Assembly: GCF_004799325.1 (NCBI RefSeq)
Contig: NZ_SSMD01000008.1
Location: forward strand, 62,001 to 126,000
Direction: 5' to 3'
Length of the DNA stretch: 64,000 bases
Source of the DNA: Thalassobius vesicularis
GTDB lineage: Bacteria > Pseudomonadota > Alphaproteobacteria > Rhodobacterales > Rhodobacteraceae
Both the position numbers and the translations under genes were made by a program. Each line of letters starts with the position of its first letter. Position 1 is the stretch's first letter. The notes beneath the pieces are model-generated. The model saw only the letters and a list, made by a program, of their open reading frames with translations, searched no databases and had not been told where the DNA came from. This document shows, piece by piece, positions 1 through 64,000 of this stretch.

Positions 1-157
1 AGCCCGCCATGTCCTTGTCGATCTTCTTCTTCATCGTCGCCTTGACGTCGATCTCGGTCAGAACGCCGAAACCAGCGTCGGCCAGCGCCGCGCGCACGCG
101 GGTCTCTGCGTCGTCAATGCCGGTATTTGCCAGCAGGCGGTCATGAGTGTATGCCAT
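1..157 (-). CDS. DUF302 family protein, partial (runs off window)
   Basis: The N-terminal 52 residues are visible (MAYTHDRLLANTGIDD...), followed by the window edge. The pattern of a short strand, an amphipathic helix and 'GFGVLTEIDVKATMKKKI' is typical of DUF302, a small alpha/beta domain of unknown function. The ATG at 157-155 is preceded on the minus strand by an AAAGGACAG purine stretch that can serve as ribosome binding site. It lies downstream of the EF-hand gene on the same strand, about 75 bases away, so the two could be co-transcribed. DUF302 proteins are often found beside metal and envelope-stress genes, which fits the neighbourhood, but no specific function can be given. Confidence 0.8.
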   Translation of the reverse strand, partial: MAYTHDRLLANTGIDDAETRVRAALADAGFGVLTEIDVKATMKKKIDKDMAG

Positions 158-232
158 TCTGTCTGTCCTTTCGTGGTCAAGGCCCGGCCCCGCAGTCTGC
201 GGGACCGGGCGAGGGGTGGCGGAAAGGCGGGC

Positions 233-853
233 TCAGTTGTTGCCCATGCGGCCCTGGCCGGGTGTCCCCATCATGCCGCCGTCGCGCTGCATGCCACCAT
301 TCGGTCCGGGCATCATGCCGTCGCGCATCGTCTGCATGCGCTCCATCATGTCGGCAGGCTTGACGATTTCTGCCACCGACACCGCGCCGTCGCCATCGTC
401 GTCGAGGAACTGGAAGCGGTCCACCATGGTTTCGCGGATGAGCGCGCTGTGGAGCGTCTCGAATTCGGCGAGCGACAGGGTTTCGTCGCCATCGGCATCG
501 TATTCCGCCAGCAGGGCTTGCAATCCTTCGTGGGCTTCTTCGGGCGTCACCGTGCCATCGCCATCGGCGTCGAACCGCTCCAGGCCCATGCCCATCAGCG
601 ACGCGCCGCCGCCCATCATGCCCTGGCCCATGCCGCCCATGGGCCCACCGGAGCCCATCATGCCCATGCCGCCCTGCATCATTTGCCCATGCATCCGCAT
701 CATCATCTGCATCATGTCATGATTTCCGGCGGCCGGACCCTGCGCTCCCGGAGCACCCTGGCCACCATGCCCGTGATTGCCTGCGGCCAAGGCTGCACCG
801 CCCAGAGCCATAAAGATGGCGGTCGCTGCCGCGAGTTTCGCTGTGGTTTTCAT
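233..853 (-). CDS. Secreted Met-rich EF-hand protein
   Basis: This 206-residue protein starts with a clear Sec signal peptide (MKTTAKLAAATAIFMALGG, cleaved near ALAAG). A Met/Gly-rich stretch follows at roughly residues 42-92, with about twenty methionines and a few histidines. Three EF-hand loops come next: DADGDGTVTPEE, DADGDETLSLAE and DDDGDGAVSVAE, each with Asp at positions 1, 3 and 5. The C-terminus is again rich in Met and Gly. The EF-hands imply calcium binding in the periplasm. The Met-rich part resembles segments that bind Cu(I), which fits the neighbouring copper-type genes but is inference. The start at 853 is chosen because it gives the signal peptide and has an AGAAAGGA site upstream; the frame extends further upstream without signal features. 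Confidence 0.85.
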   Translation of the reverse strand: MKTTAKLAAATAIFMALGGAALAAGNHGHGGQGAPGAQGPAAGNHDMMQMMMRMHGQMMQGGMGMMGSGGPMGGMGQGMMGGGASLMGMGLERFDADGDGTVTPEEAHEGLQALLAEYDADGDETLSLAEFETLHSALIRETMVDRFQFLDDDGDGAVSVAEIVKPADMMERMQTMRDGMMPGPNGGMQRDGGMMGTPGQGRMGNN

Positions 854-933
854 GTCTGTATCCTTTCTCGTGTGAAACGCCTCACCGACATGGGAAGACA
901 TGAAGGACCGCCAAGGCCGTGTCATTCCCGATC

Positions 934-980
934 TTGTATCCGTTCGTCGCAATGCGCGTAGCTGATACAAAGCGTTACAA
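934..980. promoter_or_regulatory. Candidate response-regulator box (GATACA-N4-GTTACAA) in divergent promoter region
   Basis: The intergenic region between the EF-hand gene and the response regulator carries GATACAAAGCGTTACAA at 964-980. This is two half-sites (GATACA and GTTACA) exactly 10 bp apart, a spacing typical of OmpR-family tandem sites. An inverted copy of the first half-site, TTGTATC, lies at 934-940. The same 17-base architecture recurs at 7096-7112 in the other divergent regulatory region of this island. The box ends 43 bases before the response-regulator start, which fits autoregulation. Assignment to the adjacent regulator is inference. Confidence 0.5.
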
Positions 981-1023
981 TCCCGGTGCTGACCGCGCGC
1001 CGCCACACTGCCAAATGAGAAGT

Positions 1024-1746
1024 ATGAACAGTTTGCCGCATATCCTCGTCGTCGACGATCACCGCCAGATCCGGGACTCGGTCACGCGATTTCTGGAACG
1101 CAATGGCATGCGGGCGACGGCGGCCAAGGATGCCCGGGAGATGGACGAAAAGCTCGCGAAAGGTCACTTCGACCTGATGGTGCTCGACGTCATGATGCCG
1201 GGCGAGGACGGGCTTTCGATCTGCAAGCGCCTGTCGGCCGAGAAACGGCTTCCGATCATCATGCTCACGGCCCTCGGGCAGGATCAGGACCGGATCGTGG
1301 GCCTCGAGATCGGCGCGGACGACTATCTGCCGAAACCGTTCAACCCCCGCGAGCTGTTGGCACGGATCAAGGCGGTCCTGCGCCGCGCGCCCGAGGAGAG
1401 ACGCGAGGCCGGGCCGCTTTCGGGGCGCATCCTGCGGTTCGGCGGACTGACGCTCGATACCGACGCGCACATGCTGACCGACCGGGACGGCAATCGCGTG
1501 CAACTGACGACGGCGGATTTCCGGCTGTTGACGGTCCTTCTGGCGCGTCCGCGCACGGTTCTGAGCCGCGAGCAGCTTCTCGACCTCACGGCCGGGCGCG
1601 CGGCGGGGCCGCTCGATCGTACGATCGACAACCAGATCAGCCGGCTGCGGCGCAAGATCGAGATGGACCCGTTGCGCCCGACGCTCATCACCACCGTGCG
1701 AAGCCAGGGCTACAGTCTGAACGCCGATGTCGAGGTGGTCGAATGA
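1024..1746 (+). CDS. OmpR/PhoB-family response regulator
   Basis: This is a 240-residue two-domain regulator. The receiver domain has the acidic pair D11/D12, the phospho-acceptor D55 in 'LMVLDVMMPG', T82 in 'IIMLTALG' and K104 in 'DDYLPKPF'. The C-terminal half is a winged-helix Trans_reg_C domain ('LTTADFRLLTVLLARPRTVLSREQLLDL' region, ending in '...VRSQGYSL'). The stop overlaps the start of the histidine kinase gene as ATGA, so the pair is translationally coupled. Starts at 1015 (MRSMNS) and 1024 (MNSLPH) are both possible; 1024 gives the normal short lead into the first strand. Context next to multicopper oxidase, cupredoxin and Scs genes suggests a copper- or redox-responsive system, by inference only. 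Confidence 0.92.
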   Translation: MNSLPHILVVDDHRQIRDSVTRFLERNGMRATAAKDAREMDEKLAKGHFDLMVLDVMMPGEDGLSICKRLSAEKRLPIIMLTALGQDQDRIVGLEIGADDYLPKPFNPRELLARIKAVLRRAPEERREAGPLSGRILRFGGLTLDTDAHMLTDRDGNRVQLTTADFRLLTVLLARPRTVLSREQLLDLTAGRAAGPLDRTIDNQISRLRRKIEMDPLRPTLITTVRSQGYSLNADVEVVE

Positions 1747-3164
1747 CCCGGCCGCGGATAGGCAGCCTGCGCGCGCAACTCGTGCTTCTCATCCTCGGGG
1801 CCCTGGGCCTAGCGCAGGTGGTGAGCCTGTGGCTCTTCGCGGACGAGCGCAGCCTTGCCGTCCGCGCCGCCCTGGGTTTCGAGGCGGCGGGGCGAGCCGC
1901 CAATGTCGTGCGGCTGCTGGAAGAAGCGCCGCCCGATCTGTCCGCGTCCATCGTGCGGGCGGCGAACTCACCGCTCGTGCGGTTCGGTCTTGCGCCCGCG
2001 CCAAGCGTGACCGTGCCCGACCATCATCACGCAGACTACATCGAAACGCGGGTCCGGGCCTTGCTTGGCGACAGCTTCAGTCGCGACATCAGGGTCAACC
2101 TGAGGGAAACCACCCTCCCTCTTCATCCGATCCCGAATCTATCCCCGCAAATGGCCGAGATGCATCAGGACATGATGCGCGGCCGAATGCAGGCGGTCGA
2201 GATGACTTTGTCCATCGCGCTCTCCGGCGGTCAGTGGCTGAACGTCGCCACTCGGTTCGAACGCCCGCCATTGCAATGGCCGCTATCGTCCTTTCTCGCC
2301 TTCGGGCTGACGGCCGGGTTGATCCTCGTCGCGGCGTTCTGGTTCGTGATGACCCGTCTGACCGGGCCGCTCCGCGATCTGTCGCGCGCCGCCGAGGACC
2401 TGGGGCGCGGCGACGTGCGTGAGCCGCTGCCTGTCGCCGGCCCCGACGAGGTGCGCGACCTAACCCGCGCGTTCAATCGCATGCAGGATCGGCTGACGCG
2501 ATTTGTCGCGGACCGCACCCGCATTCTCGCCGCGGTCAGCCATGATCTGCGCTCGCCGCTCACGGCGATGCGGTTCGATGCAGAACTCGTCGAAGACGAG
2601 CAGACCCGCGAGAGCCTGATCGCGTCCATCGACGAGATGCAGGCCATGGCCGAGGCCACGCTCGACTTCGCCGAGGGGCTGGCCGGGCGCGAAGCCTCGG
2701 AGCTCGTCGACCTGCCCGACTGGCTCGAAACCCTGGCGGGTGACAAGGCCACGCCGTTCGTGCTGACCGGCGGCCCGCCGATGACGGTGCGCATTCGCCC
2801 GCTCGCCCTGCGCAGGGCCGTTCGCAACCTGGTCGAGAACGCCACCCGATATGGTGGCAGCGCCACGGTCGGCTGGCACCGCGCGGGCGACGATCTGGTG
2901 ATCGAGATCACCGATGATGGCCCCGGCATACCCGAGGAAGAGCTCGATGAGGTCTTCGCGCCGTTTCACCGGCTGGAAGCGTCCCGTTCGCTCGAAACCG
3001 GGGGGCATGGGCTGGGCCTTGCCATAGCGCGGGCGATCGTGCGCGGACACGGGGGCGACATCCGGCTTGAAAATCGGGCCGAAGGCGGTCTGAGGGCATC
3101 GATCTTCATCCCGCTGGCGGAGGACACACAAAACAACGACCAGACGAAGCAGAAGGAGACCTGA
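1743..3164 (+). CDS. Sensor histidine kinase (EnvZ-like architecture)
   Basis: This 473-residue membrane kinase is the partner of the preceding regulator. TM1 lies at about residues 11-32, and a periplasmic sensor of about 145 residues follows. TM2 lies at about 181-203, with a HAMP linker after it. The H-box 'AAVSHDLRSPLTAMR' has the phospho-acceptor H267, the N-box is 'RNLVENATRYGG', and the G-boxes are 'DDGPGIPEEELDEVFAPFHR' and 'GHGLGLAIARAIVRGHGGD'. The periplasmic part contains a VPDHHHADY cluster (about residues 91-99) and several Met residues near 140-155, which could bind a metal such as copper; that is inference. It overlaps the regulator by 4 bases. Confidence 0.93.
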   Translation: MTRPRIGSLRAQLVLLILGALGLAQVVSLWLFADERSLAVRAALGFEAAGRAANVVRLLEEAPPDLSASIVRAANSPLVRFGLAPAPSVTVPDHHHADYIETRVRALLGDSFSRDIRVNLRETTLPLHPIPNLSPQMAEMHQDMMRGRMQAVEMTLSIALSGGQWLNVATRFERPPLQWPLSSFLAFGLTAGLILVAAFWFVMTRLTGPLRDLSRAAEDLGRGDVREPLPVAGPDEVRDLTRAFNRMQDRLTRFVADRTRILAAVSHDLRSPLTAMRFDAELVEDEQTRESLIASIDEMQAMAEATLDFAEGLAGREASELVDLPDWLETLAGDKATPFVLTGGPPMTVRIRPLALRRAVRNLVENATRYGGSATVGWHRAGDDLVIEITDDGPGIPEEELDEVFAPFHRLEASRSLETGGHGLGLAIARAIVRGHGGDIRLENRAEGGLRASIFIPLAEDTQNNDQTKQKET

Positions 3165-3165
3165 A

Positions 3166-3486
3166 ATGAGACGAACGGCAATCTGGACAACCATCGGGCT
3201 TGCGGCGCCGACACTGGCCGCCGCGGACCCCGGGGAAAACTGGCAAGGAGGATATGGTCACATGATGTGGGATGGCGGGTACGGCATGTTCGGCGGGCTG
3301 ATGATGATCCTGTTCTGGGGTGTCGTCATCGCCCTGATTGTTTTTGCCGTGAAATGGTTCACCGACAATCAGGGCGGCGGAAATCGCGGAAAGCGCGATG
3401 CGGTGGACATCCTGCGCGAACGCTTCGCTTCGGGCGAGATCGACGAGGAAGAGTTCGACCGGCGGCGAAAGGCGCTGGAAAAGTGA
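3166..3486 (+). CDS. Small SHOCT-domain membrane protein
   Basis: This is a 106-residue protein beginning one base after the kinase stop. It has an N-terminal signal-like segment, a Met/Gly/Trp-rich stretch (GHMMWDGGYGMFGG), one transmembrane helix (LMMILFWGVVIALIVFAVKW) and a C-terminal SHOCT motif ('DAVDILRERFASGEIDEEEFDRRRKALEK'). SHOCT is a short C-terminal domain thought to mediate oligomerisation. Proteins of this design commonly sit beside copper or heavy-metal resistance genes in proteobacteria. It probably shares the regulator/kinase transcript. Its exact role is unknown. Confidence 0.85.
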   Translation: MRRTAIWTTIGLAAPTLAAADPGENWQGGYGHMMWDGGYGMFGGLMMILFWGVVIALIVFAVKWFTDNQGGGNRGKRDAVDILRERFASGEIDEEEFDRRRKALEK

Positions 3487-3520
3487 GGCCGGCACTCGGC
3501 CGTTCCCGCCGCGGCGGGAA
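3487..3520. terminator. Possible bidirectional hairpin between convergent genes
   Basis: An 18-bp perfect palindrome, TTCCCGCCGCGGCGGGAA, at 3503-3520 lies between the convergent SHOCT and ScsB-like genes. A weaker GGCCG/CGGCC pair precedes it at 3487-3501. There is no T-tract, so factor-independent termination is uncertain; the position and symmetry are the only support. Confidence 0.3.
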
Positions 3521-3585
3521 TGGTCGAAACCATTGCCACGAAAAGCAGCGCCTGCCGCACCCCGAAACAGGTGAGGCACGTGCGT

Positions 3586-5712
3586 TCAAGGCTGGCCGGC
3601 GATGTCCCGTTCTTCCCCAACGGCATCGTCGAGCGCCGCCATGACCACGTCCGGGGTCAGCAGTTCCGGCAGGACGATGCCGTCCGGGGCGGCCGGACCA
3701 TAGACCGCATTGAACGGAATACCGTAACGGTCGAAGCTTTCCAGATAGCGCGAAATCGCCGGATCGGGCCGCGTCCAGTCGGCTTGCATGGGGGTGACGC
3801 CCTCGGCCGCAAGCGCCGAGACAACCGGTTCGCGGTCCAGCACGAGCGCCTTGTTTGCCTTGCACGTCAGGCACCAATCGGCCGTGACGTCCACGAACAC
3901 GACCTCGCCCCTCGAGACACGGCGGGCGATCTCGGCCCTGTCGAAGCGCACCCACTCGGTCACCTGAGACGAAAGCGCGCGGGGCGTTGATGTGTCGGCC
4001 AGATCTCCCGCCGCGAAGAGTATGATCCCCACGAGGGGCAGCGCGAGCCCGGCACGAACTGTGCACCGCAGCCTCGACAACGACAGCAGCATCACGAGAC
4101 CGGCGGTCATCCCGAGGACCGCGAGCATCGTGGTCGTGCCGGCCACGCCCCGCAGCACCCAGACCAGCCAAGCCGCGGTGACGGCCAGCAAAAGGCCCAG
4201 CATCACCCGAAGCGCGATCATCCACCGCCCCGGCCTGGGGAGGTGACGGACCAGACCGGGGCGGGCCGCGACCAGCAGGTAGGGGGCGGCGAGCCCCAGC
4301 CCGAGGAAGGTGAAGACCAGCGCGATATCCACGCCGCGCCCGGCCAGCGCGAAGGCAATCGCGGTCCCGAGAAAGGGTGCGGAGCAGGGCGTGGCCAGCA
4401 CCGCGGCGAAGGCACCGGTCAGGAAATCGCCAACATGCCCCCCGGCGCCGCCGGCCCGCGCAAGCCGGGTCTGCAGGCTTGGAGGCAGGCTGATCTCGAA
4501 GGCGCCCGCGAGGTTCGCCGCGAAGATGGCGAGGATGGCCACCATCAGCGCAAGGAAGACCGGGTTCTGGAATTGCAGGCCCCAGCCAACGGTGACCCCC
4601 GCCTGCCGCAGCGCGAAAAGGACTGCGGCGAGGCCCCACATGAAGGCCATGACCCCCGCGGCCGAGGCGAGGAAGCCCCATCGCACGCGCGCGCGACCGG
4701 CACCTTCCAGCTTCATGGCAGAGGACAGCTTTATCGACAGCACCGGCAGTACGCAGGGCATGACGTTCAGGATCACCCCGCCCAGGAAGGCCGTCAGGGC
4801 GATCCAGACCATGCTGGAAAGCGGCGCGGTGGTGCGGGCTTCGGTGTAGGGCGGGGGCGGCGCGGTCGCGACCCTGTCCGGCGTCACGGTCACGGCCCAG
4901 CCATCGGTGTCGGTCGCGGTGAGCGATATCGCGGCCGTTGGATCGGCGGGCGGCGATATGATGGGCAGGCGCGCCCAGAGCAGATCGCCATCCTCACCCA
5001 GCCTGATGTCAGGGGTTCCGAGAGAGGCACCTTCGCCCAGTTCCGGGAACACATCCGGCGCCTCGAAGGGCGAGGAGCGCCGCAGCGTCACGGTCAGCGC
5101 GGTTACGTCGGCATCGACATGCGCGGTGGCGGACCGAATGCCCCCGTCTTCCGCCCCAACCGGGACGCGACCCGCGTAATCGGCGATGCGCGCCGCGCTG
5201 TCCGGGTCGATCGACGTGCCTTGGGGCAGGTCCAGCGACAGGCTGAAATCCTGCGGCACGCAAACATCGGAGCAGGTCAGCAGCGTCACCGAGGCGGAGA
5301 GATGGGCAGGCTGGCCCGGCTGTTCCAGCGCGATGCGCAGCGGAAAGACGACCTCGCCGTGATAGCCGTAATTCTCGATGCCGAAGGCAGTGAACCGCTC
5401 GGGCGCGGGCCATTGAAATTCGACCTCGGCCACGTTGCGCGACCCGGTCCAGTCGATTTCGGGTGGGAAGCCCACCTCGCCGGGTGTGCGCCAATAGGTT
5501 TTCCAGCCCTCGCCAAGCGCCAGCGCCAGCCCCGCCGAAACCGTCCCCGCGCCGGGCGCGATGCCGTTTTCGGCCGTGATGAGCTGCGCGCTGACCGCCG
5601 GTGTCGCCGCTCGTTCCGATGTCGCAGCCAGAATTGCCACCGACGAGGCGACAAGAGACAAGACGCTCAATGCGATCGTCGCGGCACACTGTCTGCTCGA
5701 TCTGTTCAGCAT
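3586..5712 (-). CDS. scsB: ScsB/DsbD-like protein-disulfide reductase
   Basis: This 708-residue inner-membrane protein moves electrons from the cytoplasm to periplasmic thiol proteins. A signal segment (about residues 8-30) is followed by an N-terminal periplasmic domain with the redox pair C147/C151 (TCSDVCVP). The multi-helix DsbD core has C320 in 'NVMPCVLPVL' and C443 in 'ATPCSAPFLG'. The C-terminal thioredoxin-like domain has WCLTCK (C614/C617). The length and the larger N-terminal domain fit ScsB better than classic DsbD. The gene overlaps the end of the upstream DsbA-like gene by 7 bases, and ScsB and ScsC work together in copper tolerance in enterobacteria (known for that family). The gene symbol is given by family resemblance. 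Confidence 0.88.
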   Translation of the reverse strand: MLNRSSRQCAATIALSVLSLVASSVAILAATSERAATPAVSAQLITAENGIAPGAGTVSAGLALALGEGWKTYWRTPGEVGFPPEIDWTGSRNVAEVEFQWPAPERFTAFGIENYGYHGEVVFPLRIALEQPGQPAHLSASVTLLTCSDVCVPQDFSLSLDLPQGTSIDPDSAARIADYAGRVPVGAEDGGIRSATAHVDADVTALTVTLRRSSPFEAPDVFPELGEGASLGTPDIRLGEDGDLLWARLPIISPPADPTAAISLTATDTDGWAVTVTPDRVATAPPPPYTEARTTAPLSSMVWIALTAFLGGVILNVMPCVLPVLSIKLSSAMKLEGAGRARVRWGFLASAAGVMAFMWGLAAVLFALRQAGVTVGWGLQFQNPVFLALMVAILAIFAANLAGAFEISLPPSLQTRLARAGGAGGHVGDFLTGAFAAVLATPCSAPFLGTAIAFALAGRGVDIALVFTFLGLGLAAPYLLVAARPGLVRHLPRPGRWMIALRVMLGLLLAVTAAWLVWVLRGVAGTTTMLAVLGMTAGLVMLLSLSRLRCTVRAGLALPLVGIILFAAGDLADTSTPRALSSQVTEWVRFDRAEIARRVSRGEVVFVDVTADWCLTCKANKALVLDREPVVSALAAEGVTPMQADWTRPDPAISRYLESFDRYGIPFNAVYGPAAPDGIVLPELLTPDVVMAALDDAVGEERDIAGQP

Positions 5713-6476
5713 ATCCTTTGCCAGCCGTCGTCGAGTTCGATAGCGATCACGCTGCGCAACACGGCGTCCGTGATTTCGCCTTGGATGACAGTGCCGCCAA
5801 CCACCATGGCCGGCGTGCCGATGAAGCCGAATATCCGGGAAAGCGCCTTGCTGACCATGAGGTCTTCGGCGACATCCTGGCTTTGCATGTCATTTATCAG
5901 GCGCTCACCATCAATTCCGACGGTCTCGGACAATCGCAGAAGATAGTCGCGTGTCGGCTGAAACGGCGTCGTCCACAGAGCTTGCTGAAATGCGAGATAA
6001 GCACCCTGGCGTTTTGCTGCCAAAGCCGCTCTCGCCGCACGGTCAGAGCCTTCGCCGAGAAGCGGTAGCTCGTGCCAGGAAATCGCAACGCCGCTATCAA
6101 GCTGTTCGGCAATATCTGCCAAGCGCCGCATCTGCACGCGACAGTAGGGGCAGTAATAGTCCGAAAACGACGCGATCGGTACGGTCGACGGATCTTCTGC
6201 CACATCCGCGTAAAGCGCATTGCAAAGATCGGCTTCTACGGCCGCGATGGTTTCCGCTCTCAACCCGTCGTCTTGGGCTTCAAGGCCGACAAATGGGTCG
6301 AATGCGCCGGACGAGGAACTTCCGCCCGTTATCCTCCGGAAGCCTTCTGGATTCGCCAAAGGCTCAAACTCAGGCAGACCCGAGAAACGATCCAACAGGG
6401 AAGGAAGCGCCTGAAAGCCGACAACAACGCCCGCAGCGACGCCGAGAAAGGCAAGTGTCGAACGCCTGGATGTCAT
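5706..6476 (-). CDS. DsbA-family thiol oxidoreductase (ScsC-like)
   Basis: This is a 256-residue exported protein with a signal or anchor segment MTSRRSTLAFLGVAAGVVVGF whose Arg pair is compatible with Tat or Sec export. After about 100 residues comes the thioredoxin-fold active site SFSDYYCPYCRVQ. Further on are the helical insertion ('LLGEGSDRAARAALAAKRQG') and the cis-Pro loop 'FIGTPAMVVGG'. The pairing with the ScsB-like reductase just downstream, with overlap, indicates a ScsB-ScsC disulfide isomerase/reductase couple in the periplasm. The start overlaps the stop of the small lipoprotein gene as ATGA, so translation is coupled. Confidence 0.88.
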   Translation of the reverse strand: MTSRRSTLAFLGVAAGVVVGFQALPSLLDRFSGLPEFEPLANPEGFRRITGGSSSSGAFDPFVGLEAQDDGLRAETIAAVEADLCNALYADVAEDPSTVPIASFSDYYCPYCRVQMRRLADIAEQLDSGVAISWHELPLLGEGSDRAARAALAAKRQGAYLAFQQALWTTPFQPTRDYLLRLSETVGIDGERLINDMQSQDVAEDLMVSKALSRIFGFIGTPAMVVGGTVIQGEITDAVLRSVIAIELDDGWQRIC

Positions 6477-6721
6477 GGCAATTCCTGCGATCCGATGGCG
6501 AGGGCGTCGAATCCATAGCCGACCCGCCCATCATCGCAAGCGAGGGTGACGACACCGTCCGGGCCGGTCCGGATCGCGCGGCATCCATCCGGAAGCGTGA
6601 ACGCCGCGCCGCGCGTTGACAGCGTGGCGTCGGTATTCAGGCACTGCCGCACTCCCGCTCCGCAACCGGCCAGTGCAAGAAGGCCAACCAGCGCCAGTTT
6701 CGGGCGCGCGCCGTGGATCAT
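6473..6721 (-). CDS. Small putative lipoprotein
   Basis: An 82-residue protein with a lipoprotein signal: MIHGARPKLALVGLLALAGC, lipobox LAGC, Cys near residue 20. The mature part is only about 60 residues and contains three more Cys (QCLN, DGCRA, LACDD), which is notable in a thiol-redox operon. No family is recognised. The ATG at 6721 gives the best signal peptide; an ATG at 6745 and a TTG at 6757 are in frame but would overlap the upstream gene. Its stop overlaps the ScsC-like start. It could be a substrate or accessory of the Scs pair, which is inference. Confidence 0.65.
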   Translation of the reverse strand: MIHGARPKLALVGLLALAGCGAGVRQCLNTDATLSTRGAAFTLPDGCRAIRTGPDGVVTLACDDGRVGYGFDALAIGSQELP

Positions 6722-6731
6722 TACCGTGCAA

Positions 6732-7034
6732 TCAGCGCGGGGCATGGACCGGGACAACCGCCGGGCCTTGTTCGGGGTTCTCGTCCGGGGTCTTCTCCCG
6801 GGGATTTGCGGTGTTGTCGTGGCAGGATCTGCCCATCATCCGATGCATCACGACATGCGCCCCGAGGCACAGCGCCAGCGGGGCCAGAAGGCCGAGGTTG
6901 CCCGCAAGCCCGCCGAGCGTTCCGCCCGCGACAATGTAGACGCCAAGCGGGACGAGCATCACGGCACAACAGGCCAGCATGCCAAGCTTCATTCCGGCAC
7001 CATTCGATAAAAAGTTCCTTGGGTTCCAGGACAT
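6732..7034 (-). CDS. DUF2933 small membrane protein
   Basis: This 100-residue protein has two hydrophobic helices (LGMLACCAVMLVPLGVYIV and LGLLAPLALCLGAHVVMHRMM) and a Met/His/Cys tail (HRMMGRSCHDN), then a charged Pro-rich end. The helix pair followed by a His/Met/Cys-containing tail matches DUF2933, found next to copper-handling genes in many proteobacteria. The ATG at 7034 is chosen because GGAGG lies five bases upstream; an in-frame GTG one codon earlier is too close to the site. It is the first gene of the leftward operon that continues into the lipoprotein, ScsC-like and ScsB-like genes. Confidence 0.75.
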   Translation of the reverse strand: MSWNPRNFLSNGAGMKLGMLACCAVMLVPLGVYIVAGGTLGGLAGNLGLLAPLALCLGAHVVMHRMMGRSCHDNTANPREKTPDENPEQGPAVVPVHAPR

Positions 7035-7095
7035 CACATCCTCCGCAACACTCTACCGGCCGCACGTTAGGTGCCTTTTCCGGGTGAAGGTCAAG

Positions 7096-7112
7096 GATAC
7101 ATTCGGTTACAA
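7096..7112. promoter_or_regulatory. Second copy of the GATACA-N4-GTTACAA box
   Basis: GATACATTCGGTTACAA lies between the leftward DUF2933-Scs operon (start 7034) and the rightward cytochrome/multicopper oxidase operon (start 7251). Its two half-sites are 10 bp apart, exactly as at 964-980 upstream of the response regulator. The rest of the 7035-7250 intergenic region holds no gene. The shared element suggests that one OmpR-type regulator controls the whole island. Confidence 0.5.
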
Positions 7113-7250
7113 AAAACACGGGGCTAACGGATTGCAACGTGGCTGAGAGCCGGTAAAAAAAATCCTCAAGTTTCGAGCGGTCTGAACCCACAGTGCCTTG
7201 GCCGGCGCCTGGGTGGAGTGGAGCAGATCAAAGGCAAGAAAAGGGCAAAC

Positions 7251-7715
7251 ATGAACAAGCTCGGGCTTCTCATCGGCGGTGTGTTTGTCGCCGGGCTTGG
7301 CGTGGCGATCTGGGAACTCACGCAACCGGCCGAGCCACCGGCAGGGACGATGGTTCACCCGGAGCCAACAGCCCTGAACGACCTGGCCGAGGGCGCGCCC
7401 ATCGTCGAAGTTCGGCTTCCCGAACAGTTGTCGCCCGAGGCGGCGATCGGTCAACGCGCCTTCGAAGCCGTGTGTGCGGCGTGTCACGGGGCCAACGCGG
7501 CCGGTCAGAACGGTGTCGCGCCGCCGCTGATCCACCGCACCTATGAGCCGAGCCATCATTCGAACGAAGCCTTTCAGATGGCGGTTCGGAACGGCGTGCG
7601 CGCCCATCACTGGCCCTTCGGCAACATGCCCCCGATCGAGGGTCTGACCCGCGCCGACGTTCAGTATATCACCCGCTACATCCGCGAGGTGCAGCGCGAG
7701 AACGGAATCAATTGA
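7251..7715 (+). CDS. Monoheme c-type cytochrome, membrane-anchored
   Basis: A 154-residue protein with an N-terminal helix MNKLGLLIGGVFVAGLGVAIW that is either a signal peptide or an uncleaved anchor, then a cytochrome c domain with the heme site VCAACHGAN and a later Met ligand candidate in 'PFGNMPPIEGLT'. The C-terminal helix 'ADVQYITRYIREVQREN' is typical of class I cytochromes. The start at 7251 has AAAGGG upstream and gives the signal helix. It is the first gene of a tightly packed operon with cupredoxin and multicopper oxidase, so it may carry electrons to or from those copper proteins in the periplasm (inference). Confidence 0.87.
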   Translation: MNKLGLLIGGVFVAGLGVAIWELTQPAEPPAGTMVHPEPTALNDLAEGAPIVEVRLPEQLSPEAAIGQRAFEAVCAACHGANAAGQNGVAPPLIHRTYEPSHHSNEAFQMAVRNGVRAHHWPFGNMPPIEGLTRADVQYITRYIREVQRENGIN

Positions 7716-8101
7716 TGCGAGCTCTGTCCTTGCAAGCCGCGCTCGGCGGTCTTGTCGCAATACTGATGATCGCGCTCGTGGCCCTCGCCGCGCCGACACC
7801 CGGCCTTGCCGGCACGTGGGATGCGCATTCACAAATCGTCAAGGTCTCGGACGGCGGTGTCGCGACGGCCGGGCACGCTGCGCATGAGGACACGCACGAC
7901 GGATCTTGCCATCCCGACCCGTCCTGTTCCCCGGCCGCCATTTTGATGACCCGACCCTTATTCGGGGCACACGGTTTCCGGGCCGTGCGTCAGCCGCTCG
8001 CGAAAACAGCAATAGGCGGGAGAAATGCGCCCGTGGATCTTCCACCCCCGCGCGCCTGGGCCTTGTCACGACAGCATTCCCTGAAAGACACCCAGACATG
8101 A
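7715..8101 (+). CDS. Unknown secreted protein in the copper operon
   Basis: This 128-residue protein begins with a good signal peptide (MRALSLQAALGGLVAILMIALVALAAPTPGLAG). The mature part has a His/Cys-bearing segment (about residues 53-72: GHAAHEDTHDGSCHPDPSCSP) and no recognised domain. The His/Cys cluster could bind a metal. The start overlaps the cytochrome stop (TGATG) and its own stop overlaps a possible start of the cupredoxin gene, so it is embedded in the operon and probably real. No function can be assigned. Confidence 0.65.
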   Translation: MRALSLQAALGGLVAILMIALVALAAPTPGLAGTWDAHSQIVKVSDGGVATAGHAAHEDTHDGSCHPDPSCSPAAILMTRPLFGAHGFRAVRQPLAKTAIGGRNAPVDLPPPRAWALSRQHSLKDTQT

Positions 8102-8112
8102 GAGACCAAGAC

Positions 8113-8625
8113 ATGATCAAGACACTTCTGACCGGCACGGCGCTCGTGGCCAGCCTCACCGCTTCCGTGGCCCTGGCCGATGCAGGGCACGGCAGCGGTA
8201 TCGGAGAACCCGGCGACGCCGCACAGGTCGACCGCACCATCACCATCGAAATGGACGAGATGAAATACAGCCCCGAAAGCATCGAGGTCGCACCCGGCGA
8301 GACGATCCGCTTCGAAGTCGTGAATGTCGGGCGCGCCGTGCACGAGTTCAACATCGGCACCAGCGAAACGTGGAACGGGCATCGCGGCGAAATGCGCACC
8401 ATGATGCGGGAAGGCATGATGACGATGCGCAGCATCAATCATGACCGCATGATGGAAGCCGGGATGATGCATGACGATGCCAACAGCGTCCTGCTGGAGC
8501 CGGGCGATACGGGCGAAGTCATCTGGACCTTCCCCGAAGGTGGCGAGATCGGATTCGCCTGCAACGTGCCCGGTCACCGCGAGGCCGGCATGGTTGGCGA
8601 TTTCCGGATGGGCCACGACTCCTGA
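8113..8625 (+). CDS. Cupredoxin (plastocyanin/azurin-like copper protein)
   Basis: A 170-residue periplasmic protein with signal peptide MIKTLLTGTALVASLTASVALA. The cupredoxin fold shows the four type-1 copper ligands: His in 'GRAVHEFNIG', then Cys, His and Met in 'FACNVPGHREAGM'. A long insertion between them is rich in Met and His (MRTMMREGMMTMRSINHDRM and on), about residues 95-122, which could give a second copper site. An in-frame ATG at 8098 overlaps the previous stop; 8113 is preferred because AGAGA precedes it and the signal peptide starts there. It probably transfers electrons or copper to the adjacent multicopper oxidase. Confidence 0.9.
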   Translation: MIKTLLTGTALVASLTASVALADAGHGSGIGEPGDAAQVDRTITIEMDEMKYSPESIEVAPGETIRFEVVNVGRAVHEFNIGTSETWNGHRGEMRTMMREGMMTMRSINHDRMMEAGMMHDDANSVLLEPGDTGEVIWTFPEGGEIGFACNVPGHREAGMVGDFRMGHDS

Positions 8626-8691
8626 CGCTCAAACGACAAGGGGGTGGGCGAGACTCTCGCCCGCCTCGACACTGTTGAGGAGGTATTGGCC

Positions 8692-10086
8692 ATGCTGACA
8701 CGACGCGCCTTTATCGGACAGACCGCCGCCACTCTGGGCATGGTGATGAGCGGTCGGCAGGTGCTTGCCGCCTCTCATGCGCCCGCGATCCTGACAGCGC
8801 GCGAAGCCACGGTCCAGCTTGCCCCCGACGGTTATCCGGCGACATCCATCTGGGGGTATGAGGGCCGCGCGCCCGGCCCGGCCATCCGGGTGCGCCGGGG
8901 CGAACGGGTGCAGCGGCGGCTGGTCAACAACCTGCCGGAGCCGACCTCCATCCATTGGCACGGCATCCGCATCGACAACGCGATGGACGGTGTCTCCGGC
9001 CTGACGCAAGAGGCCGTCGCGCCGGGTCAGGCTTTCGACTATGATTTCGTGGCGCCCGATGCCGGAACCTACTGGTACCACGCGCATAACCGGTCCTGGG
9101 TGCAGGTCGCCCGCGGCCTGCATGGGCCGCTGATCGTGGAAGAGGCCGAGCCGCCGCAGGTGGATCGCGAGGAGACCCTCGTACTCGACGACTGGCTGCT
9201 CGACCCCGAAACGGCGCTGATTGACGAGAGTTTCGACAATCCCATGCGCATGAGCCATGGCGGCCGGATCGGAAACCTGATCACCACGAACGGTCAATTC
9301 GATCCTGCAATCCCGGTAGAGCGGCACACGCGTCTGCGTCTGCGGCTCATCAACGTATCGAACGCGCGGATCTTTCCATTGCAGCTCGCAGGGTTGCGGG
9401 GCTGGACGGTCGCGCTCGACGGCATGCCGCTTGCCACCCCCGAGCCGCTGGAGGGCGTGCTCGTCCTCGCCCCGGCGCAGCGCGCGGACCTGATCGTCGA
9501 TGTGACGGCCGAGGCGGGCGAGACAGCCCATCTCGTGCGGCTCGGCAATGACGACCGCCCGGCCTCTCAGGTGGCATTCCCCGTCTCGGCCAGCGCCGCG
9601 CGGACCCCGCGAGCGGCACCCGCGGCGTTGCCGCCCAATTCCGTCAGCGGCCTCGGGTCGCTGGCCGATGCCCGTCCTTTGCGGCTGGTGATGTCGGGCG
9701 GCGCCATGGGGCGAATGAATAGTGCCGTGCTGGGCGGAGAGCGCCTGGGCTTTCGCGACCTCGCGGCGCGGGGGCGGTTCTGGGCCTTCAACGACATGGC
9801 AGAGATGACGCAGGCCCCGCTGGCCGATCTTTCCCTTGGCGAGCGGGTGCGGCTGGAGATCGTCAACGAAACCGTCTTTCCCCACGCCATGCATCTGCAC
9901 GGGATGCATTTCCGCGAAATCCGCGACGGCAGACCCGCAGGCCCGATGCGCGACACGCTCCTCGTGGCCGCACAAGAGACGCGCGAGATCGGCTTCGTCG
10001 CCGACAATCCGGGCGACTGGCTGTTTCACTGCCACATGCTCAGCCATGCGGAAAGCGGCATGATGACATGGGTGCGCTTGACATGA
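8692..10086 (+). CDS. Tat-exported multicopper oxidase
   Basis: A 464-residue three-domain multicopper oxidase. The N-terminus [16 protein letters not shown] has the twin-arginine motif of Tat substrates. Copper ligands are visible in HWHG (domain 1), [22 protein letters not shown] and [14 protein letters not shown], which supply the type 2/3 cluster and the type 1 site with Met as axial ligand. The AGGAGG at 8677-8683 fixes the start at 8692. The family oxidises Cu(I), phenols or Mn(II) with oxygen; with cupredoxin and cytochrome neighbours, periplasmic cuprous oxidase activity is most likely (inference). The stop overlaps the next cytochrome start as ATGA. Confidence 0.93.
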
Positions 10087-10580
10087 AGGCCTGGGTGATG
10101 ATCGCCGCGCCCGTGGCGCTTGGCCTTGCGGGGGCCGGGGCGTGGTTGGCGCTGCGTGACGCGCCGCAGGCCGCCATAGACCCTGCCGTGCCGGTGATGC
10201 CGGCGACGGTGGATATCGCGCAGGGCGAAGCGCTTTATGCCCAGAACTGCGCCGCCTGTCACGGCGCCAACCTCGAAGGACAGCCGGACTGGCGAACCCC
10301 CGATGCGGATGGGCGTCTGCCCGCGCCGCCTCACGATGAAACCGGGCACACATGGCACCATCCCGACCGGATGCTGTTTGAATACACGAAACTCGGCGGA
10401 CGCGAGGCCCTGGCCCGGCAAGGCGTGGAATTCGACAGCGGCATGCCCGGTTTCGGCGACGTCCTGACGGATCGCGAGATCTGGAACATCCTCGCCTACA
10501 TCCAATCAACCTGGCCCGAGCGCGAACGCGCCGCGCAGGCCGAACGCACGGCCGCCGATCTGGCAAACGGAGGAAATTGA
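10083..10580 (+). CDS. Monoheme c-type cytochrome
   Basis: A 165-residue protein with an N-terminal helix ([23 protein letters not shown]), then the heme site [12 protein letters not shown] and a Met ligand candidate in '[28 protein letters not shown]', the usual C-terminal helix of cytochrome c oxidase-cbb3/CcoP-like domains. It overlaps the multicopper oxidase by 4 bases (ATGA). Two cytochromes flanking the cupredoxin/oxidase pair suggest a dedicated periplasmic electron path. The partner is not known. Confidence 0.9.
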
Positions 10581-10581
10581 C

Positions 10582-11313
10582 ATGAAGAATTACATTTCAA
10601 TGATGGCGATGGCGCTTTTCCTTGCGCTGCCCTTGCAGGCAGCGGCGCAGGACATCTCGGAGGACAGGGTGCGCGAGCTGGTGCTTGAGACGATCCGCGA
10701 AAACCCCGAGATCGTCATGGAGGCCGTCGCGATCCTCGAAGCCCGGCAGGCCGAGGCACAGGCGGCGTCGCAAGCCGAGGTCCTCTCCCGCGAACGTGAC
10801 ACGCTGGAACGCGACCCCAATGCGCCGGTCCTGGGCAATCCGGAGGGCGATGTCACGGTGGTGGAGTTCTTCGACTACAATTGTCCCTATTGCCGTCGTG
10901 CCAAGCCCGAGATCGAGGCCCTGCTGGCCGCCGATCCGGATGTTCGCCTTGTCTATCGTGAATGGCCGATCCTCGGCGAAGGGTCGGTGTTTGCTGCCCG
11001 TGCCGCGCTGGCCGCGCGCGAACAGGGGCTTTACGAAGACTTCCATTGGGCGCTGATGGGCATGAGCGGCCGCGCCGAGGAGTCGTCCGTCCTTCGGATC
11101 GCGGAAGACATCGGCCTGGACGTCGCGCAATTGCGCCGCGACATGGAAGCGCCGGAGATCGACGCACATATCGAAACTTCGATGCGCCTGGCGCAGGTCC
11201 TCGGCATCACGGGCACACCATCCTTCGTGATCGGCGACGCCCTTGTGCCCGGTGTCGTGGATGCCGAGCAGTTGCAAACGCTCGTCACCGATGCGCGAGA
11301 ACCGGAACAATGA
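10582..11313 (+). CDS. DsbA-family thiol oxidoreductase, exported
   Basis: A 243-residue protein with signal peptide MKNYISMMAMALFLALPLQAAA. An N-terminal helical dimerisation-like region (about residues 25-75) is followed by the thioredoxin fold with active site DYNCPYCRRAK, the segment 'ILGEGSVFAARAALAAREQGLY' and the cis-Pro loop ITGTPSFVIGD. The helical N-terminus plus CPYC resembles ScsC and BdbD-type proteins. It is the second CPYC protein in this island; the other is at 5706-6476 on the opposite strand. GGAGGAAATTGAC precedes the start, and the stop overlaps the L,D-transpeptidase start. Confidence 0.9.
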   Translation: MKNYISMMAMALFLALPLQAAAQDISEDRVRELVLETIRENPEIVMEAVAILEARQAEAQAASQAEVLSRERDTLERDPNAPVLGNPEGDVTVVEFFDYNCPYCRRAKPEIEALLAADPDVRLVYREWPILGEGSVFAARAALAAREQGLYEDFHWALMGMSGRAEESSVLRIAEDIGLDVAQLRRDMEAPEIDAHIETSMRLAQVLGITGTPSFVIGDALVPGVVDAEQLQTLVTDAREPEQ

Positions 11314-11996
11314 ACGCGGCCGGAAAGACGGGCCTGACGCGCCGCCATTTCATCATCACCGCAACCGCCCTATTTTCGCCGCCCATCTCGGGGCCGCTTC
11401 TGGCGGATAGCTGGCCGAGCGAGGCGCAGAAAAGCGCATGGGATGCCGAGGTCACGCCGCCCTTCTTCAACCTTGAGATATCCAATCCCTGGGGGCTCGA
11501 TCCGCGATTTCTTCCGCAACGGGTCGAGGCGCGGGCAGGCCTTGTTCCGGGGAACATTCACGTCGATGCCATCGCGCGCTACCTTTATCACATCGAGGAG
11601 GGCGGGACGGCCATGCGCTATGGCGTGGCCATCGCACGCGGCAATCTCTACGAACCCGGCACCTACACGATCCGGCGCAAGGTGCGCTGGCCGCACTGGA
11701 CCCCGACGCGCTCGATGATCGAACGGGATCCGGAACTGTACGCAGATGTCGAAGACGGAATGGAGCCGGGTCCTGACAATCCGCTCGGCGCGCGTGCCCT
11801 GTATCTCTACGTGGGCGATCGCGACACCTATCTGCGCATTCACGGCTCGCCCCAGCCCCGCTCTATCGGGGGCCGCGCGAGTTCGGGCTGCGTGCGGATG
11901 GTCAATGCCCATGCCATTGCGCTCTACCCGCTGGTCGAAACCGGGGTGACGGCGTATCTGCATCCGCCTGAGGACTACGTCGGCGCACACAGTTGA
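11310..11996 (+). CDS. L,D-transpeptidase (YkuD domain), Tat-exported
   Basis: A 228-residue protein with Tat-type N-terminus GLTRRHFIITATALFSPP. The YkuD domain ends in the catalytic signature 'RIHGSPQPRSIGG' followed by 'SSGCVRMVN', which gives the His and the nucleophilic Cys. Such enzymes cross-link peptidoglycan or attach lipoprotein to it. The start at 11310 overlaps the DsbA-like stop (ATGA) and the stop overlaps the frame of the next lipoprotein. In enterobacteria copper inhibits L,D-transpeptidases through their active Cys (known), which makes its place in a copper/thiol operon meaningful. Confidence 0.9.
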   Translation: MNAAGKTGLTRRHFIITATALFSPPISGPLLADSWPSEAQKSAWDAEVTPPFFNLEISNPWGLDPRFLPQRVEARAGLVPGNIHVDAIARYLYHIEEGGTAMRYGVAIARGNLYEPGTYTIRRKVRWPHWTPTRSMIERDPELYADVEDGMEPGPDNPLGARALYLYVGDRDTYLRIHGSPQPRSIGGRASSGCVRMVNAHAIALYPLVETGVTAYLHPPEDYVGAHS

Positions 11997-12055
11997 GTAC
12001 GAAATTCGAGGCGCCCGAGAGACGCTGGCGAAGCCACTACGCGAAAGGACCGGAT

Positions 12056-12231
12056 TTGGGACGAAAATTCATCAATAGCTTGGCATTGTCGGCCCTTCTG
12101 GGCGGATGCACCGCTGTCGTCGGCACCGAAGACTCGGCCCCCGATCCCGTCCCCGAGCAGGTTGTGGCCCTGGCAGCCCCTTACCAGGATGTCTCGACGG
12201 CGCGCCTTCTGCCACGTGACGGGTGCTACTG
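12056..12231 (+). pseudogene. Lipoprotein gene truncated by Tn3-family end
   Basis: The best start is TTG at 12056, with AAAGGA six bases upstream, giving MGRKFINSLALSALLGGC with lipobox LGGC. The mature part ends in 'VSTARLLPRDGCYW', after which the frame runs straight into the Tn3-type inverted repeat at 12232 and stops inside it at 12266-12268. The abrupt end at Cys-Tyr-Trp shows that the natural C-terminus is lost. A TTG at 11993 is also in frame and overlaps the L,D-transpeptidase stop. It was probably the last gene of the copper operon. Confidence 0.7.
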
Positions 12232-12269
12232 GGGGTCTGTTCCGGCTGGGGGCAGAATGACACCCTAAG
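12232..12269. repeat. Left terminal inverted repeat of a Tn3-family element
   Basis: This 38-bp stretch starts GGGGTCTGTTCCGGC and ends ATGACACCCTAAG, the GGGG...TAAG form and 38-bp length typical of Tn3-family termini. It contains the stop codon of the resolvase (12265-12267, minus strand). No matching right-hand copy is present in the window, so the element is incomplete. Confidence 0.8.
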
Positions 12270-12870
12270 AGTTTTCCCTGTGTCGTTTCATTATGTCGAG
12301 CACAGTATTTTTGCTGATGCCAAGATCACGTGCAATCCAACGGTATGAACGACCTTCTGCAACGGCTTGAACGACCTTTGGTGCAAGTTTGTCGGATTTC
12401 GGCCTTTGTCCGGGTTGGCGCCCGAGCTTCTTGCCGCGCGCCCGGGCCGCGGCAAGACTGGATTTGACGCGTTCGCTGAGCAGATCGCGTTCGAACTGGG
12501 CAATTCCTGCCAGCATGGTCGCCATCATTCGGCCATGCGGCGTGTCCAACTCGAATGTCATGCCACTCATGGCGACGACCAAAACCTTCCAGCCAGCCAG
12601 CTTGTTCAACGTGTCCAATAGGTCCTGAGTGGAGCGGCCCCACCGGGACAACTCGCTGACAAGGATGGCATCTATCTGCCGTGCCTGAGCCAGATCGAGA
12701 ATTCGGTTCCGGGCGACACGATTGGCGGCGGCACCCGAGGCCGTTTCTTTGAAGACGCCTATCACCTGGTATCCGCCGCGTTCAGCAAAAGCTGTCAGTT
12801 CCATTACCTGTCTGTCACACGACTGATCGGCAGTGGAAGCCCTAGCATAGATGGCTGCGCGCTGTCCCAG
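12265..12870 (-). CDS. tnpR: Tn3-family serine resolvase (probable CTG start)
   Basis: The protein is 201 residues if read from CTG at 12870. This frame begins GQRAAIYARASTADQS and so includes the catalytic Ser in 'YARAST'. The first ATG, at 12804, would delete that Ser. A GAGGGGG stretch lies six bases upstream of the CTG, which supports it as the start. Downstream are the conserved resolvase segments 'ILVSELSRWGRSTQDLLDTL', 'GRMMATMLAGIAQFERDLLSERV' and a C-terminal helix-turn-helix (SYRWIARDLGISKNTVLDIM). It is divergent from the transposase, the usual Tn3 layout. The CTG could also be a mutated ATG, which would leave it weakly expressed or dead. Confidence 0.8.
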   Translation of the reverse strand: MGQRAAIYARASTADQSCDRQVMELTAFAERGGYQVIGVFKETASGAAANRVARNRILDLAQARQIDAILVSELSRWGRSTQDLLDTLNKLAGWKVLVVAMSGMTFELDTPHGRMMATMLAGIAQFERDLLSERVKSSLAAARARGKKLGRQPGQRPKSDKLAPKVVQAVAEGRSYRWIARDLGISKNTVLDIMKRHRENS

Positions 12871-12964
12871 TTGAACCCCCTCAGAGATTGGTCTTGCAAG
12901 CCTTTGATTTTGCTGGTGCGAGATGTGTCCCGAACAGACATCTGATTAACAAGGACAAACCAAC
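12871..12964. other. Resolution site/divergent promoter region of the Tn3 element (position inferred)
   Basis: The 94-base gap between the divergent resolvase and transposase genes is where Tn3-family elements carry their res site and both promoters. It includes an AT-rich patch near 12930-12960 with an AAGGACAAACCAAC leader before the transposase ATG. The exact res subsites cannot be called by eye. Confidence 0.45.
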
Positions 12965-15247
12965 ATGCCAAGACGGTCCATACTGACCGAGCGCCAGCGT
13001 GCGGCGCTTTTCGACCTGCCGACTGACGAGACCTTAATGTTGCGGCACTACACTCTAGCGGACGACGATCTCCAACACATCAACGAACGGCGGCGACCGG
13101 AGAACAAGATCGGCTTTGCTTTGCAACTCTGTGCGTTGCGGTATCCTGGGCGGCTGTTGTCATCTGGCGAAGTCATCCCGCAAAAGGTCTTGCGCTTCAT
13201 CGCAGCCCAGTTGGGTTTGACCGGAGACGATGTCTTACTCTATGCCGCACGCCGGCAAACCCGTCAGCAGCACCTGCACGCCCTTCGCCAGATCTATGGC
13301 TTCAAGATGTTCTCGGGCCAAGGCGCGCGGAGTCTCAAGGCCTGGCTTGAGAACGAGGCTGAAACTGCCCGATCCAACGAAGACCTGGCGCGCCGATTTG
13401 TCGAAGTGTGCCGCCGGTCGCAGGTGATCCTGCCCGGCATCTCTGTCATCGAACGGTTGTGCGCAGATGCTCTGGTGTCGGCTGAGCGCCAGACCGAAAG
13501 CCGGATCACCAACAGGATCGACGATGGAACAAAAGAACGCCTGGACGCGCTGTTGACCGAGATCGTGGATGGCAATGTCACCCGGTTCATCTGGCTTCGC
13601 CGTTTCGAGGCGGGCAGCAACTCGGCTGGAGCATCGCGACTTCTGGATCGGTTGGAATTTTTGCAAGAATTGGACCTCTCACCGGACATTCTGGCCGACG
13701 TACCACCACATCGGATCACCCGCCTGCGCCGCCAGGGCGAGCGCTACTTTGCCGATGGGTTGCGCGACATCACGGGTGACCGGCGCCTGGCGATCCTTGC
13801 TGTCTGTATGGTGGAATGGAAGGCGGCCGTCGCCGATGCCGTGATCGAAACCCACGACAGGATCGTCGGCAAGACCTGGCGGGATGCGAAAAGGCTATCC
13901 GACGCGCGCATCGCGGATGCCAGATCTTCGCTGCGTGAGACATTACGTTCTTTCAAGGATCTCGGTGCTGCCCTGCTGGAGGCAAAGGCAGATGGCGTGT
14001 CCCTTGATGCCGCCGTCGAAGTTGCGTGTGGCTGGTCTCACCTCGAACGTATGGTGACAACCGCGGCCGAGTTGACCGACACGATGGCGGCTGACGCCCT
14101 GTCTCATGTCGTTCATGGATATCACCGATTCCGGCGCTATACCCCAAGAATGCTGCGGGCGCTCGATATCTGCGCCGCCCCGGTGGCGGTGCCTTTGATG
14201 CAGGCAACCAAAGTCATCGCCCAGGATCAAACTGACGCACCCCGCCAGGTTGGCTTCTTGCGCCGAACCTCGAAATGGCATCGACACCTCAATGCTCAGG
14301 ACCCGGGTGACAACCGTCTTTGGGAGGTCGCCGTGATGTTCCAGGTGCGTGAAGCCTTCCGATCCGGCGACATCTGGCTGCCCCATTCCCGGCGTTACGC
14401 TGATCTGAAACAGGCCTTGGTACCGATAGAAACAGCCAAGGCGTGCCCTCGCCTGACGATGCCATTCGAACCTGAGATCTGGCTTGATGATCGCAAGGCA
14501 AGACTGGCAGAAGGTATGAAGCGTTTGTCCAAGGCTGCCAGAGCTGGCGCGATTCCCGGCGGATCAATCGAGAACGGCGTTCTCAAGGTTGATCGTTTGA
14601 CGGCAGCAATCCCGGCGGATGCTGATGGCATGGTGCTTGATCTCTATGGCCGCCTGCCTGCCGTTCGGATCACCGATCTGCTGCAGGAAGTTGATGACGA
14701 TATCGGCTTCACCGAAGCCTTCACGCATCTGCGCACCGGCGTTCCCTGCAAGGATCGCATCGGGCTGTTAAACGTGCTGCTGGCCGAGGGATTGAACCTT
14801 GGCCTCAGCAAGATGGCCGAGGCGACCAGTTCACATGACTACTTCCAACTCTCGCGCTTGTCCCGGTGGCATGTTGAAAGCGATGCTATCAACAGGGCGC
14901 TCGCCAAGGTGATCGAAGCGCAGGCCAATTTGCCGATGGCGCAATTCTGGGGCGGCGGCATGACCGCATCCAGCGACGGTCAGTTCTTTCCGACAACTCA
15001 GCATGGCGAGGCGATGAACCTCATCAACGCAAAGTATGGGCAGGAGCCCGGCTTGAAGGCCTACACCCATGTCTCCGACCAGTTCGGCCCGTTTGCTACA
15101 CAGAATATCCCTGCGACCGTAAACGAGGCCCCATACATTCTGGACGGCCTGCTGATGAACGAGGTTGGGAAGAAGATCAAAGAGCAATACGCCGACACCG
15201 GCGGCTTCACGGATCATGTCTTCGGCGCAACCGCACTCCTGTCTTAG
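12965..15247 (+). pseudogene. tnpA: Tn3-family transposase, C-terminus lost to ISKra4-type element
   Basis: The first 760 residues of a Tn3-type transposase (normally near 1000) are intact. The N-terminal DUF4158 DNA-binding region 'LTERQRAALFDLP...' is present, and the catalytic core contains 'TASSDGQFF' and 'YTHVSDQFGPF', which provide the first two acidic residues of the DDE triad. The frame stops at 'DHVFGATALLS' exactly where the next element's inverted repeat begins (15246), so the catalytic Glu and about 220 residues are missing. The sequence to the right of the inserted element is not the rest of this gene, so it cannot be restored by simple excision. Confidence 0.88.
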
Positions 15248-16708
15248 GGAGTGGACAAAACATGGGGGTCATGCGGCGCGTTTTCTGTTTGCGACGGTCA
15301 GCCGACCATCGAGAACTGCGGCCCTTGTGACGGCTACTCGGTGAGCCCCTTTGGGCGACCACCGCATCCTTCTGCGCTTTCCCATGCGGGCATTGGCAAT
15401 GTCATCGACTGATCCTTCGGCACGAGATGACGAGATGGGCAGCCCGTTACGGTACCGTCGGCCATAGTCGACAAGGGATTCCATGTTGTTCGCGAGATAG
15501 GTGTACAGTGTCCCGCATCGGGCCTGCACACGAGCGGCAGCGGTGCGGACAGCCAAAGGTTCTTCCGCAAGGCGGGTGCAATCGTGCATGAGCCCTTTCA
15601 GATAAGTTTCCGCGACCCGTGCTCTGCCATGCCACAGCCACCAGCGAAGGCTTTTCGCGGGGCGCTGGAACAGCACCGGAATTCCAGTGAATCCCGGTAT
15701 CTGGACCAGACCCTGAACGGCGGCCTCGACATGTCGAATACGCATCGAGATGTGCCACCAGTCGAGGATATGCTTCACCTGGCCGTCGCCACCCATGGCA
15801 TTCCGTATGAGGTTCGGGAGAGCAAGCTCGCCATCAGAGATTACCGTCAACAGACGGCCCGGCTTCCATCCAAAGTCTGACAGCTCTTCTCGCATCCGGC
15901 TGCCTGGCGATGCCGTCGCATTGGCGACCAAGCCAAATCGTCGGCACATATTGCGACTTTCAATCTTACCGACCACAAGATCCAGGTGTCGCTGCTGATA
16001 CTCCGGTCGACAGCGGATATGCGCACCGTCCAGAAAAACCGTCAAACCCCCTTTGGGAAGTGCTTCAGCGGGATCGCCTGATGCCCTTCGACTTTTCTCG
16101 AGCCCCGCGGCTACTCTTCCCAACCGGTCACGCACCGTGGTGTGATGGGGCGGATGGCAGGGGAGGAAGCTTTTCATCAGCCGCGCGGCTTCGCGAAAGG
16201 AATGCCGGGACCCGAGTTCCGCATGGAGCCGCTGCAGCTCCGGGGTAGCCCGGTCAGGAAAGAAATAGGCCAGCGGAGAAATAGGTCCGCCGGGCATCGC
16301 CGCTGACCTGGCATCACACGAACAGCGGCGCAAGCGCGCGGCTTTGACCCGAACCCGCCCAAAGAGCGTGTCGAGATCGCGCGTGCGATAGTCATGAATG
16401 GCACGAACCGAGGCGCAATCCGGGCATACGCGGCTTTCTCGGATGATTTCCTCAACCTGATCGCAAAGAATTGCCCGCTGAATCTGTTCGACAACCCTCT
16501 TCCCATCCTCGAGGCGCAACCCGATCCCGTCTGGACAGGTCACCCGGTAGGGTCGTGAAATGCCGTCAAGCTGATGAGTGCGCTTCTCCCCGTTGTCGAA
16601 GGTAGTTTCGATTGTAATCCGTACGTCCATGGCAGCCCCACACGCAAAGAACTCACCTTAGCACGGGCCGCAACGACGAAGATGACCCCCATGTTTTGTC
16701 CACTCCCT
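15246..16708. mobile_element. ISKra4-family insertion sequence, complete
   Basis: The element is bounded by perfect 27-bp inverted repeats at 15246-15272 and 16682-16708 (starting AGGGAGTGGACAAAACATGG). It is 1463 bp long and holds a single transposase gene on the minus strand. No convincing target duplication is seen. The left flank is the Tn3 transposase and the right flank is a fic gene fragment, two genes that do not belong together, so a deletion or recombination took place at this element. Confidence 0.85.
15269..16630 (-). CDS. ISKra4-family transposase
   Basis: A 453-residue transposase. Recognisable segments are an N-terminal 'RITIETTFDNGEKRTHQLDG', a zinc-ribbon-like 'RVCPDCASVRAIHDY' followed by 'TLFGRVRVKAARLRRCSCDA', and 'LAYFFPDRATPELQRLHAEL'. 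The core 'GLTVFLDGAHIRCRP' and 'TVISDGELALPNLIRN' carry likely catalytic Asp residues. These match the ISKra4 group. The gene is intact, starts just inside the right inverted repeat and stops inside the left one, so the element may still be active. Confidence 0.87.
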   Translation of the reverse strand: MDVRITIETTFDNGEKRTHQLDGISRPYRVTCPDGIGLRLEDGKRVVEQIQRAILCDQVEEIIRESRVCPDCASVRAIHDYRTRDLDTLFGRVRVKAARLRRCSCDARSAAMPGGPISPLAYFFPDRATPELQRLHAELGSRHSFREAARLMKSFLPCHPPHHTTVRDRLGRVAAGLEKSRRASGDPAEALPKGGLTVFLDGAHIRCRPEYQQRHLDLVVGKIESRNMCRRFGLVANATASPGSRMREELSDFGWKPGRLLTVISDGELALPNLIRNAMGGDGQVKHILDWWHISMRIRHVEAAVQGLVQIPGFTGIPVLFQRPAKSLRWWLWHGRARVAETYLKGLMHDCTRLAEEPLAVRTAAARVQARCGTLYTYLANNMESLVDYGRRYRNGLPISSSRAEGSVDDIANARMGKRRRMRWSPKGAHRVAVTRAAVLDGRLTVANRKRAA

Positions 16709-17035
16709 GTCATCGATTGGCTGGCCCGCCTGTGCTTCGGTCTCGAAACGCAGCAGGTCTGTCAGCGTCGATTGCGTTCCTTCGATCTGTGAGGAAAGTA
16801 CGGCCTCCTTGCGGACATACATATAGAGGAACAGTTCCTGGCGCGGCAGAAGCATCGTGATGCCATCCAGCCGCCCTAAGGCGCGCTCCGCGAGGCTGAG
16901 TCGGTCGAGAAGCCCCAGTACGTCGATTGTTGGGACTGGAGGCAGGGGAGGTGGTACGAAGGCGCGGACCGTCTCTCCTGCAACGGGGGTTTCGACAAAG
17001 CGGCCAAGGCGTTGGTTGGGGTCTGAATCGGTCAT
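16709..17035 (-). pseudogene. Fic/DOC family protein, N-terminal fragment
   Basis: About 109 residues remain of a Fic protein, cut at the ISKra4 end. The fragment is the Fic_N region. Its helix 'VLSSQIEGTQSTLTDLL' contains the inhibitory motif [ST]xxxE[GN] (SSQIEG), which in Fic AMP-transferases blocks ATP binding through the Glu. The catalytic HPFxxGNGR motif would lie further downstream and is absent, so no activity is possible. The start ATG at 17035 lies just downstream of an inverted repeat that may have been its operator. Confidence 0.8.
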
Positions 17036-17040
17036 AGCTC

Positions 17041-18273
17041 ACTATGATGCCCCTCTTTTATTTAAGCAATACGGGCTTCGCTTAAATAGTGGGTAGGCTA
17101 AGATAAGCGGGTTTAATTAACGTGGTGAGAGTAGGTCAGTGGCAATATGAGCGGGTTCATGGCAGCTTCCTACTGCTCTCGGTTGCAGGAATCCTTCCCG
17201 ATGCCTGTGCGGAATAGCCTCTTCCAGAGAACACCATCGATCACGAGTCGCCAATCGAGACCTTTCGGCTCATTGGCCCGCATTACGGGCGTCCTACGCG
17301 ATATGGCAGCTACGCGCACGACAACTCGGATGGCTGAAGAAGGCCAAAGGTCGTATCTGTTACATTCCGAGTCGGGGTTAGTTTCATCAAATCGGCGAAC
17401 GGAATTCGTGGGTGCTTGTTGTCCATAAATCATCCTGCCCTTTGGTCAGGACCGCGCCCTACTCGGTCGGCTGCATGCAGCCGCCCTCCCCGAGCTGAAA
17501 CGCTGCCTCTCCCTGCGACGTACCGCTGGCCGTGCCGTCTCCTCCGGAGCCAGCCCGACCAGCCGTCGCATGGTCGTGGCAACGCTTCATCTCGGCCATT
17601 CGGTAACGGTCGCTGGGGCGGGGCGGGTCGCTTCAATAGTCTCGTTTTTCCCGTGTCAGCCGGTGTTAGTCCTCGCTTTGCCGGACATGCTGTTCTGCCA
17701 TCATTGACCGCAAAGGAGTTTCGACAACCGCCGGATCGCTCTGGCCAAAGCTGGCAGAGGGTCGGTGTTGGACGCGATGTAAAAAATCGCAAACTATTGG
17801 GATGCCGAAGAGGGTTGGTCCGAAATCGGGATGACCCGCGCCCGGTGCAGATGCCACGGCGGTCTGCTTGAAATCGCTCAGCCAGATGGCACCTCACTCG
17901 ACCAACTTACCACGGGCAAGCGGTCGCGCCACGTTAGGCAAGGCTCGGCAAAGCGCGAACCCGTCCGGCTGCGGCTCGGGGTGAGAGGGCAGAAAGGACA
18001 CCGCCCCCGGCAGTTTCATCGGCTGTTCACCTGGGTGTCCTTCGCGGCCACCGCACTTCTCCCGATGTGTTGCTCTGCATGACATGCTGGTCGCAGCTGT
18101 CGTCCCGTCCACAAAGGTTGTCGCCGATCTTTTTCCCCTGACCCTACGGGTCATTCCTCGCGCGCCAAAAAGACCGGCGCCTGCCCCTCTCCGCTACGCT
18201 TCGCCTTCGGTGTGGCCGGGCCTTGGCCAGCTGCAAGGTGACCATCATTGCAATGCAAACAAGGAGAAGAGCA
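17041..18273. other. Gene-poor stretch upstream of DUF736 gene
   Basis: No convincing gene is seen here on either strand; the open frames lack family features and good start sites. An inverted repeat, TATTTAAGC (17059-17067) and GCTTAAATA (17080-17088), separated by 12 bases, lies just upstream of the fic fragment and could be its promoter/operator. The rest looks like decayed plasmid or integrative-element sequence. Confidence 0.5.
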
Positions 18274-18612
18274 ATGACCACGAACTGCATTAAATTCACC
18301 AGCACCGACATCGAAACCGCCAAGGGCGTCGGCTCCATCTCGACCCTGACCTTCGACCTCGACATCACGGTCGAACCCGTCGCGAGCACGAACCCGATGG
18401 CCCCCACGCACCGCGTCCTCGGCCGCTCCCCGCGCGGCAAGCTGGTCGAGTGCGGCGGCATCTGGAAGAAGCAGAACAAGGAGACCGGCGCCGACTACTA
18501 CACGCTGACCATCCGCGACCACGGCTTCAACGCCAACCTCGGCAAGGCCGCAAACCAGGACGATCTGTCCCTGCAGGCTGTCATCCCTTGGGGCCCCAAA
18601 GACGCCGCCTAA
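18274..18612 (+). CDS. DUF736 family protein
   Basis: A 112-residue protein matching DUF736, small beta-rich proteins encoded mostly on conjugative plasmids and integrative elements of alphaproteobacteria. Visible features are the N-terminal 'CIKFTSTDIETAKGVGSI', a central 'RGKLVECGGIWKKQNKETGADYYTLTIRD' and a final 'DDLSLQAVIPWGP'. The ATG at 18274 has AAGGAGAAGAGCA upstream. A strong terminator follows nine bases after the stop, so it is a single-gene transcript. Its presence supports a plasmid or integrative-element origin for this region. The biochemical role is unknown. Confidence 0.85.
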   Translation: MTTNCIKFTSTDIETAKGVGSISTLTFDLDITVEPVASTNPMAPTHRVLGRSPRGKLVECGGIWKKQNKETGADYYTLTIRDHGFNANLGKAANQDDLSLQAVIPWGPKDAA

Positions 18613-18620
18613 GCCAACGG

Positions 18621-18650
18621 CCAGACCGCTCCGGCGGTCTGGTTTTTTCT
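18621..18650 (+). terminator. Rho-independent terminator after DUF736 gene
   Basis: A perfect 9-bp stem, CCAGACCGC (18621-18629) with GCGGTCTGG (18634-18642), and a 4-base loop are followed by TTTTTTCTTG. It ends the DUF736 transcript. Confidence 0.93.
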
Positions 18651-18990
18651 TGTTCCTGGGAACGACAGCGGTTTGAGTGAACGAACGAAATATGAAGCCC
18701 CGAAGCAGCCTATTGCGGGCAACATTGCGAGCTTCATAAGTCCTACACCACCCTTGCTCAGGGCAGCATGACCCCGCGGTTCTGAACGGTCACATACATC
18801 AGCGTCCAAGAATTAAGGGAACAGTGACACCCGCATAGCTGTCCTGCACGGTTACACTGTGCTCGGCATCCCGCTCGCGGAGGCCGTGAGATCAGTCTTT
18901 GTCTTGGACGAACGGCACGTGCTCAATTGGCGCGACGGATGCTGAGTTATCGGACCTGATGAATACACTCCGCGCGAAAACTCTAAAGAT
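18651..18990. other. Intergenic sequence, nothing recognised
   Basis: No gene, clear repeat or structured element could be supported in this stretch between the DUF736 terminator and a possible tniQ remnant. Confidence 0.5.
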
Positions 18991-19116
18991 CGGGATGAGA
19001 CACAGCATCTACATCCCAAAACCGCCGCATTGCTTCCGGAGGAACTCTTGTCAGGTTGGTTGTCGCGGCTGTCTGCGGCTAATTTCTGTCATGCGACGCT
19101 TCCTGCTCATGTCTAA
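18991..19116 (+). pseudogene. Possible tniQ N-terminal remnant
   Basis: The frame reads RDETQHLHPKTAALLPEELL, then SGWLSRLSAANFC and a stop at 19114-19116. 'LPEELLSGWLSRLSAANFC' resembles the N-terminus of TniQ-family proteins (LPxELLxSWLxRLAxAN...). There is no clear start codon and no continuation. TniQ belongs to Tn5053/Tn7-like transposition systems, which would fit the mobile-element debris around it. The match is short and from memory, so this is weak. Confidence 0.3.
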
Positions 19117-19180
19117 ATCTGATAGCGCGCCGATCGCCGGACGTGATGCAGATCGTTCAATCATCGCGGCGAGCGCGATG

Positions 19181-19828
19181 TCAGGCGAAGAGCGCAAGAA
19201 GCGGTGCTACGGCCTTCTGCCAGCTGTCACGCGCTTCAAGCCGGCCGATCCAGCCCGCGATTCTGGGGAATTCGTCCAGCGAAATCCCCGCTTGGTCGCG
19301 ATACATGAATGTGGTCGCCAGATAGAAGTCGGCAAGGCTGAGTGCGCCTGCAATCCAATCCTTATCGTCGAGTCCGGTTTCCAGAACGGCAAGGAACTGA
19401 TCGGTGGCTTTCCGTTCCGCTTCGACCACAGTAGGATCAGGATCGCCCATGCCGAATTTCTCTTTGAGGAACAGCTCAAAGGACAACTTCTGCATCGCCG
19501 GGCCTAGGTGGATGGCTTGCCACCAGGCCCACTGATCGACGAGGGCCCGCGTCTTGAGGCCATCAGGATAGAGCCCTGCCTCGGGCCGGATCCCGGCCAG
19601 ATAGGCACAGATCGCCCGGGACTCCCAGAGCACGAAATTCCCGTCCTCCAAAACAGGCACCTTTGCATTTGAATTGCGGGCAAGAAATTCCGCCGCGCGG
19701 TTGTCCCCGGCACGGATGTCGACCTCGACGATTTCGAGTTCCACGCCCAGTTCGTGCGCCACCGCCCGTACACGCAGCGCATTCGGTGAGAAGTTCGCGT
19801 TGTAAAGCCTCATGACATTTTCCAGCAT
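19181..19828 (-). CDS. Glutathione S-transferase
   Basis: A 215-residue GST. The N-terminal thioredoxin-like domain begins 'MRLYNANFSPNALRVRAVAHEL', with the activating Ser in 'NFSPNA', and contains the glutathione-binding 'AKVPVLEDGNFVLWESRAI' (cis-Pro, then Glu-Ser). The C-terminal helical domain has 'WIAGALSLADFYLATTF', matching the N-capping box. The start at 19828 overlaps the upstream stop (TAATG); an in-frame ATG at 19813 is also possible. It closes a leftward cluster with reductase and dioxygenase genes, so it likely conjugates reactive electrophiles. Confidence 0.92.
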   Translation of the reverse strand: MLENVMRLYNANFSPNALRVRAVAHELGVELEIVEVDIRAGDNRAAEFLARNSNAKVPVLEDGNFVLWESRAICAYLAGIRPEAGLYPDGLKTRALVDQWAWWQAIHLGPAMQKLSFELFLKEKFGMGDPDPTVVEAERKATDQFLAVLETGLDDKDWIAGALSLADFYLATTFMYRDQAGISLDEFPRIAGWIGRLEARDSWQKAVAPLLALFA

Positions 19829-20730
19829 TATTGTTCCTGCGGCGCCTGAAGAAGCGCCGCGCGGTTAGCGGCCAGGAAATCGGCCACCGACTGTCCGGGC
19901 TTGCCGGTGAGCGATTCGAGATCGCCGCTGGCCACATCGAGATAGCCCTGCGCGATTGCTTCGTCGAAGGAGGCAAAGACCCTCGCCATGAACTCCGGCA
20001 GTCCATTTGCGATCATCGCCTGCACCAGATCCTCGGCGGGCAGGGCGACATAGGGGATTTCCTTACCCGCAATTTCGGACAAGATCGCCGCGACCTCGGC
20101 CTGGCTGACCGTCTCCGGCCCGGTGATATCGAGGGTCTCCCTTCCCGTAGCTTTCATTAGCGCCGCGGCTGCGGCACGGGCGCAATCCGCGCGTGTCACA
20201 TATCCGGTCTTGCCATCTGCTGCGGCAGAGAAATGCGTGCCCATGGCGACGCTCTGCTGGCCGCCCATCAACAGAAAGTCGGTGTACATATTGTTGCGTA
20301 GGATCGTATGATCCGCCCCACTTTCCGTGATCAGCTTCTCGGTCCCTTCGTGGTCTTGAGCGAATCCGATCGGACTTTCCGCGACCGGGCCTGCGAAGGA
20401 GGTATAGACGATGTGGTCGATACCTACCATCTTGGCCGCAGCAATCGCATTGGAATGAGCTGCGAGCCGCTTGCCCGGCTCCAGATCGTCGGTGGAGATG
20501 ATGAGGAGACGCTTGCCGCCCGCGAAGGCTGCTTCAAGAGAAGCCGGGTCGTTGAAATCGCCCTCGCGCGCCTCGACTCTTTTTCCCGCCAGATCGGCAA
20601 GCTTGTCGGGAGTGCGCGAGATCGCGATGACCGGCCCGGCACCTGCCTGAACCAGCAGGTCGACCACCTGCCGGCCAAGTTGTCCGGACGCGCCGGTCAC
20701 GATGAAGGGGCCGTTCTGGATGTTGGACAT
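19828..20730 (-). CDS. NmrA-like NAD(P)H-binding oxidoreductase
   Basis: A 300-residue atypical short-chain dehydrogenase. The Rossmann motif 'FIVTGASGQLGRQVVDLL' sits at the N-terminus. 'GIDHIVYTSFAGP' and 'ITESGADHTILRNNMYTDFLL' follow, as in QOR2/NmrA-type quinone oxidoreductases. The ATG at 20730 follows AAGAGAGATACC; the frame is open ten codons further upstream but without a better site. It overlaps the GST gene by one base. Quinone or NAD(P)H-linked detoxification is likely. Confidence 0.88.
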   Translation of the reverse strand: MSNIQNGPFIVTGASGQLGRQVVDLLVQAGAGPVIAISRTPDKLADLAGKRVEAREGDFNDPASLEAAFAGGKRLLIISTDDLEPGKRLAAHSNAIAAAKMVGIDHIVYTSFAGPVAESPIGFAQDHEGTEKLITESGADHTILRNNMYTDFLLMGGQQSVAMGTHFSAAADGKTGYVTRADCARAAAAALMKATGRETLDITGPETVSQAEVAAILSEIAGKEIPYVALPAEDLVQAMIANGLPEFMARVFASFDEAIAQGYLDVASGDLESLTGKPGQSVADFLAANRAALLQAPQEQ

Positions 20731-20772
20731 GGTATCTCTCTTATCTTGATGTTTCTGCAAGCGCGCTTGCGA

Positions 20773-21270
20773 TCAATCGTGGATTTGGGTGGGGGCGGGA
20801 TTCGCCAGCTTGCCGCGCGCGAAACCCCAGCTTGTGGTCAGGATTTTGATCATCACATCGACCTCTGCCTCATCGCGTGGAGCAAAGGCCATGATCGCAT
20901 TGGCCGGGATGTATCCGGCCGAGGCCATCGGGTGCTGTTCGCCCCATCCCTTCGCGATGAGTTCCTCAACCGCCGCCAGCGGCAGCATCATGTGCGACGA
21001 ACCGTCATAGGCGGGATGCACATGCGCAAATTCGCGTCCGATCATGAAGGCTTCGCGCGGGCCGCAGGCATGCGGCCGCGGCAGGACTAATGCCTCGGCG
21101 CCGGGGACCGAAATACCCGATCGGCAACGCTCGACGAAGGGCAGGGCGAAGGCCTTCTGCTTGAACAATGCGTGAATCTCGGCCGAGGAGTTCTGCGACA
21201 CTTGCTCATGCGGGGCGCACTCGGTGGTTTCGGGGCGCGGACCCTGCCGCAAGGGAAGTTCGAAGCACAT
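20773..21270 (-). CDS. Luciferase-domain (DUF5519-like) protein
   Basis: A 165-residue soluble protein. The C-terminal half carries 'HVHPAYDGSSHMMLPLAAVEELIAKGWGEQHPMA', which then runs into '...AFAPRDEAEVDVMIKIL'. I recognise this pattern as the small luciferase-domain family found beside oxidoreductases. The function is unknown; the two conserved His residues in HVHP could bind a ligand or metal. The start at 21270 follows ATAGGACCAGAT. It lies between the NmrA-like and dioxygenase genes with short gaps, so the cluster is probably one operon. Confidence 0.7.
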   Translation of the reverse strand: MCFELPLRQGPRPETTECAPHEQVSQNSSAEIHALFKQKAFALPFVERCRSGISVPGAEALVLPRPHACGPREAFMIGREFAHVHPAYDGSSHMMLPLAAVEELIAKGWGEQHPMASAGYIPANAIMAFAPRDEAEVDVMIKILTTSWGFARGKLANPAPTQIHD

Positions 21271-21278
21271 ATCTGGTC

Positions 21279-22094
21279 CTATCCAAATCTGAACGCGCTT
21301 TCGACCGCGCCCAATACGTGATCCTCGAGGGTCTTTTCCCCCCGATCCGCAAGCGCGGCGCCGGCCACGACGTGCAATGGAATTAGATGTTCCTCGCGCG
21401 GATTGGCGTCGCGTGCGCCGGGTGCCCGATCCCAAGCAGCCAGCATGGCGCGGCGCGCCCCGGGGTCTTCATGGGTCACCGCACCCGTGAGCCATCGGTC
21501 AAAGTCGCCGCCGTTCACCGGGCCATCGGGTCCGCCCCTCATCGCCCGCATCATCTTGCCCATGTTGTGATAGGTGTTGCCGGACCCGATGATCAGAACA
21601 CCTTCGTCTCGCAAGGGCGCCAACGCGCGACCAGCAGCAAGATGCGCCTCAGCGTCGAGATCGTCGCGCAGGCTCAGTTGGACGGTAGGTATGTCGGCCT
21701 CAGGCAAAGCCACCTTTAGCGGAACAAACACCCCATGATCGAAGCCACGCGTAGCGTCGGCCCGGGTTTCAAAACCCGCGCCATTCAATAGCTCGCTTGC
21801 ACGGGCCGCCAGCGTAGGATCGCCTAGCGCGGGCCAGGTCAGCTGATAAGTATGGGGGGGAAACCCCTGATAGTCGAACAGCAGCGGCGGCGCGGAGTTG
21901 GTCTGCACGGTAAACACCCGTTCCTCCCAATGGCCTGAGATCACGAGAAGCGCCTTGGGCTTTGCCGGCAGGCTCGCAGGCAAAGCCTCAAGGAATCTGC
22001 GGTGCCTGTCCCAGGTGTCAGGCGGGTTCCAGTCCATGAAGAAGCAAGGGCCGCCTCCATGGGGAACAAACACTGTCGGCTGCCTTTCGGTCAT
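21279..22094 (-). CDS. DODA-type extradiol ring-cleavage dioxygenase (YgiD-like)
   Basis: A 271-residue LigB-superfamily enzyme. Metal-ligand regions are visible: 'FVPHGGGPCFFMDWN', 'LLVISGHWEE' and 'IIGSGNTYHNMG', with the later 'GFDHGVFVPLKVALP' as in 4,5-DOPA dioxygenases. The enzymes use Fe(II) or Zn(II) and open catecholic rings. The ATG at 22094 has AAAGGACGACAGA upstream. The position in an HxlR-controlled cluster with GST and NmrA-like reductase suggests removal of catechols or quinones (inference). Confidence 0.9.
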   Translation of the reverse strand: MTERQPTVFVPHGGGPCFFMDWNPPDTWDRHRRFLEALPASLPAKPKALLVISGHWEERVFTVQTNSAPPLLFDYQGFPPHTYQLTWPALGDPTLAARASELLNGAGFETRADATRGFDHGVFVPLKVALPEADIPTVQLSLRDDLDAEAHLAAGRALAPLRDEGVLIIGSGNTYHNMGKMMRAMRGGPDGPVNGGDFDRWLTGAVTHEDPGARRAMLAAWDRAPGARDANPREEHLIPLHVVAGAALADRGEKTLEDHVLGAVESAFRFG

Positions 22095-22160
22095 TCTGTC
22101 GTCCTTTTGAACCCCAAGCCCGAGGGTGGATGGCCAGCGCCGTGGCAACTCCGCATCGGA

Positions 22161-22568
22161 TTAATTCGTCTCTGTCGGAAACGTCGGCGCATATGCCGAC
22201 TTTACCGCACGCACGCGATTGGCTGTCATCCACGAGGCGATCAGGAGCACCCAGGTCGCAAGAGCCGGTGGCCAGCCTGGATCGCCCGCGCCCACATGCG
22301 CCCCGAACGCCAACACCAGATGCCAGAACATCGCCGCGTAAGCCCAGTCCGCCAGCATCGCCGAAGGGCGCCAGAGAATCACCACCGCGCCGACAATCTT
22401 CAAAATCGCGAGCGGCCAGATGATGTATGTGGGATAGCTCAACACCTCGCGATACATGCCCGCGACCATATCGTGGGATGAGATGTAGAAAGTCGCCGCA
22501 CCCAGATAGACCAGCGCCACAAGGCCGGTCGCGATCCAGTAGACATACTTTGCCACGTTGTCACTCAT
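22161..22568 (-). CDS. DoxX-like family membrane protein
   Basis: A 135-residue protein with four transmembrane helices (for example 'YWIATGLVALVYLGAATFYI' and 'WAYAAMFWHLVLAFGAHVG'), matching the DoxX-like family. AGGGAG lies eight bases before the ATG at 22568. It is the first gene of the leftward cluster and is divergent from the HxlR regulator, so it is the most direct candidate target of that regulator. DoxX-like proteins are linked to thiol/redox stress, but the reaction is unknown. Confidence 0.85.
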   Translation of the reverse strand: MSDNVAKYVYWIATGLVALVYLGAATFYISSHDMVAGMYREVLSYPTYIIWPLAILKIVGAVVILWRPSAMLADWAYAAMFWHLVLAFGAHVGAGDPGWPPALATWVLLIASWMTANRVRAVKSAYAPTFPTETN

Positions 22569-22662
22569 CACCGCACTCCCTGTTTGCAAGGGCTTGTTCA
22601 GCCGCAGTTTCCGCTCTAAGTACCTTTAGGTGTCTTGCATCGTTCGTGAAAGTAGGCACTTA

Positions 22663-22681
22663 AAAGTAACTAGATTACTTT
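22663..22681. promoter_or_regulatory. Palindromic operator for the HxlR regulator
   Basis: AAAGTAA-CTAGA-TTACTTT is a perfect 7-bp inverted repeat with a 5-bp spacer, located 21 bases before the HxlR start and in the only gap between it and the divergent DoxX-led cluster. HxlR-family sites such as those of YodB have a similar TACT/AGTA character (family knowledge). It probably controls both directions. Confidence 0.65.
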
Positions 22682-22701
22682 AACCGCGAGGATAATCCAC
22701 G

Positions 22702-23055
22702 ATGAAGAGCGTCCAGCCCCCCTCATGCCCGATGGAGGCGCTTCTGCGTGTCATCACAGGCCCTTGGACGATCTATATACTCTGGGTTCTGTCCGAGCAG
22801 GGACCGCAGCGTTTCGGCGCGCTCAAGCGTTTGGTGCCCGGCATTTCCACCCGGGTCCTGACCGAGAGGCTGAGAATGCTGGAACATGCTGGCGTTGTAT
22901 GGCGCGAGCAGGCCATGACCATCCCACCCGCTGTCACCTACGGGCTGACTGAGCGCGGCGCGGAACTGCGCGGCGTGCTGGACAAGCTTGGCTCGATCGC
23001 ACGCCGCTGGGAGGCCGAGGGTGCCTTTGTCGGGACCGCAAGCGCGGCAGAATGA
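22702..23055 (+). CDS. HxlR-family transcriptional regulator
   Basis: A 117-residue winged-helix protein. It has the conserved N-terminal Cys (PPSCPMEALLRVITGPWT), the recognition segment 'RFGALKRLVPGISTRVLTERLRMLEHAGVV' and the wing 'PPAVTYGLTERGAEL'. In YodB, HypR and QorR-like proteins the N-terminal Cys senses quinones, diamide or aldehydes. Its divergent partner cluster (DoxX, dioxygenase, NmrA, GST) fits an electrophile-sensing switch. The start is the first ATG, 20 bases after the palindrome. Confidence 0.92.
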   Translation: MKSVQPPSCPMEALLRVITGPWTIYILWVLSEQGPQRFGALKRLVPGISTRVLTERLRMLEHAGVVWREQAMTIPPAVTYGLTERGAELRGVLDKLGSIARRWEAEGAFVGTASAAE

Positions 23056-23071
23056 CGGTACCCCTCCTGTT

Positions 23072-23088
23072 CGCGGGATAATCCCGCG
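23072..23088 (+). terminator. Possible hairpin after HxlR gene
   Basis: CGCGGG-ATAAT-CCCGCG lies 17 bases after the HxlR stop. There is no T-tract, so termination is uncertain. Confidence 0.3.
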
Positions 23089-23233
23089 CCCGAGAACAAC
23101 TCAGGCAGAATCAGACCCGAAGCTCATGACGAATTGAAAACGGCGCTAGAAAAAGCCGCCAAGCGGCGCTTGGTGGGGTAGATCCGCACAGCTTTACGCT
23201 TTGCTGCTAAATCAACTTCTATCTACTATACTC

Positions 23234-23268
23234 ACTAGACGGTACAGTAAAGCTTGTAACCGCCTAGT
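23234..23268. promoter_or_regulatory. Inverted repeat upstream of first TetR gene
   Basis: ACTAGACGGT (23234-23243) and ACCGCCTAGT (23259-23268) match as an inverted repeat in 9 of 10 positions with a 15-bp spacer. It ends 24 bases before the TetR start, the usual place for autoregulation. The core CGGT/ACCG recurs in the palindrome before the second TetR gene. Confidence 0.5.
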
Positions 23269-23292
23269 CCTGCCTGGGATAGAGAGAACGAG

Positions 23293-23901
23293 ATGCCCGT
23301 GAGAAAAATGGCCGACGTCATGATTGGTGCGCGCGAGGTTTTCTTCCGATGCGGTTACGAAGGAGCCACGGTCGATGCAATTGCCGCTGAAGGAAAAGTG
23401 TCGAAGGCAACCATGTATTCGTATTACCCGACCAAGGAGCAACTGTTCCTGAGCGTGGTTGAATCCGAATGCGGTCGGCTTGCGGACGAAATCCTCCGGC
23501 CCTTGATCGCGTCTTTGGAGCCGCGCGCCCAGTTGGAAGAACTCGCCCTTCGCATGGTCGACCTCACCTTGGACGACACCTACATCCGTCTCCTGCGAAC
23601 GTGCGTTGGCGCCTCCGAGGCACTGCCCGAAGTGGGTGAGGTTTATTTTCGCGCAGGCCCGAAACCTGCCCGCGAACTCGTCGGTCGGATTCTGGAGCGC
23701 CTTACGCGCGAAGGCGCGCTCGATGTCGATGACGTCCGGCGCGCGTCCGATCACTTCATACACCTTTGCGTTTCGGGGCTACTTATGCCGCGCCTTCTCG
23801 CAGTGAAACGAGCTGTCCACCGCGAGCAACATGCGCGCGAAGCGGTCGCTGCATTCCTGCGACTTTACGGTAGCGGCCACAGAGACAAATTTTCAGATTG
23901 A
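23293..23901 (+). CDS. TetR-family transcriptional regulator
   Basis: A 202-residue regulator with an N-terminal helix-turn-helix, 'FFRCGYEGATVDAIAAEGKVSKATMYSYYPTKEQLFLSVVE', of AcrR type, and a helical ligand-binding domain ending 'AREAVAAFLRLYG'. It is followed by a second TetR gene and an RND efflux pair, so it probably represses the pump or itself. The start at 23293 follows AGAGAGAACGAG. Confidence 0.92.
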   Translation: MPVRKMADVMIGAREVFFRCGYEGATVDAIAAEGKVSKATMYSYYPTKEQLFLSVVESECGRLADEILRPLIASLEPRAQLEELALRMVDLTLDDTYIRLLRTCVGASEALPEVGEVYFRAGPKPARELVGRILERLTREGALDVDDVRRASDHFIHLCVSGLLMPRLLAVKRAVHREQHAREAVAAFLRLYGSGHRDKFSD

Positions 23902-23949
23902 GCTCGCTTGCCAAATACGGGGCAGCGCATTAGCTCGCCCAATGACTTA

Positions 23950-23963
23950 ACCGACCGGACGGT
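23950..23963. promoter_or_regulatory. Palindromic operator at the second TetR gene
   Basis: ACCGACCGGACGGT is a near-perfect 14-bp palindrome of ACCG/CGGT halves ending five bases before the GTG start. Sites built from ACCGNNCGGT are common for TetR repressors of RND pumps (family knowledge). Confidence 0.5.
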
Positions 23964-23968
23964 ACAGG

Positions 23969-24520
23969 GTGACTGCACAAGTGGAAAAGCAACCGAAGAA
24001 CGCCTCGCCGAAGATTCTCGGCGCTGCGCGGGCGATTGCGCTGCGAGAAGGCGCGGGAAAGATCACGATCGACGCCGTCGCTCGGGAATCCGGCCTCAGC
24101 AAGGGTGGGGTGTTGTACAACTTCCCCACCAAGAAAGCGCTTCTGGCCGGGCTGCTCGACGAAATGCTCGCGGAGCACCGCGAACGTCTGGCGTCGGTCC
24201 CGGAAGGGCACAGTTCCCGCACCCTGCGCGGTCATCTCGAGACAGTTCTGCAAGCCGTAAGCACCGATGATGACCTTTCGATGGCTATTCTCGCGGTTTC
24301 GGCGTCGGATCCGAATCTTCTGGACCCGCTGAGAAGAGAGCTGTCCCGTGATGTCGAGCGCATCCGTTCGGACGCGCAGGACGACACTGCGGCGATGGTT
24401 CTTTTTTTGGCGATCCAGGGTCTTCGTTTCCAGAGGCTTCTTCGCCTCGCGGATGGTGACGACGATCAGCAAGACGCCGCCATCGACAGATTGAAGGACA
24501 TGATAAATGAGCTTGAATAG
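23969..24520 (+). CDS. TetR-family regulator of RND efflux operon
   Basis: A 183-residue protein starting at GTG. The helix-turn-helix 'KITIDAVARESGLSKGGVLYNFPTKKALLAGLLDEML' is followed by a helical C-terminal domain. Its 3' end overlaps the membrane-fusion gene by 14 bases, so the two are co-translated, a common layout for TetR repressors that control their own efflux operon. The GTG has only a weak upstream site and overlaps the end of a palindromic operator. Confidence 0.9.
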   Translation: MTAQVEKQPKNASPKILGAARAIALREGAGKITIDAVARESGLSKGGVLYNFPTKKALLAGLLDEMLAEHRERLASVPEGHSSRTLRGHLETVLQAVSTDDDLSMAILAVSASDPNLLDPLRRELSRDVERIRSDAQDDTAAMVLFLAIQGLRFQRLLRLADGDDDQQDAAIDRLKDMINELE

Positions 24521-25655
24521 AACCAGATACTTCCGAGGAGGTGCCGCTGGATTGGTCGCCCTTCTTCTCGCCATTGTCCTTCTCGTGCAATTCAACCCGG
24601 ACATCGCATCCAAGGTCTTCGCGCAGACTACGGATGAGGTTTCCGGTGCCGATGCGCAAGGGAGCGCCGAGCAAGACATGGCCCAACCGGTCACGGTCGA
24701 AGTATCGCGTGCCGAGCTTCGCGATAGCGATAGGGCGCGCAGCCTGGCAGGCCGCGTGGAGCCCGCCCGGACCGTGGATATTGCCTTTCAGGTTTCGGGT
24801 CAGCTTTCCGACCTCGCGGTAGATGCTGGGACTCGGGTTGAGAAAGGCGATTTAATTGCCGCGCTCGACCCGGTCGATTTCGAATTGGCCGTGGAGCGGG
24901 CGCAGGCCTCTTTCGACCTCGCAAAATCCGAATACGATCGTGCGTTGAGTCTGACCGAGAGGGGGGTGGCGACCGACGCCCGACTTGAAACGAACCGCGC
25001 GCAGCTTGCTCAGGCAGAAGTCGCCCTGCGTGAAGCGGAGCGACGCTTGGCTCAAGCCACGATCACCGCGCCCTTCGACGCCATTGTCGCGCGCATCTTT
25101 CTGGAGGAGTTTTCGAACGTCACCCCTGCGGCTCCGATTGCCAGGTTGCAGGACATCAGTGAAATGCGGGTGCGGATTTCGCTGCCCGAGGAACTCGCCG
25201 CGATGGCACGGGCCCAGCCCGATGCATTCAGGGTAACCGCCTCTTTCCCCGCTGTGCCGGGATATGACGCAACTCTGTATCTGCGGACATTCGTGACCGA
25301 TGCAGACCCCACAGCCCAAACCTATGACGTCGAGTTTGCAATCGAGGGCGCCATCGACCCGAGATTGCTGCCCGGAATGACGGCGAATGTGCGCGTAGCC
25401 GCCGCCGCGGAGGGTGCGCAATCGCGGTTGGTAGTCGTCCCGGTCTCGGCGATCGACACGACGAGCCGGAGCGAGCCGTCCATCTGGCTGTATGACGAGG
25501 GGACCGGCCGGGTGTCCCGTAAGACGATCCGCCTGGGGCTGCCGAACGACGACGAAATCGTCGTGCTTGAGGGGCTCTCCGGAGACGAACTGGTTGTGTC
25601 CGGCGGGTGGTGGCGCCTGAAGGAAAACGAAACAGTCGCGGTTCGCGGCCTCTGA
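24507..25655 (+). CDS. RND efflux periplasmic adaptor (membrane-fusion) subunit
   Basis: A 382-residue adaptor with an N-terminal anchor helix (GAAGLVALLLAIVLLVQF). The lipoyl-like halves 'VDIAFQVSGQLSDLAVDAGTRVEKGDLIAALD' and 'ATITAPFDAIVARIF' flank a coiled-coil hairpin (about residues 120-170). Beta-barrel and membrane-proximal domains follow. It bridges the inner-membrane pump and an outer-membrane channel; no TolC gene is present here. It overlaps the TetR gene and precedes the pump gene by 27 bases. Confidence 0.93.
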   Translation: MSLNRTRYFRGGAAGLVALLLAIVLLVQFNPDIASKVFAQTTDEVSGADAQGSAEQDMAQPVTVEVSRAELRDSDRARSLAGRVEPARTVDIAFQVSGQLSDLAVDAGTRVEKGDLIAALDPVDFELAVERAQASFDLAKSEYDRALSLTERGVATDARLETNRAQLAQAEVALREAERRLAQATITAPFDAIVARIFLEEFSNVTPAAPIARLQDISEMRVRISLPEELAAMARAQPDAFRVTASFPAVPGYDATLYLRTFVTDADPTAQTYDVEFAIEGAIDPRLLPGMTANVRVAAAAEGAQSRLVVVPVSAIDTTSRSEPSIWLYDEGTGRVSRKTIRLGLPNDDEIVVLEGLSGDELVVSGGWWRLKENETVAVRGL

Positions 25656-25682
25656 ACGATCCTGGACCGGAAAACCGAAACC

Positions 25683-28600
25683 ATGACAATGAGTATTTCC
25701 CGCGCAAGCATCCGACGTCCGGTCGCCGTTTGGCTGGCAATTATCTTTTGCCTTCTCGGCGGTTTGTGGGGGCTGAACACGGTCGGACGCCTCGAAGACC
25801 CGAGTTTCACGCTCAAGACGGCGCTCGTTTTCGTGCCCTATCCGGGCGCGACGGCGATGGAGGTGGAAGAGGAAGTCACCGATGTCGTGGAAAGCGCACT
25901 CCAACAGATGAAGCAGCTCGACCGGGTGGAATCGAAATCCATGCCGGGCATGGCCCAGATCACGGTCGAGATCGAGATGACCTATGGGCCCGACGAGATT
26001 CCGCAGGTCTGGGACGAGATGCGCCGCCGTATCCGCGACATCGAAGGAGAGCTTCCCTCCGGTGCGCAGTCTCCGATCATCAATGACGATTTCGGCGACG
26101 TCTACGGCATGTTCTACGCTGTGACGGCCGATGGGTTGAGCGCCTCGGAACAGCGAGACCTCGCGACTAAACTGCGGCGCGACCTTGTCACCGTCGACGG
26201 GGTGGCCAAGATCGAGGTTCAGGGGCTGGCTGAAGAGGAGATCATCATTTCGATCCCTTCGGCGCGCCTGACCGAACTGGGCCTGCCACCGGACCAGATC
26301 CTCGGTATCATCGCCGACGAAAACCAGGTTTTCTCCAACGGCGAGATCAGCGAAGGGCTGTCTCGGCTGGGCGTGTCCGTTCCGCCGGGTTATGTCAGCG
26401 TCGAGGGCATAGAGGCGCTGCGGCTCGGCGCCCCCGGAGAGGTCGGGCAGATTGCGCTCTACGACATCGCTCGCGTGGTCCGAGAGGAGACAGAGCGGCC
26501 GAGCCAGATCGTGCGTCACAATGGCACGCGGGCCTTCACCCTCGGGGTCTCGGCGCTCGTGGACCGCAACGTTGTCGAGGTCGGCAGATCGGTCGAGGCA
26601 CGGCTGGACCAGCTGAAGACCGAATTGCCGGACGGCGTCGAGATCGTACCGATCTATGAACAGCATAAGGTCGTCGACGAAGCGGTCTCGAGCTTCCTCG
26701 TCGGCCTCGGTCAATCCGTGGCCATCGTCATCGGGGCGCTGATGCTGACCATGGGTTGGCGCGCGGGTCTGGTGGTGGGTGCCACGCTGGGCCTAACGGT
26801 GTTTTCCACGCTGTTTTTCATGTCTGTCTTCGGCATCGAGATGGAACGGATCAGTCTTGGGGCGCTGATCATCGCTATGGGTATGCTGGTCGACAACGCC
26901 ATCGTGATCGCCGAAGGCATGCTGATTGGCATGGCACGGGGCAAGTCCGCCGAAGACGCCGCCGCCGATACCGAGACCGCGACATCATTTCCTCTGCTTG
27001 GGGCTACCGTGATCGGGATCATGGCGTTCTCTGGAATTGGACTGTCGCCAGATGCCACCGGCGAATTTCTGTTTTCGCTTTTCGCGGTTATCGCGATTTC
27101 GTTGCTGATGAGCTGGATCCTCGCCGTGACCGTTACACCCTATCTTGGGAAGCTCCTTCTGAAGGCGCCAAAAAACACCTCCAAGGACCCCTATCGCGGC
27201 TTCGTCTATTCGGCCTACCGCGGTTTCCTCAGGCTGGCGCTGCGCGCCCGTGTGCTCGTCGTCCTGACGATCGTCGGAATCACGGTCTGGTCGGTCATGG
27301 CCTTTGGTCAGGTCAAACAGGCTTTTTTTCCGGCGTCGAACACCCCGATATTCTACGTCGAATTCCAGATGCCGCAAGGCACGGACATTCGAGTCACGAA
27401 TGAAGAAATCGCTCGGCTGGAGGCGATCATCTTAGGCGAGGAGATCGTGACGGACGTTACAACGCTTGTCGGGCGAGGGGCCAGCCGCTTCATGCTGACC
27501 TACAACCCTGAGCAGGCCGATGCGAGCTACGGTCAGCTGATCGTGCGTGCGACCGATGCCACACTCATCCCCGATGTTGCGGCGCGTCTCAATCGTGAAC
27601 TGCCGGCGCAATTCCCCAATGCTCTTATCCGCGTCGAGGAGATCGTCTTCGGTCCGCCTGCCGGGGCCGATGTCGCCGTCCGGTTTTCCGGACCCGATCC
27701 AGTTGTCCTCCGGCAGCTATCGGATAACGCGCTTGCGATCTTCGACGAGGCCGGCACGATCACAAACCCGCGCACAGACTGGCGACAGCGCGAAATTCTC
27801 GTCGAACCCATCGTCGACGAGGCTCGCATGCGGTTGGCCGGTGCGACTCGCGGATCGATTTCCGACACCGTGCAATACGGGACCTCGGGCCTGCGGGTCG
27901 GCACCCTGCGCGAAGGCGATGCCGAAATCCCTATGTATCTGCGGCTTCCCGAGGTCGAGCGCGACGGGCTGGATCGTTTGCGCGATCTCTCCGTCTGGTC
28001 GCCGGGTGCAAATGGCTATGTGCCGATGGCCAACCTCGTCTCCGGCTTTGAGCCCCGCCTCGTCGAGGCCCTTATCCACCGCCGCGACCGTGAGCGTACG
28101 ATAACGGTCCTCGGCGGTGCAGGCGGCGACCTGACAGCAGATGAGGCCTTTCGCAGTGTCCGCTCTGATATCGAAGCCATTCGGCTTCCCGAAGGCTACA
28201 CGATGGAATGGGGTGGCGAGTTCGAAAGCGCGGGAGAAGCGCAGGCAAGTCTCGGCAAACAGCTTCCCTTGGGCTTTCTGGTAATGCTGACAATTTCGAT
28301 CCTGATGTTCAACAAATTGCGCCAGCCACTGATCCTGTGGCTCGTGGTTCCGATGTCGGTCACGGGGATGGTTCTTGGTCTGCTGTTCACTGGGCTACCG
28401 TTCACGTTCACGGCGCTTCTCGGCTTCTTGTCCCTTTCCGGGATGCTGATGAAGAATGCCATTGTGCTGGTGGAAGAAATCGATCAGCAACGCGCCGAAG
28501 GTGTCGAGGACTATCAGGCGGTAATCGATGGCTCGGTCAGCCGTTTGAGGCCCGTCGTGCTGGCTGCGGGCACAACGATTTTCGGTATGATTCCGCTCAT

Positions 28601-28763
28601 ATCAGACGCCTTCTTCGCATCGATGGCTGTCACAATCATGGGTGGCCTCGCGTTCGCCTCGATCCTGACACTGGTCGCGGTGCCGGTATTGTATGCGCTG
28701 TTCTTCTTGATCAAGCCGCCTAAACAAGAAAACGCTCCTTCAGGTTCCCCAGCGACAGCCTGA
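25683..28763 (+). CDS. RND-family efflux transporter
   Basis: This is a full-length 1026-residue AcrB-type inner-membrane pump. TM1 'PVAVWLAIIFCLLGGLWGL' is followed by a large periplasmic loop and the TM2-6 block, which contains the proton-relay motif 'GALIIAMGMLVDNAIVIAEG'. A second periplasmic loop and the TM8-12 block follow ('FTALLGFLSLSGMLMKNAIVLVEEID', 'LRPVVLAAGTTIFGMIPL'). In place of the AcrB Asp pair it has a single Asp in 'LVDNAIV', as in HAE/NFE-like pumps. The substrate is unknown; the neighbouring detoxification cluster suggests organic toxicants. Confidence 0.94.
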   Translation: MTMSISRASIRRPVAVWLAIIFCLLGGLWGLNTVGRLEDPSFTLKTALVFVPYPGATAMEVEEEVTDVVESALQQMKQLDRVESKSMPGMAQITVEIEMTYGPDEIPQVWDEMRRRIRDIEGELPSGAQSPIINDDFGDVYGMFYAVTADGLSASEQRDLATKLRRDLVTVDGVAKIEVQGLAEEEIIISIPSARLTELGLPPDQILGIIADENQVFSNGEISEGLSRLGVSVPPGYVSVEGIEALRLGAPGEVGQIALYDIARVVREETERPSQIVRHNGTRAFTLGVSALVDRNVVEVGRSVEARLDQLKTELPDGVEIVPIYEQHKVVDEAVSSFLVGLGQSVAIVIGALMLTMGWRAGLVVGATLGLTVFSTLFFMSVFGIEMERISLGALIIAMGMLVDNAIVIAEGMLIGMARGKSAEDAAADTETATSFPLLGATVIGIMAFSGIGLSPDATGEFLFSLFAVIAISLLMSWILAVTVTPYLGKLLLKAPKNTSKDPYRGFVYSAYRGFLRLALRARVLVVLTIVGITVWSVMAFGQVKQAFFPASNTPIFYVEFQMPQGTDIRVTNEEIARLEAIILGEEIVTDVTTLVGRGASRFMLTYNPEQADASYGQLIVRATDATLIPDVAARLNRELPAQFPNALIRVEEIVFGPPAGADVAVRFSGPDPVVLRQLSDNALAIFDEAGTITNPRTDWRQREILVEPIVDEARMRLAGATRGSISDTVQYGTSGLRVGTLREGDAEIPMYLRLPEVERDGLDRLRDLSVWSPGANGYVPMANLVSGFEPRLVEALIHRRDRERTITVLGGAGGDLTADEAFRSVRSDIEAIRLPEGYTMEWGGEFESAGEAQASLGKQLPLGFLVMLTISILMFNKLRQPLILWLVVPMSVTGMVLGLLFTGLPFTFTALLGFLSLSGMLMKNAIVLVEEIDQQRAEGVEDYQAVIDGSVSRLRPVVLAAGTTIFGMIPLISDAFFASMAVTIMGGLAFASILTLVAVPVLYALFFLIKPPKQENAPSGSPATA

Positions 28764-28775
28764 ACGCAGATGCAG

Positions 28776-28964
28776 TTATAAGCGTTTCTCTGAGCGCCCT
28801 CGACCCGTCTTAAGGACGGTGTAGGCATGTTCCGTCGCCTCAAGCGCGCCTTCGAGAAAACCGCCGAATGTCGGAGCCACTTCGGTGCCGCCAAAGACGA
28901 GCGCTTCGTCCCACAGGCCTGAAAGAACGCACGGCAGGCCATAGTTCGGGTGGGCAAAAAAGAC
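28776..28964 (-). pseudogene. Flavin amine oxidase C-terminal fragment
   Basis: About 60 residues remain: 'HPNYGLPCVLSGLWDEALVF', then 'GGTEVAPTFGGFLEGALEATEHA'. The GTE.AP.FGG.LEGAL motif is the C-terminal FAD-binding signature of monoamine oxidase-type flavoenzymes. The homology stops near 28955-28964, where IS66-like sequence begins, so the gene was cut there and only the tail is left. Confidence 0.7.
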
Positions 28965-28965
28965 A

Positions 28966-29388
28966 GCGGAACTGCGGCTGGCAGCACGCCAGGCGCACTC
29001 CCGCTCCATGGTCTAGGCCTTCAAGGCATGGACCGAGGCCCAACTGCTACGCATTCCCGGCAAGGGCGATCTCGCGAAGGCCTTCCGCTATGGTCTCAGC
29101 TGCTGGCCGTCATTCGAGCTCTTCCTTGGAGATGGCCGCGTCGGCATCGACGACAACACCGCCGAGCGCGTCATGCGCCCGATCAGCATCGGGCGAAAGA
29201 ACTGGCTTTTTGCAGGCTCCGACAGCGGTGGCGAAACGCTGTCCCGGGCGATGTCCCTTGTCGAGACAGCCAAGATGAACGGCCTCTATCCGCAAGCCTG
29301 GCTGGCCGAAATCCTCGACCGCATCCACAATCACATGACCAACCCGCTCAACGAACCGCTTCCATGGAACTGGACGCCAATGAACTGA
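28966..29388 (+). pseudogene. IS66-family transposase (TnpC) C-terminal remnant
   Basis: The frame reads 'AFKAWTEAQLLRIPGKGDLA', later 'LGDGRVGIDDNTAERVMRPI' and 'SIGRKNWLFAGSDSGGETLS', and ends 'EPLPWNWTPMN'. This is the conserved C-terminus of IS66 TnpC with the catalytic Glu in 'DDNTAERV...'. An in-frame TAG interrupts it at about 29014-29016, before 'AFKAW', and the rest of the element is missing. CCGGGCGGTTAC at 29402-29413 resembles the IS66 terminus (ends beginning GTAA). Confidence 0.75.
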
Positions 29389-29471
29389 TCCATGGTAACA
29401 ACCGGGCGGTTACGTTTTCGGGGAGGTGATTACCTTTGAATCTTGAGGTCCGACTTCGCCTTTGCTAGGAA

Positions 29472-29487
29472 TCGAACAGTCATTAGA
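29472..29487. promoter_or_regulatory. Degenerate TCTAAC-N4-GTTAGA operator
   Basis: TCGAACAGTCATTAGA matches the locus palindrome in 10 of 12 conserved positions. It lies 24 bases before the CoA-transferase start and overlaps a plausible -10 (TTAGAA, 29483-29488) downstream of TTGCTA. See the exact copies at 31935, 48151 and 51812. Confidence 0.45.
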
Positions 29488-29511
29488 AAATTAGCAAAAT
29501 CGAAAGTGCAG

Positions 29512-30723
29512 ATGTCTGGCCCCCTTGATCAACTGAAGATTATAGAACTTGGTCACGTAATTGCCGGACCACTTGCGGCAGCTTTACTCTCGGATTTTGG
29601 TGCAGATGTCATCAAGATCGAAGCCCCCAACCGGACGGATATGATGCGCGACCTTGGACCCAAGGCAGAGGATGGGGTGGGCGTCTGGTGGAAGACTTTG
29701 GGCCGCAACAAGAAAACACTAGGCCTGGACTGGAAGTCCGACGAGGGCCGGGACATCCTGCGCAGGTTGGTTGAAGATGCCGACGTGCTGATCGAAAATT
29801 TCCGACCGGGTGTGCTGGAACGTGCCGGTGTTGGGCCAGACGTCTTGCACGATTGGAACCCGGACTTGGTTGTCTTGCGGGTTTCAGGTTACGGACAGGA
29901 CGGTCCGATGCGCGACGTGCCAGCGTTTGGGCGTGCTGCGGAGGCCATGAGTGGATTAGCGCATCTGACCGGTTTTCCCGACGGGCCGCCGATGCACCCC
30001 GGCTTTCCGGCGGCCGACAGCACGACAGGGCTGATGGGCGCTTTGGGAATCATGATCGCGCTATTTGCTCGCGAAAAGGGCATTGCACGCGGTCAGGTCG
30101 TCGATCTTGCGGTGTTCGAGGCGTTGCTTCGGTTGATGGACTATCCTGTTCCCGCATTGACGGGCGCGAACCTCTCGCCGCGGCGCAATGGGCTGCGCCA
30201 GCCGATGGACTTTGCTCCGGGGGGGATGTTCCGAACGTCCGATGGGGTGTGGCTGACCGTTTCCGCAGGGAGCGCGGAAACCGCGCACCGACTGTTGCGG
30301 GCAGTCGGCGGGGACGCCCTTGCCGATGATTCGCGGTTTGCGACACTCGGCGAGATGTCGCAGCACATGACGGTGGTCTTTGACGCGATCAATGATTTCG
30401 TCACGCAGCACACGGCTAAGGAAGTGGAGGCGGTATTCGCCCGCCATGATGCCGTTGCCTCGCGTGTGTTGAGTGTCGAGGAAATCGCGACGAACGAGCA
30501 GATACGCCATCGCGGGGATATCGTGTCGGTCGCTGGCGAACAGACTCAGGTCATTGGTCCGGTCCCTCATCTCAGCGCGACGCCCGGTCAGCTTCGTTGG
30601 CTGGGACGACCGCCTGGCGCAGACAGCCAAAGCATTCTGCGTGATCTTGGTTTTGACGATGAGCGGATCGCTGCCCTATGTGAGGCTGGGCTCGTAAGAT
30701 TGGAAAGAGGGCGCGCGCTATGA
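29512..30723 (+). CDS. CaiB/BaiF type III CoA-transferase
   Basis: A 403-residue protein of the formyl-CoA transferase family. Typical segments are 'IIELGHVIAGPLAAALLSDFGADVIKIEAP', 'LGRNKKTLGLDWKSDEGRDIL', 'VSGYGQDGPMRD' and the catalytic Asp region 'FPAADSTTGLMGALG'. It moves CoA between carboxylic acids. ATG at 29512 is chosen as it matches the family N-terminus; the frame is open from 29443. The stop overlaps the acyl-CoA dehydrogenase start (ATGA). It is one of five such proteins in the window. Confidence 0.92.
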   Translation: MSGPLDQLKIIELGHVIAGPLAAALLSDFGADVIKIEAPNRTDMMRDLGPKAEDGVGVWWKTLGRNKKTLGLDWKSDEGRDILRRLVEDADVLIENFRPGVLERAGVGPDVLHDWNPDLVVLRVSGYGQDGPMRDVPAFGRAAEAMSGLAHLTGFPDGPPMHPGFPAADSTTGLMGALGIMIALFAREKGIARGQVVDLAVFEALLRLMDYPVPALTGANLSPRRNGLRQPMDFAPGGMFRTSDGVWLTVSAGSAETAHRLLRAVGGDALADDSRFATLGEMSQHMTVVFDAINDFVTQHTAKEVEAVFARHDAVASRVLSVEEIATNEQIRHRGDIVSVAGEQTQVIGPVPHLSATPGQLRWLGRPPGADSQSILRDLGFDDERIAALCEAGLVRLERGRAL

Positions 30724-31886
30724 CATTTCGATTGACCGCCGACCAACAAGAGATTCGCGACCAGGTTCTGCGGATTTGCGCAAGGTTCGACGACGACTAT
30801 TGGCTGGATCGGGATCGCAACGGTGGTTTTCCCCATGAACTGCACAGGGCAATGGCCGATGGCGGCTGGCTGGGTATCGCCATGCCAGAAGCTGTCGGCG
30901 GCGCGGGTCTGGGGATCACCGAAGCGACCATCATGATGCAGGCAATTGCCGAGTCGGGGGCCGGCGCAAGCGGAGCCTCGGCCATCCACATGAACATTTT
31001 CGGGCTCAACCCGGTGGTGAAGTTTGGGACCGATGAGCAGCGCGCGCGTATGCTTGGCCCTCTAATAGCAGGCGATGAAAAGGCCTGTTTCGCCGTAACC
31101 GAACCGACGACCGGGTTGGATACCACAAAGCTGAAGACCATGGCGGTGCGGCAGGGGGACAGATATGTCGTGCACGGACAAAAAGTCTGGATTTCTACCG
31201 CGCAGGTGGCAGACAAGATGTTGCTTCTGGCCAGAACAACGCGGCTTGAGGATGTGAGCAGCCCGACCGAAGGGCTGAGCCTATTCTATACAGATCTCGA
31301 CCGAAATTTCGTTGACGTGCGAGAGATCGAAAAGATGGGTCGAAAGGCTGTCGATTCGAACGAAGTCTTCATCGATGGATTGCCGATTCCGGCTGAGGAC
31401 CTGATCGGGGAGGAGGGCAAAGGCTTTAGGCAAATTTTGCACGGGTTGAATCCCGAACGCATCCTGGTGGCCGGTGAATGCATCGGTATTGCGCGCAACG
31501 CACTGGCGCGAGCGGCGCATTATGCAAACGAACGTGTGATTTTTGACCGCCCGATCGGCCAAAATCAGGGTGTTCAGCATCCACTCGCCAAAGCCTGGGC
31601 GCGAGTGGAATCTGCCAATCTCATGGTGATGCACGCTGCAGCCCTCTACGATGCGGGAGAACCCTGCGGCGTCGAGGCGAACGCCGCCAAGCTTTTGGCC
31701 GCCGACGCCGCGGTCGAGGCGACCGAAGCCGCGCAAATTACGTTTGGCGGATTCGGATATGCTAAGGAATATCACGTGGAGCGACTGGTACGTGAAGCTC
31801 TGCTGTTCCGCATCGTACCGGTGACACCGCAGATGCTTCTGTCGTTCATAGCAGAAAAAGCCCTTGGACTTCCAAAGTCTTACTGA
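30720..31886 (+). CDS. Acyl-CoA dehydrogenase
   Basis: A 388-residue flavoenzyme. It shows the FAD/substrate motifs 'KACFAVTEPTTGLDTTKLKT', 'RYVVHGQKVWISTAQ' and 'GFRQILHGLNPERILVAGECIG' (the Glu of ERIL is the probable base) and the C-terminal 'QITFGGFGYAKEYHVERLVREA'. It introduces a double bond alpha-beta to the CoA thioester and passes electrons to ETF. It forms a two-gene unit with the preceding CoA-transferase (4-base overlap). Confidence 0.93.
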   Translation: MTFRLTADQQEIRDQVLRICARFDDDYWLDRDRNGGFPHELHRAMADGGWLGIAMPEAVGGAGLGITEATIMMQAIAESGAGASGASAIHMNIFGLNPVVKFGTDEQRARMLGPLIAGDEKACFAVTEPTTGLDTTKLKTMAVRQGDRYVVHGQKVWISTAQVADKMLLLARTTRLEDVSSPTEGLSLFYTDLDRNFVDVREIEKMGRKAVDSNEVFIDGLPIPAEDLIGEEGKGFRQILHGLNPERILVAGECIGIARNALARAAHYANERVIFDRPIGQNQGVQHPLAKAWARVESANLMVMHAAALYDAGEPCGVEANAAKLLAADAAVEATEAAQITFGGFGYAKEYHVERLVREALLFRIVPVTPQMLLSFIAEKALGLPKSY

Positions 31887-31923
31887 TCGGAGATAACGGG
31901 CGGGGCTGGTGGGAAAAGTTGTC

Positions 31924-31952
31924 TTGACCATTTTTCTAACGCCCGTTAGATT
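31924..31952 (+). promoter_or_regulatory. Promoter with exact TCTAAC-N4-GTTAGA operator (importer operon)
   Basis: TCTAACGCCCGTTAGA at 31935-31950 is an exact copy of the locus palindrome. It sits between TTGACC (31924-31929) and overlaps the -10 TTAGAT (31946-31951), 16 bp apart, so a bound protein would block RNA polymerase. It is 42 bases before the SDR start of the importer operon. Confidence 0.7.
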
Positions 31953-31991
31953 ATTGGCAGCTGTCCCTAATGGGGAATGGGAGGAGGCGTC

Positions 31992-32846
31992 ATGAATAAG
32001 ACGCAGTTTGGGTCTTCGAGGGAGGACCTATCAAAACGTGCAACCGTTTACGCAAGCGGTTTATTCACCGGCAAAGTCGTTGTGGTGACCGGGGCCGGAG
32101 GCGGATTGGGGCTGGCAATTGCGACCTTGTTCGCAAGGCTCGGGGCCAATCTGGCGATCAATGGACGCAACGAAGAGAAACTGGCTTTGGCCAAGGAGTT
32201 CCTTGAAAGTTTCGGGGGCGAAGTTTTCGCTGTGCCTATGACCATCCGGGAGCCTGAGCAGGTCGAGGATTTTGTCGCCAAGACGAACCAGGAGTTCGGG
32301 GCGATTGACGTATTGGTGAACAATGCTGGGGGTCAGTTTCCGCAAGCAGCGTTGGAGTTTAGTCCAAAGGGCTGGAATGCGGTCATAGACACCAACCTGA
32401 ACGGCACGTGGTGGATGATGCAATCCACGGCGCGCCACTGGGTTGCCAACAAGCAATCGGGCTCCATCGTCAACATCGTGGCCGATATCTGGCGCGGCAT
32501 GCCCGGCATCGCGCATACCTGTGCGGCCCGGGCAGGGGTAGTTTACCTGTCCAAGTCGGTTGCGGTGGAGTGGGCCCCGCACGGTATCCGAGTGAACTGC
32601 GTGGCGCCGGGTTGCTGCGAAAGCAACGGTTTCGGGAACTACCCTCCGGAGGGTTCTGCGACCTTTCAGGACTCCAACCCGATGCGGCACGCCGGGGACG
32701 AATGGGATGTCGCTGAAGGGGTTGTCTATATGGCGGCGAATTCAGGGAAATTCGTAACCGGAGAAGTTCTGAACATCGACGGTGGGCAGCAATTGTGGGG
32801 GGATCCATGGCCAACGGGGCGGCCGGACTACTTCCGGATTACCTGA
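31992..32846 (+). CDS. Short-chain dehydrogenase/reductase (PECR/dienoyl-CoA reductase-like)
   Basis: A 284-residue SDR. It has the cofactor motif 'VVVTGAGGGLGLAIATLF', NNAGG, and 'GSIVNIVAD'. The usual YxxxK is changed: the region reads 'HTCAARAGVVYLSKSVAVEWAPHG', as in enoyl- and dienoyl-CoA reductase-type SDRs, where Tyr lies in AGVxY. The end 'GEVLNIDGGQQLWG' is typical. GAGGAGG precedes the ATG at 31992. It heads the importer operon, so an acyl-CoA or 3-hydroxyacyl-CoA substrate is likely. Confidence 0.87.
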   Translation: MNKTQFGSSREDLSKRATVYASGLFTGKVVVVTGAGGGLGLAIATLFARLGANLAINGRNEEKLALAKEFLESFGGEVFAVPMTIREPEQVEDFVAKTNQEFGAIDVLVNNAGGQFPQAALEFSPKGWNAVIDTNLNGTWWMMQSTARHWVANKQSGSIVNIVADIWRGMPGIAHTCAARAGVVYLSKSVAVEWAPHGIRVNCVAPGCCESNGFGNYPPEGSATFQDSNPMRHAGDEWDVAEGVVYMAANSGKFVTGEVLNIDGGQQLWGDPWPTGRPDYFRIT

Positions 32847-32883
32847 TGTTGGCCGTGAACCTTAGGGGGACAATGATATCTAG

Positions 32884-33690
32884 ATGACGACAAGGATTAA
32901 CACAGCAATCGGAGCCGATGATGGGGCGATACTGGAGTGCAGCGGGGTCGAACGACGGTTCGGCGGCATCGTCGCTGTCACCGGTGTTGACCTCGTTATT
33001 CGACAAGGGGAAATCTTTGGACTTGTCGGTCCGAATGGCAGCGGCAAGACAACGCTAACAAACGCAATTACCGGATTTTACCCGCCAAACGAGGGCAGGG
33101 TCCGGCTGGCAGGAAACGACATTACGGGTACGGCGCCTCACAAGGTTGCCAAGCTCGGCGTTGCCAGAACGTTCCAAAATCTTGCCCTGTTCAACGGGAT
33201 GAGCGTTCTGGACAACATCCTGCTCGGGCGGCACATCCACATGAGCCCAGGCGTTTTGCGTACGGCGCTATATTGGTGGGCAGCACAGCGTGAAGAAATC
33301 GAGAACCGTAAAATCGTCGAGGAGGTGATCGAGTTTCTACAGCTCGAGAGCATTCGGCATGAGTTGGTCGATGGTCTTCCGATCGGGTTGAAAAAGCGGG
33401 TCGAGCTGGCGCGGGCATTGGTGGCCGAGCCACAGATGCTGATTCTCGATGAACCGATGGCCGGCATGAACCAGGAAGAGAAAGGGTATATGTCCCGTTT
33501 CATTCTGGATGCCCGTGCCGAACGCGGCGTCAGCGTTCTGCTGATCGAACACCATATGGATGTCATCACCGGCATTTGTGATCGGATGCTGGCACTGAAT
33601 TACGGTGAAATGATCGCCAGTGGCATCCCCAAGGAGGTTGTGAAGGACCCGCGGGTCATCGAGGCATATATCGGAGGGTCGCATGACTGA
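32884..33690 (+). CDS. livG: Branched-chain-type ABC importer ATPase (LivG-like)
   Basis: A 268-residue ATPase. Walker A is GPNGSGKTT, Q-loop 'GVARTFQNLALF', Walker B 'MLILDEPMAGM' and the H-loop His is in 'LLIEHHMDVI'. The signature is unusual, 'LPIGLKKRVELARAL' instead of LSGGQ or LSYGQ. It energises the transporter with the LivH/M permeases encoded two genes downstream. Its end overlaps the acyl-CoA synthetase gene by 8 bases. The imported substrate is probably a carboxylic acid rather than an amino acid, given the catabolic neighbours. Confidence 0.9.
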   Translation: MTTRINTAIGADDGAILECSGVERRFGGIVAVTGVDLVIRQGEIFGLVGPNGSGKTTLTNAITGFYPPNEGRVRLAGNDITGTAPHKVAKLGVARTFQNLALFNGMSVLDNILLGRHIHMSPGVLRTALYWWAAQREEIENRKIVEEVIEFLQLESIRHELVDGLPIGLKKRVELARALVAEPQMLILDEPMAGMNQEEKGYMSRFILDARAERGVSVLLIEHHMDVITGICDRMLALNYGEMIASGIPKEVVKDPRVIEAYIGGSHD

Positions 33691-35602
33691 TTTTACGAAG
33701 AACCGGTCTTCAGGCGGCGAAACGATTGGTGCACTTCTGGCGAAGAACGCGTCGCTCCACGGAAAGGATATCGCCCTTCGCGAAAAAGAGCGTGGGATAT
33801 GGAAAGAAACCACTTGGGCGGAATACGCCCAAGAGGTGGTGGCCTGTGCGGCTGGACTTGAAAAAATCGGCGTGAAGCCTGGCAAAGCAGTGCTTGTTCT
33901 GGGCGATAACCGTGCGCGGTTGTATGGTGGCATGCTGGCTGTTTCGTTGCTTGGTGCCTACGCCATGCCCGCTTATCCGGGCGCAACTCTTGAGGAACTG
34001 CGGCACTTTCTTGGCGAAGTCGAGATCGTCGCGGCCATCGCGGAAGATCAGGAACAGGTTGACAAGATCCTGGAACTGAAGGACACGGGCGCCGAGGGCA
34101 TCGACCACATCATTTATGATGAAGCGCGCGGTCTTGGCTTCTACGAGGTTGAAGGGCTGATGTCCTGGGATCACCTGATCGAAGTTGGTCAGCACGATCT
34201 GAACGAAACCCCGGGCCTGCGTGAGGAACTGCTTAATCGTGCGAAGCCGGAAGATCCGGCCATTTTTCTGCACTCCTCCGGAACGACGGGCGCGCCGAAG
34301 GGCATCGTACTGAGTCAGAAGAACGTTCTTGCTGCTGCTCGGAATGGACATGCGGCGGGTGCCTTCGACGAAAATGAGGAGATCCTCGCGTACTTGCCGA
34401 TGGCCTGGGTGGGAGACTACGCCATAACCGTTGCCGCGGCACTCCTTTGGCGTTTCACCGTGAATGTGCCTGAGCGCCAGGAAACGGTCGTGCGCGACAT
34501 GCGCGAGATCGCTCCGACCTTCTATCTGGCGGCGCCGAGAAGCTGGGACCAAATGCTGACGACAATCCAGGTGGGTATCGAGAATTCGACCCCTTTCAAG
34601 AAATGGCTGTATCATTTCTTCATGGATCGGGCCATCGCCGCTGAGACACGCAAGCTGAACGGAAAAAGCGGTGGTATATTGGAGCCTTTGGGCCGACTTT
34701 TGGGTGAGGCAATTGTTTTCGGTCCGATCAAGGACCAGTTCGGAATGAGCCGCCTCAAGAACGCGTTCACCGGCGGCGAAGCGATCGGCGAAGACACCTT
34801 TGTTTTCTACCGAGCCTTGGGAATCAAATTGCGCCAACTCTACGGCCAAACCGAAAACAGCGCGATCAATGCAATTCAGTCTCCGGGTGAAGTGCGCCTT
34901 CATACGGTTGGCAAACCCGCGCCCGGCGTCGAGGTGACCATCGCCGAGGACGGGGAGATCTTGGTACGCTCGGACAGCGTATTCGAAGGGTACTTCAACA
35001 AACCCGAAGCGACCGCCGAAGCCCTTGAGGGCGGGTGGCTGCATACAGGTGATGCCGGGTATTTGGAGGAAGATGGACACCTGGTTGTTCTGGGGCGCGT
35101 CTCCGAGGTCATGCATACGGCCGGAGGCGAGCGGTTTGTGCCAAACTACATCGAGAACCGGTTGAAATTCAGCCCTTATATTAAGGATGCTGCCGTAATC
35201 GGCGCCGGGCTTGACGAATTGACGGCTATGGTCTGCGTGGATTTCGAAGCCGTTGGCCACTGGGCAGAGGTGAACGGCGTGCCCTATGTGTCTTATGCCG
35301 ATCTTTCTCAGCGTGAAGAGGTCGCGACGTTGCTTCGCGAGGCCTTCCAACGGGTCAACAAGGCCGTCACCGAACCATTGCGCCTGCAACGCTTTGTCAG
35401 TCTGCCGAAAGAATTCGACCCGGACGATGGCGAAATCACGCGAACCCGAAAACTGCGGCGGAAGGTCGTTCAGGAACGCTATGCCGACGTGATCGCAGCG
35501 CTCTACGACGGTTCAAAAGAGGTCCATGTAAGCGCGCAGGTGACTTACGAGACCGGGGAAGTAGGGAAGGTCGAAAGAAGCCTTCCCATCAGGGAGGTAT
35601 AA
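33683..35602 (+). CDS. AMP-forming acyl-CoA synthetase embedded in importer operon
   Basis: A 639-residue long-chain-type ligase. It contains the P-loop 'IFLHSSGTTGAPKGIVLS', the 'YGQTENSAIN' motif, the 'GWLHTGDAGYLEEDGHLVVLGR' hinge motif and the C-terminal 'ITRTRKLRRKVV' that bears the catalytic Lys region. It activates a carboxylic acid to the CoA thioester with ATP. It lies between livG and livH and overlaps livG by 8 bases, so uptake and activation are coupled (vectorial acylation), which is inference from layout. Confidence 0.92.
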   Translation: MTDFTKNRSSGGETIGALLAKNASLHGKDIALREKERGIWKETTWAEYAQEVVACAAGLEKIGVKPGKAVLVLGDNRARLYGGMLAVSLLGAYAMPAYPGATLEELRHFLGEVEIVAAIAEDQEQVDKILELKDTGAEGIDHIIYDEARGLGFYEVEGLMSWDHLIEVGQHDLNETPGLREELLNRAKPEDPAIFLHSSGTTGAPKGIVLSQKNVLAAARNGHAAGAFDENEEILAYLPMAWVGDYAITVAAALLWRFTVNVPERQETVVRDMREIAPTFYLAAPRSWDQMLTTIQVGIENSTPFKKWLYHFFMDRAIAAETRKLNGKSGGILEPLGRLLGEAIVFGPIKDQFGMSRLKNAFTGGEAIGEDTFVFYRALGIKLRQLYGQTENSAINAIQSPGEVRLHTVGKPAPGVEVTIAEDGEILVRSDSVFEGYFNKPEATAEALEGGWLHTGDAGYLEEDGHLVVLGRVSEVMHTAGGERFVPNYIENRLKFSPYIKDAAVIGAGLDELTAMVCVDFEAVGHWAEVNGVPYVSYADLSQREEVATLLREAFQRVNKAVTEPLRLQRFVSLPKEFDPDDGEITRTRKLRRKVVQERYADVIAALYDGSKEVHVSAQVTYETGEVGKVERSLPIREV

Positions 35603-36490
35603 ATGGACTGGGTCTTTCTATCAGAGCTTGCGATCAACGGAGCCTTGACGGGTCTGCTGTACTCGCTATTCGCCATCGGCCTTGTGCTGATTTACAAGGC
35701 ATCTTCGGTGCCCAATCTGGCGCAGGGCGGGTTGACCATGGTCGGGGCCTATGTGGTCCTGGCGCTGGCACGCGACGTGGGTTTACCCTTGTGGCTGGCC
35801 ATCCCTCTGGCTGCGGTTGTCATGTTCGGCCTTGGGTTCGGCATTGAGCGTGTTGCTCTGCGCCGTCTCGCAGGTCGGCCGGTTGTCATGATCTTGATGC
35901 TGACACTCGGCCTCGACATTTTCCTGCGGGGTACAACGCTTGCGATCTGGGGCGGGACGTCGCGTTCGATGGAATTGGGCGTCAGCTATGATCCGCTGTT
36001 CCTGGGCGACATATTCATCAGCCGCATCCATCTGGTTGGTGCCGGTGTTGCGCTCGTCTTGTTTGTCGCCTTCATGCTGTTTTTCCGAACCCGGACCGGG
36101 ATCAAGTTGCGGGCGATCGCGGATGATTACATGGCTTCGTGGTCGGTCGGCATCTCGGTTGAACGCGGAGTTGGCTTTTCTTGGGCGCTGGCATCCGTTG
36201 TTGCCGTCGCCGCAGGCGTTATATGGGGCGAGATTCAGGGTGTCGATCAGGCGCTGTCGCTGTTGCTTCTCAAAGGTCTGACGGTTGCCGTTCTCGGTGG
36301 TCTCGACAGTATCCTTGGCGCCGTGATCGCGGGCATCATCCTGGGCGTCGTCGAAAACGTTGGCGCTGATTTCCTCGATCCGCTTGTCGGAGGCGGAAGC
36401 CGTGAGCTTATCGTCGCTGCCGTGCTCATTCTTACGGTCATGATCCGTCCGCACGGGCTGTTCGGTCGTCACGACATCGAAAGGGTGTAA
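35603..36490 (+). CDS. livH: Branched-chain-type ABC permease (LivH-like)
   Basis: A 295-residue permease with about eight transmembrane helices. The N-terminal 'LAINGALTGLLYSLFAIGLVLIYKASSVPNLAQGG' and the conserved 'LLKGLTVAVLGGLDSILGAVIAGIILGVVENV' mark the family. It starts directly at the synthetase stop (AGGGAGGTATAA upstream). It forms the membrane channel with LivM. Confidence 0.92.
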   Translation: MDWVFLSELAINGALTGLLYSLFAIGLVLIYKASSVPNLAQGGLTMVGAYVVLALARDVGLPLWLAIPLAAVVMFGLGFGIERVALRRLAGRPVVMILMLTLGLDIFLRGTTLAIWGGTSRSMELGVSYDPLFLGDIFISRIHLVGAGVALVLFVAFMLFFRTRTGIKLRAIADDYMASWSVGISVERGVGFSWALASVVAVAAGVIWGEIQGVDQALSLLLLKGLTVAVLGGLDSILGAVIAGIILGVVENVGADFLDPLVGGGSRELIVAAVLILTVMIRPHGLFGRHDIERV

Positions 36491-36493
36491 GGG

Positions 36494-37567
36494 ATGTTTT
36501 ACAGACTTTCCGGCGTCCATCACGCCAACTACGTTTCGGACAGCCGTATCTTCAAGGTGCCTGCCGACAGAAATCTGACAGCATTCATCTTTCTGATCGG
36601 TCTTGCCGCGCCATTCATCATCCCGTCGCTTTATCTGAACAGCTACATGCTTCCCTGGCTGATCTGGACGGCCGCCGCGCTTGGATTGAATCTGGTGACA
36701 GGTTGGGCAGGCCAACTTCACTTGGGTTATGCTGCGGTCATGGCCGTCGGAGCGTATTCGTCGATCCATGCCGCGCGTTTCGGGGTGCCGTGGGAATTCG
36801 CCCTGATCATCGGCGGATTGACGTCATCCGTGATAGGCAGCCTGTTTGCTTTTGCCGCTTTGCGGGTCAAGGGACTGTATCTCGCCCTTACCACTCTTGC
36901 GATGCAATTCGTGATGGACTGGGTTCTGACCCACTCTCCGGCGATCTCGGGGGGTTCACACGCGTCGCTCCAGTCACCGACATTGGCTCTGCTCGGGCAA
37001 GAGATTACCACTGATACTGGCTTCTACTATGTCGCCTTCGGCTGGTGTGTGTTGGTGACGATCTTCATGCTTAATCTCAAGCGTACTGGACTCGGTCGCG
37101 CCTTGGTCGCTGTCCGGGAAAAAGACTTTGCGGCCGCGATCCTGGGTGTGAACAGTTTCTACTACAAAATCCTCGCGTTCGCGACTTCGTCGTTCATCGC
37201 AGGCGTCAGCGGTGCGTTGCTTGTTGCCACCTTTTTCTTTCTCGCCGCACCCGAGCAATTTTCGGTTGCCGTTTCGATCCAGGTTCTTGCGATGGTGATT
37301 GTTGGCGGCCTTGGCAGCATTATCGGTTCCTATTTCGGTGTTGCCCTGATCCTTCTTGTTCCGGGTATCGTGAACGGTCTCGTCGTCACGCTGAGTGACG
37401 GGCTTGGCATGCAGATCGATGTTGAAACACTCGCTCACATCCCGAACGCAGTCTATGGCGCACTGATCGTCATTATCCTTCTGATCGAACCACTCGGTTT
37501 GGGAAAACTCTACGGCAACATCAGAGACTATCTGATGGTCTGGCCCTTCGATCAGTTCAAGAAATAG
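36494..37567 (+). CDS. livM: Branched-chain-type ABC permease (LivM-like)
   Basis: A 357-residue permease with a hydrophilic N-terminus of about 30 residues and eight to ten helices. Signatures are 'LGLNLVTGWAGQLHLGYAAVMAVGAY' and the cytoplasmic EAA-like loop 'GRALVAVREKDFAAAILGVN', followed by 'VIVGGLGSIIGSYFGV'. It starts three bases after livH and is the second half of the channel. Confidence 0.92.
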   Translation: MFYRLSGVHHANYVSDSRIFKVPADRNLTAFIFLIGLAAPFIIPSLYLNSYMLPWLIWTAAALGLNLVTGWAGQLHLGYAAVMAVGAYSSIHAARFGVPWEFALIIGGLTSSVIGSLFAFAALRVKGLYLALTTLAMQFVMDWVLTHSPAISGGSHASLQSPTLALLGQEITTDTGFYYVAFGWCVLVTIFMLNLKRTGLGRALVAVREKDFAAAILGVNSFYYKILAFATSSFIAGVSGALLVATFFFLAAPEQFSVAVSIQVLAMVIVGGLGSIIGSYFGVALILLVPGIVNGLVVTLSDGLGMQIDVETLAHIPNAVYGALIVIILLIEPLGLGKLYGNIRDYLMVWPFDQFKK

Positions 37568-37577
37568 GGGAATGCCG

Positions 37578-38387
37578 ATGCAAGAAAAAGTTGAAGCCCA
37601 GAACATTCTATCCATGAACAGCGTCGAAGTACTGTACGACAATGTAATACTGGCGATCAAAGGTGTTTCGGTCCAAGTCCCAAAGGGCGAGATGATCGCA
37701 CTCTTGGGATCGAACGGAGCGGGAAAAAGCACCACGTTGAAAGCGATCAGCGGTCTTTTGAAGGCTGAGCGCGGACGCATCAGCCGAGGTGAGATAACGT
37801 TCCAGGGAGTGGACATTACCGAAGCGCTCGCGCAAGAACGCGTCGAGATGGGCATCTGTCATGTCATCGAAGGGCGGCGGGTCTTCGAACATCTGACCCC
37901 CGACGAGAACCTGACCGCCGCCGCGCCGCGCGGAATGTCCCGATCAACGCTGAATGCGGAAAAGGACAAGATCTACGGATATTTTCCGCGGCTTGCCGAA
38001 CGCAAAAGTTCGCAAGCAGGCTATTTGTCGGGTGGTGAGCAACAGATGCTTGCCATTGGGCGGGCCCTCGTGACCCAGCCGAAGCTGTTGATGCTTGATG
38101 AACCAAGTCTCGGGCTTGCTCCGTTCCTGGTCGAGGAGATCTTCGGCATCTTGCAAAAGATCAATAAGGATGAGGGCCTGTCCGTCCTGCTGGTGGAACA
38201 GAACGCCCTGGCGGCTCTGGAAATCGTTTCGCAAGGGTACCTTATCGAGAACGGCCGCGTTGTTATGCACGGCACCGCCGAGGCGCTCAAATCTAACTCC
38301 GACATTCAGGAGTTCTATCTAGGCGGCGGAGAGACCGACTTTCACAACGTCAAGCACTACAGCCGACGCAAACGTTGGTTGAGTTGA
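37578..38387 (+). CDS. livF: Branched-chain-type ABC importer ATPase (LivF-like)
   Basis: A 269-residue ATPase with Walker A GSNGAGKSTT, signature 'YLSGGEQQMLAIGRAL', Walker B 'LLMLDEPSLGL' and 'LLVEQNALAALEI'. The C-terminal tail of about 25 residues (HNVKHYSRRKRW) is extra. The start at 37578 is preferred over 37572 because AGGGGA lies six bases upstream of it. It pairs with the LivG-like ATPase. Confidence 0.92.
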   Translation: MQEKVEAQNILSMNSVEVLYDNVILAIKGVSVQVPKGEMIALLGSNGAGKSTTLKAISGLLKAERGRISRGEITFQGVDITEALAQERVEMGICHVIEGRRVFEHLTPDENLTAAAPRGMSRSTLNAEKDKIYGYFPRLAERKSSQAGYLSGGEQQMLAIGRALVTQPKLLMLDEPSLGLAPFLVEEIFGILQKINKDEGLSVLLVEQNALAALEIVSQGYLIENGRVVMHGTAEALKSNSDIQEFYLGGGETDFHNVKHYSRRKRWLS

Positions 38388-38420
38388 GGTACTAATCAGA
38401 AGTTGTTCAGGGAGGAACAA

Positions 38421-39659
38421 ATGAAGAAACTTACCAAAGCGTTGGCCGTATTATCAATGTTCGGCGGAGCAATGTTTGGCACCCAGACGCTGGCCGAGCC
38501 ATTCAAGATCGGCATCTGCTACGATCTCAGCAAGGCCTATACCTTTGCCACGCCGCAGGTTTCGCAGGCCGCGATGGACCTTGCCAAGCTCATCAACATG
38601 AAGGGCGGCATCGGTGGGGAACCGGTCGAAGTCATCGTGCGTGACCACGGGAACGAACCGCAGCGCGGAATCGAGTGCTACTCCAAGCTCAGCCGCGAGG
38701 GTGTATTCGTCTTCGATACCCTGTCCACTCCGGTCTCTCTGGCTATCCTGCCGCGGGCCATGGAAGACGGGCGTATCCTGATGCAGTCGCTTGTCGGCCG
38801 AGGCGATGCCGTTGACGGCACCGTTTTCGAATGGGTCTATCCGGTCGGACCGACCTATTGGGGACAGGCGGCCAATGATGTTGCCTACATAAAGCAATTG
38901 CATGATGGCGACTTGTCGGACGTGAAGGTGGGGTTTGTGTATTTCGATTATCCTTTCGGACAGGAGCCGATCGAAATCCTGGAAACCTTGTCCGAAAAAG
39001 AGGGTTTCGAGCTTGAGCTGTACCCCGTGCCGCTTCCGGGCAGTGACCAGGCCGGTGTGTGGTCCAAGGTGCGCCGCGACAAGCCCGATCATGTAATCGT
39101 CTGGATGTTGGGCGGTGCGCATGTGGTTGCGTCGAAGGAGATGCAGCGCAATCGCATTCCGATGGACAAGTACATCTCGGTCAACTGGTTGAACGAAGTC
39201 GATATCGCCAACATCGGTGAAGAGGCCGCCAAGGGTATCAAGCGCGGTACCAATGTCGTGGGCGGTCAGGATATTGCCCTGTATCAGGAAATCATGTCCG
39301 AGCTTTATGACAAGGGCGAGGGGTCCGGCCCGATCGAGAAGACGCAGGACGTTTTCTACAACACCGGTCTGGCGATGTATTCAATCATGTTCGAAGCCGC
39401 GCGCAGGGCGGCAGAACAGGAAGGCCTTCCGATAACCGCGGAGTCCTACAAAGCCGGACTGGAATCTCTTGAGGGATACGACGCGAACGGGCTGATGGCC
39501 CCCATTACGGTGACGGCCGAAGATCATGGCGGCGGCGGTAAGACCCGGATCGAGATGTGGGACGGGGAGACTTGGGTGCCGCAAACCGACTGGATCTCTG
39601 AGTACACGGACGTCGTGTGGGACGTGGTGAAAGAAAGTTCCTCAAAATACGAGCAGTGA
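38421..39659 (+). CDS. Periplasmic substrate-binding protein (LivJ-like), copy 1
   Basis: A 412-residue type I periplasmic binding protein with signal peptide MKKLTKALAVLSMFGGAMFG cleaved after LAEP or nearby. 'KIGICYDLSKAYTFATPQVSQAA' and 'PVEVIVRDHGNEPQRGIECYSKL' open the domain and 'HGGGGKTRIEMWDGETWVPQTDW' closes it. GGAGGAAC precedes the ATG. It is highly similar to the next gene along its whole length, a tandem duplication. It should deliver the substrate to the LivHMGF transporter. Confidence 0.92.
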   Translation: MKKLTKALAVLSMFGGAMFGTQTLAEPFKIGICYDLSKAYTFATPQVSQAAMDLAKLINMKGGIGGEPVEVIVRDHGNEPQRGIECYSKLSREGVFVFDTLSTPVSLAILPRAMEDGRILMQSLVGRGDAVDGTVFEWVYPVGPTYWGQAANDVAYIKQLHDGDLSDVKVGFVYFDYPFGQEPIEILETLSEKEGFELELYPVPLPGSDQAGVWSKVRRDKPDHVIVWMLGGAHVVASKEMQRNRIPMDKYISVNWLNEVDIANIGEEAAKGIKRGTNVVGGQDIALYQEIMSELYDKGEGSGPIEKTQDVFYNTGLAMYSIMFEAARRAAEQEGLPITAESYKAGLESLEGYDANGLMAPITVTAEDHGGGGKTRIEMWDGETWVPQTDWISEYTDVVWDVVKESSSKYEQ

Positions 39660-39756
39660 AAGACAGGTAGCAGGAAGGGTGACGCTACGCAGGGCGGCAG
39701 CGGCGCTTACGAAACGGTATCATCGCCCTAAACCCTAGAAACGGGAGAGAGAAAAC

Positions 39757-41007
39757 ATGAAAGTCAAACAGCACATTAAGGCAGTGGTCCTTGCTGCTGC
39801 GCTGGCAACAAGCGCGACTGTGGCCTCAGCGCAGGACAAGGAGCCGATCCGCTTCGGACTCTGCTTCGACCTCAGCAAGTCCTACACCTTCATTTCGCCT
39901 CAGGTGGCCCAGGCCGCTCAGGACCTCGCGATGTATACCAACGAAAACGGTGGTATCGAAGGGCATCCGGTGGAAATCATCGTGCGCGATCACGGCAACG
40001 AACCGCAGCGCGGCGTGGAATGCTACGAGCAGCTCAAGCGTGAAGGTGTATTCATTTTCAACATGCTCTCGACGCCGGTCACGAATGCGGTTCTGCCCCG
40101 TGCAATGAGAGACGGTAACATCCTGATGCAATCGTTCGTCGGTCGGGGTGACGCCGTGGATGGCGAGGTGTTCGAATGGGTTTTCCCGGTCGGCCCGACC
40201 TATTGGCAGCAGGCGGCGAACGACGTTGCATTCATCAAGGAGCAGATGGGCGGTGATCTGAGCGATGCGAAGATCGGGTTCATCTATCTGGACTACCCCT
40301 TTGGCCAGGAACCGATCGAGATCCTGAAAACGCTTTCCGAGAAGGAAGGGTTCGAACTGGAGCTTTATCCCGTGCCGCTTCCCGGGTCGGATCAAGCCGG
40401 CGCATGGAGCAAAATCCGCCGCGACAAGCCCGACTATGTGATCAGCTGGCTACTGGCGGGCGGACATGTGGTCGCCTCGAAGGAAATGCGCCGCAACCGT
40501 TTCCCGATCGACCGCTATCTGTCGGTGAACTGGCTGAACGAAGTCGATATCGCCAATATCGGCGCGGAAGAGGCGAAAGGCATCCTGCGCGGGACCAACG
40601 TGGCCGGCGGCCAGGAAGTCCCGCTCGTCAAGACGATGCTGGACACCTACTATGCCAATGGCAAGGGCAGCGGACCCGAGAGCCTCGTGCGCGACGTGTA
40701 CTACAATACGGGCATGGCGATCTACTCGGCCGGTTTCGAAGCTGCGCGTATTGCGATTACCGAAAACGGTTGGCCGATCACACCGGAAACCATGAAGAAT
40801 GCCTTTGAATCGATCGAGAACTTCGATGGAAACGGCATCATGGCCCCGGTTACAGTGACCGACAAAGACCACGGAGGTGGTGGCAAGACCCGGGTCGAAC
40901 AGTGGAATGGCGAAACCTGGGTTCCGCTGACCGACTGGAGCGCCGACTATCTCGACGTTGTTTGGGATGTCATCAAGCACAGCTCGGCGACTTTCACCGT
41001 CGAATAA
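39757..41007 (+). CDS. Periplasmic substrate-binding protein (LivJ-like), copy 2
   Basis: A 416-residue paralogue of the preceding protein with signal peptide MKVKQHIKAVVLAAALATSA. Most segments match copy 1 nearly word for word (for example 'SVNWLNEVDIANIG', 'GSDQAGAWSKIRRDKPD'), while the ligand-facing loops vary. Two receptors for one importer suggest a widened range of substrates or different affinities. A hairpin terminator follows the gene. Confidence 0.92.
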   Translation: MKVKQHIKAVVLAAALATSATVASAQDKEPIRFGLCFDLSKSYTFISPQVAQAAQDLAMYTNENGGIEGHPVEIIVRDHGNEPQRGVECYEQLKREGVFIFNMLSTPVTNAVLPRAMRDGNILMQSFVGRGDAVDGEVFEWVFPVGPTYWQQAANDVAFIKEQMGGDLSDAKIGFIYLDYPFGQEPIEILKTLSEKEGFELELYPVPLPGSDQAGAWSKIRRDKPDYVISWLLAGGHVVASKEMRRNRFPIDRYLSVNWLNEVDIANIGAEEAKGILRGTNVAGGQEVPLVKTMLDTYYANGKGSGPESLVRDVYYNTGMAIYSAGFEAARIAITENGWPITPETMKNAFESIENFDGNGIMAPVTVTDKDHGGGGKTRVEQWNGETWVPLTDWSADYLDVVWDVIKHSSATFTVE

Positions 41008-41013
41008 GACTGG

Positions 41014-41048
41014 GCTTCCCCGCGGCAGACACGTCGCGGGGAAGCTTT
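41014..41048 (+). terminator. Hairpin terminator after second binding protein
   Basis: A perfect 11-bp stem, GCTTCCCCGCG (41014-41024) with CGCGGGGAAGC (41035-41045), encloses a 10-base loop and is followed by only three T. It could stop or attenuate transcription between the importer genes and the hydratase/ETF genes. Confidence 0.55.
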
Positions 41049-41086
41049 CCGCAGTTAGATTGTCCCGAGAAAGCGAAGCAGGTATC

Positions 41087-41863
41087 ATGAGCCCCATTGA
41101 CGTGAAGATCGAAGACGGAATTGCAACCGTCTGTATTAACCGGCCCGAACGCAAAAACGCACTTTCCGTGGCGGCTACGAACGGGCTGACCGATGCTTGG
41201 GAAAAGATCGAGGCGGATGACAGCGTTCGTGTGGCCATTCTGACTTCGGCCGATTGTGGCGTGTTCAGCGCCGGACTGGATCTGAAGGAAGCCACAAAAA
41301 TCGCACGCGACGAGGGCGTCGATATCCTGTCCAAGATGCGCGATCCGTTTCACGAGACAATGCGCGCCTGCAAGAAACCGATCATCGCGGCGATGACGGG
41401 GTCGCTGATGGCGGGCGGAATGATGCTGACTTTGAATTGCGATCTGCGGGTCGGTCTCAAGGGGACCAAGGTCGGTATCACCGAAGTAAAGATCGGTCGT
41501 GGATCGCCTTGGGCATCGCCAGCATTGTCCATGCTGCCGCAGCCCATCCTTATGGAAATAGTTCTGACCGGCGACTTGATGCCGATCGAGCGCCTGCACG
41601 AATACGGGTTCACCAACTATATCGAAGACACTCCCGATGCTGTCCGCGCACGGGCCTTCGACCTTGCCAAACGCATTGCCAGCGCGGCCCCGCTGTCGGT
41701 TGTTGCCGCGAAAGGCAGTGTTCGCGCAACCATGGATCTTGGCTGTGCCGGTGGTCTGGAAGAGGGCAAGCGCCTGCACGAGGTGGTTTACGCCAGCAAC
41801 GACGCGATTGAAGGCCCAAAGGCCTTTGCTGAAAAGCGAGCACCCGTCTGGACCGGGACCTGA
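41087..41863 (+). CDS. Enoyl-CoA hydratase/isomerase family protein
   Basis: A 258-residue crotonase-fold protein. The oxyanion-hole segments are 'SAGLDLKEA' and 'GSLMAGGMMLTLNCDL'. The first catalytic Glu of true hydratases is replaced (GGMMLT where GGxELA is usual), while the second is present in 'GITEVKIG'. It may therefore be an isomerase, a hydrolase or a specialised hydratase. The start at 41087 follows GCAGGTATC. It lies between a hairpin and a second crotonase gene. Confidence 0.87.
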   Translation: MSPIDVKIEDGIATVCINRPERKNALSVAATNGLTDAWEKIEADDSVRVAILTSADCGVFSAGLDLKEATKIARDEGVDILSKMRDPFHETMRACKKPIIAAMTGSLMAGGMMLTLNCDLRVGLKGTKVGITEVKIGRGSPWASPALSMLPQPILMEIVLTGDLMPIERLHEYGFTNYIEDTPDAVRARAFDLAKRIASAAPLSVVAAKGSVRATMDLGCAGGLEEGKRLHEVVYASNDAIEGPKAFAEKRAPVWTGT

Positions 41864-41874
41864 TGGAGGCTTGA

Positions 41875-42657
41875 ATGACTGAGCTTATTCGCCTGGACAG
41901 GGATGGCCCTGTCGGAATCCTGCGGTTTCTTCAGCCGACAAAACGCAACCCTTACAGCATCGGGTTCGTCGAAGAACTAGTGGCGCTCCTGCGCGAAGCC
42001 GAACGGGACGCTACGATCCGTGTCGTTGTTATGACCGGTGGCGATCATTTCAGCAGCGGCGGCGATCTTGTCGGGTTTCAGTCTGAGATCGCGAAAGGCG
42101 CAAAGGCGACATCGGAAATGGTGGAGCTGGTTCACGATGGCGGACGCGCGGCCTATCTGTTTCGCAAACCTCTGATTTCCGCGGTATGCGGCGTGGCTTT
42201 TGGCGCGGGTTTAAGCCTGGCCTTGTCGGCGGACATTGTCGTTGCTGCCGAAGATGCCCGGCTGTGCGAAGTTTTTGCGCGCGTCGGCGGCTGTCCTGAC
42301 ACGGGATCAAGCTGGCTGCTTCAACAGCGTGCCGGTGCGGGGGTGGCGCGGATGCTGGTGCTCACGGGCCGCGAGATCGACGGACGCACCGCTAGGGACC
42401 TGCGCGTTGTCGAAGAATGCGTGCCGGCCAACCAGGTCGAGGTACGGGCGTTGGAAATTGCCCGCGAGATTGCAACGCACCCGATGTTTGGCGTTCAGAC
42501 CGCAAAGCGTGTGATGCGCGCCGCAGCCGAGTGCAGCTATCTCGAGGCGCTGGATATCGAGCGCGATGCCCAAAGCGTTTTGCTGTGCGCGCATGACTTT
42601 CCCGAGGCGATGAAAGCGTTCTCGGAAAAAAGAACTCCAGAATTCAAAGACCGTTAG
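41875..42657 (+). CDS. Enoyl-CoA hydratase/isomerase family protein
   Basis: A 260-residue crotonase-fold protein with 'HFSSGGDLVGF' and 'CGVAFGAGLSLALSADIVVA'. The first Glu is absent. The acidic residues in 'LCEVFARVGGCPDTGSSWLL' are at the usual place for PaaG-type isomerases. It follows the previous crotonase gene by 11 bases (TGATGGAGGCTTGA leader), so the two are co-expressed. Confidence 0.88.
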   Translation: MTELIRLDRDGPVGILRFLQPTKRNPYSIGFVEELVALLREAERDATIRVVVMTGGDHFSSGGDLVGFQSEIAKGAKATSEMVELVHDGGRAAYLFRKPLISAVCGVAFGAGLSLALSADIVVAAEDARLCEVFARVGGCPDTGSSWLLQQRAGAGVARMLVLTGREIDGRTARDLRVVEECVPANQVEVRALEIAREIATHPMFGVQTAKRVMRAAAECSYLEALDIERDAQSVLLCAHDFPEAMKAFSEKRTPEFKDR

Positions 42658-42699
42658 CTCGGTTGAAACCTTATCGCAAAACTCAAGGAGCCCACGCCA

Positions 42700-43458
42700 A
42701 TGAAGGTACTCGTGCCTGTGAAACGCGTGATCGACTACAACGTCAAGGTCCGCGTCAAGGCGGATGGCAGCGGTGTCGATCTCGCCAACGTCAAGATGTC
42801 GATGAACCCCTTCGACGAGATTGCCGTCGAAGAGGCGATCCGCCTGAAAGAGGCCGGAAAGGCCGATGAGGTCATCGCCGTGTCGATCGGTGTCAAGCAG
42901 GCGCAGGAAACCCTGCGCACCGCGCTGGCGATGGGTGCAGACCGCGCCATCCTGGTCGTGGCCGCCGATGACGTGCACCAGGACATCGAGCCGCTGGCCG
43001 TGGCGAAGATCCTGGCCAAGGTTGTCGAAGAAGAGCAGCCCGGCCTGGTGATCTGCGGCAAGCAGTCCATCGACAACGACATGAACGCCACCGGCCAGAT
43101 GCTGTCGGCGCTGATGGGCTGGAGCCAGGCGACCTTTGCCTCGGAAGTCACCATCGAGGGCGACAACGCCGTGGTGACCCGCGAGGTCGATGGCGGTCTG
43201 CAGACCATCAAGGTGTCGATGCCCACGGTCGTCACCGTCGACCTGCGCCTGAACGAGCCGCGTTACGCGACGCTGCCGAACATCATGAAGGCCAAGAAAA
43301 AGCCGCTGGATGAAAAGACCGCCGAGGATTACGGCGTCGATGTCACCCCGCGCCTGACCGTTGTCAAAACCTCCGAGCCGCCCGAGCGCGCTGCCGGTGA
43401 GATGGTCGGTTCGGTCGACGAGCTTGTGTCGAAACTCAAGGAAAAGGGGGCGGTGTAA
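42700..43458 (+). CDS. etfB: Electron transfer flavoprotein beta subunit
   Basis: A 252-residue EtfB. It begins '[20 protein letters not shown]' and has the signature '[58 protein letters not shown]' in part (about residues 146-200). It binds AMP and, with EtfA, accepts electrons from acyl-CoA dehydrogenases. Its stop overlaps the EtfA start. It may be the general ETF of the cell, since ETF genes of roseobacters look like this, or a dedicated one for this locus. Confidence 0.96.
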
Positions 43459-44384
43459 TGGCTGTTCTTCTGCTTGCCGAAGTGAACAATGGCGAATTGT
43501 CGATGGACGCAACGGCCAAGGCCGTGACCGCGGCCAAGGACTTGGGCGACGTGACCGTGCTGTGCGCGGGCGCATCCGCCGCCGACGCCGCGAAAGAGGC
43601 CGCCACGATCGACGGCGTGGCCAAGGTGCTGGTCGCCGAGGATGCGGCACTGGGTCATCGCCTGGCGGAATCGACCGCCGATCTGATCGTCAGCCTGGCC
43701 GGTGATTACGATCACATCGTGGCCCCGGCCACGACCGACGCGAAAAACGTGCTGCCGCGCGTGGCCGCCTTGTTGGATGCGATGATGCTGACCGATGTGT
43801 CGGGCGTGGTCGATGCCGACACGTTCGAGCGCCCGATCTATGCCGGCAACGCGATCCAGACGGTGAAATCGTCGGATGCGAAAAAGGTGATCTCGTTCCG
43901 CACCGCCAGCTTCGACGCGGCGGGCACCGGCAACTCGGCCTCGGTGGAAACCGTGGACGGCGCCAAGGCATCGGGCCTGTCGGAATGGGTCGAGGACAAG
44001 GTTGCCGAAAGCGACCGTCCCGAGCTGACCTCGGCCGGCGTGGTCGTGTCGGGTGGCCGTGGCGTGGGCTCGGAAGACGATTTCGCGCTGATCGAGAAGC
44101 TGGCCGACAAGCTGGGCGCCGCCGTTGGTGCCTCGCGCGCCGCCGTCGACTCGGGCTTTGCCCCGAACGATTGGCAGGTGGGACAGACTGGCAAGGTGGT
44201 CGCCCCTGATCTCTACATCGCCGTTGGCATTTCGGGTGCGATCCAGCACCTGGCCGGCATGAAGGATTCCAAGATCATCGTCGCCATCAACAAGGACGAA
44301 GAGGCGCCGATCTTCCAGGTGGCCGATTACGGTCTGGTCGCCGACCTGTTCGAAGCTGTGCCTGAACTGACCGACAAGCTGTAA
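43458..44384 (+). CDS. etfA: Electron transfer flavoprotein alpha subunit
   Basis: A 308-residue EtfA. The N-terminal domain starts '[22 protein letters not shown]'. The FAD-binding C-terminal domain contains '[15 protein letters not shown]' and the signature '[39 protein letters not shown]' (about residues 235-275). It hands electrons to ETF:ubiquinone oxidoreductase. It is co-translated with EtfB, and a strong terminator follows. Confidence 0.96.
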
Positions 44385-44400
44385 GTCCATTGCAAAAATT

Positions 44401-44436
44401 ACAAAAAGGCCCGCCTGTTTTGTCGGGCCTTTTTGT
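44401..44436. terminator. Strong intrinsic terminator after etfA
   Basis: A perfect 13-bp stem, ACAAAAAGGCCCG (44401-44413) with CGGGCCTTTTTGT (44424-44436), with a 10-base loop. The A and T flanks make it work in both directions. It closes the importer/hydratase/ETF transcript. Confidence 0.92.
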
Positions 44437-44526
44437 ACGAGCCGAATGGGCGGCGCGTTGATTGGAAAAATCCGGATGCGCACGGTCCGAAGCCGTGTGA
44501 CGCTCCGTCAGAACGGCTCGGGTTCA

Positions 44527-44555
44527 TTGTCGAGAAAAAAAACACTTGTTAGATT
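44527..44555 (+). promoter_or_regulatory. Promoter with degenerate locus operator (half-site)
   Basis: AAAAACACTTGTTAGA (44538-44553) keeps the right half GTTAGA and the inner AAC of the TCTAAC-N4-GTTAGA palindrome. TTGTCG (44527-44532) and TAGATT (44550-44555) form a 17-bp-spaced promoter that the half-site overlaps, as at the exact sites. It precedes the acyl-CoA dehydrogenase by 37 bases. Confidence 0.45.
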
Positions 44556-44590
44556 TCCTCAATGCAAGCATGACTCGATAGGAATAAAAC

Positions 44591-45748
44591 ATGTCTCTGA
44601 TCAAGAACTCCCCGAGTTGGGCAGTGGATGAACACAAGATGTTCGCCGATAGTACACGCAGGCTTTTCGATGCAGAGATGGCTCCGAAGATTGAAAAATG
44701 GGCGGAGCAGGGAATTGTTGACCGCGACTTCTGGAAAACAGTCGGTCAGCAGGGTGTCATGGGTGGCTCGATTGCCGAAGAATATGGTGGTTTCGGTGGC
44801 GGCATCGGGTTCGACGCGATTACCGTCTACGAGCAGGGGCGCACCGGTGATACGGGTTGGGGCTATGGGATTCAGTCCATCGTAATCCATTATCTCAACG
44901 CATATGGCAGTGAGGAACAGAAGAAAAAGTGGTTGCCGAAACTGGTCAGCGGCGACAGCGTTGCGGCGATTGCCATGACCGAGCCTGGAACGGGCTCTGA
45001 CCTCCAGAACGTACAAACCTATGCGGAAAAGGATGGCAACCACTACAAGATCAACGGTTCGAAGATCTTTATCACAAACGGGCACACGGCGGATCTCGTT
45101 GTTATCGTGGCAAAGACCGATCGCAACGCCGGCGCTAAGGGCGTTTCATTGATCGTTCTGGAAACCGAGGGCACCGAGGGCTTTCGCCGGGGACGGAACC
45201 TGAAGAAACTGGGTATGAAAGGTTCGGATACTGCTGAGCTGTTCTTCGAGGATGTGCGCGTGCCCACGGCGAACCTGCTTGGTCCGGAAGAGGGGCAGGG
45301 GTTCTACCAGCTGATGAAGCAGCTGCCTTGGGAGCGGCTGATGATCGGCATTACCGCCCTCGGTTTTATTGATTTTGCGATCGATGAAACGGTGAAATAT
45401 GTTCAGGACCGCAAGGCATTTGGAAGCCGGATCATGGACTTCCAGAATACACGCTTCAAACTGGCGGAATGCAAAACCAAGGCCGAATTGCTACGTTCTT
45501 TCGTAAATGACGGGATCGCGCGTCTTGAAGCGGGCGAACTTGATGCGGCCACGGCTTCGATGGCGAAATGGTGGGGCAGCCAGACGCAGAACGAGGTCAT
45601 GCATGAATGCCTGCAACTTCACGGCGGTTACGGTTTCATGATGGAATACCCCATCGCGCGACTTTATGCCGACAGCAGGGTCCAGATGATCTATGGCGGC
45701 ACCAACGAGATCATGAAGGAACTGATCGCACGTTCGCTGGATGTTTGA
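44591..45748 (+). CDS. Acyl-CoA dehydrogenase
   Basis: A 385-residue dehydrogenase with 'AAIAMTEPGTGSDLQNVQTYA', 'YKINGSKIFITNGHTADLVVI', 'QGFYQLMKQLPWERLMIGITALG' (Glu of WERL is the likely base) and the end 'QLHGGYGFMMEYPIARLYADSRVQMIYGGTNEIMKELIARSL' region. It is a stand-alone unit: an intrinsic terminator lies before it and a convergent CoA-transferase gene after it. ATAGGAATAAAAC is the ribosome site. Confidence 0.94.
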   Translation: MSLIKNSPSWAVDEHKMFADSTRRLFDAEMAPKIEKWAEQGIVDRDFWKTVGQQGVMGGSIAEEYGGFGGGIGFDAITVYEQGRTGDTGWGYGIQSIVIHYLNAYGSEEQKKKWLPKLVSGDSVAAIAMTEPGTGSDLQNVQTYAEKDGNHYKINGSKIFITNGHTADLVVIVAKTDRNAGAKGVSLIVLETEGTEGFRRGRNLKKLGMKGSDTAELFFEDVRVPTANLLGPEEGQGFYQLMKQLPWERLMIGITALGFIDFAIDETVKYVQDRKAFGSRIMDFQNTRFKLAECKTKAELLRSFVNDGIARLEAGELDAATASMAKWWGSQTQNEVMHECLQLHGGYGFMMEYPIARLYADSRVQMIYGGTNEIMKELIARSLDV

Positions 45749-45771
45749 TCCGTCGGGTGCCGGGTCGGAGA

Positions 45772-46950
45772 CTAGTCGCCCCCCGGACCGATGATCTCGT
45801 CGTTGTGTTCGCCCAGTCCGGGGGCGGGGCGCAGGTCATGCCGCGCCGGTGTCGCCGAGAATCGAATGGGCGGGCGTGTCGTCCAGATCGCACCTTCGGT
45901 CGGGTGATCAATCCGTTGAAAGAACCCGGTTGCGGCAAGATGGGGATCGTTCGGCAAATCTGACAGGTTGCGCACTGGCATGGCGGGTATGTCGGCCTGC
46001 TCCATGAGGTCAAGCCACTCATCTGTGGTCCGGGTCAGCGCAATCTGCGCCACCATATCGTATACTGCGCCGATGTTGCGGCTTCGGGCATCCATGTCAG
46101 TGACCCAGACATGGTCGATCATGTCGTCGCGCCCGACCGCCTGAAAGAACCGCGCCCATTGCACGTTGGTGTAGGGCAGAATGGTGATGTAGCCATCTGC
46201 GGTCTGAACCGGACGCCGGTGCGGAACCAGCATGCGGGCATAGCCGAAATCCTGCGGAGTCTCCTCGAAGGTGGCGCCATCCATGTGTTCGGCCAGCAGG
46301 AAGGCGGCCAGCGTCTCAAACATCGGAACTTCGACATGCTGGGCCTGTCCCGTACGCTCGCGGTGGAACAGGGCGCCCATCACGGCATAGGCGGCGGTCA
46401 CGCCGCCAAGCTTGTCGGCCAGAATTGTCGGGGCATAAGCGGGCGGTGCCTCGGGGTCGCGCAAGGTTGCCAGGCTGGCCAATCCCGACACCGACTGGAC
46501 GGAATCGTCGAATGCTGGCTTGGCGGCATAGGGCCCGTCCTGTCCGAAACCGGTGGCGGATACCGTGATCAGGTTCGGGTTTTCCTGGCGCAGGGTTTCG
46601 GGATCCAAAGACAATCTGGCAAGCGCCGCAGGCCGGATGCTCGAAATCATCACATCGGCATCGATGAGCAGTTTGCGCAACTGATCGAGACCGGTTTGTG
46701 TTTTGAGGTCGATTACGACACTGCGCTTGTTACGGTTGGTCCCCAGAAAAGCGGCCCCCATCAGCTTGTTGCGCGATGGCTGGACCTGGCGAAGAAGATC
46801 GCCCTCGGGGCCTTCCACCTTGATCACATCGGCCCCCAGATCGCCCAGCATCTGCGTCGCCAAAGGTCCGAAAACTACAGAAGTCAGATCGACGATCTTC
46901 ACGTCTTGAAGGATCGCCGGATTGTTCTCATCGGTCATTTGATTGTCCAC
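45772..46950 (-). CDS. CaiB/BaiF type III CoA-transferase
   Basis: A 392-residue CoA-transferase with 'IVDLTSVVFGPLATQMLGDLGADVIKVEGPEGD', 'TNRNKRSVVIDLKTQTG', 'VSATGFGQDGPYAAK' and the catalytic Asp in 'TILADKLGGVTAAYAVMGAL'. The frame starts with GTG at 46950 (GTAGG seven bases upstream); an ATG at 46938 is the alternative. It lies 18 bases after the stop of the next CoA-transferase on the same strand, so two related enzymes are co-expressed. Confidence 0.91.
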   Translation of the reverse strand: MDNQMTDENNPAILQDVKIVDLTSVVFGPLATQMLGDLGADVIKVEGPEGDLLRQVQPSRNKLMGAAFLGTNRNKRSVVIDLKTQTGLDQLRKLLIDADVMISSIRPAALARLSLDPETLRQENPNLITVSATGFGQDGPYAAKPAFDDSVQSVSGLASLATLRDPEAPPAYAPTILADKLGGVTAAYAVMGALFHRERTGQAQHVEVPMFETLAAFLLAEHMDGATFEETPQDFGYARMLVPHRRPVQTADGYITILPYTNVQWARFFQAVGRDDMIDHVWVTDMDARSRNIGAVYDMVAQIALTRTTDEWLDLMEQADIPAMPVRNLSDLPNDPHLAATGFFQRIDHPTEGAIWTTRPPIRFSATPARHDLRPAPGLGEHNDEIIGPGGD

Positions 46951-46968
46951 TTAGTTGCCTACCGTTTT

Positions 46969-48114
46969 TTATGAACAACGGCCGAACTCGGCGCGAAGGG
47001 CCTTGCCTTGCGCATCGAAGGCCGGGCAGGGGCCCAGTGCCGTTTCGCCGAGGCTGCGCCGGATCGGGGGGGTCGGGACGTTGATTTCACCGGAAGGCGT
47101 GCGAATTACGGACCGGTCAAGCTGGGGGTGACCGGACAGGGTCGCCACGTCGTTCACCGCGCCCGAGGCAATGCCCGCAGCGTCAAGCCGCTTCAGCATC
47201 TCGGCGCGGTCATGCGAGGCGAACACGTCCTTGATGAGAACTTCGAGCGCGGGTTTGTTTTCAATTCGCGACGTGTTGTCATGGAACCGGGGGTCGGTTG
47301 CCAAAGCCGCATCGCCCAGTATGTGTTCACAGAACCGTTGCCATTCGCCGTTGTGTTGCACGGTAATGACGACAAGCTGACCGTCCTTGCATTCATAGGC
47401 CCCGTACGGGCAAATGACCGTGTGGTTCAGTCCGACACGAGGTGTCGGCTTGCCAAGGTAATCGTGATACAGCAGTGGAACCGACATCCAGTCGGCCATC
47501 ACATCAAACATTGCCACGGAAACGCCGCTGCCCTTGCCGGTGCGATCACGCCCGACAAGTGCTTCGCAGATTCCAGCATGGGCTGTCATACCGGTGGCGA
47601 TATCGCAGACCGACACGCCCACCCGTCCTGGTCCGTCGGGTGTACCGGTCACTGATGCCAGACCGCTCTCGCATTGCACCAGAAGGTCATAGGCCTTGGC
47701 GTTGCGCATCGGGCCGTCTTCGCCATATCCGGTGATGTCGCAGGTCACTAGACGCGGGAAGCTCTCTCGCAGACTCGCGGAATCGAGCCCCAGCTTGGCC
47801 AGCGCGCCCGGCAGCAGGTTCTGAATAAACACATCTGCGTTTTCCAGCATCCTGAGCAGGATTTCACGGTCTTCGTCGGCTTTAATGTCCAAGGCGACCG
47901 ATTCTTTGCCTCGGTTCAGCCATGTGAAATAGGCGCTTTCACCGTTGGCGGCGGTATCGTAGGCGCGGGCGAAATCGCCGGCTCCCTTGCGTTCGATCTT
48001 GATCACACGCGCGCCGGCATCGGCCAGCCGCGAGGAGCAAAAAGGCGCGGCGACTGCCTGTTCCAGCGCAACGACGAGTTTGCCGGAAAGGGGGGCTAAA
48101 TCTGAACCTGGCAT
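46969..48114 (-). CDS. CaiB/BaiF type III CoA-transferase
   Basis: A 381-residue CoA-transferase with 'VVALEQAVAAPFCSSRLADAGARVIKIERKGAGDFAR', 'WLNRGKESVALDIKADEDREIL', 'CDITGYGEDGPMRNAK' and the catalytic Asp in 'VSVCDIATGMTAHAGI'. This sequence type (VVALEQAVAAPFCSSRLADAGARVIKIER) is common for succinyl- or mesaconyl-type transferases, though the donor cannot be told. The divergent gap to the DUF35 gene carries the exact locus operator. Confidence 0.92.
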   Translation of the reverse strand: MPGSDLAPLSGKLVVALEQAVAAPFCSSRLADAGARVIKIERKGAGDFARAYDTAANGESAYFTWLNRGKESVALDIKADEDREILLRMLENADVFIQNLLPGALAKLGLDSASLRESFPRLVTCDITGYGEDGPMRNAKAYDLLVQCESGLASVTGTPDGPGRVGVSVCDIATGMTAHAGICEALVGRDRTGKGSGVSVAMFDVMADWMSVPLLYHDYLGKPTPRVGLNHTVICPYGAYECKDGQLVVITVQHNGEWQRFCEHILGDAALATDPRFHDNTSRIENKPALEVLIKDVFASHDRAEMLKRLDAAGIASGAVNDVATLSGHPQLDRSVIRTPSGEINVPTPPIRRSLGETALGPCPAFDAQGKALRAEFGRCS

Positions 48115-48141
48115 GAGTTTCTCTCAATTGATCCTGAAAGG

Positions 48142-48174
48142 TTGACTAAATCTAACAATTGTTAGAAACATAAT
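48142..48174. promoter_or_regulatory. Divergent promoter with exact palindromic operator TCTAACAATTGTTAGA
   Basis: TCTAACAATTGTTAGA at 48151-48166 is a perfect 16-bp palindrome and an exact copy of the locus motif. Leftward, TTGATT and TAGATT (17 bp apart) form a promoter for the CoA-transferase pair and enclose the site. Rightward, TTGACT (48142-48147) could serve the DUF35-thiolase operon, with a poorer -10. One protein bound here could shut both directions. Confidence 0.72.
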
Positions 48175-48218
48175 CAATACGATTAGACAAAGACTGGATC
48201 GCTTGAAGGAGAACGCCG

Positions 48219-48596
48219 GTGCAGGACGCCAAACGACCAGACCAGTTTTTCCAACGCGCGCTGGCAGAGGGAGAGATCCTGCTGCCCAAGTGCGACGACT
48301 GCGGGGGATATCACTTTTTCCCGAGAGTCCTGTGTCCCCATTGTCATGGCAGCGCGATTTCTTGGAAGAAGGCTAGCGGCAAGGGACGGGTCCACACCAC
48401 AACAGTTGTGCGCCGAAAGCCCGAACGGGGCGGCGATTACAACGTATGCGTCGTCGAGCTGGATGAGGGTGTCCGGATGATGAGCCGGGTCGAGGGCATT
48501 GCTCCGGGTGAGGTCGCCATCGACATGCCGGTAACCGCCTTCGTGGGCGAGGCCGAGGGTGTTCCGGCCGTGCTTTTCAAGCCGTCGGAGGGATAA
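48219..48596 (+). CDS. DUF35 zinc-ribbon/OB-fold acyl-CoA-associated protein
   Basis: A 125-residue protein. The N-terminal rubredoxin-like zinc ribbon has CDDC and CPHC pairs ('LPKCDDCGGYHFFPRVLCPHCHG'), followed by an OB-fold (for example 'GKGRVHTTTVVRRKPE...'). DUF35 proteins act as partners of thiolase-fold enzymes, such as the ChsH2 DUF35 domain with the Ltp2 aldolase. The next gene is just such a thiolase-fold protein, three bases away. The start is GTG at 48219 with AAGGAGAACGCCG upstream. Confidence 0.9.
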   Translation: MQDAKRPDQFFQRALAEGEILLPKCDDCGGYHFFPRVLCPHCHGSAISWKKASGKGRVHTTTVVRRKPERGGDYNVCVVELDEGVRMMSRVEGIAPGEVAIDMPVTAFVGEAEGVPAVLFKPSEG

Positions 48597-48599
48597 GCC

Positions 48600-49751
48600 A
48601 TGACCACTGAACTTCGGGGGAAATCCGCCATCGTAGGTACCGGTCATGCCGGTTTCGGAGAAGCCCATGGCCTGACGGCCTATGATGTCATGGCGCAATC
48701 TGCGCTTGCGGCGCTTGGCGATGCCGGGCTGAAACTGTCCGACGTCGACGGGCTGTTTTGCACCATGATGGAAGACAGCATGCCGGCGCTTATGGCGGCG
48801 GAGTATCTGGGCATCCAGCCCCGTTTCATTGATGGCACGATGTCGGGCGGTTCGTCTTTCGTAAACTACCTGACGTCCGCGACCATGGCGCTGGACGCCG
48901 GTCTGTGTGATGTCGCGCTGATTGTTTATGGCTCCAACCAGCGCACCGCGTCGGGCAGACTCGTGACCGCTTCACGTCCGCCGGCCTACGAGGCGCCGTA
49001 TAATCCGCGCTATCCGATCTCGGCCTATGCGATGGCGGCGGCGCGGCACATGCATGAATATGGCACCACCCGCGAACAGCTGGCCGACGTGGCCGTTGCT
49101 GCGCGGGCCTGGGCGCAGCACAACCCCGAAGCGTTCGAGCGCGGCCCGCTGACCCGCGAGGACGTGTTGGGTGCGCGCATGGTGGGCGATCCATTGACCG
49201 TGCGCGACTGTTGTCTTGTCACCGACGGCGGCGGCGCGATCGTAATGGTCCGCGCGGACCGCGCCCGGGATTTCCCGAAGGCGCCTGTCTATGTGCTGGG
49301 CAGTGCTGCGGCAAGCTCGCACCGGCAGATTTCGCAGATGAAGGATTTCACCGTGACCGCAGCCCGCGACTCGGGCGCGCGCGCCTTTGCGACGGCCGGC
49401 GTGACCCCTGCGGATATCCAGGCGGTCGAGCTCTATGATGCCTTCACCATCAATACCATCCTGTTTCTTGAAGATCTGGGGTTCTGCGCCAAGGGCGATG
49501 GCGGGGCCTTTGTCCAGGGCGGGCGCATCGCGCCTGGCGGGGCCTTGCCGGTGAACACGAATGGCGGAGGCCTGTCCTGTGTGCACCCCGGGATGTACGG
49601 TATCTTCACAGTGATCGAGGCTGCTCGTCAGATCCGTGGCGACGCGCCGGGCATTCAGTTGAAGGATATTGATCTGGCGCTGGCGCATGGCAACGGCGGT
49701 GTGCTGTCCAGTCAGGTCACGGCCATACTTGGATCGCAAAACACGCTCTGA
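48600..49751 (+). CDS. Thiolase-fold protein without nucleophilic Cys (Ltp2-like aldolase candidate)
   Basis: A 383-residue thiolase-superfamily protein. Where thiolases have the Cys nucleophile (NxxCASG) it reads 'IDGTMSGGSSFVNYL', with no Cys. It keeps 'AVELYDAFTINTILFLEDLG' and 'VNTNGGGLSCVHPGMYGIFTVIEAARQIRG', whose Tyr residues match positions used by Ltp2-type steroid side-chain aldolases (family knowledge). Next to a DUF35 protein and a MaoC hydratase, a retro-aldol cleavage of a beta-hydroxyacyl-CoA is more likely than thiolysis. The substrate is unknown. Confidence 0.85.
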   Translation: MTTELRGKSAIVGTGHAGFGEAHGLTAYDVMAQSALAALGDAGLKLSDVDGLFCTMMEDSMPALMAAEYLGIQPRFIDGTMSGGSSFVNYLTSATMALDAGLCDVALIVYGSNQRTASGRLVTASRPPAYEAPYNPRYPISAYAMAAARHMHEYGTTREQLADVAVAARAWAQHNPEAFERGPLTREDVLGARMVGDPLTVRDCCLVTDGGGAIVMVRADRARDFPKAPVYVLGSAAASSHRQISQMKDFTVTAARDSGARAFATAGVTPADIQAVELYDAFTINTILFLEDLGFCAKGDGGAFVQGGRIAPGGALPVNTNGGGLSCVHPGMYGIFTVIEAARQIRGDAPGIQLKDIDLALAHGNGGVLSSQVTAILGSQNTL

Positions 49752-49774
49752 CGGCAACTAAGGGAGGAAAGATC

Positions 49775-50632
49775 ATGCCACTGGATTTCGAAGCACTTTC
49801 GAATTGGGATTTCGAAGAGATCAAGCAGACTCTGACCGAGCGGGATACCATCCTTTACGCACTCGGGCTGGGGTTCGGCGAAGATCCGACAGACAAGAAA
49901 GAACTGGCCTTTGTCTATGAGGACGGTCTGAAGGCGGTTCCCTCGATGGCGGTCATTTTGGGGTATCCCGGCTTCTGGCTGCGCGATCCCAAGACCGGCG
50001 TAAACTGGCAAAAAGTGCTGCACGGAGAACAGTGGCTCGACATCTACAAGCCGCTGCCGACACATGGCCGGATTGTCGGCCGCAGCCAGATCGACTTCAT
50101 CTCGGACAAGGGCGAGGGCAAGGGCGCTGTGATCTATCAAAGCCGCGAGATCATCGACGCGGACAGCGGCGACAAGCTGGCACGCGTCGCGATGTCGGCC
50201 TTCGCCCGGGGCGACGGCGGATTCGGCGGCGAGAACAGGCCCGGCCCGACGCCGGCGGTGCTGCCGGACCGGGTGCCCGATCACATATGTGATATCGAGA
50301 CGCTTCCGCGCCAGGCGCTGATCTACCGGCTCAGCGGCGACATGAACCCGCTGCATGCCGACCCCGATGTCGCGCGGTCGGTCGGGTTCGACCGCCCGAT
50401 CCTGCACGGTTTGGCGACCTATGGTCTGGCCGCCCGGGCGATTCTCAAGACGTTGCTGGACTATGATTCTGCCCGGCTTGTCGGTCTGGATGTTCGGTTC
50501 TCGGCTCCGGTCTATCCCGGCGAAACCGTGCGGTTCGAAATCTGGGAAGAGGACGGCGAGGCCCGGTTTCGAGCGTCTATTCCTGCACGCGACGTGGTTG
50601 TTCTGAACAACGGCGCGGCGCGCTTTGCCTGA
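49775..50632 (+). CDS. MaoC-type (R)-enoyl-CoA hydratase 2
   Basis: A 285-residue double hot-dog hydratase. The C-terminal half has the hydratase-2 motif 'YRLSGDMNPLHADPDVARSVGF' with Asp and His catalytic residues, followed by 'PILHGLATYGLAARAIL'. The N-terminal half is the inactive repeat. The closest functional relatives act on bulky enoyl-CoAs such as steroid or bile-acid side chains. AGGGAGGAAAGATC precedes the start. It is placed between the Ltp-like and CoA-transferase genes and overlaps the latter's upstream region. Confidence 0.92.
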   Translation: MPLDFEALSNWDFEEIKQTLTERDTILYALGLGFGEDPTDKKELAFVYEDGLKAVPSMAVILGYPGFWLRDPKTGVNWQKVLHGEQWLDIYKPLPTHGRIVGRSQIDFISDKGEGKGAVIYQSREIIDADSGDKLARVAMSAFARGDGGFGGENRPGPTPAVLPDRVPDHICDIETLPRQALIYRLSGDMNPLHADPDVARSVGFDRPILHGLATYGLAARAILKTLLDYDSARLVGLDVRFSAPVYPGETVRFEIWEEDGEARFRASIPARDVVVLNNGAARFA

Positions 50633-50642
50633 GGCAGTGAAG

Positions 50643-51779
50643 ATGGCTCAACCGCTCAAGGATATCCTGGTGCTGGATTTCAGCACACTTCTTCCCGGTC
50701 CGATGGCGACGCTCATGCTGTCCGAGGCTGGCGCCGAAGTGATCAAGTTCGAACGGCCCGGAGCCGGCGAGGACGCGCGCCACACGGAGCCAAAGATCGA
50801 CGGAGAGAGCATCGGATTTGCTGTGTTGAACCACGGCAAGCGATCGGTGGCCATCGACCTCAAGTCAAGGGGCGCAGTGGAACGTCTGCGCCCCTTGATC
50901 GAGAAGGCCGATGTTCTGGTAGAGCAGTTTCGTCCCGGCGTGATGGACCGGCTGGGGCTTGGTTATGAAGCGGTGCGAAAGATCAATCCCGGTCTCATCT
51001 ATTGTTCGATCACCGGCTATGGCCAGACCGGACCAAAGGCCAGCGCCGCCGGCCACGATCTCAACTACGTCGGTGATGCGGGTATCCTGTCGCTCAGTCG
51101 CGGACCGGATGACCAGCCAACAGCCCCGTTCGGGCTGGTCGCCGATATCGGAGGCGGAACCTATCCTGCGGTGATGAATATCCTGCTGGCCCTGATTGCG
51201 CGGCAGGCAAGCGGGCAGGGGACGCATCTGGATATCGCAATGGCCGAGGGGGCGTTCGCCTTTGCCTATTGGGCCCATGCCGAAGGTGTGATTGCCGGGC
51301 AGAACATCGAAAGCGGTGGCAGCCGTCTGACGGGTGGCCTGGCCCGGTATCGGCTTTATACGGCTGCGGACGGGCGTCAGATCGCCGTCGGCGCGTTGGA
51401 AGAAAAGTTCTGGCAGTCGTTCTGCGATGTCATTGGTTTGCCTGTGGCCCTTCGCGATGACTGGTCCGATCCAAATGCCTGTGCCGCAGAGGTTGCACGT
51501 CGTCTGAGGGAACACCCCTCGACCCATTGGGAGCCTTTGCTGGCTGCGGCAGATTGCTGCTGTTCGGTCGTGAAGACGCCCGCCGAGGCGGCGCGTGACC
51601 CGCATTTCAAAGCGCGTGACGTGTTCGGGCGGACCGTAAAAATCTCCGGCCGGGACGCGCCCGCTTTGCCGCTGCCAATTGCCCCGGAGTTCCGTTCTTC
51701 CGGAAATTCGGTCGGAGTTGCAGCCACTCTGGGCGAAGACAATCCGCGTTATGGCGTGGACCAACCGAAAACAGAGTAA
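50643..51779 (+). CDS. CaiB/BaiF type III CoA-transferase
   Basis: A 378-residue CoA-transferase (alpha-methylacyl-CoA racemase-like subgroup). Segments: 'ILVLDFSTLLPGPMATLMLSEAGAEVIKFERPGAGEDAR', 'LNHGKRSVAIDLKSRGAVERL', 'SITGYGQTGPKASAAGHDLNYVGDAGIL' and 'LVADIGGGTYPAVMNILLAL' with the catalytic Asp. The 'GHDLNY...G' run is typical of racemases as well as transferases, so racemisation of an alpha-methyl acyl-CoA is possible. The start at 50643 has TGAGG upstream. Confidence 0.9.
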   Translation: MAQPLKDILVLDFSTLLPGPMATLMLSEAGAEVIKFERPGAGEDARHTEPKIDGESIGFAVLNHGKRSVAIDLKSRGAVERLRPLIEKADVLVEQFRPGVMDRLGLGYEAVRKINPGLIYCSITGYGQTGPKASAAGHDLNYVGDAGILSLSRGPDDQPTAPFGLVADIGGGTYPAVMNILLALIARQASGQGTHLDIAMAEGAFAFAYWAHAEGVIAGQNIESGGSRLTGGLARYRLYTAADGRQIAVGALEEKFWQSFCDVIGLPVALRDDWSDPNACAAEVARRLREHPSTHWEPLLAAADCCCSVVKTPAEAARDPHFKARDVFGRTVKISGRDAPALPLPIAPEFRSSGNSVGVAATLGEDNPRYGVDQPKTE

Positions 51780-51799
51780 ATCCCGTTGACGGGCAGGAT

Positions 51800-51828
51800 T
51801 TGAATCGGTAATCTAACATTTGTTAGAA
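51800..51828 (+). promoter_or_regulatory. Promoter with exact TCTAAC-N4-GTTAGA operator (transglutaminase-led operon)
   Basis: TCTAACATTTGTTAGA at 51812-51827 is the third exact copy of the motif. TTGAAT (51800-51805) and TTAGAA (51823-51828), 17 bp apart, form a promoter that the palindrome spans. It lies 14 bases before the start of the transglutaminase-like gene. Confidence 0.7.
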
Positions 51829-51841
51829 AAAGGGGGGGCCA

Positions 51842-52561
51842 ATGGACAAGTCTGACGATGACCTGCCGACTGAAGCTGAGCGTTATGTCATGCCATCGCG
51901 CTTTGTGGAAAGCGATAGCGTGGAAGTGCAGGGTTTCGTGACATCGGCTTTGCGTGATCTTCCTGTGGACGCAACCAATCGAGACAAGGCGATCCGCCTG
52001 TTCGAAGCGGTGCGCGACGATATTCGCTATGATCCCTATTGTTTTGCGCTGGATGAGGACTCTTACCGTGCCAGCCGTATCGCTGGCGCGGAAGCGGCGT
52101 TTTGCGTTCCCAAGGCAATTCTTCTGGCGGCTTGTTTGCGTGCTGTGGGTATCCCCGCCGCTCTGGGGTTCGCGGATGTGCGCAACCACCTGAATACACC
52201 CAAGTTGCAGGAGTTGATGGGGACCGATCTCTTTATCTACCACGGCTATGTTCAGCTGTGGTTGGGGAATGAGGCCTACAAGGTGACACCTGCATTCAAC
52301 ATGGAACTGTGTGAAAGATTCGGGGTCAAACCCCTGGTCTTCGACGGCTATCACGACGCGCTCTTTCATGAGTTCGACGAACAGAATCACCGGCACATGG
52401 AATATGTGAACGACCGTGGTCTCTATTTCGACGCGCCGATGGGTGAGTTCCTGGTGGCGTTCAAGCAAACCTATCCGAAGCTGGAAGAATTCAACCGCAT
52501 CCGGATATCCAAGGATGCGAGCGGATACGATGACGGTTTCGCAAAGGAGGGTGCCTCTTGA
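51842..52561 (+). CDS. Transglutaminase-like protein in acyl-CoA operon
   Basis: A 239-residue cytoplasmic protein with no signal peptide. The transglutaminase core has the Cys in 'AEAAFCVPKAILLAACLRAVGIPAALGFADVRNH' and the His in 'IYHGYVQLWLGNEAYKVTPAFN'; the third catalytic position, normally Asp in 'DPT', is Thr-Pro. The core may be a protease, an acyl-transferase or non-enzymatic. It leads an operon of MaoC, two acyl-CoA dehydrogenases, a crotonase and a PaaK-like ligase, and has the exact operator in its promoter, so it is part of the pathway. Its role there is unknown. Confidence 0.85.
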   Translation: MDKSDDDLPTEAERYVMPSRFVESDSVEVQGFVTSALRDLPVDATNRDKAIRLFEAVRDDIRYDPYCFALDEDSYRASRIAGAEAAFCVPKAILLAACLRAVGIPAALGFADVRNHLNTPKLQELMGTDLFIYHGYVQLWLGNEAYKVTPAFNMELCERFGVKPLVFDGYHDALFHEFDEQNHRHMEYVNDRGLYFDAPMGEFLVAFKQTYPKLEEFNRIRISKDASGYDDGFAKEGAS

Positions 52562-53007
52562 GGTATCTGGAAGACTTCTCGCCGGGCCAAGTCTATCGCT
52601 TTCGCAGCGCTCCGATGAGCGCGGATTCAATAAAGGCCTTTGCCAAGGAATGGGATCCGCAGCGGCTGCACACCGATGAAGACTATGCAACCGCCATACA
52701 TGGCAGCCTGATCGCCTCGGGCTTTCAGACCATGCTTGAGGTGTTCAAGCCGGTCATGACCGAGATGATGGTCGATGTTGCCAATATCGGCGGCATGGGC
52801 TTTGACAATTTGCGCTGGCTGCGGCCTGTGCACCCGAACGAACCCCTTGATGTCGAACTGACGGTCAACTCGGTCACACCGTCAAAAAGCAAGCCCGACA
52901 GAGGTGTTTTGCACTATACGCTCAGCGCCAGAAACCCCGAGGGCGAGGTCGTTTTTTCGACCGACACCCCCGTGATGATCCAGCGAAAACAAAATGACAC
53001 AAACTGA
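52558..53007 (+). CDS. MaoC-like dehydratase domain protein
   Basis: A 149-residue single hot-dog protein: 'MRYLEDFSPGQVYRFRSAPM', then 'FAKEWDPQRLHTDEDYATAIHGSLIASGFQTM', which matches the MaoC active-site pattern (D/E...H...). 'LRWLRPVHPNEPLDVELTV' is a family signature. The start is TTG at 52558 overlapping the previous stop, with AAAGGAGGGTGCC immediately upstream. It likely hydrates a short or branched enoyl-CoA. Confidence 0.88.
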   Translation: MRYLEDFSPGQVYRFRSAPMSADSIKAFAKEWDPQRLHTDEDYATAIHGSLIASGFQTMLEVFKPVMTEMMVDVANIGGMGFDNLRWLRPVHPNEPLDVELTVNSVTPSKSKPDRGVLHYTLSARNPEGEVVFSTDTPVMIQRKQNDTN

Positions 53008-54118
53008 TATCCTTTCCAGCGAACAAGAAGACCTTCGCCTGTTGCGCGAGAGCGTGCGCACGTTGTTTGAACGGGCGGGCGGAAGTGACAGAGCCCGACA
53101 ACTCCGTGATGCCGGGGGCGGTTTCGATCCGGAGATGGTCCGGGAACTGGCCGAGGCCGGTGTTTTCGGCGTGGCGGTGCCCGAAGATCAGGGCGGGCTT
53201 GGCATGGGCCTAGCCGCCGGGGGTGTCATCGCCGAGGAAGTCGGCCGTGTGATTGCCCCGGAACCGGTCGTGTCGACGATCGGTCTGAGCCTCGGCCTTC
53301 TGCGCCGCCTTTGTCCGGATCATCCGAAGATGGCACAGCTCATCGGCGGCGAAATTTCATTGGCGGTTGCCTGGCAGGAACGCGGCCCCGACGGGGCGCC
53401 TGCCGATGCGACCTGCCGATACGCGGACGGAAAGCTGACCGGTAGCAAGGCCTGGGTCGTCGGTGCGATCGGTTCGCACGGGTTCCTTGTCGTGGCCGAA
53501 CAGGATGATGGTCCGGTTCTGGTTCTGGCTGAGGCAGACGCGCAGGGGCTTGTCATCGACAAGCGGACGCAGGCGGATGGCAGCTCTCTGGGCGAGCTTT
53601 CGTTTTCGGGAACTCCGGCCGCGGAATTGGCCAGCAGCGGTGCGGTTCTCACTGCACTGGCCGAGGCTGTCGCCGATGCAACGGCGCTTGCCGCGGCCGA
53701 GCTTGTCGGCCTGAGCGAGCGCGCCTTCGAGATCACGCTCGACTACATCAAGACGCGGGAGCAGTTCGACAAGCCGATCGGATCATTCCAGGTCATCCAG
53801 CACCGTGCCGTCGACCTCAACGTGATGTGCGAGGTCGCGCAGGCCGGAGTGCGGGAGGCGCTTGCGCAGATGGACAGCGAAACCGATCCGAAGGTTCGGG
53901 CCCCGATTGCCAGCCGCGCCAAAGCGCGCGCCGTCACGGCCGCCAAGAAAATCACCCGCGACGCCATCCAGCTGCACGGGGCCGTCGGGTACACGGATGA
54001 GTTCGATATCGGGCTCTACCTGAACCGGGCGCTGGTGCTGTCGGCCTGGTTGGGCGACGATGCCTATCACAGGCGGATATGGTTCGAGGCACGCGAAGCA
54101 GAGGGGGCAGCACAATGA
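52994..54118 (+). CDS. Acyl-CoA dehydrogenase subunit (probable inactive-type partner)
   Basis: A 374-residue dehydrogenase-family protein. It has 'FGVAVPEDQGGLGMGLAAGGVIAEEVGRV', 'ISLAVAWQERGPDGAP', a conserved 'KTREQFDKPIGSFQVIQHRAVDL' and 'QLHGAVGYTDEFDIGLYLNRALVL'. It lacks a clear catalytic Glu of the usual type. It overlaps the next acyl-CoA dehydrogenase (ATGA), an arrangement typical of heteromeric steroid-type dehydrogenases (FadE28-FadE29, ChsE1-ChsE2), in which only one subunit is active. Confidence 0.88.
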   Translation: MTQTDILSSEQEDLRLLRESVRTLFERAGGSDRARQLRDAGGGFDPEMVRELAEAGVFGVAVPEDQGGLGMGLAAGGVIAEEVGRVIAPEPVVSTIGLSLGLLRRLCPDHPKMAQLIGGEISLAVAWQERGPDGAPADATCRYADGKLTGSKAWVVGAIGSHGFLVVAEQDDGPVLVLAEADAQGLVIDKRTQADGSSLGELSFSGTPAAELASSGAVLTALAEAVADATALAAAELVGLSERAFEITLDYIKTREQFDKPIGSFQVIQHRAVDLNVMCEVAQAGVREALAQMDSETDPKVRAPIASRAKARAVTAAKKITRDAIQLHGAVGYTDEFDIGLYLNRALVLSAWLGDDAYHRRIWFEAREAEGAAQ

Positions 54119-55266
54119 CCGACTGGAACGCTATGACCGATGCAGAGTTCCGCAAAGAAGTGCGCCAGTTCTTCGAGGCGGAATATCCCGAGGAGCTGCG
54201 TCACCTGCCGCACCGACCGAAGTTCGCCGAGATCGAACATTGGCACCGCAAGCTTCACGCCAAGGGCTGGGTCGCGCCAGCCTGGCCCGCTGAATTCGGC
54301 GGTATGGGGCTGAACGCCGCCAAGTTGCTGATCTTTTACGAAGAGCAGCAGCGCTGGGGCGTCAATCGCGGCCGCGACATGGGCGTGCAGATGGTCGGGC
54401 CGCTGATCATCAAATTCGGCACCCAGGAACAAAAAGATTACTGGCTGCCGCGTATCCTGAGTTGCGAAGATATCTGGTGTCAGGGCTATTCGGAACCCGG
54501 CGCCGGGTCCGATCTGGCGAACCTGCGCACACGCGCAGAGATTGACGGCGACGACTTTGTCATCAACGGACAGAAGATCTGGACGACGATGGCGCATGAC
54601 GCCACGCATATTTTCATGCTGGTGCGCACCGATCCCGATGCGCCGAAGAAACAGCAGGGCATCAGTTTCCTGCTCGCTCCGATGGATCAACCCGGAGTCG
54701 AGGTGCGCACCATCACGACCCTGTCGGGCGAGACCGAGTTTTGCGAGGTCTTCTTTGACAATGCACGGACGCCCCGCGAGAACCTCGTGGGCGAGCTGAA
54801 CAAGGGTTGGACGATGGCCAAGGCTCTCTTGAGCTTCGAACGCATTTTCATCGGTTCGCCAAGTCTGGCCCAGAACGCTCTGGGACAGCTTGAAAGCTTT
54901 GCCCGTGGCCGTGGCGCGTTTGACGATCCGGTGTTCCGTGACCGCTTTGCCCAGGCGGCACTGGATGTGGAAGATCATGCCGCGCTTTATGCCCGTTTTG
55001 CAGATCAGCTCAAACGTGGCGAGACGCTCGGTGCGGATGTGTCCATGCTGAAGATTTGGGTGACTGAATGCTTCCAGCGCATCACCGAGCTGATGATCGA
55101 AGCAGCCGGTCCCGATGGCGGCTCCATCGGGCCGCTTCAGGTCGGCAACGTAAGTGTCGATGTTCTGGCGAGTTTCTACAAGGCCAGACCTACCACGATC
55201 TACGGTGGATCGAACGAAATCCAAAGAAACATCCTGTCCAAGGCCGTCCTGGGACTGCCTGGCTGA
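54115..55266 (+). CDS. Acyl-CoA dehydrogenase subunit
   Basis: A 383-residue enzyme with 'WPAEFGGMGLNAAKLLIFYEEQQRWG', 'WCQGYSEPGAGSDLANLRTRAE', 'FVINGQKIWTTMAHDATHIFMLVRT', 'AKALLSFERIFIGSPSLAQNAL' (Glu in FERI as likely base) and the end 'TIYGGSNEIQRNILSKAVLGLPG'. The G in IYGGSNE marks the subgroup that uses a base elsewhere. It likely forms an alpha2beta2 complex with the preceding subunit. The start at 54115 has GAGGGGGCAGCACA upstream. Confidence 0.92.
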   Translation: MTDWNAMTDAEFRKEVRQFFEAEYPEELRHLPHRPKFAEIEHWHRKLHAKGWVAPAWPAEFGGMGLNAAKLLIFYEEQQRWGVNRGRDMGVQMVGPLIIKFGTQEQKDYWLPRILSCEDIWCQGYSEPGAGSDLANLRTRAEIDGDDFVINGQKIWTTMAHDATHIFMLVRTDPDAPKKQQGISFLLAPMDQPGVEVRTITTLSGETEFCEVFFDNARTPRENLVGELNKGWTMAKALLSFERIFIGSPSLAQNALGQLESFARGRGAFDDPVFRDRFAQAALDVEDHAALYARFADQLKRGETLGADVSMLKIWVTECFQRITELMIEAAGPDGGSIGPLQVGNVSVDVLASFYKARPTTIYGGSNEIQRNILSKAVLGLPG

Positions 55267-55294
55267 CTCAATACCCCACGGAGGAAATAGAACC

Positions 55295-56104
55295 ATGTCG
55301 GATCGTTATGCAAAATACGATAAACTGAAATTTGACTACCCGGCGGATCGCGTCCTGCGCATCACGTTCGACCGGCCCGAGACATTCAACTCGGTCGATG
55401 CCGAAACCCACACTCAGATGACGGACATGTGGATCGATATCGACCGTGACCCAGACATCAATTCGGTCATCGTGACCGGTGCGGGCAAGGCATTTTCCGC
55501 CGGGGGTGATTTCAGCCTGATCGAAAACATGATTGGCAATTCGCACGAGATCATGAAGACGTGGAAAGAAGCCAAGGATCTCGTCTATAACATCATCAAC
55601 TGCAACAAGCCGATCATTTCCGCGATCAATGGCCCTGCGGCCGGCGCAGGCCTTGTGGTTGCCATCCTGGCCGACATCTCGATCGCCGGAAAGAAGGCCA
55701 AGATTGTCGATGGTCATCCCCGCCTTGGTGTTGCCGCCGGTGACGTCGCGGCGATTATCTGGCCGCTGCTGACCTCGATGGCCAAGGCGAAATACTATCT
55801 GATGACCTGCAAGCCGGTGTCGGGCGAAGAGGCCGAGCGTATCGGTCTGGTATCAATGTGCGTCGAGGATGACGAGCTGCAGCAGATCGCGCTGGATACA
55901 GCCGTCGAACTGGCCAACGGCTCGCAAAGCGCGATTCGCTGGACCAAGTATTCGCTGAACAACTGGCTGCGCCAGGCCGGGCCGATCTTTGATGCGTCGA
56001 CCGCGCTGGAGATGCTTGGCTTCATGAGCGAGGACGTCAAGGAAGGTGTGTTGTCGCACCGCGAGAAGCGCGCGCCGAACTTCCGTAAGGACTGCCCGCT
56101 TTAA
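55295..56104 (+). CDS. Enoyl-CoA hydratase/isomerase family protein
   Basis: A 269-residue crotonase-fold protein with 'RVLRITFDRPETFNSVDAETH', 'GAGKAFSAGGDFSLIENMI', 'INGPAAGAGLVVAILADISIA' and 'DGHPRLGVAAGDVAAIIWPLL'. The first Glu is absent (GLVVA), so a non-standard mechanism or an isomerase-type role is likely. GGAGGAAATAGAACC sets the start at 55295. It lies between the paired dehydrogenases and the PaaK-like ligase. Confidence 0.9.
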   Translation: MSDRYAKYDKLKFDYPADRVLRITFDRPETFNSVDAETHTQMTDMWIDIDRDPDINSVIVTGAGKAFSAGGDFSLIENMIGNSHEIMKTWKEAKDLVYNIINCNKPIISAINGPAAGAGLVVAILADISIAGKKAKIVDGHPRLGVAAGDVAAIIWPLLTSMAKAKYYLMTCKPVSGEEAERIGLVSMCVEDDELQQIALDTAVELANGSQSAIRWTKYSLNNWLRQAGPIFDASTALEMLGFMSEDVKEGVLSHREKRAPNFRKDCPL

Positions 56105-56131
56105 CGCCCGATTGGACGAGGAGGCATGGAA

Positions 56132-57328
56132 ATGTCTGATGATATCTACAAAGATATAGCTCAAGCCTATGCCGCTGCGGCCGAAAAAGCTCCTGGCCTG
56201 AAATCGCGATTTACGGCTGCCGGATTCGATCCGGCAGCTGTCACATCGGTGGCGGACCTCTCGCGTCTTCCAGTGATGAAAAAAGAAGAGCTTCTGAAGA
56301 TCCAGCGCGAGAACCCGCCCTTTGGCGGGTTCCTGGCCTCGGATCTGAAGGATGTCGGGCGGATCTACGTGTCCCCCGGCCCGATTTTCGAACCGGCCCT
56401 TTCGGACGGTGGCGGCCACGGCCTTGACCGGCTGTTCAAGGCGGCAGGCGTGGGGCCGGGGGATATCATCCTGAACACCTGGATGTATCATCTGGTGCCC
56501 GCGGGGCTTTTGTTCGACGAAGCGGCACAGGCCGCAGGCGCCACGGTGATCCCCGGAGGCGTCGGCAATACGGAGCTTCAGGCACAGATCATCGCCGAAA
56601 CCGGCGTGACTTCGATCTGCGCTTCGACCGCGTTTTTCCTGACGCTGGCGGACAAGGTGATCGAAACCTATGGCCGCGACGCATGGAAGGTGAAGACAGC
56701 CTTCCTCGGCGGTGAGATGGGCGACTGGATGGCCAAGCGCCGCCGGATCGAGGCCGAATACGGCGTGTCCACCTGGGCCGCCTATGCCACCGCCGATCTG
56801 GGCCTTGTCGCCTATGAGGATGGCGGCGAAGGCTACCTGGTTCATCCCGACCGCGTGGTGCAGATCTGCGATCCGGTCAGCGGCGAACAGGTCGCTCATG
56901 GCGAACCTGGCGAGGTTGTCGTGACCGCGCGCGATGCCACCTGGCCGATGATCCGGTTCGGCACCGGCGACAGCGCCTTTGCCCTGGAAAGCAACGCGGA
57001 TGGCACCGTCAGCCGGATTTCAGCATTGCAGGGACGGGTCGGGGCAGCGGTCAAAGTGCGCGAGATTTTCGTTTATCCGCGCGTGGTTGAAGAAGTTGTC
57101 ATCGGCACGCCGGGCGCAAAGGCCGCGCAGGCCGTGGTAACGCGCGAGAACGATCGCGACATGATCCGCCTCTCGCTTGTGCTGGAAGACGGTGCCGACG
57201 CTTCCGCCGCAGAAGCAGCCGCCGCTGATACCTTCAAACTGCATGCACGAATTCGTGCTGACGAGGTGAACATTGTTTCGGAACTACCCGAAAATGCAGA
57301 ACTGATCGTCAACCAAAAAGACCGCTGA
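56132..57328 (+). CDS. PaaK-like adenylate-forming enzyme with altered P-loop
   Basis: A 398-residue protein of the phenylacetate-CoA ligase family. The fold is evident from 'AGVGPGDIILNTWMYHLVPAGLLFDEAAQAAGATVIPGG' in part, 'KTAFLGGEMG', 'YATADLGLVAYED' and 'PMIRFGTGDSAFALE'. The usual P-loop (SSGTTGxP) is replaced by 'IYVSPGPIFEPALSDGG'. GGAGG seven bases upstream supports the ATG at 56132 over 56126. It may be a CoA ligase with another substrate or an F390-type adenylating enzyme. It is the last intact gene of the operon. Confidence 0.82.
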   Translation: MSDDIYKDIAQAYAAAAEKAPGLKSRFTAAGFDPAAVTSVADLSRLPVMKKEELLKIQRENPPFGGFLASDLKDVGRIYVSPGPIFEPALSDGGGHGLDRLFKAAGVGPGDIILNTWMYHLVPAGLLFDEAAQAAGATVIPGGVGNTELQAQIIAETGVTSICASTAFFLTLADKVIETYGRDAWKVKTAFLGGEMGDWMAKRRRIEAEYGVSTWAAYATADLGLVAYEDGGEGYLVHPDRVVQICDPVSGEQVAHGEPGEVVVTARDATWPMIRFGTGDSAFALESNADGTVSRISALQGRVGAAVKVREIFVYPRVVEEVVIGTPGAKAAQAVVTRENDRDMIRLSLVLEDGADASAAEAAAADTFKLHARIRADEVNIVSELPENAELIVNQKDR

Positions 57329-57475
57329 GATCGGGTTCTGTGCGCTTTGCCTGAATCAGACCTTTTAGCCGACACTGGCACGCGGGTTTTCGTGGACCCA
57401 AGACTTTCAACTTGGCGAAGGTCTTGGGGATCCCGGCCCCGCGCGCCCGTGGGGTGTCGCGGAAAGCGGCACAGG

Positions 57476-58480
57476 TCAAACGTGGTCGAAATCGACTGTC
57501 AGTTTTTTGGTTTTCGGACGGGCCTGGCAGGTCAGGACAAAGTTCTCCTTCAACTACCAAGGCTCCAAAGCATAGTTCAGCGTCATCTCTGCCTCGCCTT
57601 CGATAACTTTGGCGCGGCAGGTGGAACACATTGCGCCCTTGCAGCAATAGGGTAGTTCGATACCTGCTGCGGCGGCGGAGACCACGCTTTCCTGATCAGG
57701 TGTCATCACAAAGCTGCGGGCGGTGCCATCATGGATCGCCGTGACCTGAACTCCTTCTCCAGTGGCGGCTTCCGCCGTAAGCGGCGCAAGCGTGACGGTG
57801 GCGGTATTGTCAGCATCGGCGGGAGCGAACAGCTCGTCATGAAAACGGTTCTCTTCAACGCCTAGGTCGCGGAGCGCGGTCTTGAGTTCCTGAATCATCT
57901 CGGCGGGGCCGCAAAGAAAAGCATCTTCTATTTCTGCCGGAGCGAACAGGGCACCGGAGAACTTGCGCAGCTTTTCCGCATCAAGCCGGCCCGAGAATAG
58001 TGGGGAATCGGTGCCTTCGCGCGTCAGTGTATGAAAAAGAGAGAACCGTCCGGGATAGGTATCCTTGAGATCGTTCAATTCGTCGCGGAAGATGATGGAA
58101 CTTAGCGTTCGACTGCCGTAAAAAAGGATGAAGTTGGCCCCGGCCTCGGTGGCAAGCACCGAGCGGATGATCGAAATGATTGGAGTAGTTCCACTGCCCG
58201 GGGCCAGGGCGAGATAGGTGCGTGGTCCGCCTTGTCGTATCTTTGATCCGAATGTGCCTTCGGGCGTCATGACATCAAGTTCGGTGCCCGGTGGCAGTTC
58301 GCTATGAACGAAAGAGGAAAACGCTCCGCCTTCCAGCAGCTTGACCAGAACGCGCAACTCGCCATCGTCTCGGCCGGAGCTGACCGAATAGCATCGCCGC
58401 ACACCATCGATATCATCGGCACGGCGCAGCGTGACGTACTGGCCCGGGATGAATTGATAGTCGTCCGCCAGATCTTCGGG
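57476..58480 (-). pseudogene. PaaE-like ferredoxin-type reductase, broken at both ends
   Basis: The body is a PaaE-type oxidoreductase: FAD domain 'FIPGQYVTLRRADDIDGVRRCYSVSSG', NAD part 'ALAPGSGTTPIISIIRSVL', and a 2Fe-2S ferredoxin domain 'GIELPYCCKGAMCSTCRAKVIEG'. Homology begins at 'PEDLADDY', so about 27 N-terminal residues are lost where it meets an SDR fragment (58473-58480). Near the C-terminus an in-frame TAG (57554-57556) interrupts it; beyond it the frame reads 'LKENFVLTCQARPKTKKLTV' and on to a natural stop at 57476, the normal tail with the last cluster Cys. The gene is therefore dead or very recently inactivated. Confidence 0.8.
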
Positions 58481-59080
58481 ATTGGGCGAGCATTTCGCCG
58501 AACTGCTGGCGGGGCAGGATGTCGACGTCACATTGGCCGCCCGCCGCGTCGCCCGCTTGTCTGAGCTTTCCGCAAAGATAGCGGCGGAAGGGGGGCAGGC
58601 CGATGTGATAGAGATGGACGTGGCGGACCCGAAGTCGGTGGAAGCCGCGCTGAAGGGACGGGTCTTTGACACTGTCATCAACAATGCCGGAACGACGGCA
58701 TCTCTTCCCGCATTGGAACACCGGCCGGCCGAAATCGACGCGATCATAGACACAAATCTCAAGGGCGCATTTCATGTCGCACGTATCGCCGCCAAAGCGA
58801 TGATTGATGCCGGACGCGGGGGCTGTATCGTCAATGTCGCCTCGTTTCTGGGCACACGGGTGGCCAGCCATGTGTCCGCCTATGCCGCGTCCAAGGAAGG
58901 GCTGATTCAACTGACCCGGTCTCTGGCGCTTGAATGGGCGCGGCATGGCATCCGGGTGAATGCCATCTGCCCCGGTTATATCGAAACCGACCTGAACCGT
59001 GAGTTTTTTGCCACTGACGCGGGACAGGCATTGATCAAACGCGTCCCGCAGCGCCGGTTGGGGCATGATCCGTTGGCCGC
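58473..59080 (+). pseudogene. Short-chain dehydrogenase, truncated at both ends
   Basis: The frame starts in the middle of the cofactor motif (SSGLGEHFAELL) and continues 'VDVTLAARRVARLSEL', 'NNAGTTASLPALEHRPAEID', 'GGCIVNVASFLGTRVASHVS', the active site 'AYAASKEG' and 'WARHGIRVNAICPGYIETDL'. About 16 N-terminal residues are missing at the head-to-head junction with the PaaE-like gene. After 'QRRLG' (about 59065) it also loses family similarity, so the C-terminal 45 or so residues are absent. It has no proper start. Confidence 0.72.
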
Positions 59081-59149
59081 CCCCCCCGGACCGGGGGCCT
59101 ACGATAAGGCGACCGGGAATCCCCGGCCGCAATTCTTAGAGTCACGATT

Positions 59150-60316
59150 TCAGAACGCGTTAAGCCCGGTCAGGTTGCGCCCGATGACCAGTTTTTGGAT
59201 TTCGGTGGTGCCATCGGGAATCGGCATGACCTTTGCATTGCGGAAGTGCCGTTCAACGTCGAACTCTTTGGTGATGCCGTTGCCGCCGTGGATCTGCACC
59301 GCTTTGCCGGCGATTTCGACGGCCATTTCGGTTGCATACCATTTCGCCATCGAGGTCTGGGTGTCACAGCGCACGCCCAGGTCCAGAAGTTGCAGCCCGC
59401 GCTGGCACAACAGGCGCGCGGCATCCAGGTGCGTGGCCATGTCGGCCAGGTAGCCTTGAATCAACTGGTGCCCGCCAATCGGCTTGCCATGCTGCTCGCG
59501 TTCCTGGGCATATTTGACCGCACATTCCAATGCCGCCTGACCAATGCCGATGCTGGTCAGGCCAACAAACACACGCGCGCTCTCAAACAGTTTCAACGTC
59601 TGGAACAGGCCGCCGCCTGCATTACCCAGAACATGCTCGGCGGTGGTTTCCGCCCGGTCGAAAAACAATTCACAGGTCGATGCACCGACAAGTCCCATCT
59701 TGCGCAATTCGCGGCTCTCATAGTTGCCGGTGTCGCGGTCGACGATGACCATGGAAATACCGTCGTCCAGATTGCAGACAACGATGGCGAAATCCGACTG
59801 GGCCCCATTGGAAATCCAGAGCTTCTGGCCAGTGACGAAAATCTTATCGCCCTCTCGGTCCGCACGTGTCTTGACCTCGCGTACGTTCGAACCGACCTCT
59901 GGTTCGGAAATACAGGTGGCACAGATCCGTTCGCTGCGCAGGAGCGGCTTCAGATAGGCCTCTTTCTGCGCCACATTTCCCAAGAGGTTGACCGCGAACA
60001 CGGCATGACCCTGAATCAGCACCGCGATTGCCAGATCGGCCCATATCCGGGCCAGTTCCTCGTATAGGATGCCATAGGTCATGCGGTCGATTCCGGCACC
60101 GCCTTCCTCTTCGGGGATCAGGCCGCTGATCAGCCCGAATTCCTCGACCTTGGCGAACAGGGACTTCAGGGTTTTCGCATCGGGGGGGTGGCCGAGGTTC
60201 TCGTATTTCTCGGCCAGCGGCGCGAACTCTGCCTCGGCCATCTTGCGGAAGTTTTCCAGCAACATGCGTTGCTCATCTGTATAGATTGCCTGAGCGGCGG
60301 CGATCACGTTTTCCAT
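59150..60316 (-). CDS. Acyl-CoA dehydrogenase
   Basis: A 388-residue dehydrogenase with 'LIPEEEGGAGIDRMTYGILYEELARIW', 'ICATCISEPEVGSNVREVKTRAD', 'FVTGQKLWISNGAQSDFAIVV', 'LFQTLKLFESARVFVGLTSIG' and the end 'IHGGNGITKEFDVERHFRNAKVMPIPDGTTEIQKLVIGRNL' region. It is the last gene of a leftward operon with thiolase and enoyl-CoA hydratase. AAGGAGACGAACC precedes the ATG. Confidence 0.94.
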   Translation of the reverse strand: MENVIAAAQAIYTDEQRMLLENFRKMAEAEFAPLAEKYENLGHPPDAKTLKSLFAKVEEFGLISGLIPEEEGGAGIDRMTYGILYEELARIWADLAIAVLIQGHAVFAVNLLGNVAQKEAYLKPLLRSERICATCISEPEVGSNVREVKTRADREGDKIFVTGQKLWISNGAQSDFAIVVCNLDDGISMVIVDRDTGNYESRELRKMGLVGASTCELFFDRAETTAEHVLGNAGGGLFQTLKLFESARVFVGLTSIGIGQAALECAVKYAQEREQHGKPIGGHQLIQGYLADMATHLDAARLLCQRGLQLLDLGVRCDTQTSMAKWYATEMAVEIAGKAVQIHGGNGITKEFDVERHFRNAKVMPIPDGTTEIQKLVIGRNLTGLNAF

Positions 60317-60332
60317 GGTTCGTCTCCTTGTT

Positions 60333-61571
60333 TCAACGGCCCAGAATGATGACGCAGGCGGCCGCTTCTTCTACCCCGTGCAACCCCCCGCCGTTTTCGG
60401 CGATGGCATTCTTTGCCCCTTCGACCTGGCGCGCGCCAGCTTCGCCGCGCAGTTGCGTGACCAGTTCGAAAACCTGCCCTATCCCTGTGGCACCGACCGG
60501 GTGGCCCTTGGATTCCAACCCGCCCGAGGGGTTCACCGGAATGCGTCCGCCGATCTTTGTCTCGCCGCGCAGACTGGCGGGACCGCCCTCGCCGAATTCG
60601 ACAAATCCGAGGTTCTCGATCTGGATCACTTCGCCCACGGCCGTGGCGTCATGCACTTCGGCCACCGATATATCCTCGGGGCCGATCCCGGCCTGTTCAT
60701 AGGCCTCAAGCGCGGCAAGCCGGGTCAGGTGGTTCTTGTAATCTTCCGGCGGACGATCGGTGCCCGAGCGCAGGATCGCGGCCTTGACCTTGATCGCGCG
60801 CGCGGGATCTAGGCCCAGACGTTTTATCCCCTCGCCGGTGCATAAAACGGCCGCAGCGGCCCCGTCCGAGATCGGGGCGCACATCGGCAGGGTCAGCGGA
60901 TAGGTGATCGGCGGCGCGGCCAATACCTGATCGACGCTCATGGCTTCTCGGTATTGCGCCAGTGGATTATGCACGGAATGCGCATGGTTCTTGGCGGCGA
61001 CGGCGGCGAACTGTTCCTGAGTTGTGCCAAAGGTCTTCATGTGCAGCCGGGCGAAGCCTGCGTAGACATCCATGAACACGCTGTAGGGCTTGGGCGATTT
61101 CGATCCTTCGGGTTCCTCGACCCCTGCACCCAGATCGGCCAGCCGTTGCGCGACCTCTTCGCTGTTGCTGACGTCCCAGCCGCTGTCGAAGGCCGAAAAC
61201 ATCAACGCACGGTCGTCAGAATACATCTTTTCGGCGCCCACGGCGAGACAGCAGTCGCCATTGCCGGCCTTGAGGAAATCGACTGCCAGTTTGAACCCGG
61301 TCGAGGCGCTGGCGCAGGCGTTTTCGACATTCACCACCGGAATGCCCTGAATGCCCATTTCACGCAGCGCGATTTCGCCGCGGATCATGTGCTGGCCCTC
61401 CATGTGGCCCTGCACCGCATTCGAGAAGAATGCGCCGTCGATACGATCTGCCGTCACTCGGGCATCGGAAAGCGCGGCGGCGACGGCCTCGCCGGTCATG
61501 TCCTTGATGGTTTTGTCCCGGAACTTTCCGAACGGCGTCATCCCGATGCCAACGATGTAAATGTCCTGCAT
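60333..61571 (-). CDS. SCP-x-type thiolase (acetyl-CoA acetyltransferase family)
   Basis: A 412-residue thiolase with all catalytic elements: nucleophilic Cys in 'VVNVENACASASTGFKLAV', the His in 'GGLESKGHPVGATGIGQ' and the C-terminal Cys in 'EEAAACVIILG'. It cleaves 3-ketoacyl-CoA with CoA. This contrasts with the Cys-less homologue at 48600. GGAGGACAAACG precedes the ATG at 61571. It lies between the hydratase and dehydrogenase genes, so this operon has three of the four beta-oxidation steps. Confidence 0.92.
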   Translation of the reverse strand: MQDIYIVGIGMTPFGKFRDKTIKDMTGEAVAAALSDARVTADRIDGAFFSNAVQGHMEGQHMIRGEIALREMGIQGIPVVNVENACASASTGFKLAVDFLKAGNGDCCLAVGAEKMYSDDRALMFSAFDSGWDVSNSEEVAQRLADLGAGVEEPEGSKSPKPYSVFMDVYAGFARLHMKTFGTTQEQFAAVAAKNHAHSVHNPLAQYREAMSVDQVLAAPPITYPLTLPMCAPISDGAAAAVLCTGEGIKRLGLDPARAIKVKAAILRSGTDRPPEDYKNHLTRLAALEAYEQAGIGPEDISVAEVHDATAVGEVIQIENLGFVEFGEGGPASLRGETKIGGRIPVNPSGGLESKGHPVGATGIGQVFELVTQLRGEAGARQVEGAKNAIAENGGGLHGVEEAAACVIILGR

Positions 61572-61587
61572 CGTTTGTCCTCCTGAC

Positions 61588-62376
61588 CTAGTATCCGCGA
61601 AACTGCGGTTTTCGTTTTTCATTGAACGCCGACAGACCCTCGTGCATGTCCCAGGATCGCATGTGCGCGCGCAGGTTCAGCATCTCTTCGGAAAGCGCGG
61701 CGGTTTCGTCCACGTCCAGCGACCGATTGGAAACCGTCTTCATGCGGCGTAAGACCGCCGGGCTTTTTTCTGCCAGCCTGTCGGTAAAGGCCTGCACCGC
61801 TTGTCGCAGGTCTTCGTCCGCGACGACCTTGTTCACCAGTCCCCAGTCCATCATGTCCCGTGCCGAAACGTTCTCGCCCGAGAACAGCAGGTATTTCGCG
61901 CGGTTCAGGCCAATCCTACGCGGCAGGATCGCCGCACCGCCGGCCCCGGGAAAGACGCCAAAGTTGGAATGTGCGTCGCCCAGTTGCGCGCTTTCGGCGG
62001 CAAAGACCAGATCGCAGGCCATCACCATTTCCAAACCGCCCGCCATCGCCAGCCCGTTCACTGCGGCGATCACCGGTTTCGGGCCATGTCGCATAAGCCC
62101 AAACGTGTGATCGACAAGATCCAGAAGATCCGGCTCGCCTGGTGCATGTTTGGCGCCAGCAACTTCTTTCAGATCGGCACCGGCGCAGAATGCCCGGCCA
62201 GAGCCGGTCAGGACAATTGTACGCACCCCATCGTCGGCCAGCGCCGATTCCAGTGCTGCCGCCATCTCGCGCAGCATCTGCGTTGACATTGCGTTGAGCT
62301 GTTCGGTGCGCTGGAAGGTAATCCATTCAGTTTTTGCGACCCGCTCAACGAATAGCGTCTGCTTTGCCTCACTCAT
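61588..62376 (-). CDS. Enoyl-CoA hydratase
   Basis: A 262-residue hydratase with 'RTEQLNAMSTQMLREM', 'GRAFCAGADLKEVAG', 'NGLAMAGGLEMVMACDLVFA' (first catalytic Glu present) and 'QLGDAHSNFGVFPGAGGAAILPR', where the second Glu position is not Glu. The ATG at 62376 has CAGGAGCTTAGC upstream; the frame is open for a further 42 codons without a good start. It is the first gene of the leftward operon with thiolase and dehydrogenase. Confidence 0.92.
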   Translation of the reverse strand: MSEAKQTLFVERVAKTEWITFQRTEQLNAMSTQMLREMAAALESALADDGVRTIVLTGSGRAFCAGADLKEVAGAKHAPGEPDLLDLVDHTFGLMRHGPKPVIAAVNGLAMAGGLEMVMACDLVFAAESAQLGDAHSNFGVFPGAGGAAILPRRIGLNRAKYLLFSGENVSARDMMDWGLVNKVVADEDLRQAVQAFTDRLAEKSPAVLRRMKTVSNRSLDVDETAALSEEMLNLRAHMRSWDMHEGLSAFNEKRKPQFRGY

Positions 62377-62489
62377 GCTAAGCTCCTGATAATTATACAT
62401 ATTATTGGTTTTTCGCCTTGTCTTTTGCGGCGATTTACGCTGCACTCGGGCGGACCCGCACGTGGAAAACAAAAGAACTGGAGATTGAT

Positions 62490-63593
62490 ATGAGCACTGC
62501 ACCCCTGGCCGGCCTGAAAATCCTCAGCCTTGCCGAACAGTTTCCCGGTCCCTATGCCACAATGCTGTTGTCCGACATGGGAGCCGAGGTGATCATGATT
62601 GAACGCCCGGGCATCGGTGATCCGGCCCGGCAATTTCCGCCCTTGTTCCGGGCACTGAACCGAGGCAAGCGCAGCGTTGCGTTGGATCTGAAATCGGCCG
62701 AGGGGCTGGCACGGTTTCGCGAACTGGCCAAGGAATCGGATGTCATCGTCGAAGGGTTCCGCCCTGGCAAGCTTGCGGCCTTGGGTGCCGGTTTCGAGGA
62801 CATGCGTAGTGTCAACTCGCGGCTGGTTTATGTATCGATTTCGGGTTACGGGCAGGACGGCCCCTATCGTGACAGGGCTGGCCATGACCTGAGCTATGAA
62901 GGGGTTGGCGGTTTGCTGGCCGATCAGGCCGATGCAAAGCAGCCCGGCCCTGTGCCGCCGATCCCCCTTGCGGATGTTGGCGCGGCGTTGTTCGCCGCGA
63001 TCGCAATCCTGTCGGCGGTGGTGTCGAGCCAGCGCACAGGGCAGGGGCGTTACGTGGACGTGTCCATGTCGGATGCGGTGGTTTCGATGTTGACCGCATT
63101 CCTCGTTCCCGCCGCCAATGGAACACCGCTGGGCGAATTTATCGCCGAGCCGGGCTATGGCGTGTTCACCTGCAAAGACGGCAAGCTCTTGACCTTGTCC
63201 ATCGCGCATGAGGACTGGTTCTGGAAACCGTTCTGCGATGTGATCGACAGGGCGGATCTTGCGCCGTTGACAGGCCGCGACCGTGTCGCCCGCAAGGCCG
63301 CGCTGCGCGAAGAAATCGCGGCGATTCTGGTTGGCAAGACGCGCGCCGAATGGGGCGACCTTCTGGATAAGGCGGGGGTGCCATGGGGTCCGGTCAATTC
63401 CCTGGTCGAAACGTTGGACGACCCCCATGTGCGTGCGCGCCAGCTGCTGCGCAAGATTACGCATGACGGCGGCAAGGCCGAGACTTTTATTGTCCAGCCG
63501 TTGAAATTTGATGGCTTCGAAACCGCAACACCGAATCTGCCCCCTGAACTCGGGGCAGATAATGACAGCGTTTTTTCGGACGACGCCACCTAG
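62490..63593 (+). CDS. CaiB/BaiF type III CoA-transferase (racemase-like)
   Basis: A 367-residue protein: 'ILSLAEQFPGPYATMLLSDMGAEVIMIERPGIGDPARQF', 'LNRGKRSVALDLKSAEGLARF', 'SISGYGQDGPYRDRAGHDLSYEGVGGLL' and 'IPLADVGAALFAAIAILSA' with the catalytic Asp. The GHDLSY run resembles alpha-methylacyl-CoA racemases, so transferase and racemase are both possible. It is divergent from the hydratase operon; the 113-base gap has no exact copy of the locus operator. CTGGAGATTGAT precedes the ATG. Confidence 0.9.
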   Translation: MSTAPLAGLKILSLAEQFPGPYATMLLSDMGAEVIMIERPGIGDPARQFPPLFRALNRGKRSVALDLKSAEGLARFRELAKESDVIVEGFRPGKLAALGAGFEDMRSVNSRLVYVSISGYGQDGPYRDRAGHDLSYEGVGGLLADQADAKQPGPVPPIPLADVGAALFAAIAILSAVVSSQRTGQGRYVDVSMSDAVVSMLTAFLVPAANGTPLGEFIAEPGYGVFTCKDGKLLTLSIAHEDWFWKPFCDVIDRADLAPLTGRDRVARKAALREEIAAILVGKTRAEWGDLLDKAGVPWGPVNSLVETLDDPHVRARQLLRKITHDGGKAETFIVQPLKFDGFETATPNLPPELGADNDSVFSDDAT

Positions 63594-63618
63594 AGGCGGC
63601 GGTTGGTCGATGTCTACT

Positions 63619-64000
63619 CTAGCAGGCAAACGAATACCCACCATTCACTGGATAGGTCTGTCCGGTGATCCAGCTGGCAGCATCCGAGCAGAGGAACAGG
63701 ATCATTCCGGCGGGGTCTTCCGGCTCGCCCAGACGGCGGATCACGTACTGCGACAATGCCCGCTTCTCGGTCTCTGCATCCGGGATCAGGTCGGCGACAG
63801 CCGGAGTTCTTGTGCCCCCCAAGGCGACGCAATTCGCGGTGATCCCGAACCGACCACCGGCTTTTGCAATTGCCCGCATGAAGCCGGCCGCACCGGCCTT
63901 GGCCCCGGAATAAACCGCCAGATGCGGTTCACCGACACGGCCGGCGTCGGAAATGACGGTCACAATGCGCCCATAGCCACTGTTAACCATCAACGGCATG
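63619..64000 (-). CDS. Short-chain dehydrogenase/reductase, partial (runs off window)
   Basis: The C-terminal 126 residues are visible. The active site YSGAKAG (Tyr and Lys) lies in 'EPHLAVYSGAKAGAAGFMRAIA', preceded by 'GYGRIVTVISDAG', and the end 'ASWITGQTYPVNGGYS' is the usual SDR tail. The N-terminal cofactor motif is beyond the window edge. The gene is convergent with the CoA-transferase, 25 bases apart. Confidence 0.9.
   Translation of the reverse strand, partial: MPLMVNSGYGRIVTVISDAGRVGEPHLAVYSGAKAGAAGFMRAIAKAGGRFGITANCVALGGTRTPAVADLIPDAETEKRALSQYVIRRLGEPEDPAGMILFLCSDAASWITGQTYPVNGGYSFAC

What the first reader, a model, noticed from the sequence alone, without database searches (positions are those of the whole stretch)
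29472..51827. A 16-bp palindrome TCTAAC-N4-GTTAGA marks a single regulon across the catabolic locus
Exact copies occur at 31935-31950, 48151-48166 and 51812-51827; degenerate copies lie at 29472-29487 (10 of 12 positions) and 44538-44553 (right half intact). Each one overlaps the -10 element (TTAGAT, TAGATT or TTAGAA) and sits in front of a different operon: SDR/Liv importer, CoA-transferase pair plus DUF35 operon, transglutaminase-led operon, CoA-transferase/dehydrogenase, and a lone dehydrogenase. This is the geometry of a repressor that responds to an acyl-CoA. The two TetR regulators in the window have different operators, so the controlling regulator is elsewhere. I know of no described regulator with this exact box.
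Basis: partly seen in the sequence, partly recalled or inferred. Interest (0 to 1): 0.78.

Follow-up and report, generated by a model that had tools for sequence, protein, structure and literature searches.

The report
Operator of a duplicated TetR repressor
A short mirrored DNA sequence sits in front of most operons of a large catabolic gene cluster in marine bacteria, and it is very probably the landing site of an unusual repressor that carries two DNA-reading heads in one chain, encoded just outside the window.

Summary
TCTAAC-N4-GTTAGA occurs exactly at the three stated places. In the whole 3.79-Mb genome all 8 copies with at most one mismatch lie on one contig, within 78 kb. They head 16 putative transcription units, 69 called genes. 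The missing regulator is 32 kb beyond the window: a 466-aa protein of two tandem TetR units, with an exact box ending 9 bp before its start codon. Of 295 family genomes, the 9 with this protein have 4-6 exact boxes; the 286 others have 0 or 1. Of 80 fetched double-TetR loci, 78 have the box (at most 1 mismatch) within 250 bp upstream. The halves are sister copies with the same recognition helix. The model matches Mce3R over both halves, but Mce3R reads a non-palindrome and is described as a fusion of distinct TetR types. Best reading: a single-chain repressor reading a palindrome and controlling a plasmid-mobile pathway, probably for isoprenoid-like acids. Binding, repression and acyl-CoA induction are inferred, not shown.

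The parts
29472..29487 (.). Operator 1 (2 mismatches, 16.4 bits) before CoA-transferase III / acyl-CoA dehydrogenase operon
   Evidence: exact box at the orthologous place in G189 and G246
29512..31886 (+). Operon under operator 1: CoA-transferase family III, acyl-CoA dehydrogenase
31935..31950 (.). Operator 2 (exact, 26.9 bits); TTGACC starts 11 bp before it, a TAGATT -10-like hexamer overlaps its right half
   Evidence: exact in G153 and G189 too
31992..44384 (+). Operon under operator 2: SDR, AMP-ligase, LivGHMF-type importer with two binding proteins, two enoyl-CoA hydratases, EtfBA (Pfam run on 7 of the 12 genes; the rest named by eye)
44538..44553 (.). Operator 3 (degenerate, right half intact, 22.0 bits)
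   Evidence: 2-mismatch copy in G204 by spacing; none at 2 or fewer mismatches in G153/G189
44591..45748 (+). Lone acyl-CoA dehydrogenase under operator 3 (named by eye, no Pfam run)
45772..48114 (-). Two CoA-transferase III genes, divergent arm of operator 4 (named by eye, no Pfam run)
48151..48166 (.). Operator 4 (exact, 31.7 bits), shared by divergent operons
   Evidence: exact in G153 and G189 and beside the DUF35-like gene in G131
48219..51779 (+). Operon under operator 4: DUF35 protein (by eye), thiolase, MaoC/hydratase-2, CoA-transferase (by eye)
51812..51827 (.). Operator 5 (exact, 35.1 bits)
   Evidence: exact in G153 and G189
51842..57328 (+). Operon under operator 5: unknown 239-aa protein, MaoC-like, two acyl-CoA dehydrogenases and an enoyl-CoA hydratase (by eye), PaaK-like ligase (below the curated cut-off)
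57554..63593 (.). Genes of the cluster without a detected box: PaaE-like reductase, acyl-CoA dehydrogenase (by eye), thiolase-like, hydratase (by eye) on -, CoA-transferase (by eye) on +
63619..64000 (-). SDR gene, last gene of the operon under operator 6, cut by the window edge. The rest of the regulon lies right of the window: operators at C8 133439, 146409, 157977, 164411, 171529, 171611, 173859 (window coordinates 71439, 84409, 95977, 102411, 109529, 109611, 111859); double TetR gene C8:158002-159402; single TetR gene C8:173901-174530

Best explanation
The box is the operator of a TetR-family repressor made of two tandem TetR units in one 466-aa chain (gene at C8:158002-159402, 32 kb right of the window). 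Both halves carry the same recognition helix (AGS-[IV]-YYHF), so one chain can fold back into a pseudo-dimer and read both halves of the 16-bp palindrome. Bound, it lies between the -35 and -10 elements (at some sites of two divergent promoters at once) and blocks about 16 transcription units, its own included. A CoA thioester of the pathway (most likely a methyl-branched, isoprenoid-like acyl-CoA) releases it. Shown by computation: box-gene co-occurrence, own-promoter box, conservation, internal duplication, matching helices, predicted fold. Inferred: binding, repression, the ligand, the substrate class.
For: All 8 boxes with at most 1 mismatch are in one locus. 12 of 12 matrix sites are intergenic where 8% of the DNA is. 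9 of 9 family genomes with the double TetR have 4-6 exact boxes; 286 without have 0 (277) or 1 (9). In a class-wide sample of 289, the 2 with the gene have 5 and 6 exact boxes; of the 287 others one has 2 and 13 have 1. Box within 250 bp upstream of the matched start in 78 of 80 double-TetR loci, 60 exact; 151 boxes against 1 reversed-control match in 997 kb. Upstream columns anchored on the start codon, not on the box: 1.95 bits per box-arm column, 1.05 elsewhere, 33 distinct rows. The regulator diverges to 53-63% identity in distant loci while the box stays. Two TetR_N and two TetR_C_24 domains. Halves 88/214 identical and sisters, 100/99 support. Model pLDDT 82.4, pTM 0.81; best fold match Mce3R over 418 columns, TM 0.63/0.74; single-unit neighbours include FadR with stearoyl-CoA, AibR with isovaleryl-CoA and KstR2. 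AtuA, biotin carboxylase, HMG-CoA-lyase and OYE-type genes in the locus.
Against: No binding or expression data. A second, single TetR in the cluster (C8:173901-174530) has the same helix and a variant box, so it might share the sites. The double TetR's start codon is uncertain: the annotation of a plasmid relative begins 54 codons later. Two of 80 double-TetR loci lack a box within 250 bp: one contig starts inside the gene; in the other (Acidocella) an exact box lies 2447 bp upstream, just before the genes leading into the TetR gene. The loci are not independent (plasmid-borne in part, many near-identical; 53 distinct promoter sequences). Four genes-worth of the cluster (59-62) and gene 58 have no box. 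The same 16-mer also stands before an unrelated TetR gene in five other genomes. One fold model without an assembly prediction does not prove the intramolecular dimer.
Confidence: 0.82

Rival explanations
1. The main reader of the boxes is the single TetR (C8:173901-174530), or both proteins share all boxes, the double TetR being a modulator.
For: Same subfamily and recognition helix; its own promoter has a CTAAC-N4-GTTAG box in 9 of 9 loci, from 8 genomes; it is present in 8 of the 9 family genomes that have the double TetR.
Against: Its own box lacks the outer T:A pair in 9 of 9 loci (CCTAAC or GCTAAC ... GTTAGT or GTTAGG), unlike the exact regulon boxes. G061 has 4 exact boxes and a double TetR but no single-TetR match at E 1e-30 (that genome is 91% complete and only 5 of its 11 candidates were scored). 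G031 has a 54%-identical single TetR, no double TetR and no exact box.
Confidence: 0.12
2. The double TetR binds the box but activates, or acts through another step than blocking RNA polymerase.
For: No expression data were found; some TetR proteins activate (recalled).
Against: At many sites the box lies in the -35/-10 spacer and over the -10, a position for blocking; it also serves divergent promoters and stands at the regulator's own promoter.
Confidence: 0.06
3. The palindrome is a repeated element (REP-like, uptake signal, terminator hairpin) or chance, not an operator.
For: Exact single copies also occur in 9 of 286 family genomes without the gene: 5 before an unrelated TetR-like gene, 1 in a fragment of this same cluster, 1 in a longer hairpin, 2 unexplained.
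Against: Not dispersed: 0 copies with at most 1 mismatch outside the locus, and multiplicity tracks one regulator. N4 and flanks vary more than the arms.
Confidence: 0.01

Closest known systems
Mce3R (double TetR repressor of Mycobacterium tuberculosis; PMC11667970, abstract and passages seen)
   Same: Two TetR units in one chain; the predicted model matches its cryo-EM chain over both halves; linked to lipid and cholesterol metabolism.
   Different: Mce3R is described as a fusion of two distinct TetR types and binds 25-bp non-palindromic sites. Here the halves are sister copies with the same recognition helix and the box is a perfect palindrome. The paper cites 204 predicted double TetRs in Actinomycetes; the 80 loci fetched here are Alphaproteobacteria apart from one Marinobacter.
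KstR (PMC1995591, abstract and passages seen)
   Same: TetR repressor of a large lipid-degradation regulon, autoregulated; palindrome with TnnAAC half-sites that overlaps the -10 region.
   Different: Single-unit dimer; 14-bp motif TnnAACnnGTTnnA, 2-bp centre against 4 bp here; actinobacterial.
AtuR / RdmA (Pseudomonas; PMC9973270, passages seen)
   Same: TetR repressors beside an atuA gene, controlling acyclic terpene or DSF (branched acid) catabolism; inverted-repeat operators just upstream of -10.
   Different: Single TetR unit (RdmA 206 aa); operator AGCAAGCGCTTGG / CCAAGCGCTTGCT, unrelated in sequence.
FadR, AibR, PfmR, KstR2 (single-unit TetR proteins in the PDB)
   Same: Fold neighbours of one half; FadR and AibR entries hold acyl-CoA ligands.
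   Different: One TetR unit per chain; their operators were not compared here.
Engineered single-chain Tet transactivators (PMC1797012, search listing only)
   Same: Two TetR units in one chain.
   Different: Man-made; here it would be natural.

Membership tests
TetR family regulators | N-terminal TetR_N helix-turn-helix and helical TetR C-terminal domain | tested here: met
   PF00440 x2 and PF17932 x2 above cut-off
TetR family regulators | Short palindromic operator at own promoter | tested here: met
   Box within 250 bp upstream in 78 of 80 loci; binding itself not tested
TetR family regulators | Ligand-relieved repression | not testable with these tools
   needs bench work
Mce3R-like double TetR | Two TetR units in one chain folding together | tested here: met
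   model vs 9b7y_A, 418 columns, TM 0.63/0.74. A model, not a structure
Mce3R-like double TetR | Halves from distinct TetR subgroups | tested here: not met
   N and C halves are sisters, 100/99 (the tool warns of long branches between some singles and the halves)
Mce3R-like double TetR | Asymmetric, non-palindromic operator | tested here: not met
   perfect palindrome arms in 60 of 80 loci
AtuR | Operator AGCAAGCGCTTGG pair and single TetR unit | tested here: not met
   operator from PMC9973270 differs from the box; the protein is double
KstR | Motif TnnAACnnGTTnnA and single TetR unit | tested here: not met
   half-site fits TnnAAC but the centre is 4 bp, not 2; the protein is double
KstR2 | Single-unit homodimer with its own operator and HIP-CoA ligand | tested here: not met
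   architecture differs; operator and ligand not tested

The most novel reading that the evidence does not exclude
A natural single-chain TetR: an internal duplication turned a homodimeric repressor into one polypeptide that still reads a perfect palindrome, while a single-unit relative in the same cluster kept a variant box differing in the outer base pair, so the two are insulated. If two such chains also pair (as reported for Mce3R), one complex could bridge two of the 12 boxes and loop the 80-kb locus. The whole regulator-operator set travels between genera on plasmids as a self-contained catabolic regulon.
Probability: 0.45. Interest if true: 0.75.

Novelty: new variant of a known kind. 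Interest (0 to 1): 0.6.

Why it matters
It pairs an uncharacterised regulator with its operator across many genera, and so gives a directly testable regulon of about 69 genes for an undefined marine carbon pathway that moves on plasmids (39 plasmid records carry the regulator, 13 of them typed conjugative). It offers a natural contrast to Mce3R for asking how a duplicated TetR keeps, or loses, operator symmetry. A one-gene repressor with a compact palindrome would also be a handy genetic part.

Tried and rejected
Enrichment with up to 3 mismatches in the window: no signal (10 vs 6.9 expected); only exact and near-exact copies and the matrix carry the argument.

AtuR-type operator considered because of the atuA gene: sequence differs. 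KstR motif compared: same kind of half-site, other spacing. LiuQ operator could not be compared: the 2009 paper is not held. Regulon survey PMC5343134 (passages seen): the TetR regulators named there (FabR, FadP, LiuQ, PsrA, RutR) are others; their motifs were not compared.

Literature on double TetR proteins: in the rows listed (20 of 148, 12 of 2,837, 25 of 51) I saw only Mce3R and engineered forms; PMC6561031's 'double TetR' is fluorescent foci. Searches for the pathway in roseobacters (12 of 24 listed; 15 of 829) and for regulons (12 of 365) showed no paper on this cluster in the listings. PMC5064897 (passages) describes a strain that has the regulator (L130) and does not hold the word terpene. 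The substrate therefore remains a guess from gene content.

Only part of the cluster was run through family libraries: searches covered 37 different genes (count), another the two regulators; the other enzymes are named by eye from their first residues. Gene borders come from my own simple caller, not from an annotation. The mean information of the box is biased because rows were picked by the box; one search repeats it anchored on the start codon, for the loci beginning ATGGAC. Of 226 loci found only the best 80 were returned and looked at.
Full report
What was checked. The three exact copies and the two degenerate ones are at the stated coordinates. In the whole genome (46 contigs, 3.79 Mb) the pattern occurs at 16 places with up to two mismatches; all 5 exact and all 3 one-mismatch copies are on contig C8 between 93935 and 171626, and of the 8 two-mismatch copies 3 more are in that locus. 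The backwards-read control pattern has 78. The window is C8:62001-126000, so the locus continues to the right; I fetched it to the contig end and called genes with a simple codon-usage script.

The full set. A symmetrised matrix from 45 distinct boxes of relatives, run over the 114,776 bases of C8 from the window start, gives 12 sites above 16 bits; the next is 12.0 bits and genic. All 12 are intergenic although 8.0% of the sequence is (binomial 7e-14). Counting co-directional genes behind each site they head 16 putative transcription units with 69 called genes: CoA-transferases, acyl-CoA dehydrogenases, two Liv-type importers, CoA ligases, thiolases, hydratases, biotin-dependent carboxylases, an HMG-CoA-lyase and a citryl-CoA-lyase-like protein, an OYE-type reductase and AtuA (for 37 genes; the others named by eye). 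Genes 58-62 of the cluster (window 57554-63593) have no detected box. The contig ends soon after the last operon and a relative's plasmid continues with more carboxylase genes, so the regulon is probably incomplete here.

The regulator. An exact box ends 9 bp before the start of a 466-aa protein with two TetR_N and two TetR_C_24 domains. Of 295 family genomes, 9 (this one included) hold a full-length relative (E below 1e-140), and these hold 5, 5, 5, 5, 5, 4, 6, 6 and 4 exact boxes; of the other 286, 277 hold none and 9 hold one. Of those nine, G131 is a fragment of this same cluster (box between DUF35-like and CoA-transferase-like genes), five (G001, G167, G173, G250, G266) have the box before an unrelated TetR-like gene, G077 has it in a longer hairpin, and G002 and G115 are unexplained. 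In 289 genomes drawn across the class (this genome included), only this genome and G556 (another family, 88% identity) hold the gene, with 5 and 6 exact boxes; of the other 287, G395 has two and 13 have one. With one mismatch allowed, 30 chosen genomes were compared: the 8 relatives with the gene have 8-13 boxes, the 22 without have 0-3 except G014 with 8 scattered over eight contigs, fewer than its 11 control matches.

Named relatives. The genome-contig scan gave 226 loci, of which the best 80 were fetched: mainly Rhodobacteraceae/Roseobacteraceae, also Hoeflea, Labrenzia, Mesorhizobium, Enterovirga, Bradyrhizobium, Acidocella and one Marinobacter. Within 250 bp upstream of the matched start 60 of 80 have an exact box and 18 one mismatch. 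The two misses are a contig that starts inside the gene and Acidocella, where an exact box lies 2447 bp upstream, just before the genes that lead into the TetR gene. In the 997 kb around these loci there are 151 boxes with at most one mismatch and 1 backwards control. These loci are not independent; 53 own-promoter sequences are distinct. Anchoring 33 distinct upstream regions on the start codon rather than on the box gives 1.95 bits per box-arm column and 1.05 in the rest. In two whole clusters read end to end (G153, G189) boxes recur at the orthologous promoters with different N4 and flanks.

Architecture. The halves align with 88 of 214 identical positions, and both have AGS-[IV]-YYHF in the recognition helix, as has the single TetR of the cluster; most of this stretch is invariant and the rest at least 90% conserved in 31 sequences. 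In a tree of 18 N halves, 18 C halves and 20 single TetRs the halves are sisters (100/99), which points to one internal duplication before the family spread; the tool warns that some long branches meet. The AlphaFold2 model (31-sequence alignment, query one residue different from this genome's protein; pLDDT 82.4, pTM 0.81) has Mce3R (9b7y_A) as top fold match, 418 columns, TM 0.63/0.74; of the 50 rows listed (of 1,009) it is the only one spanning both halves. The others are single-unit proteins, among them FadR with stearoyl-CoA, AibR with isovaleryl-CoA, PfmR and KstR2. This supports an intramolecular pseudo-dimer; assembly was not predicted.

Geometry and mechanism. A 16-bp palindrome with half-sites 10 bp apart suits two TetR heads. 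In three clusters TTGA begins 9-12 bp outside the box in 21 of 70 orientations (31 hits over 47 other positions; all 35 sites with up to 2 mismatches were used and orthologous promoters are not independent), so a spacer of about 17 bp puts the -10 on the far arm of the box; at 31935 this reads TTGACC-N17-TAGATT. At the gene 98/99 promoter of 39 distinct relatives TTGA on the left and CAAG on the right (TTGA of the other strand in most rows) are invariant (rows picked by the box), so one box can block two divergent promoters. At the regulator's own promoter the box ends 9 bp before the conserved ATGGAC start, which suggests a nearly leaderless transcript. The annotated start for a plasmid relative is 54 codons later, which would cut the first helix-turn-helix.

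A second TetR. The single TetR (C8:173901-174530) has in 9 of 9 loci (8 genomes) a box whose arms are CTAAC/GTTAG but whose outer pair is not T:A. More distant single TetRs (11 loci in other genera) sit beside carboxyltransferase, acyl-CoA dehydrogenase or CoA-transferase relatives; 10 of 11 have a box with at most two mismatches within the fetched 1.5 kb upstream, where the backwards control has none, and the eleventh genome has one about 3 kb upstream. So this operator class appears old in the subfamily, and the outer pair may separate the two regulators. This is an inference.

Substrate. AtuA, two to three biotin-dependent carboxylase sets, an HMG-CoA lyase and an OYE-type reductase with many acyl-CoA dehydrogenases point to beta-methyl-branched (isoprenoid-like) acids, by analogy with the Atu pathway (recalled). 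No paper on this cluster was seen in the listings, and no paper holds the six spellings of the box. The held library covers only open-licence papers, and the substrate is at best a 50% guess.

Comparison. KstR reads TnnAACnnGTTnnA, overlapping -10, for a large lipid regulon (PMC1995591, abstract and passages): alike in half-site and position, different in spacing and in being single-unit. Mce3R is alike in architecture, different in origin of its halves and in operator symmetry (PMC11667970, abstract and passages). AtuR is alike in gene context, different in operator.

Mobility. The locus is poorer in G+C (56-61%) than the first 12 kb of the window (65%); the same-genus genome G076 has no exact box and no match to the regulator at E 1e-30; 39 plasmid records carry the regulator, 13 typed conjugative, 4 mobilizable, 22 non-mobilizable.

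Verdict. Observation confirmed; regulon reading supported; regulator identified with high confidence. Binding, sign of regulation and ligand remain to be shown. In checking this report I corrected the box-to-start distance (9, not 10 bp) and the number of genes run through family libraries (37), and added the KstR comparison; the odds did not need to change.

Noticed in passing
L051, L169, L170, L171, L172 (G001, G167, G250, G266, G173): An unrelated TetR-like gene (GYHHGDLR near its start, by eye) divergent from a membrane-protein-like gene has TCTAACATATGTTAGA or TCTAACATAAGTTAGA in its intergenic region: a different regulator that seems to use the same 16-mer.
   Followed up: partly
C8:173859-173874 (window coordinate 111859) and L040-L048: Own-promoter box of the single TetR has a variant outer base pair in all nine loci, which may insulate it from the double TetR.
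   Followed up: partly
L159:6001-8000: A single-TetR relative directly follows the double TetR gene in the same direction; may bear on how the duplication arose.
   Followed up: no
12265-15247: Resolvase-like gene and a 760-aa Tn3-transposase-like gene (by eye) left of the cluster.
   Followed up: no
23308-28763: Two single TetR genes followed by HlyD-like and RND-like efflux genes (by eye), without the box at 3 or fewer mismatches between them.
   Followed up: no
C8:151738-152166 and C8:153538-154263 (window coordinates 89738-90166 and 91538-92263): A MarR-like and an AraC-like regulator also lie inside the cluster (Pfam).
   Followed up: no
NZ_CP045373.1 47731-48969 (L167:20163-21401): Annotated start of the double TetR is 54 codons downstream of the conserved MDSL start and would remove the first helix-turn-helix; probably a mis-called start.
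   Followed up: partly
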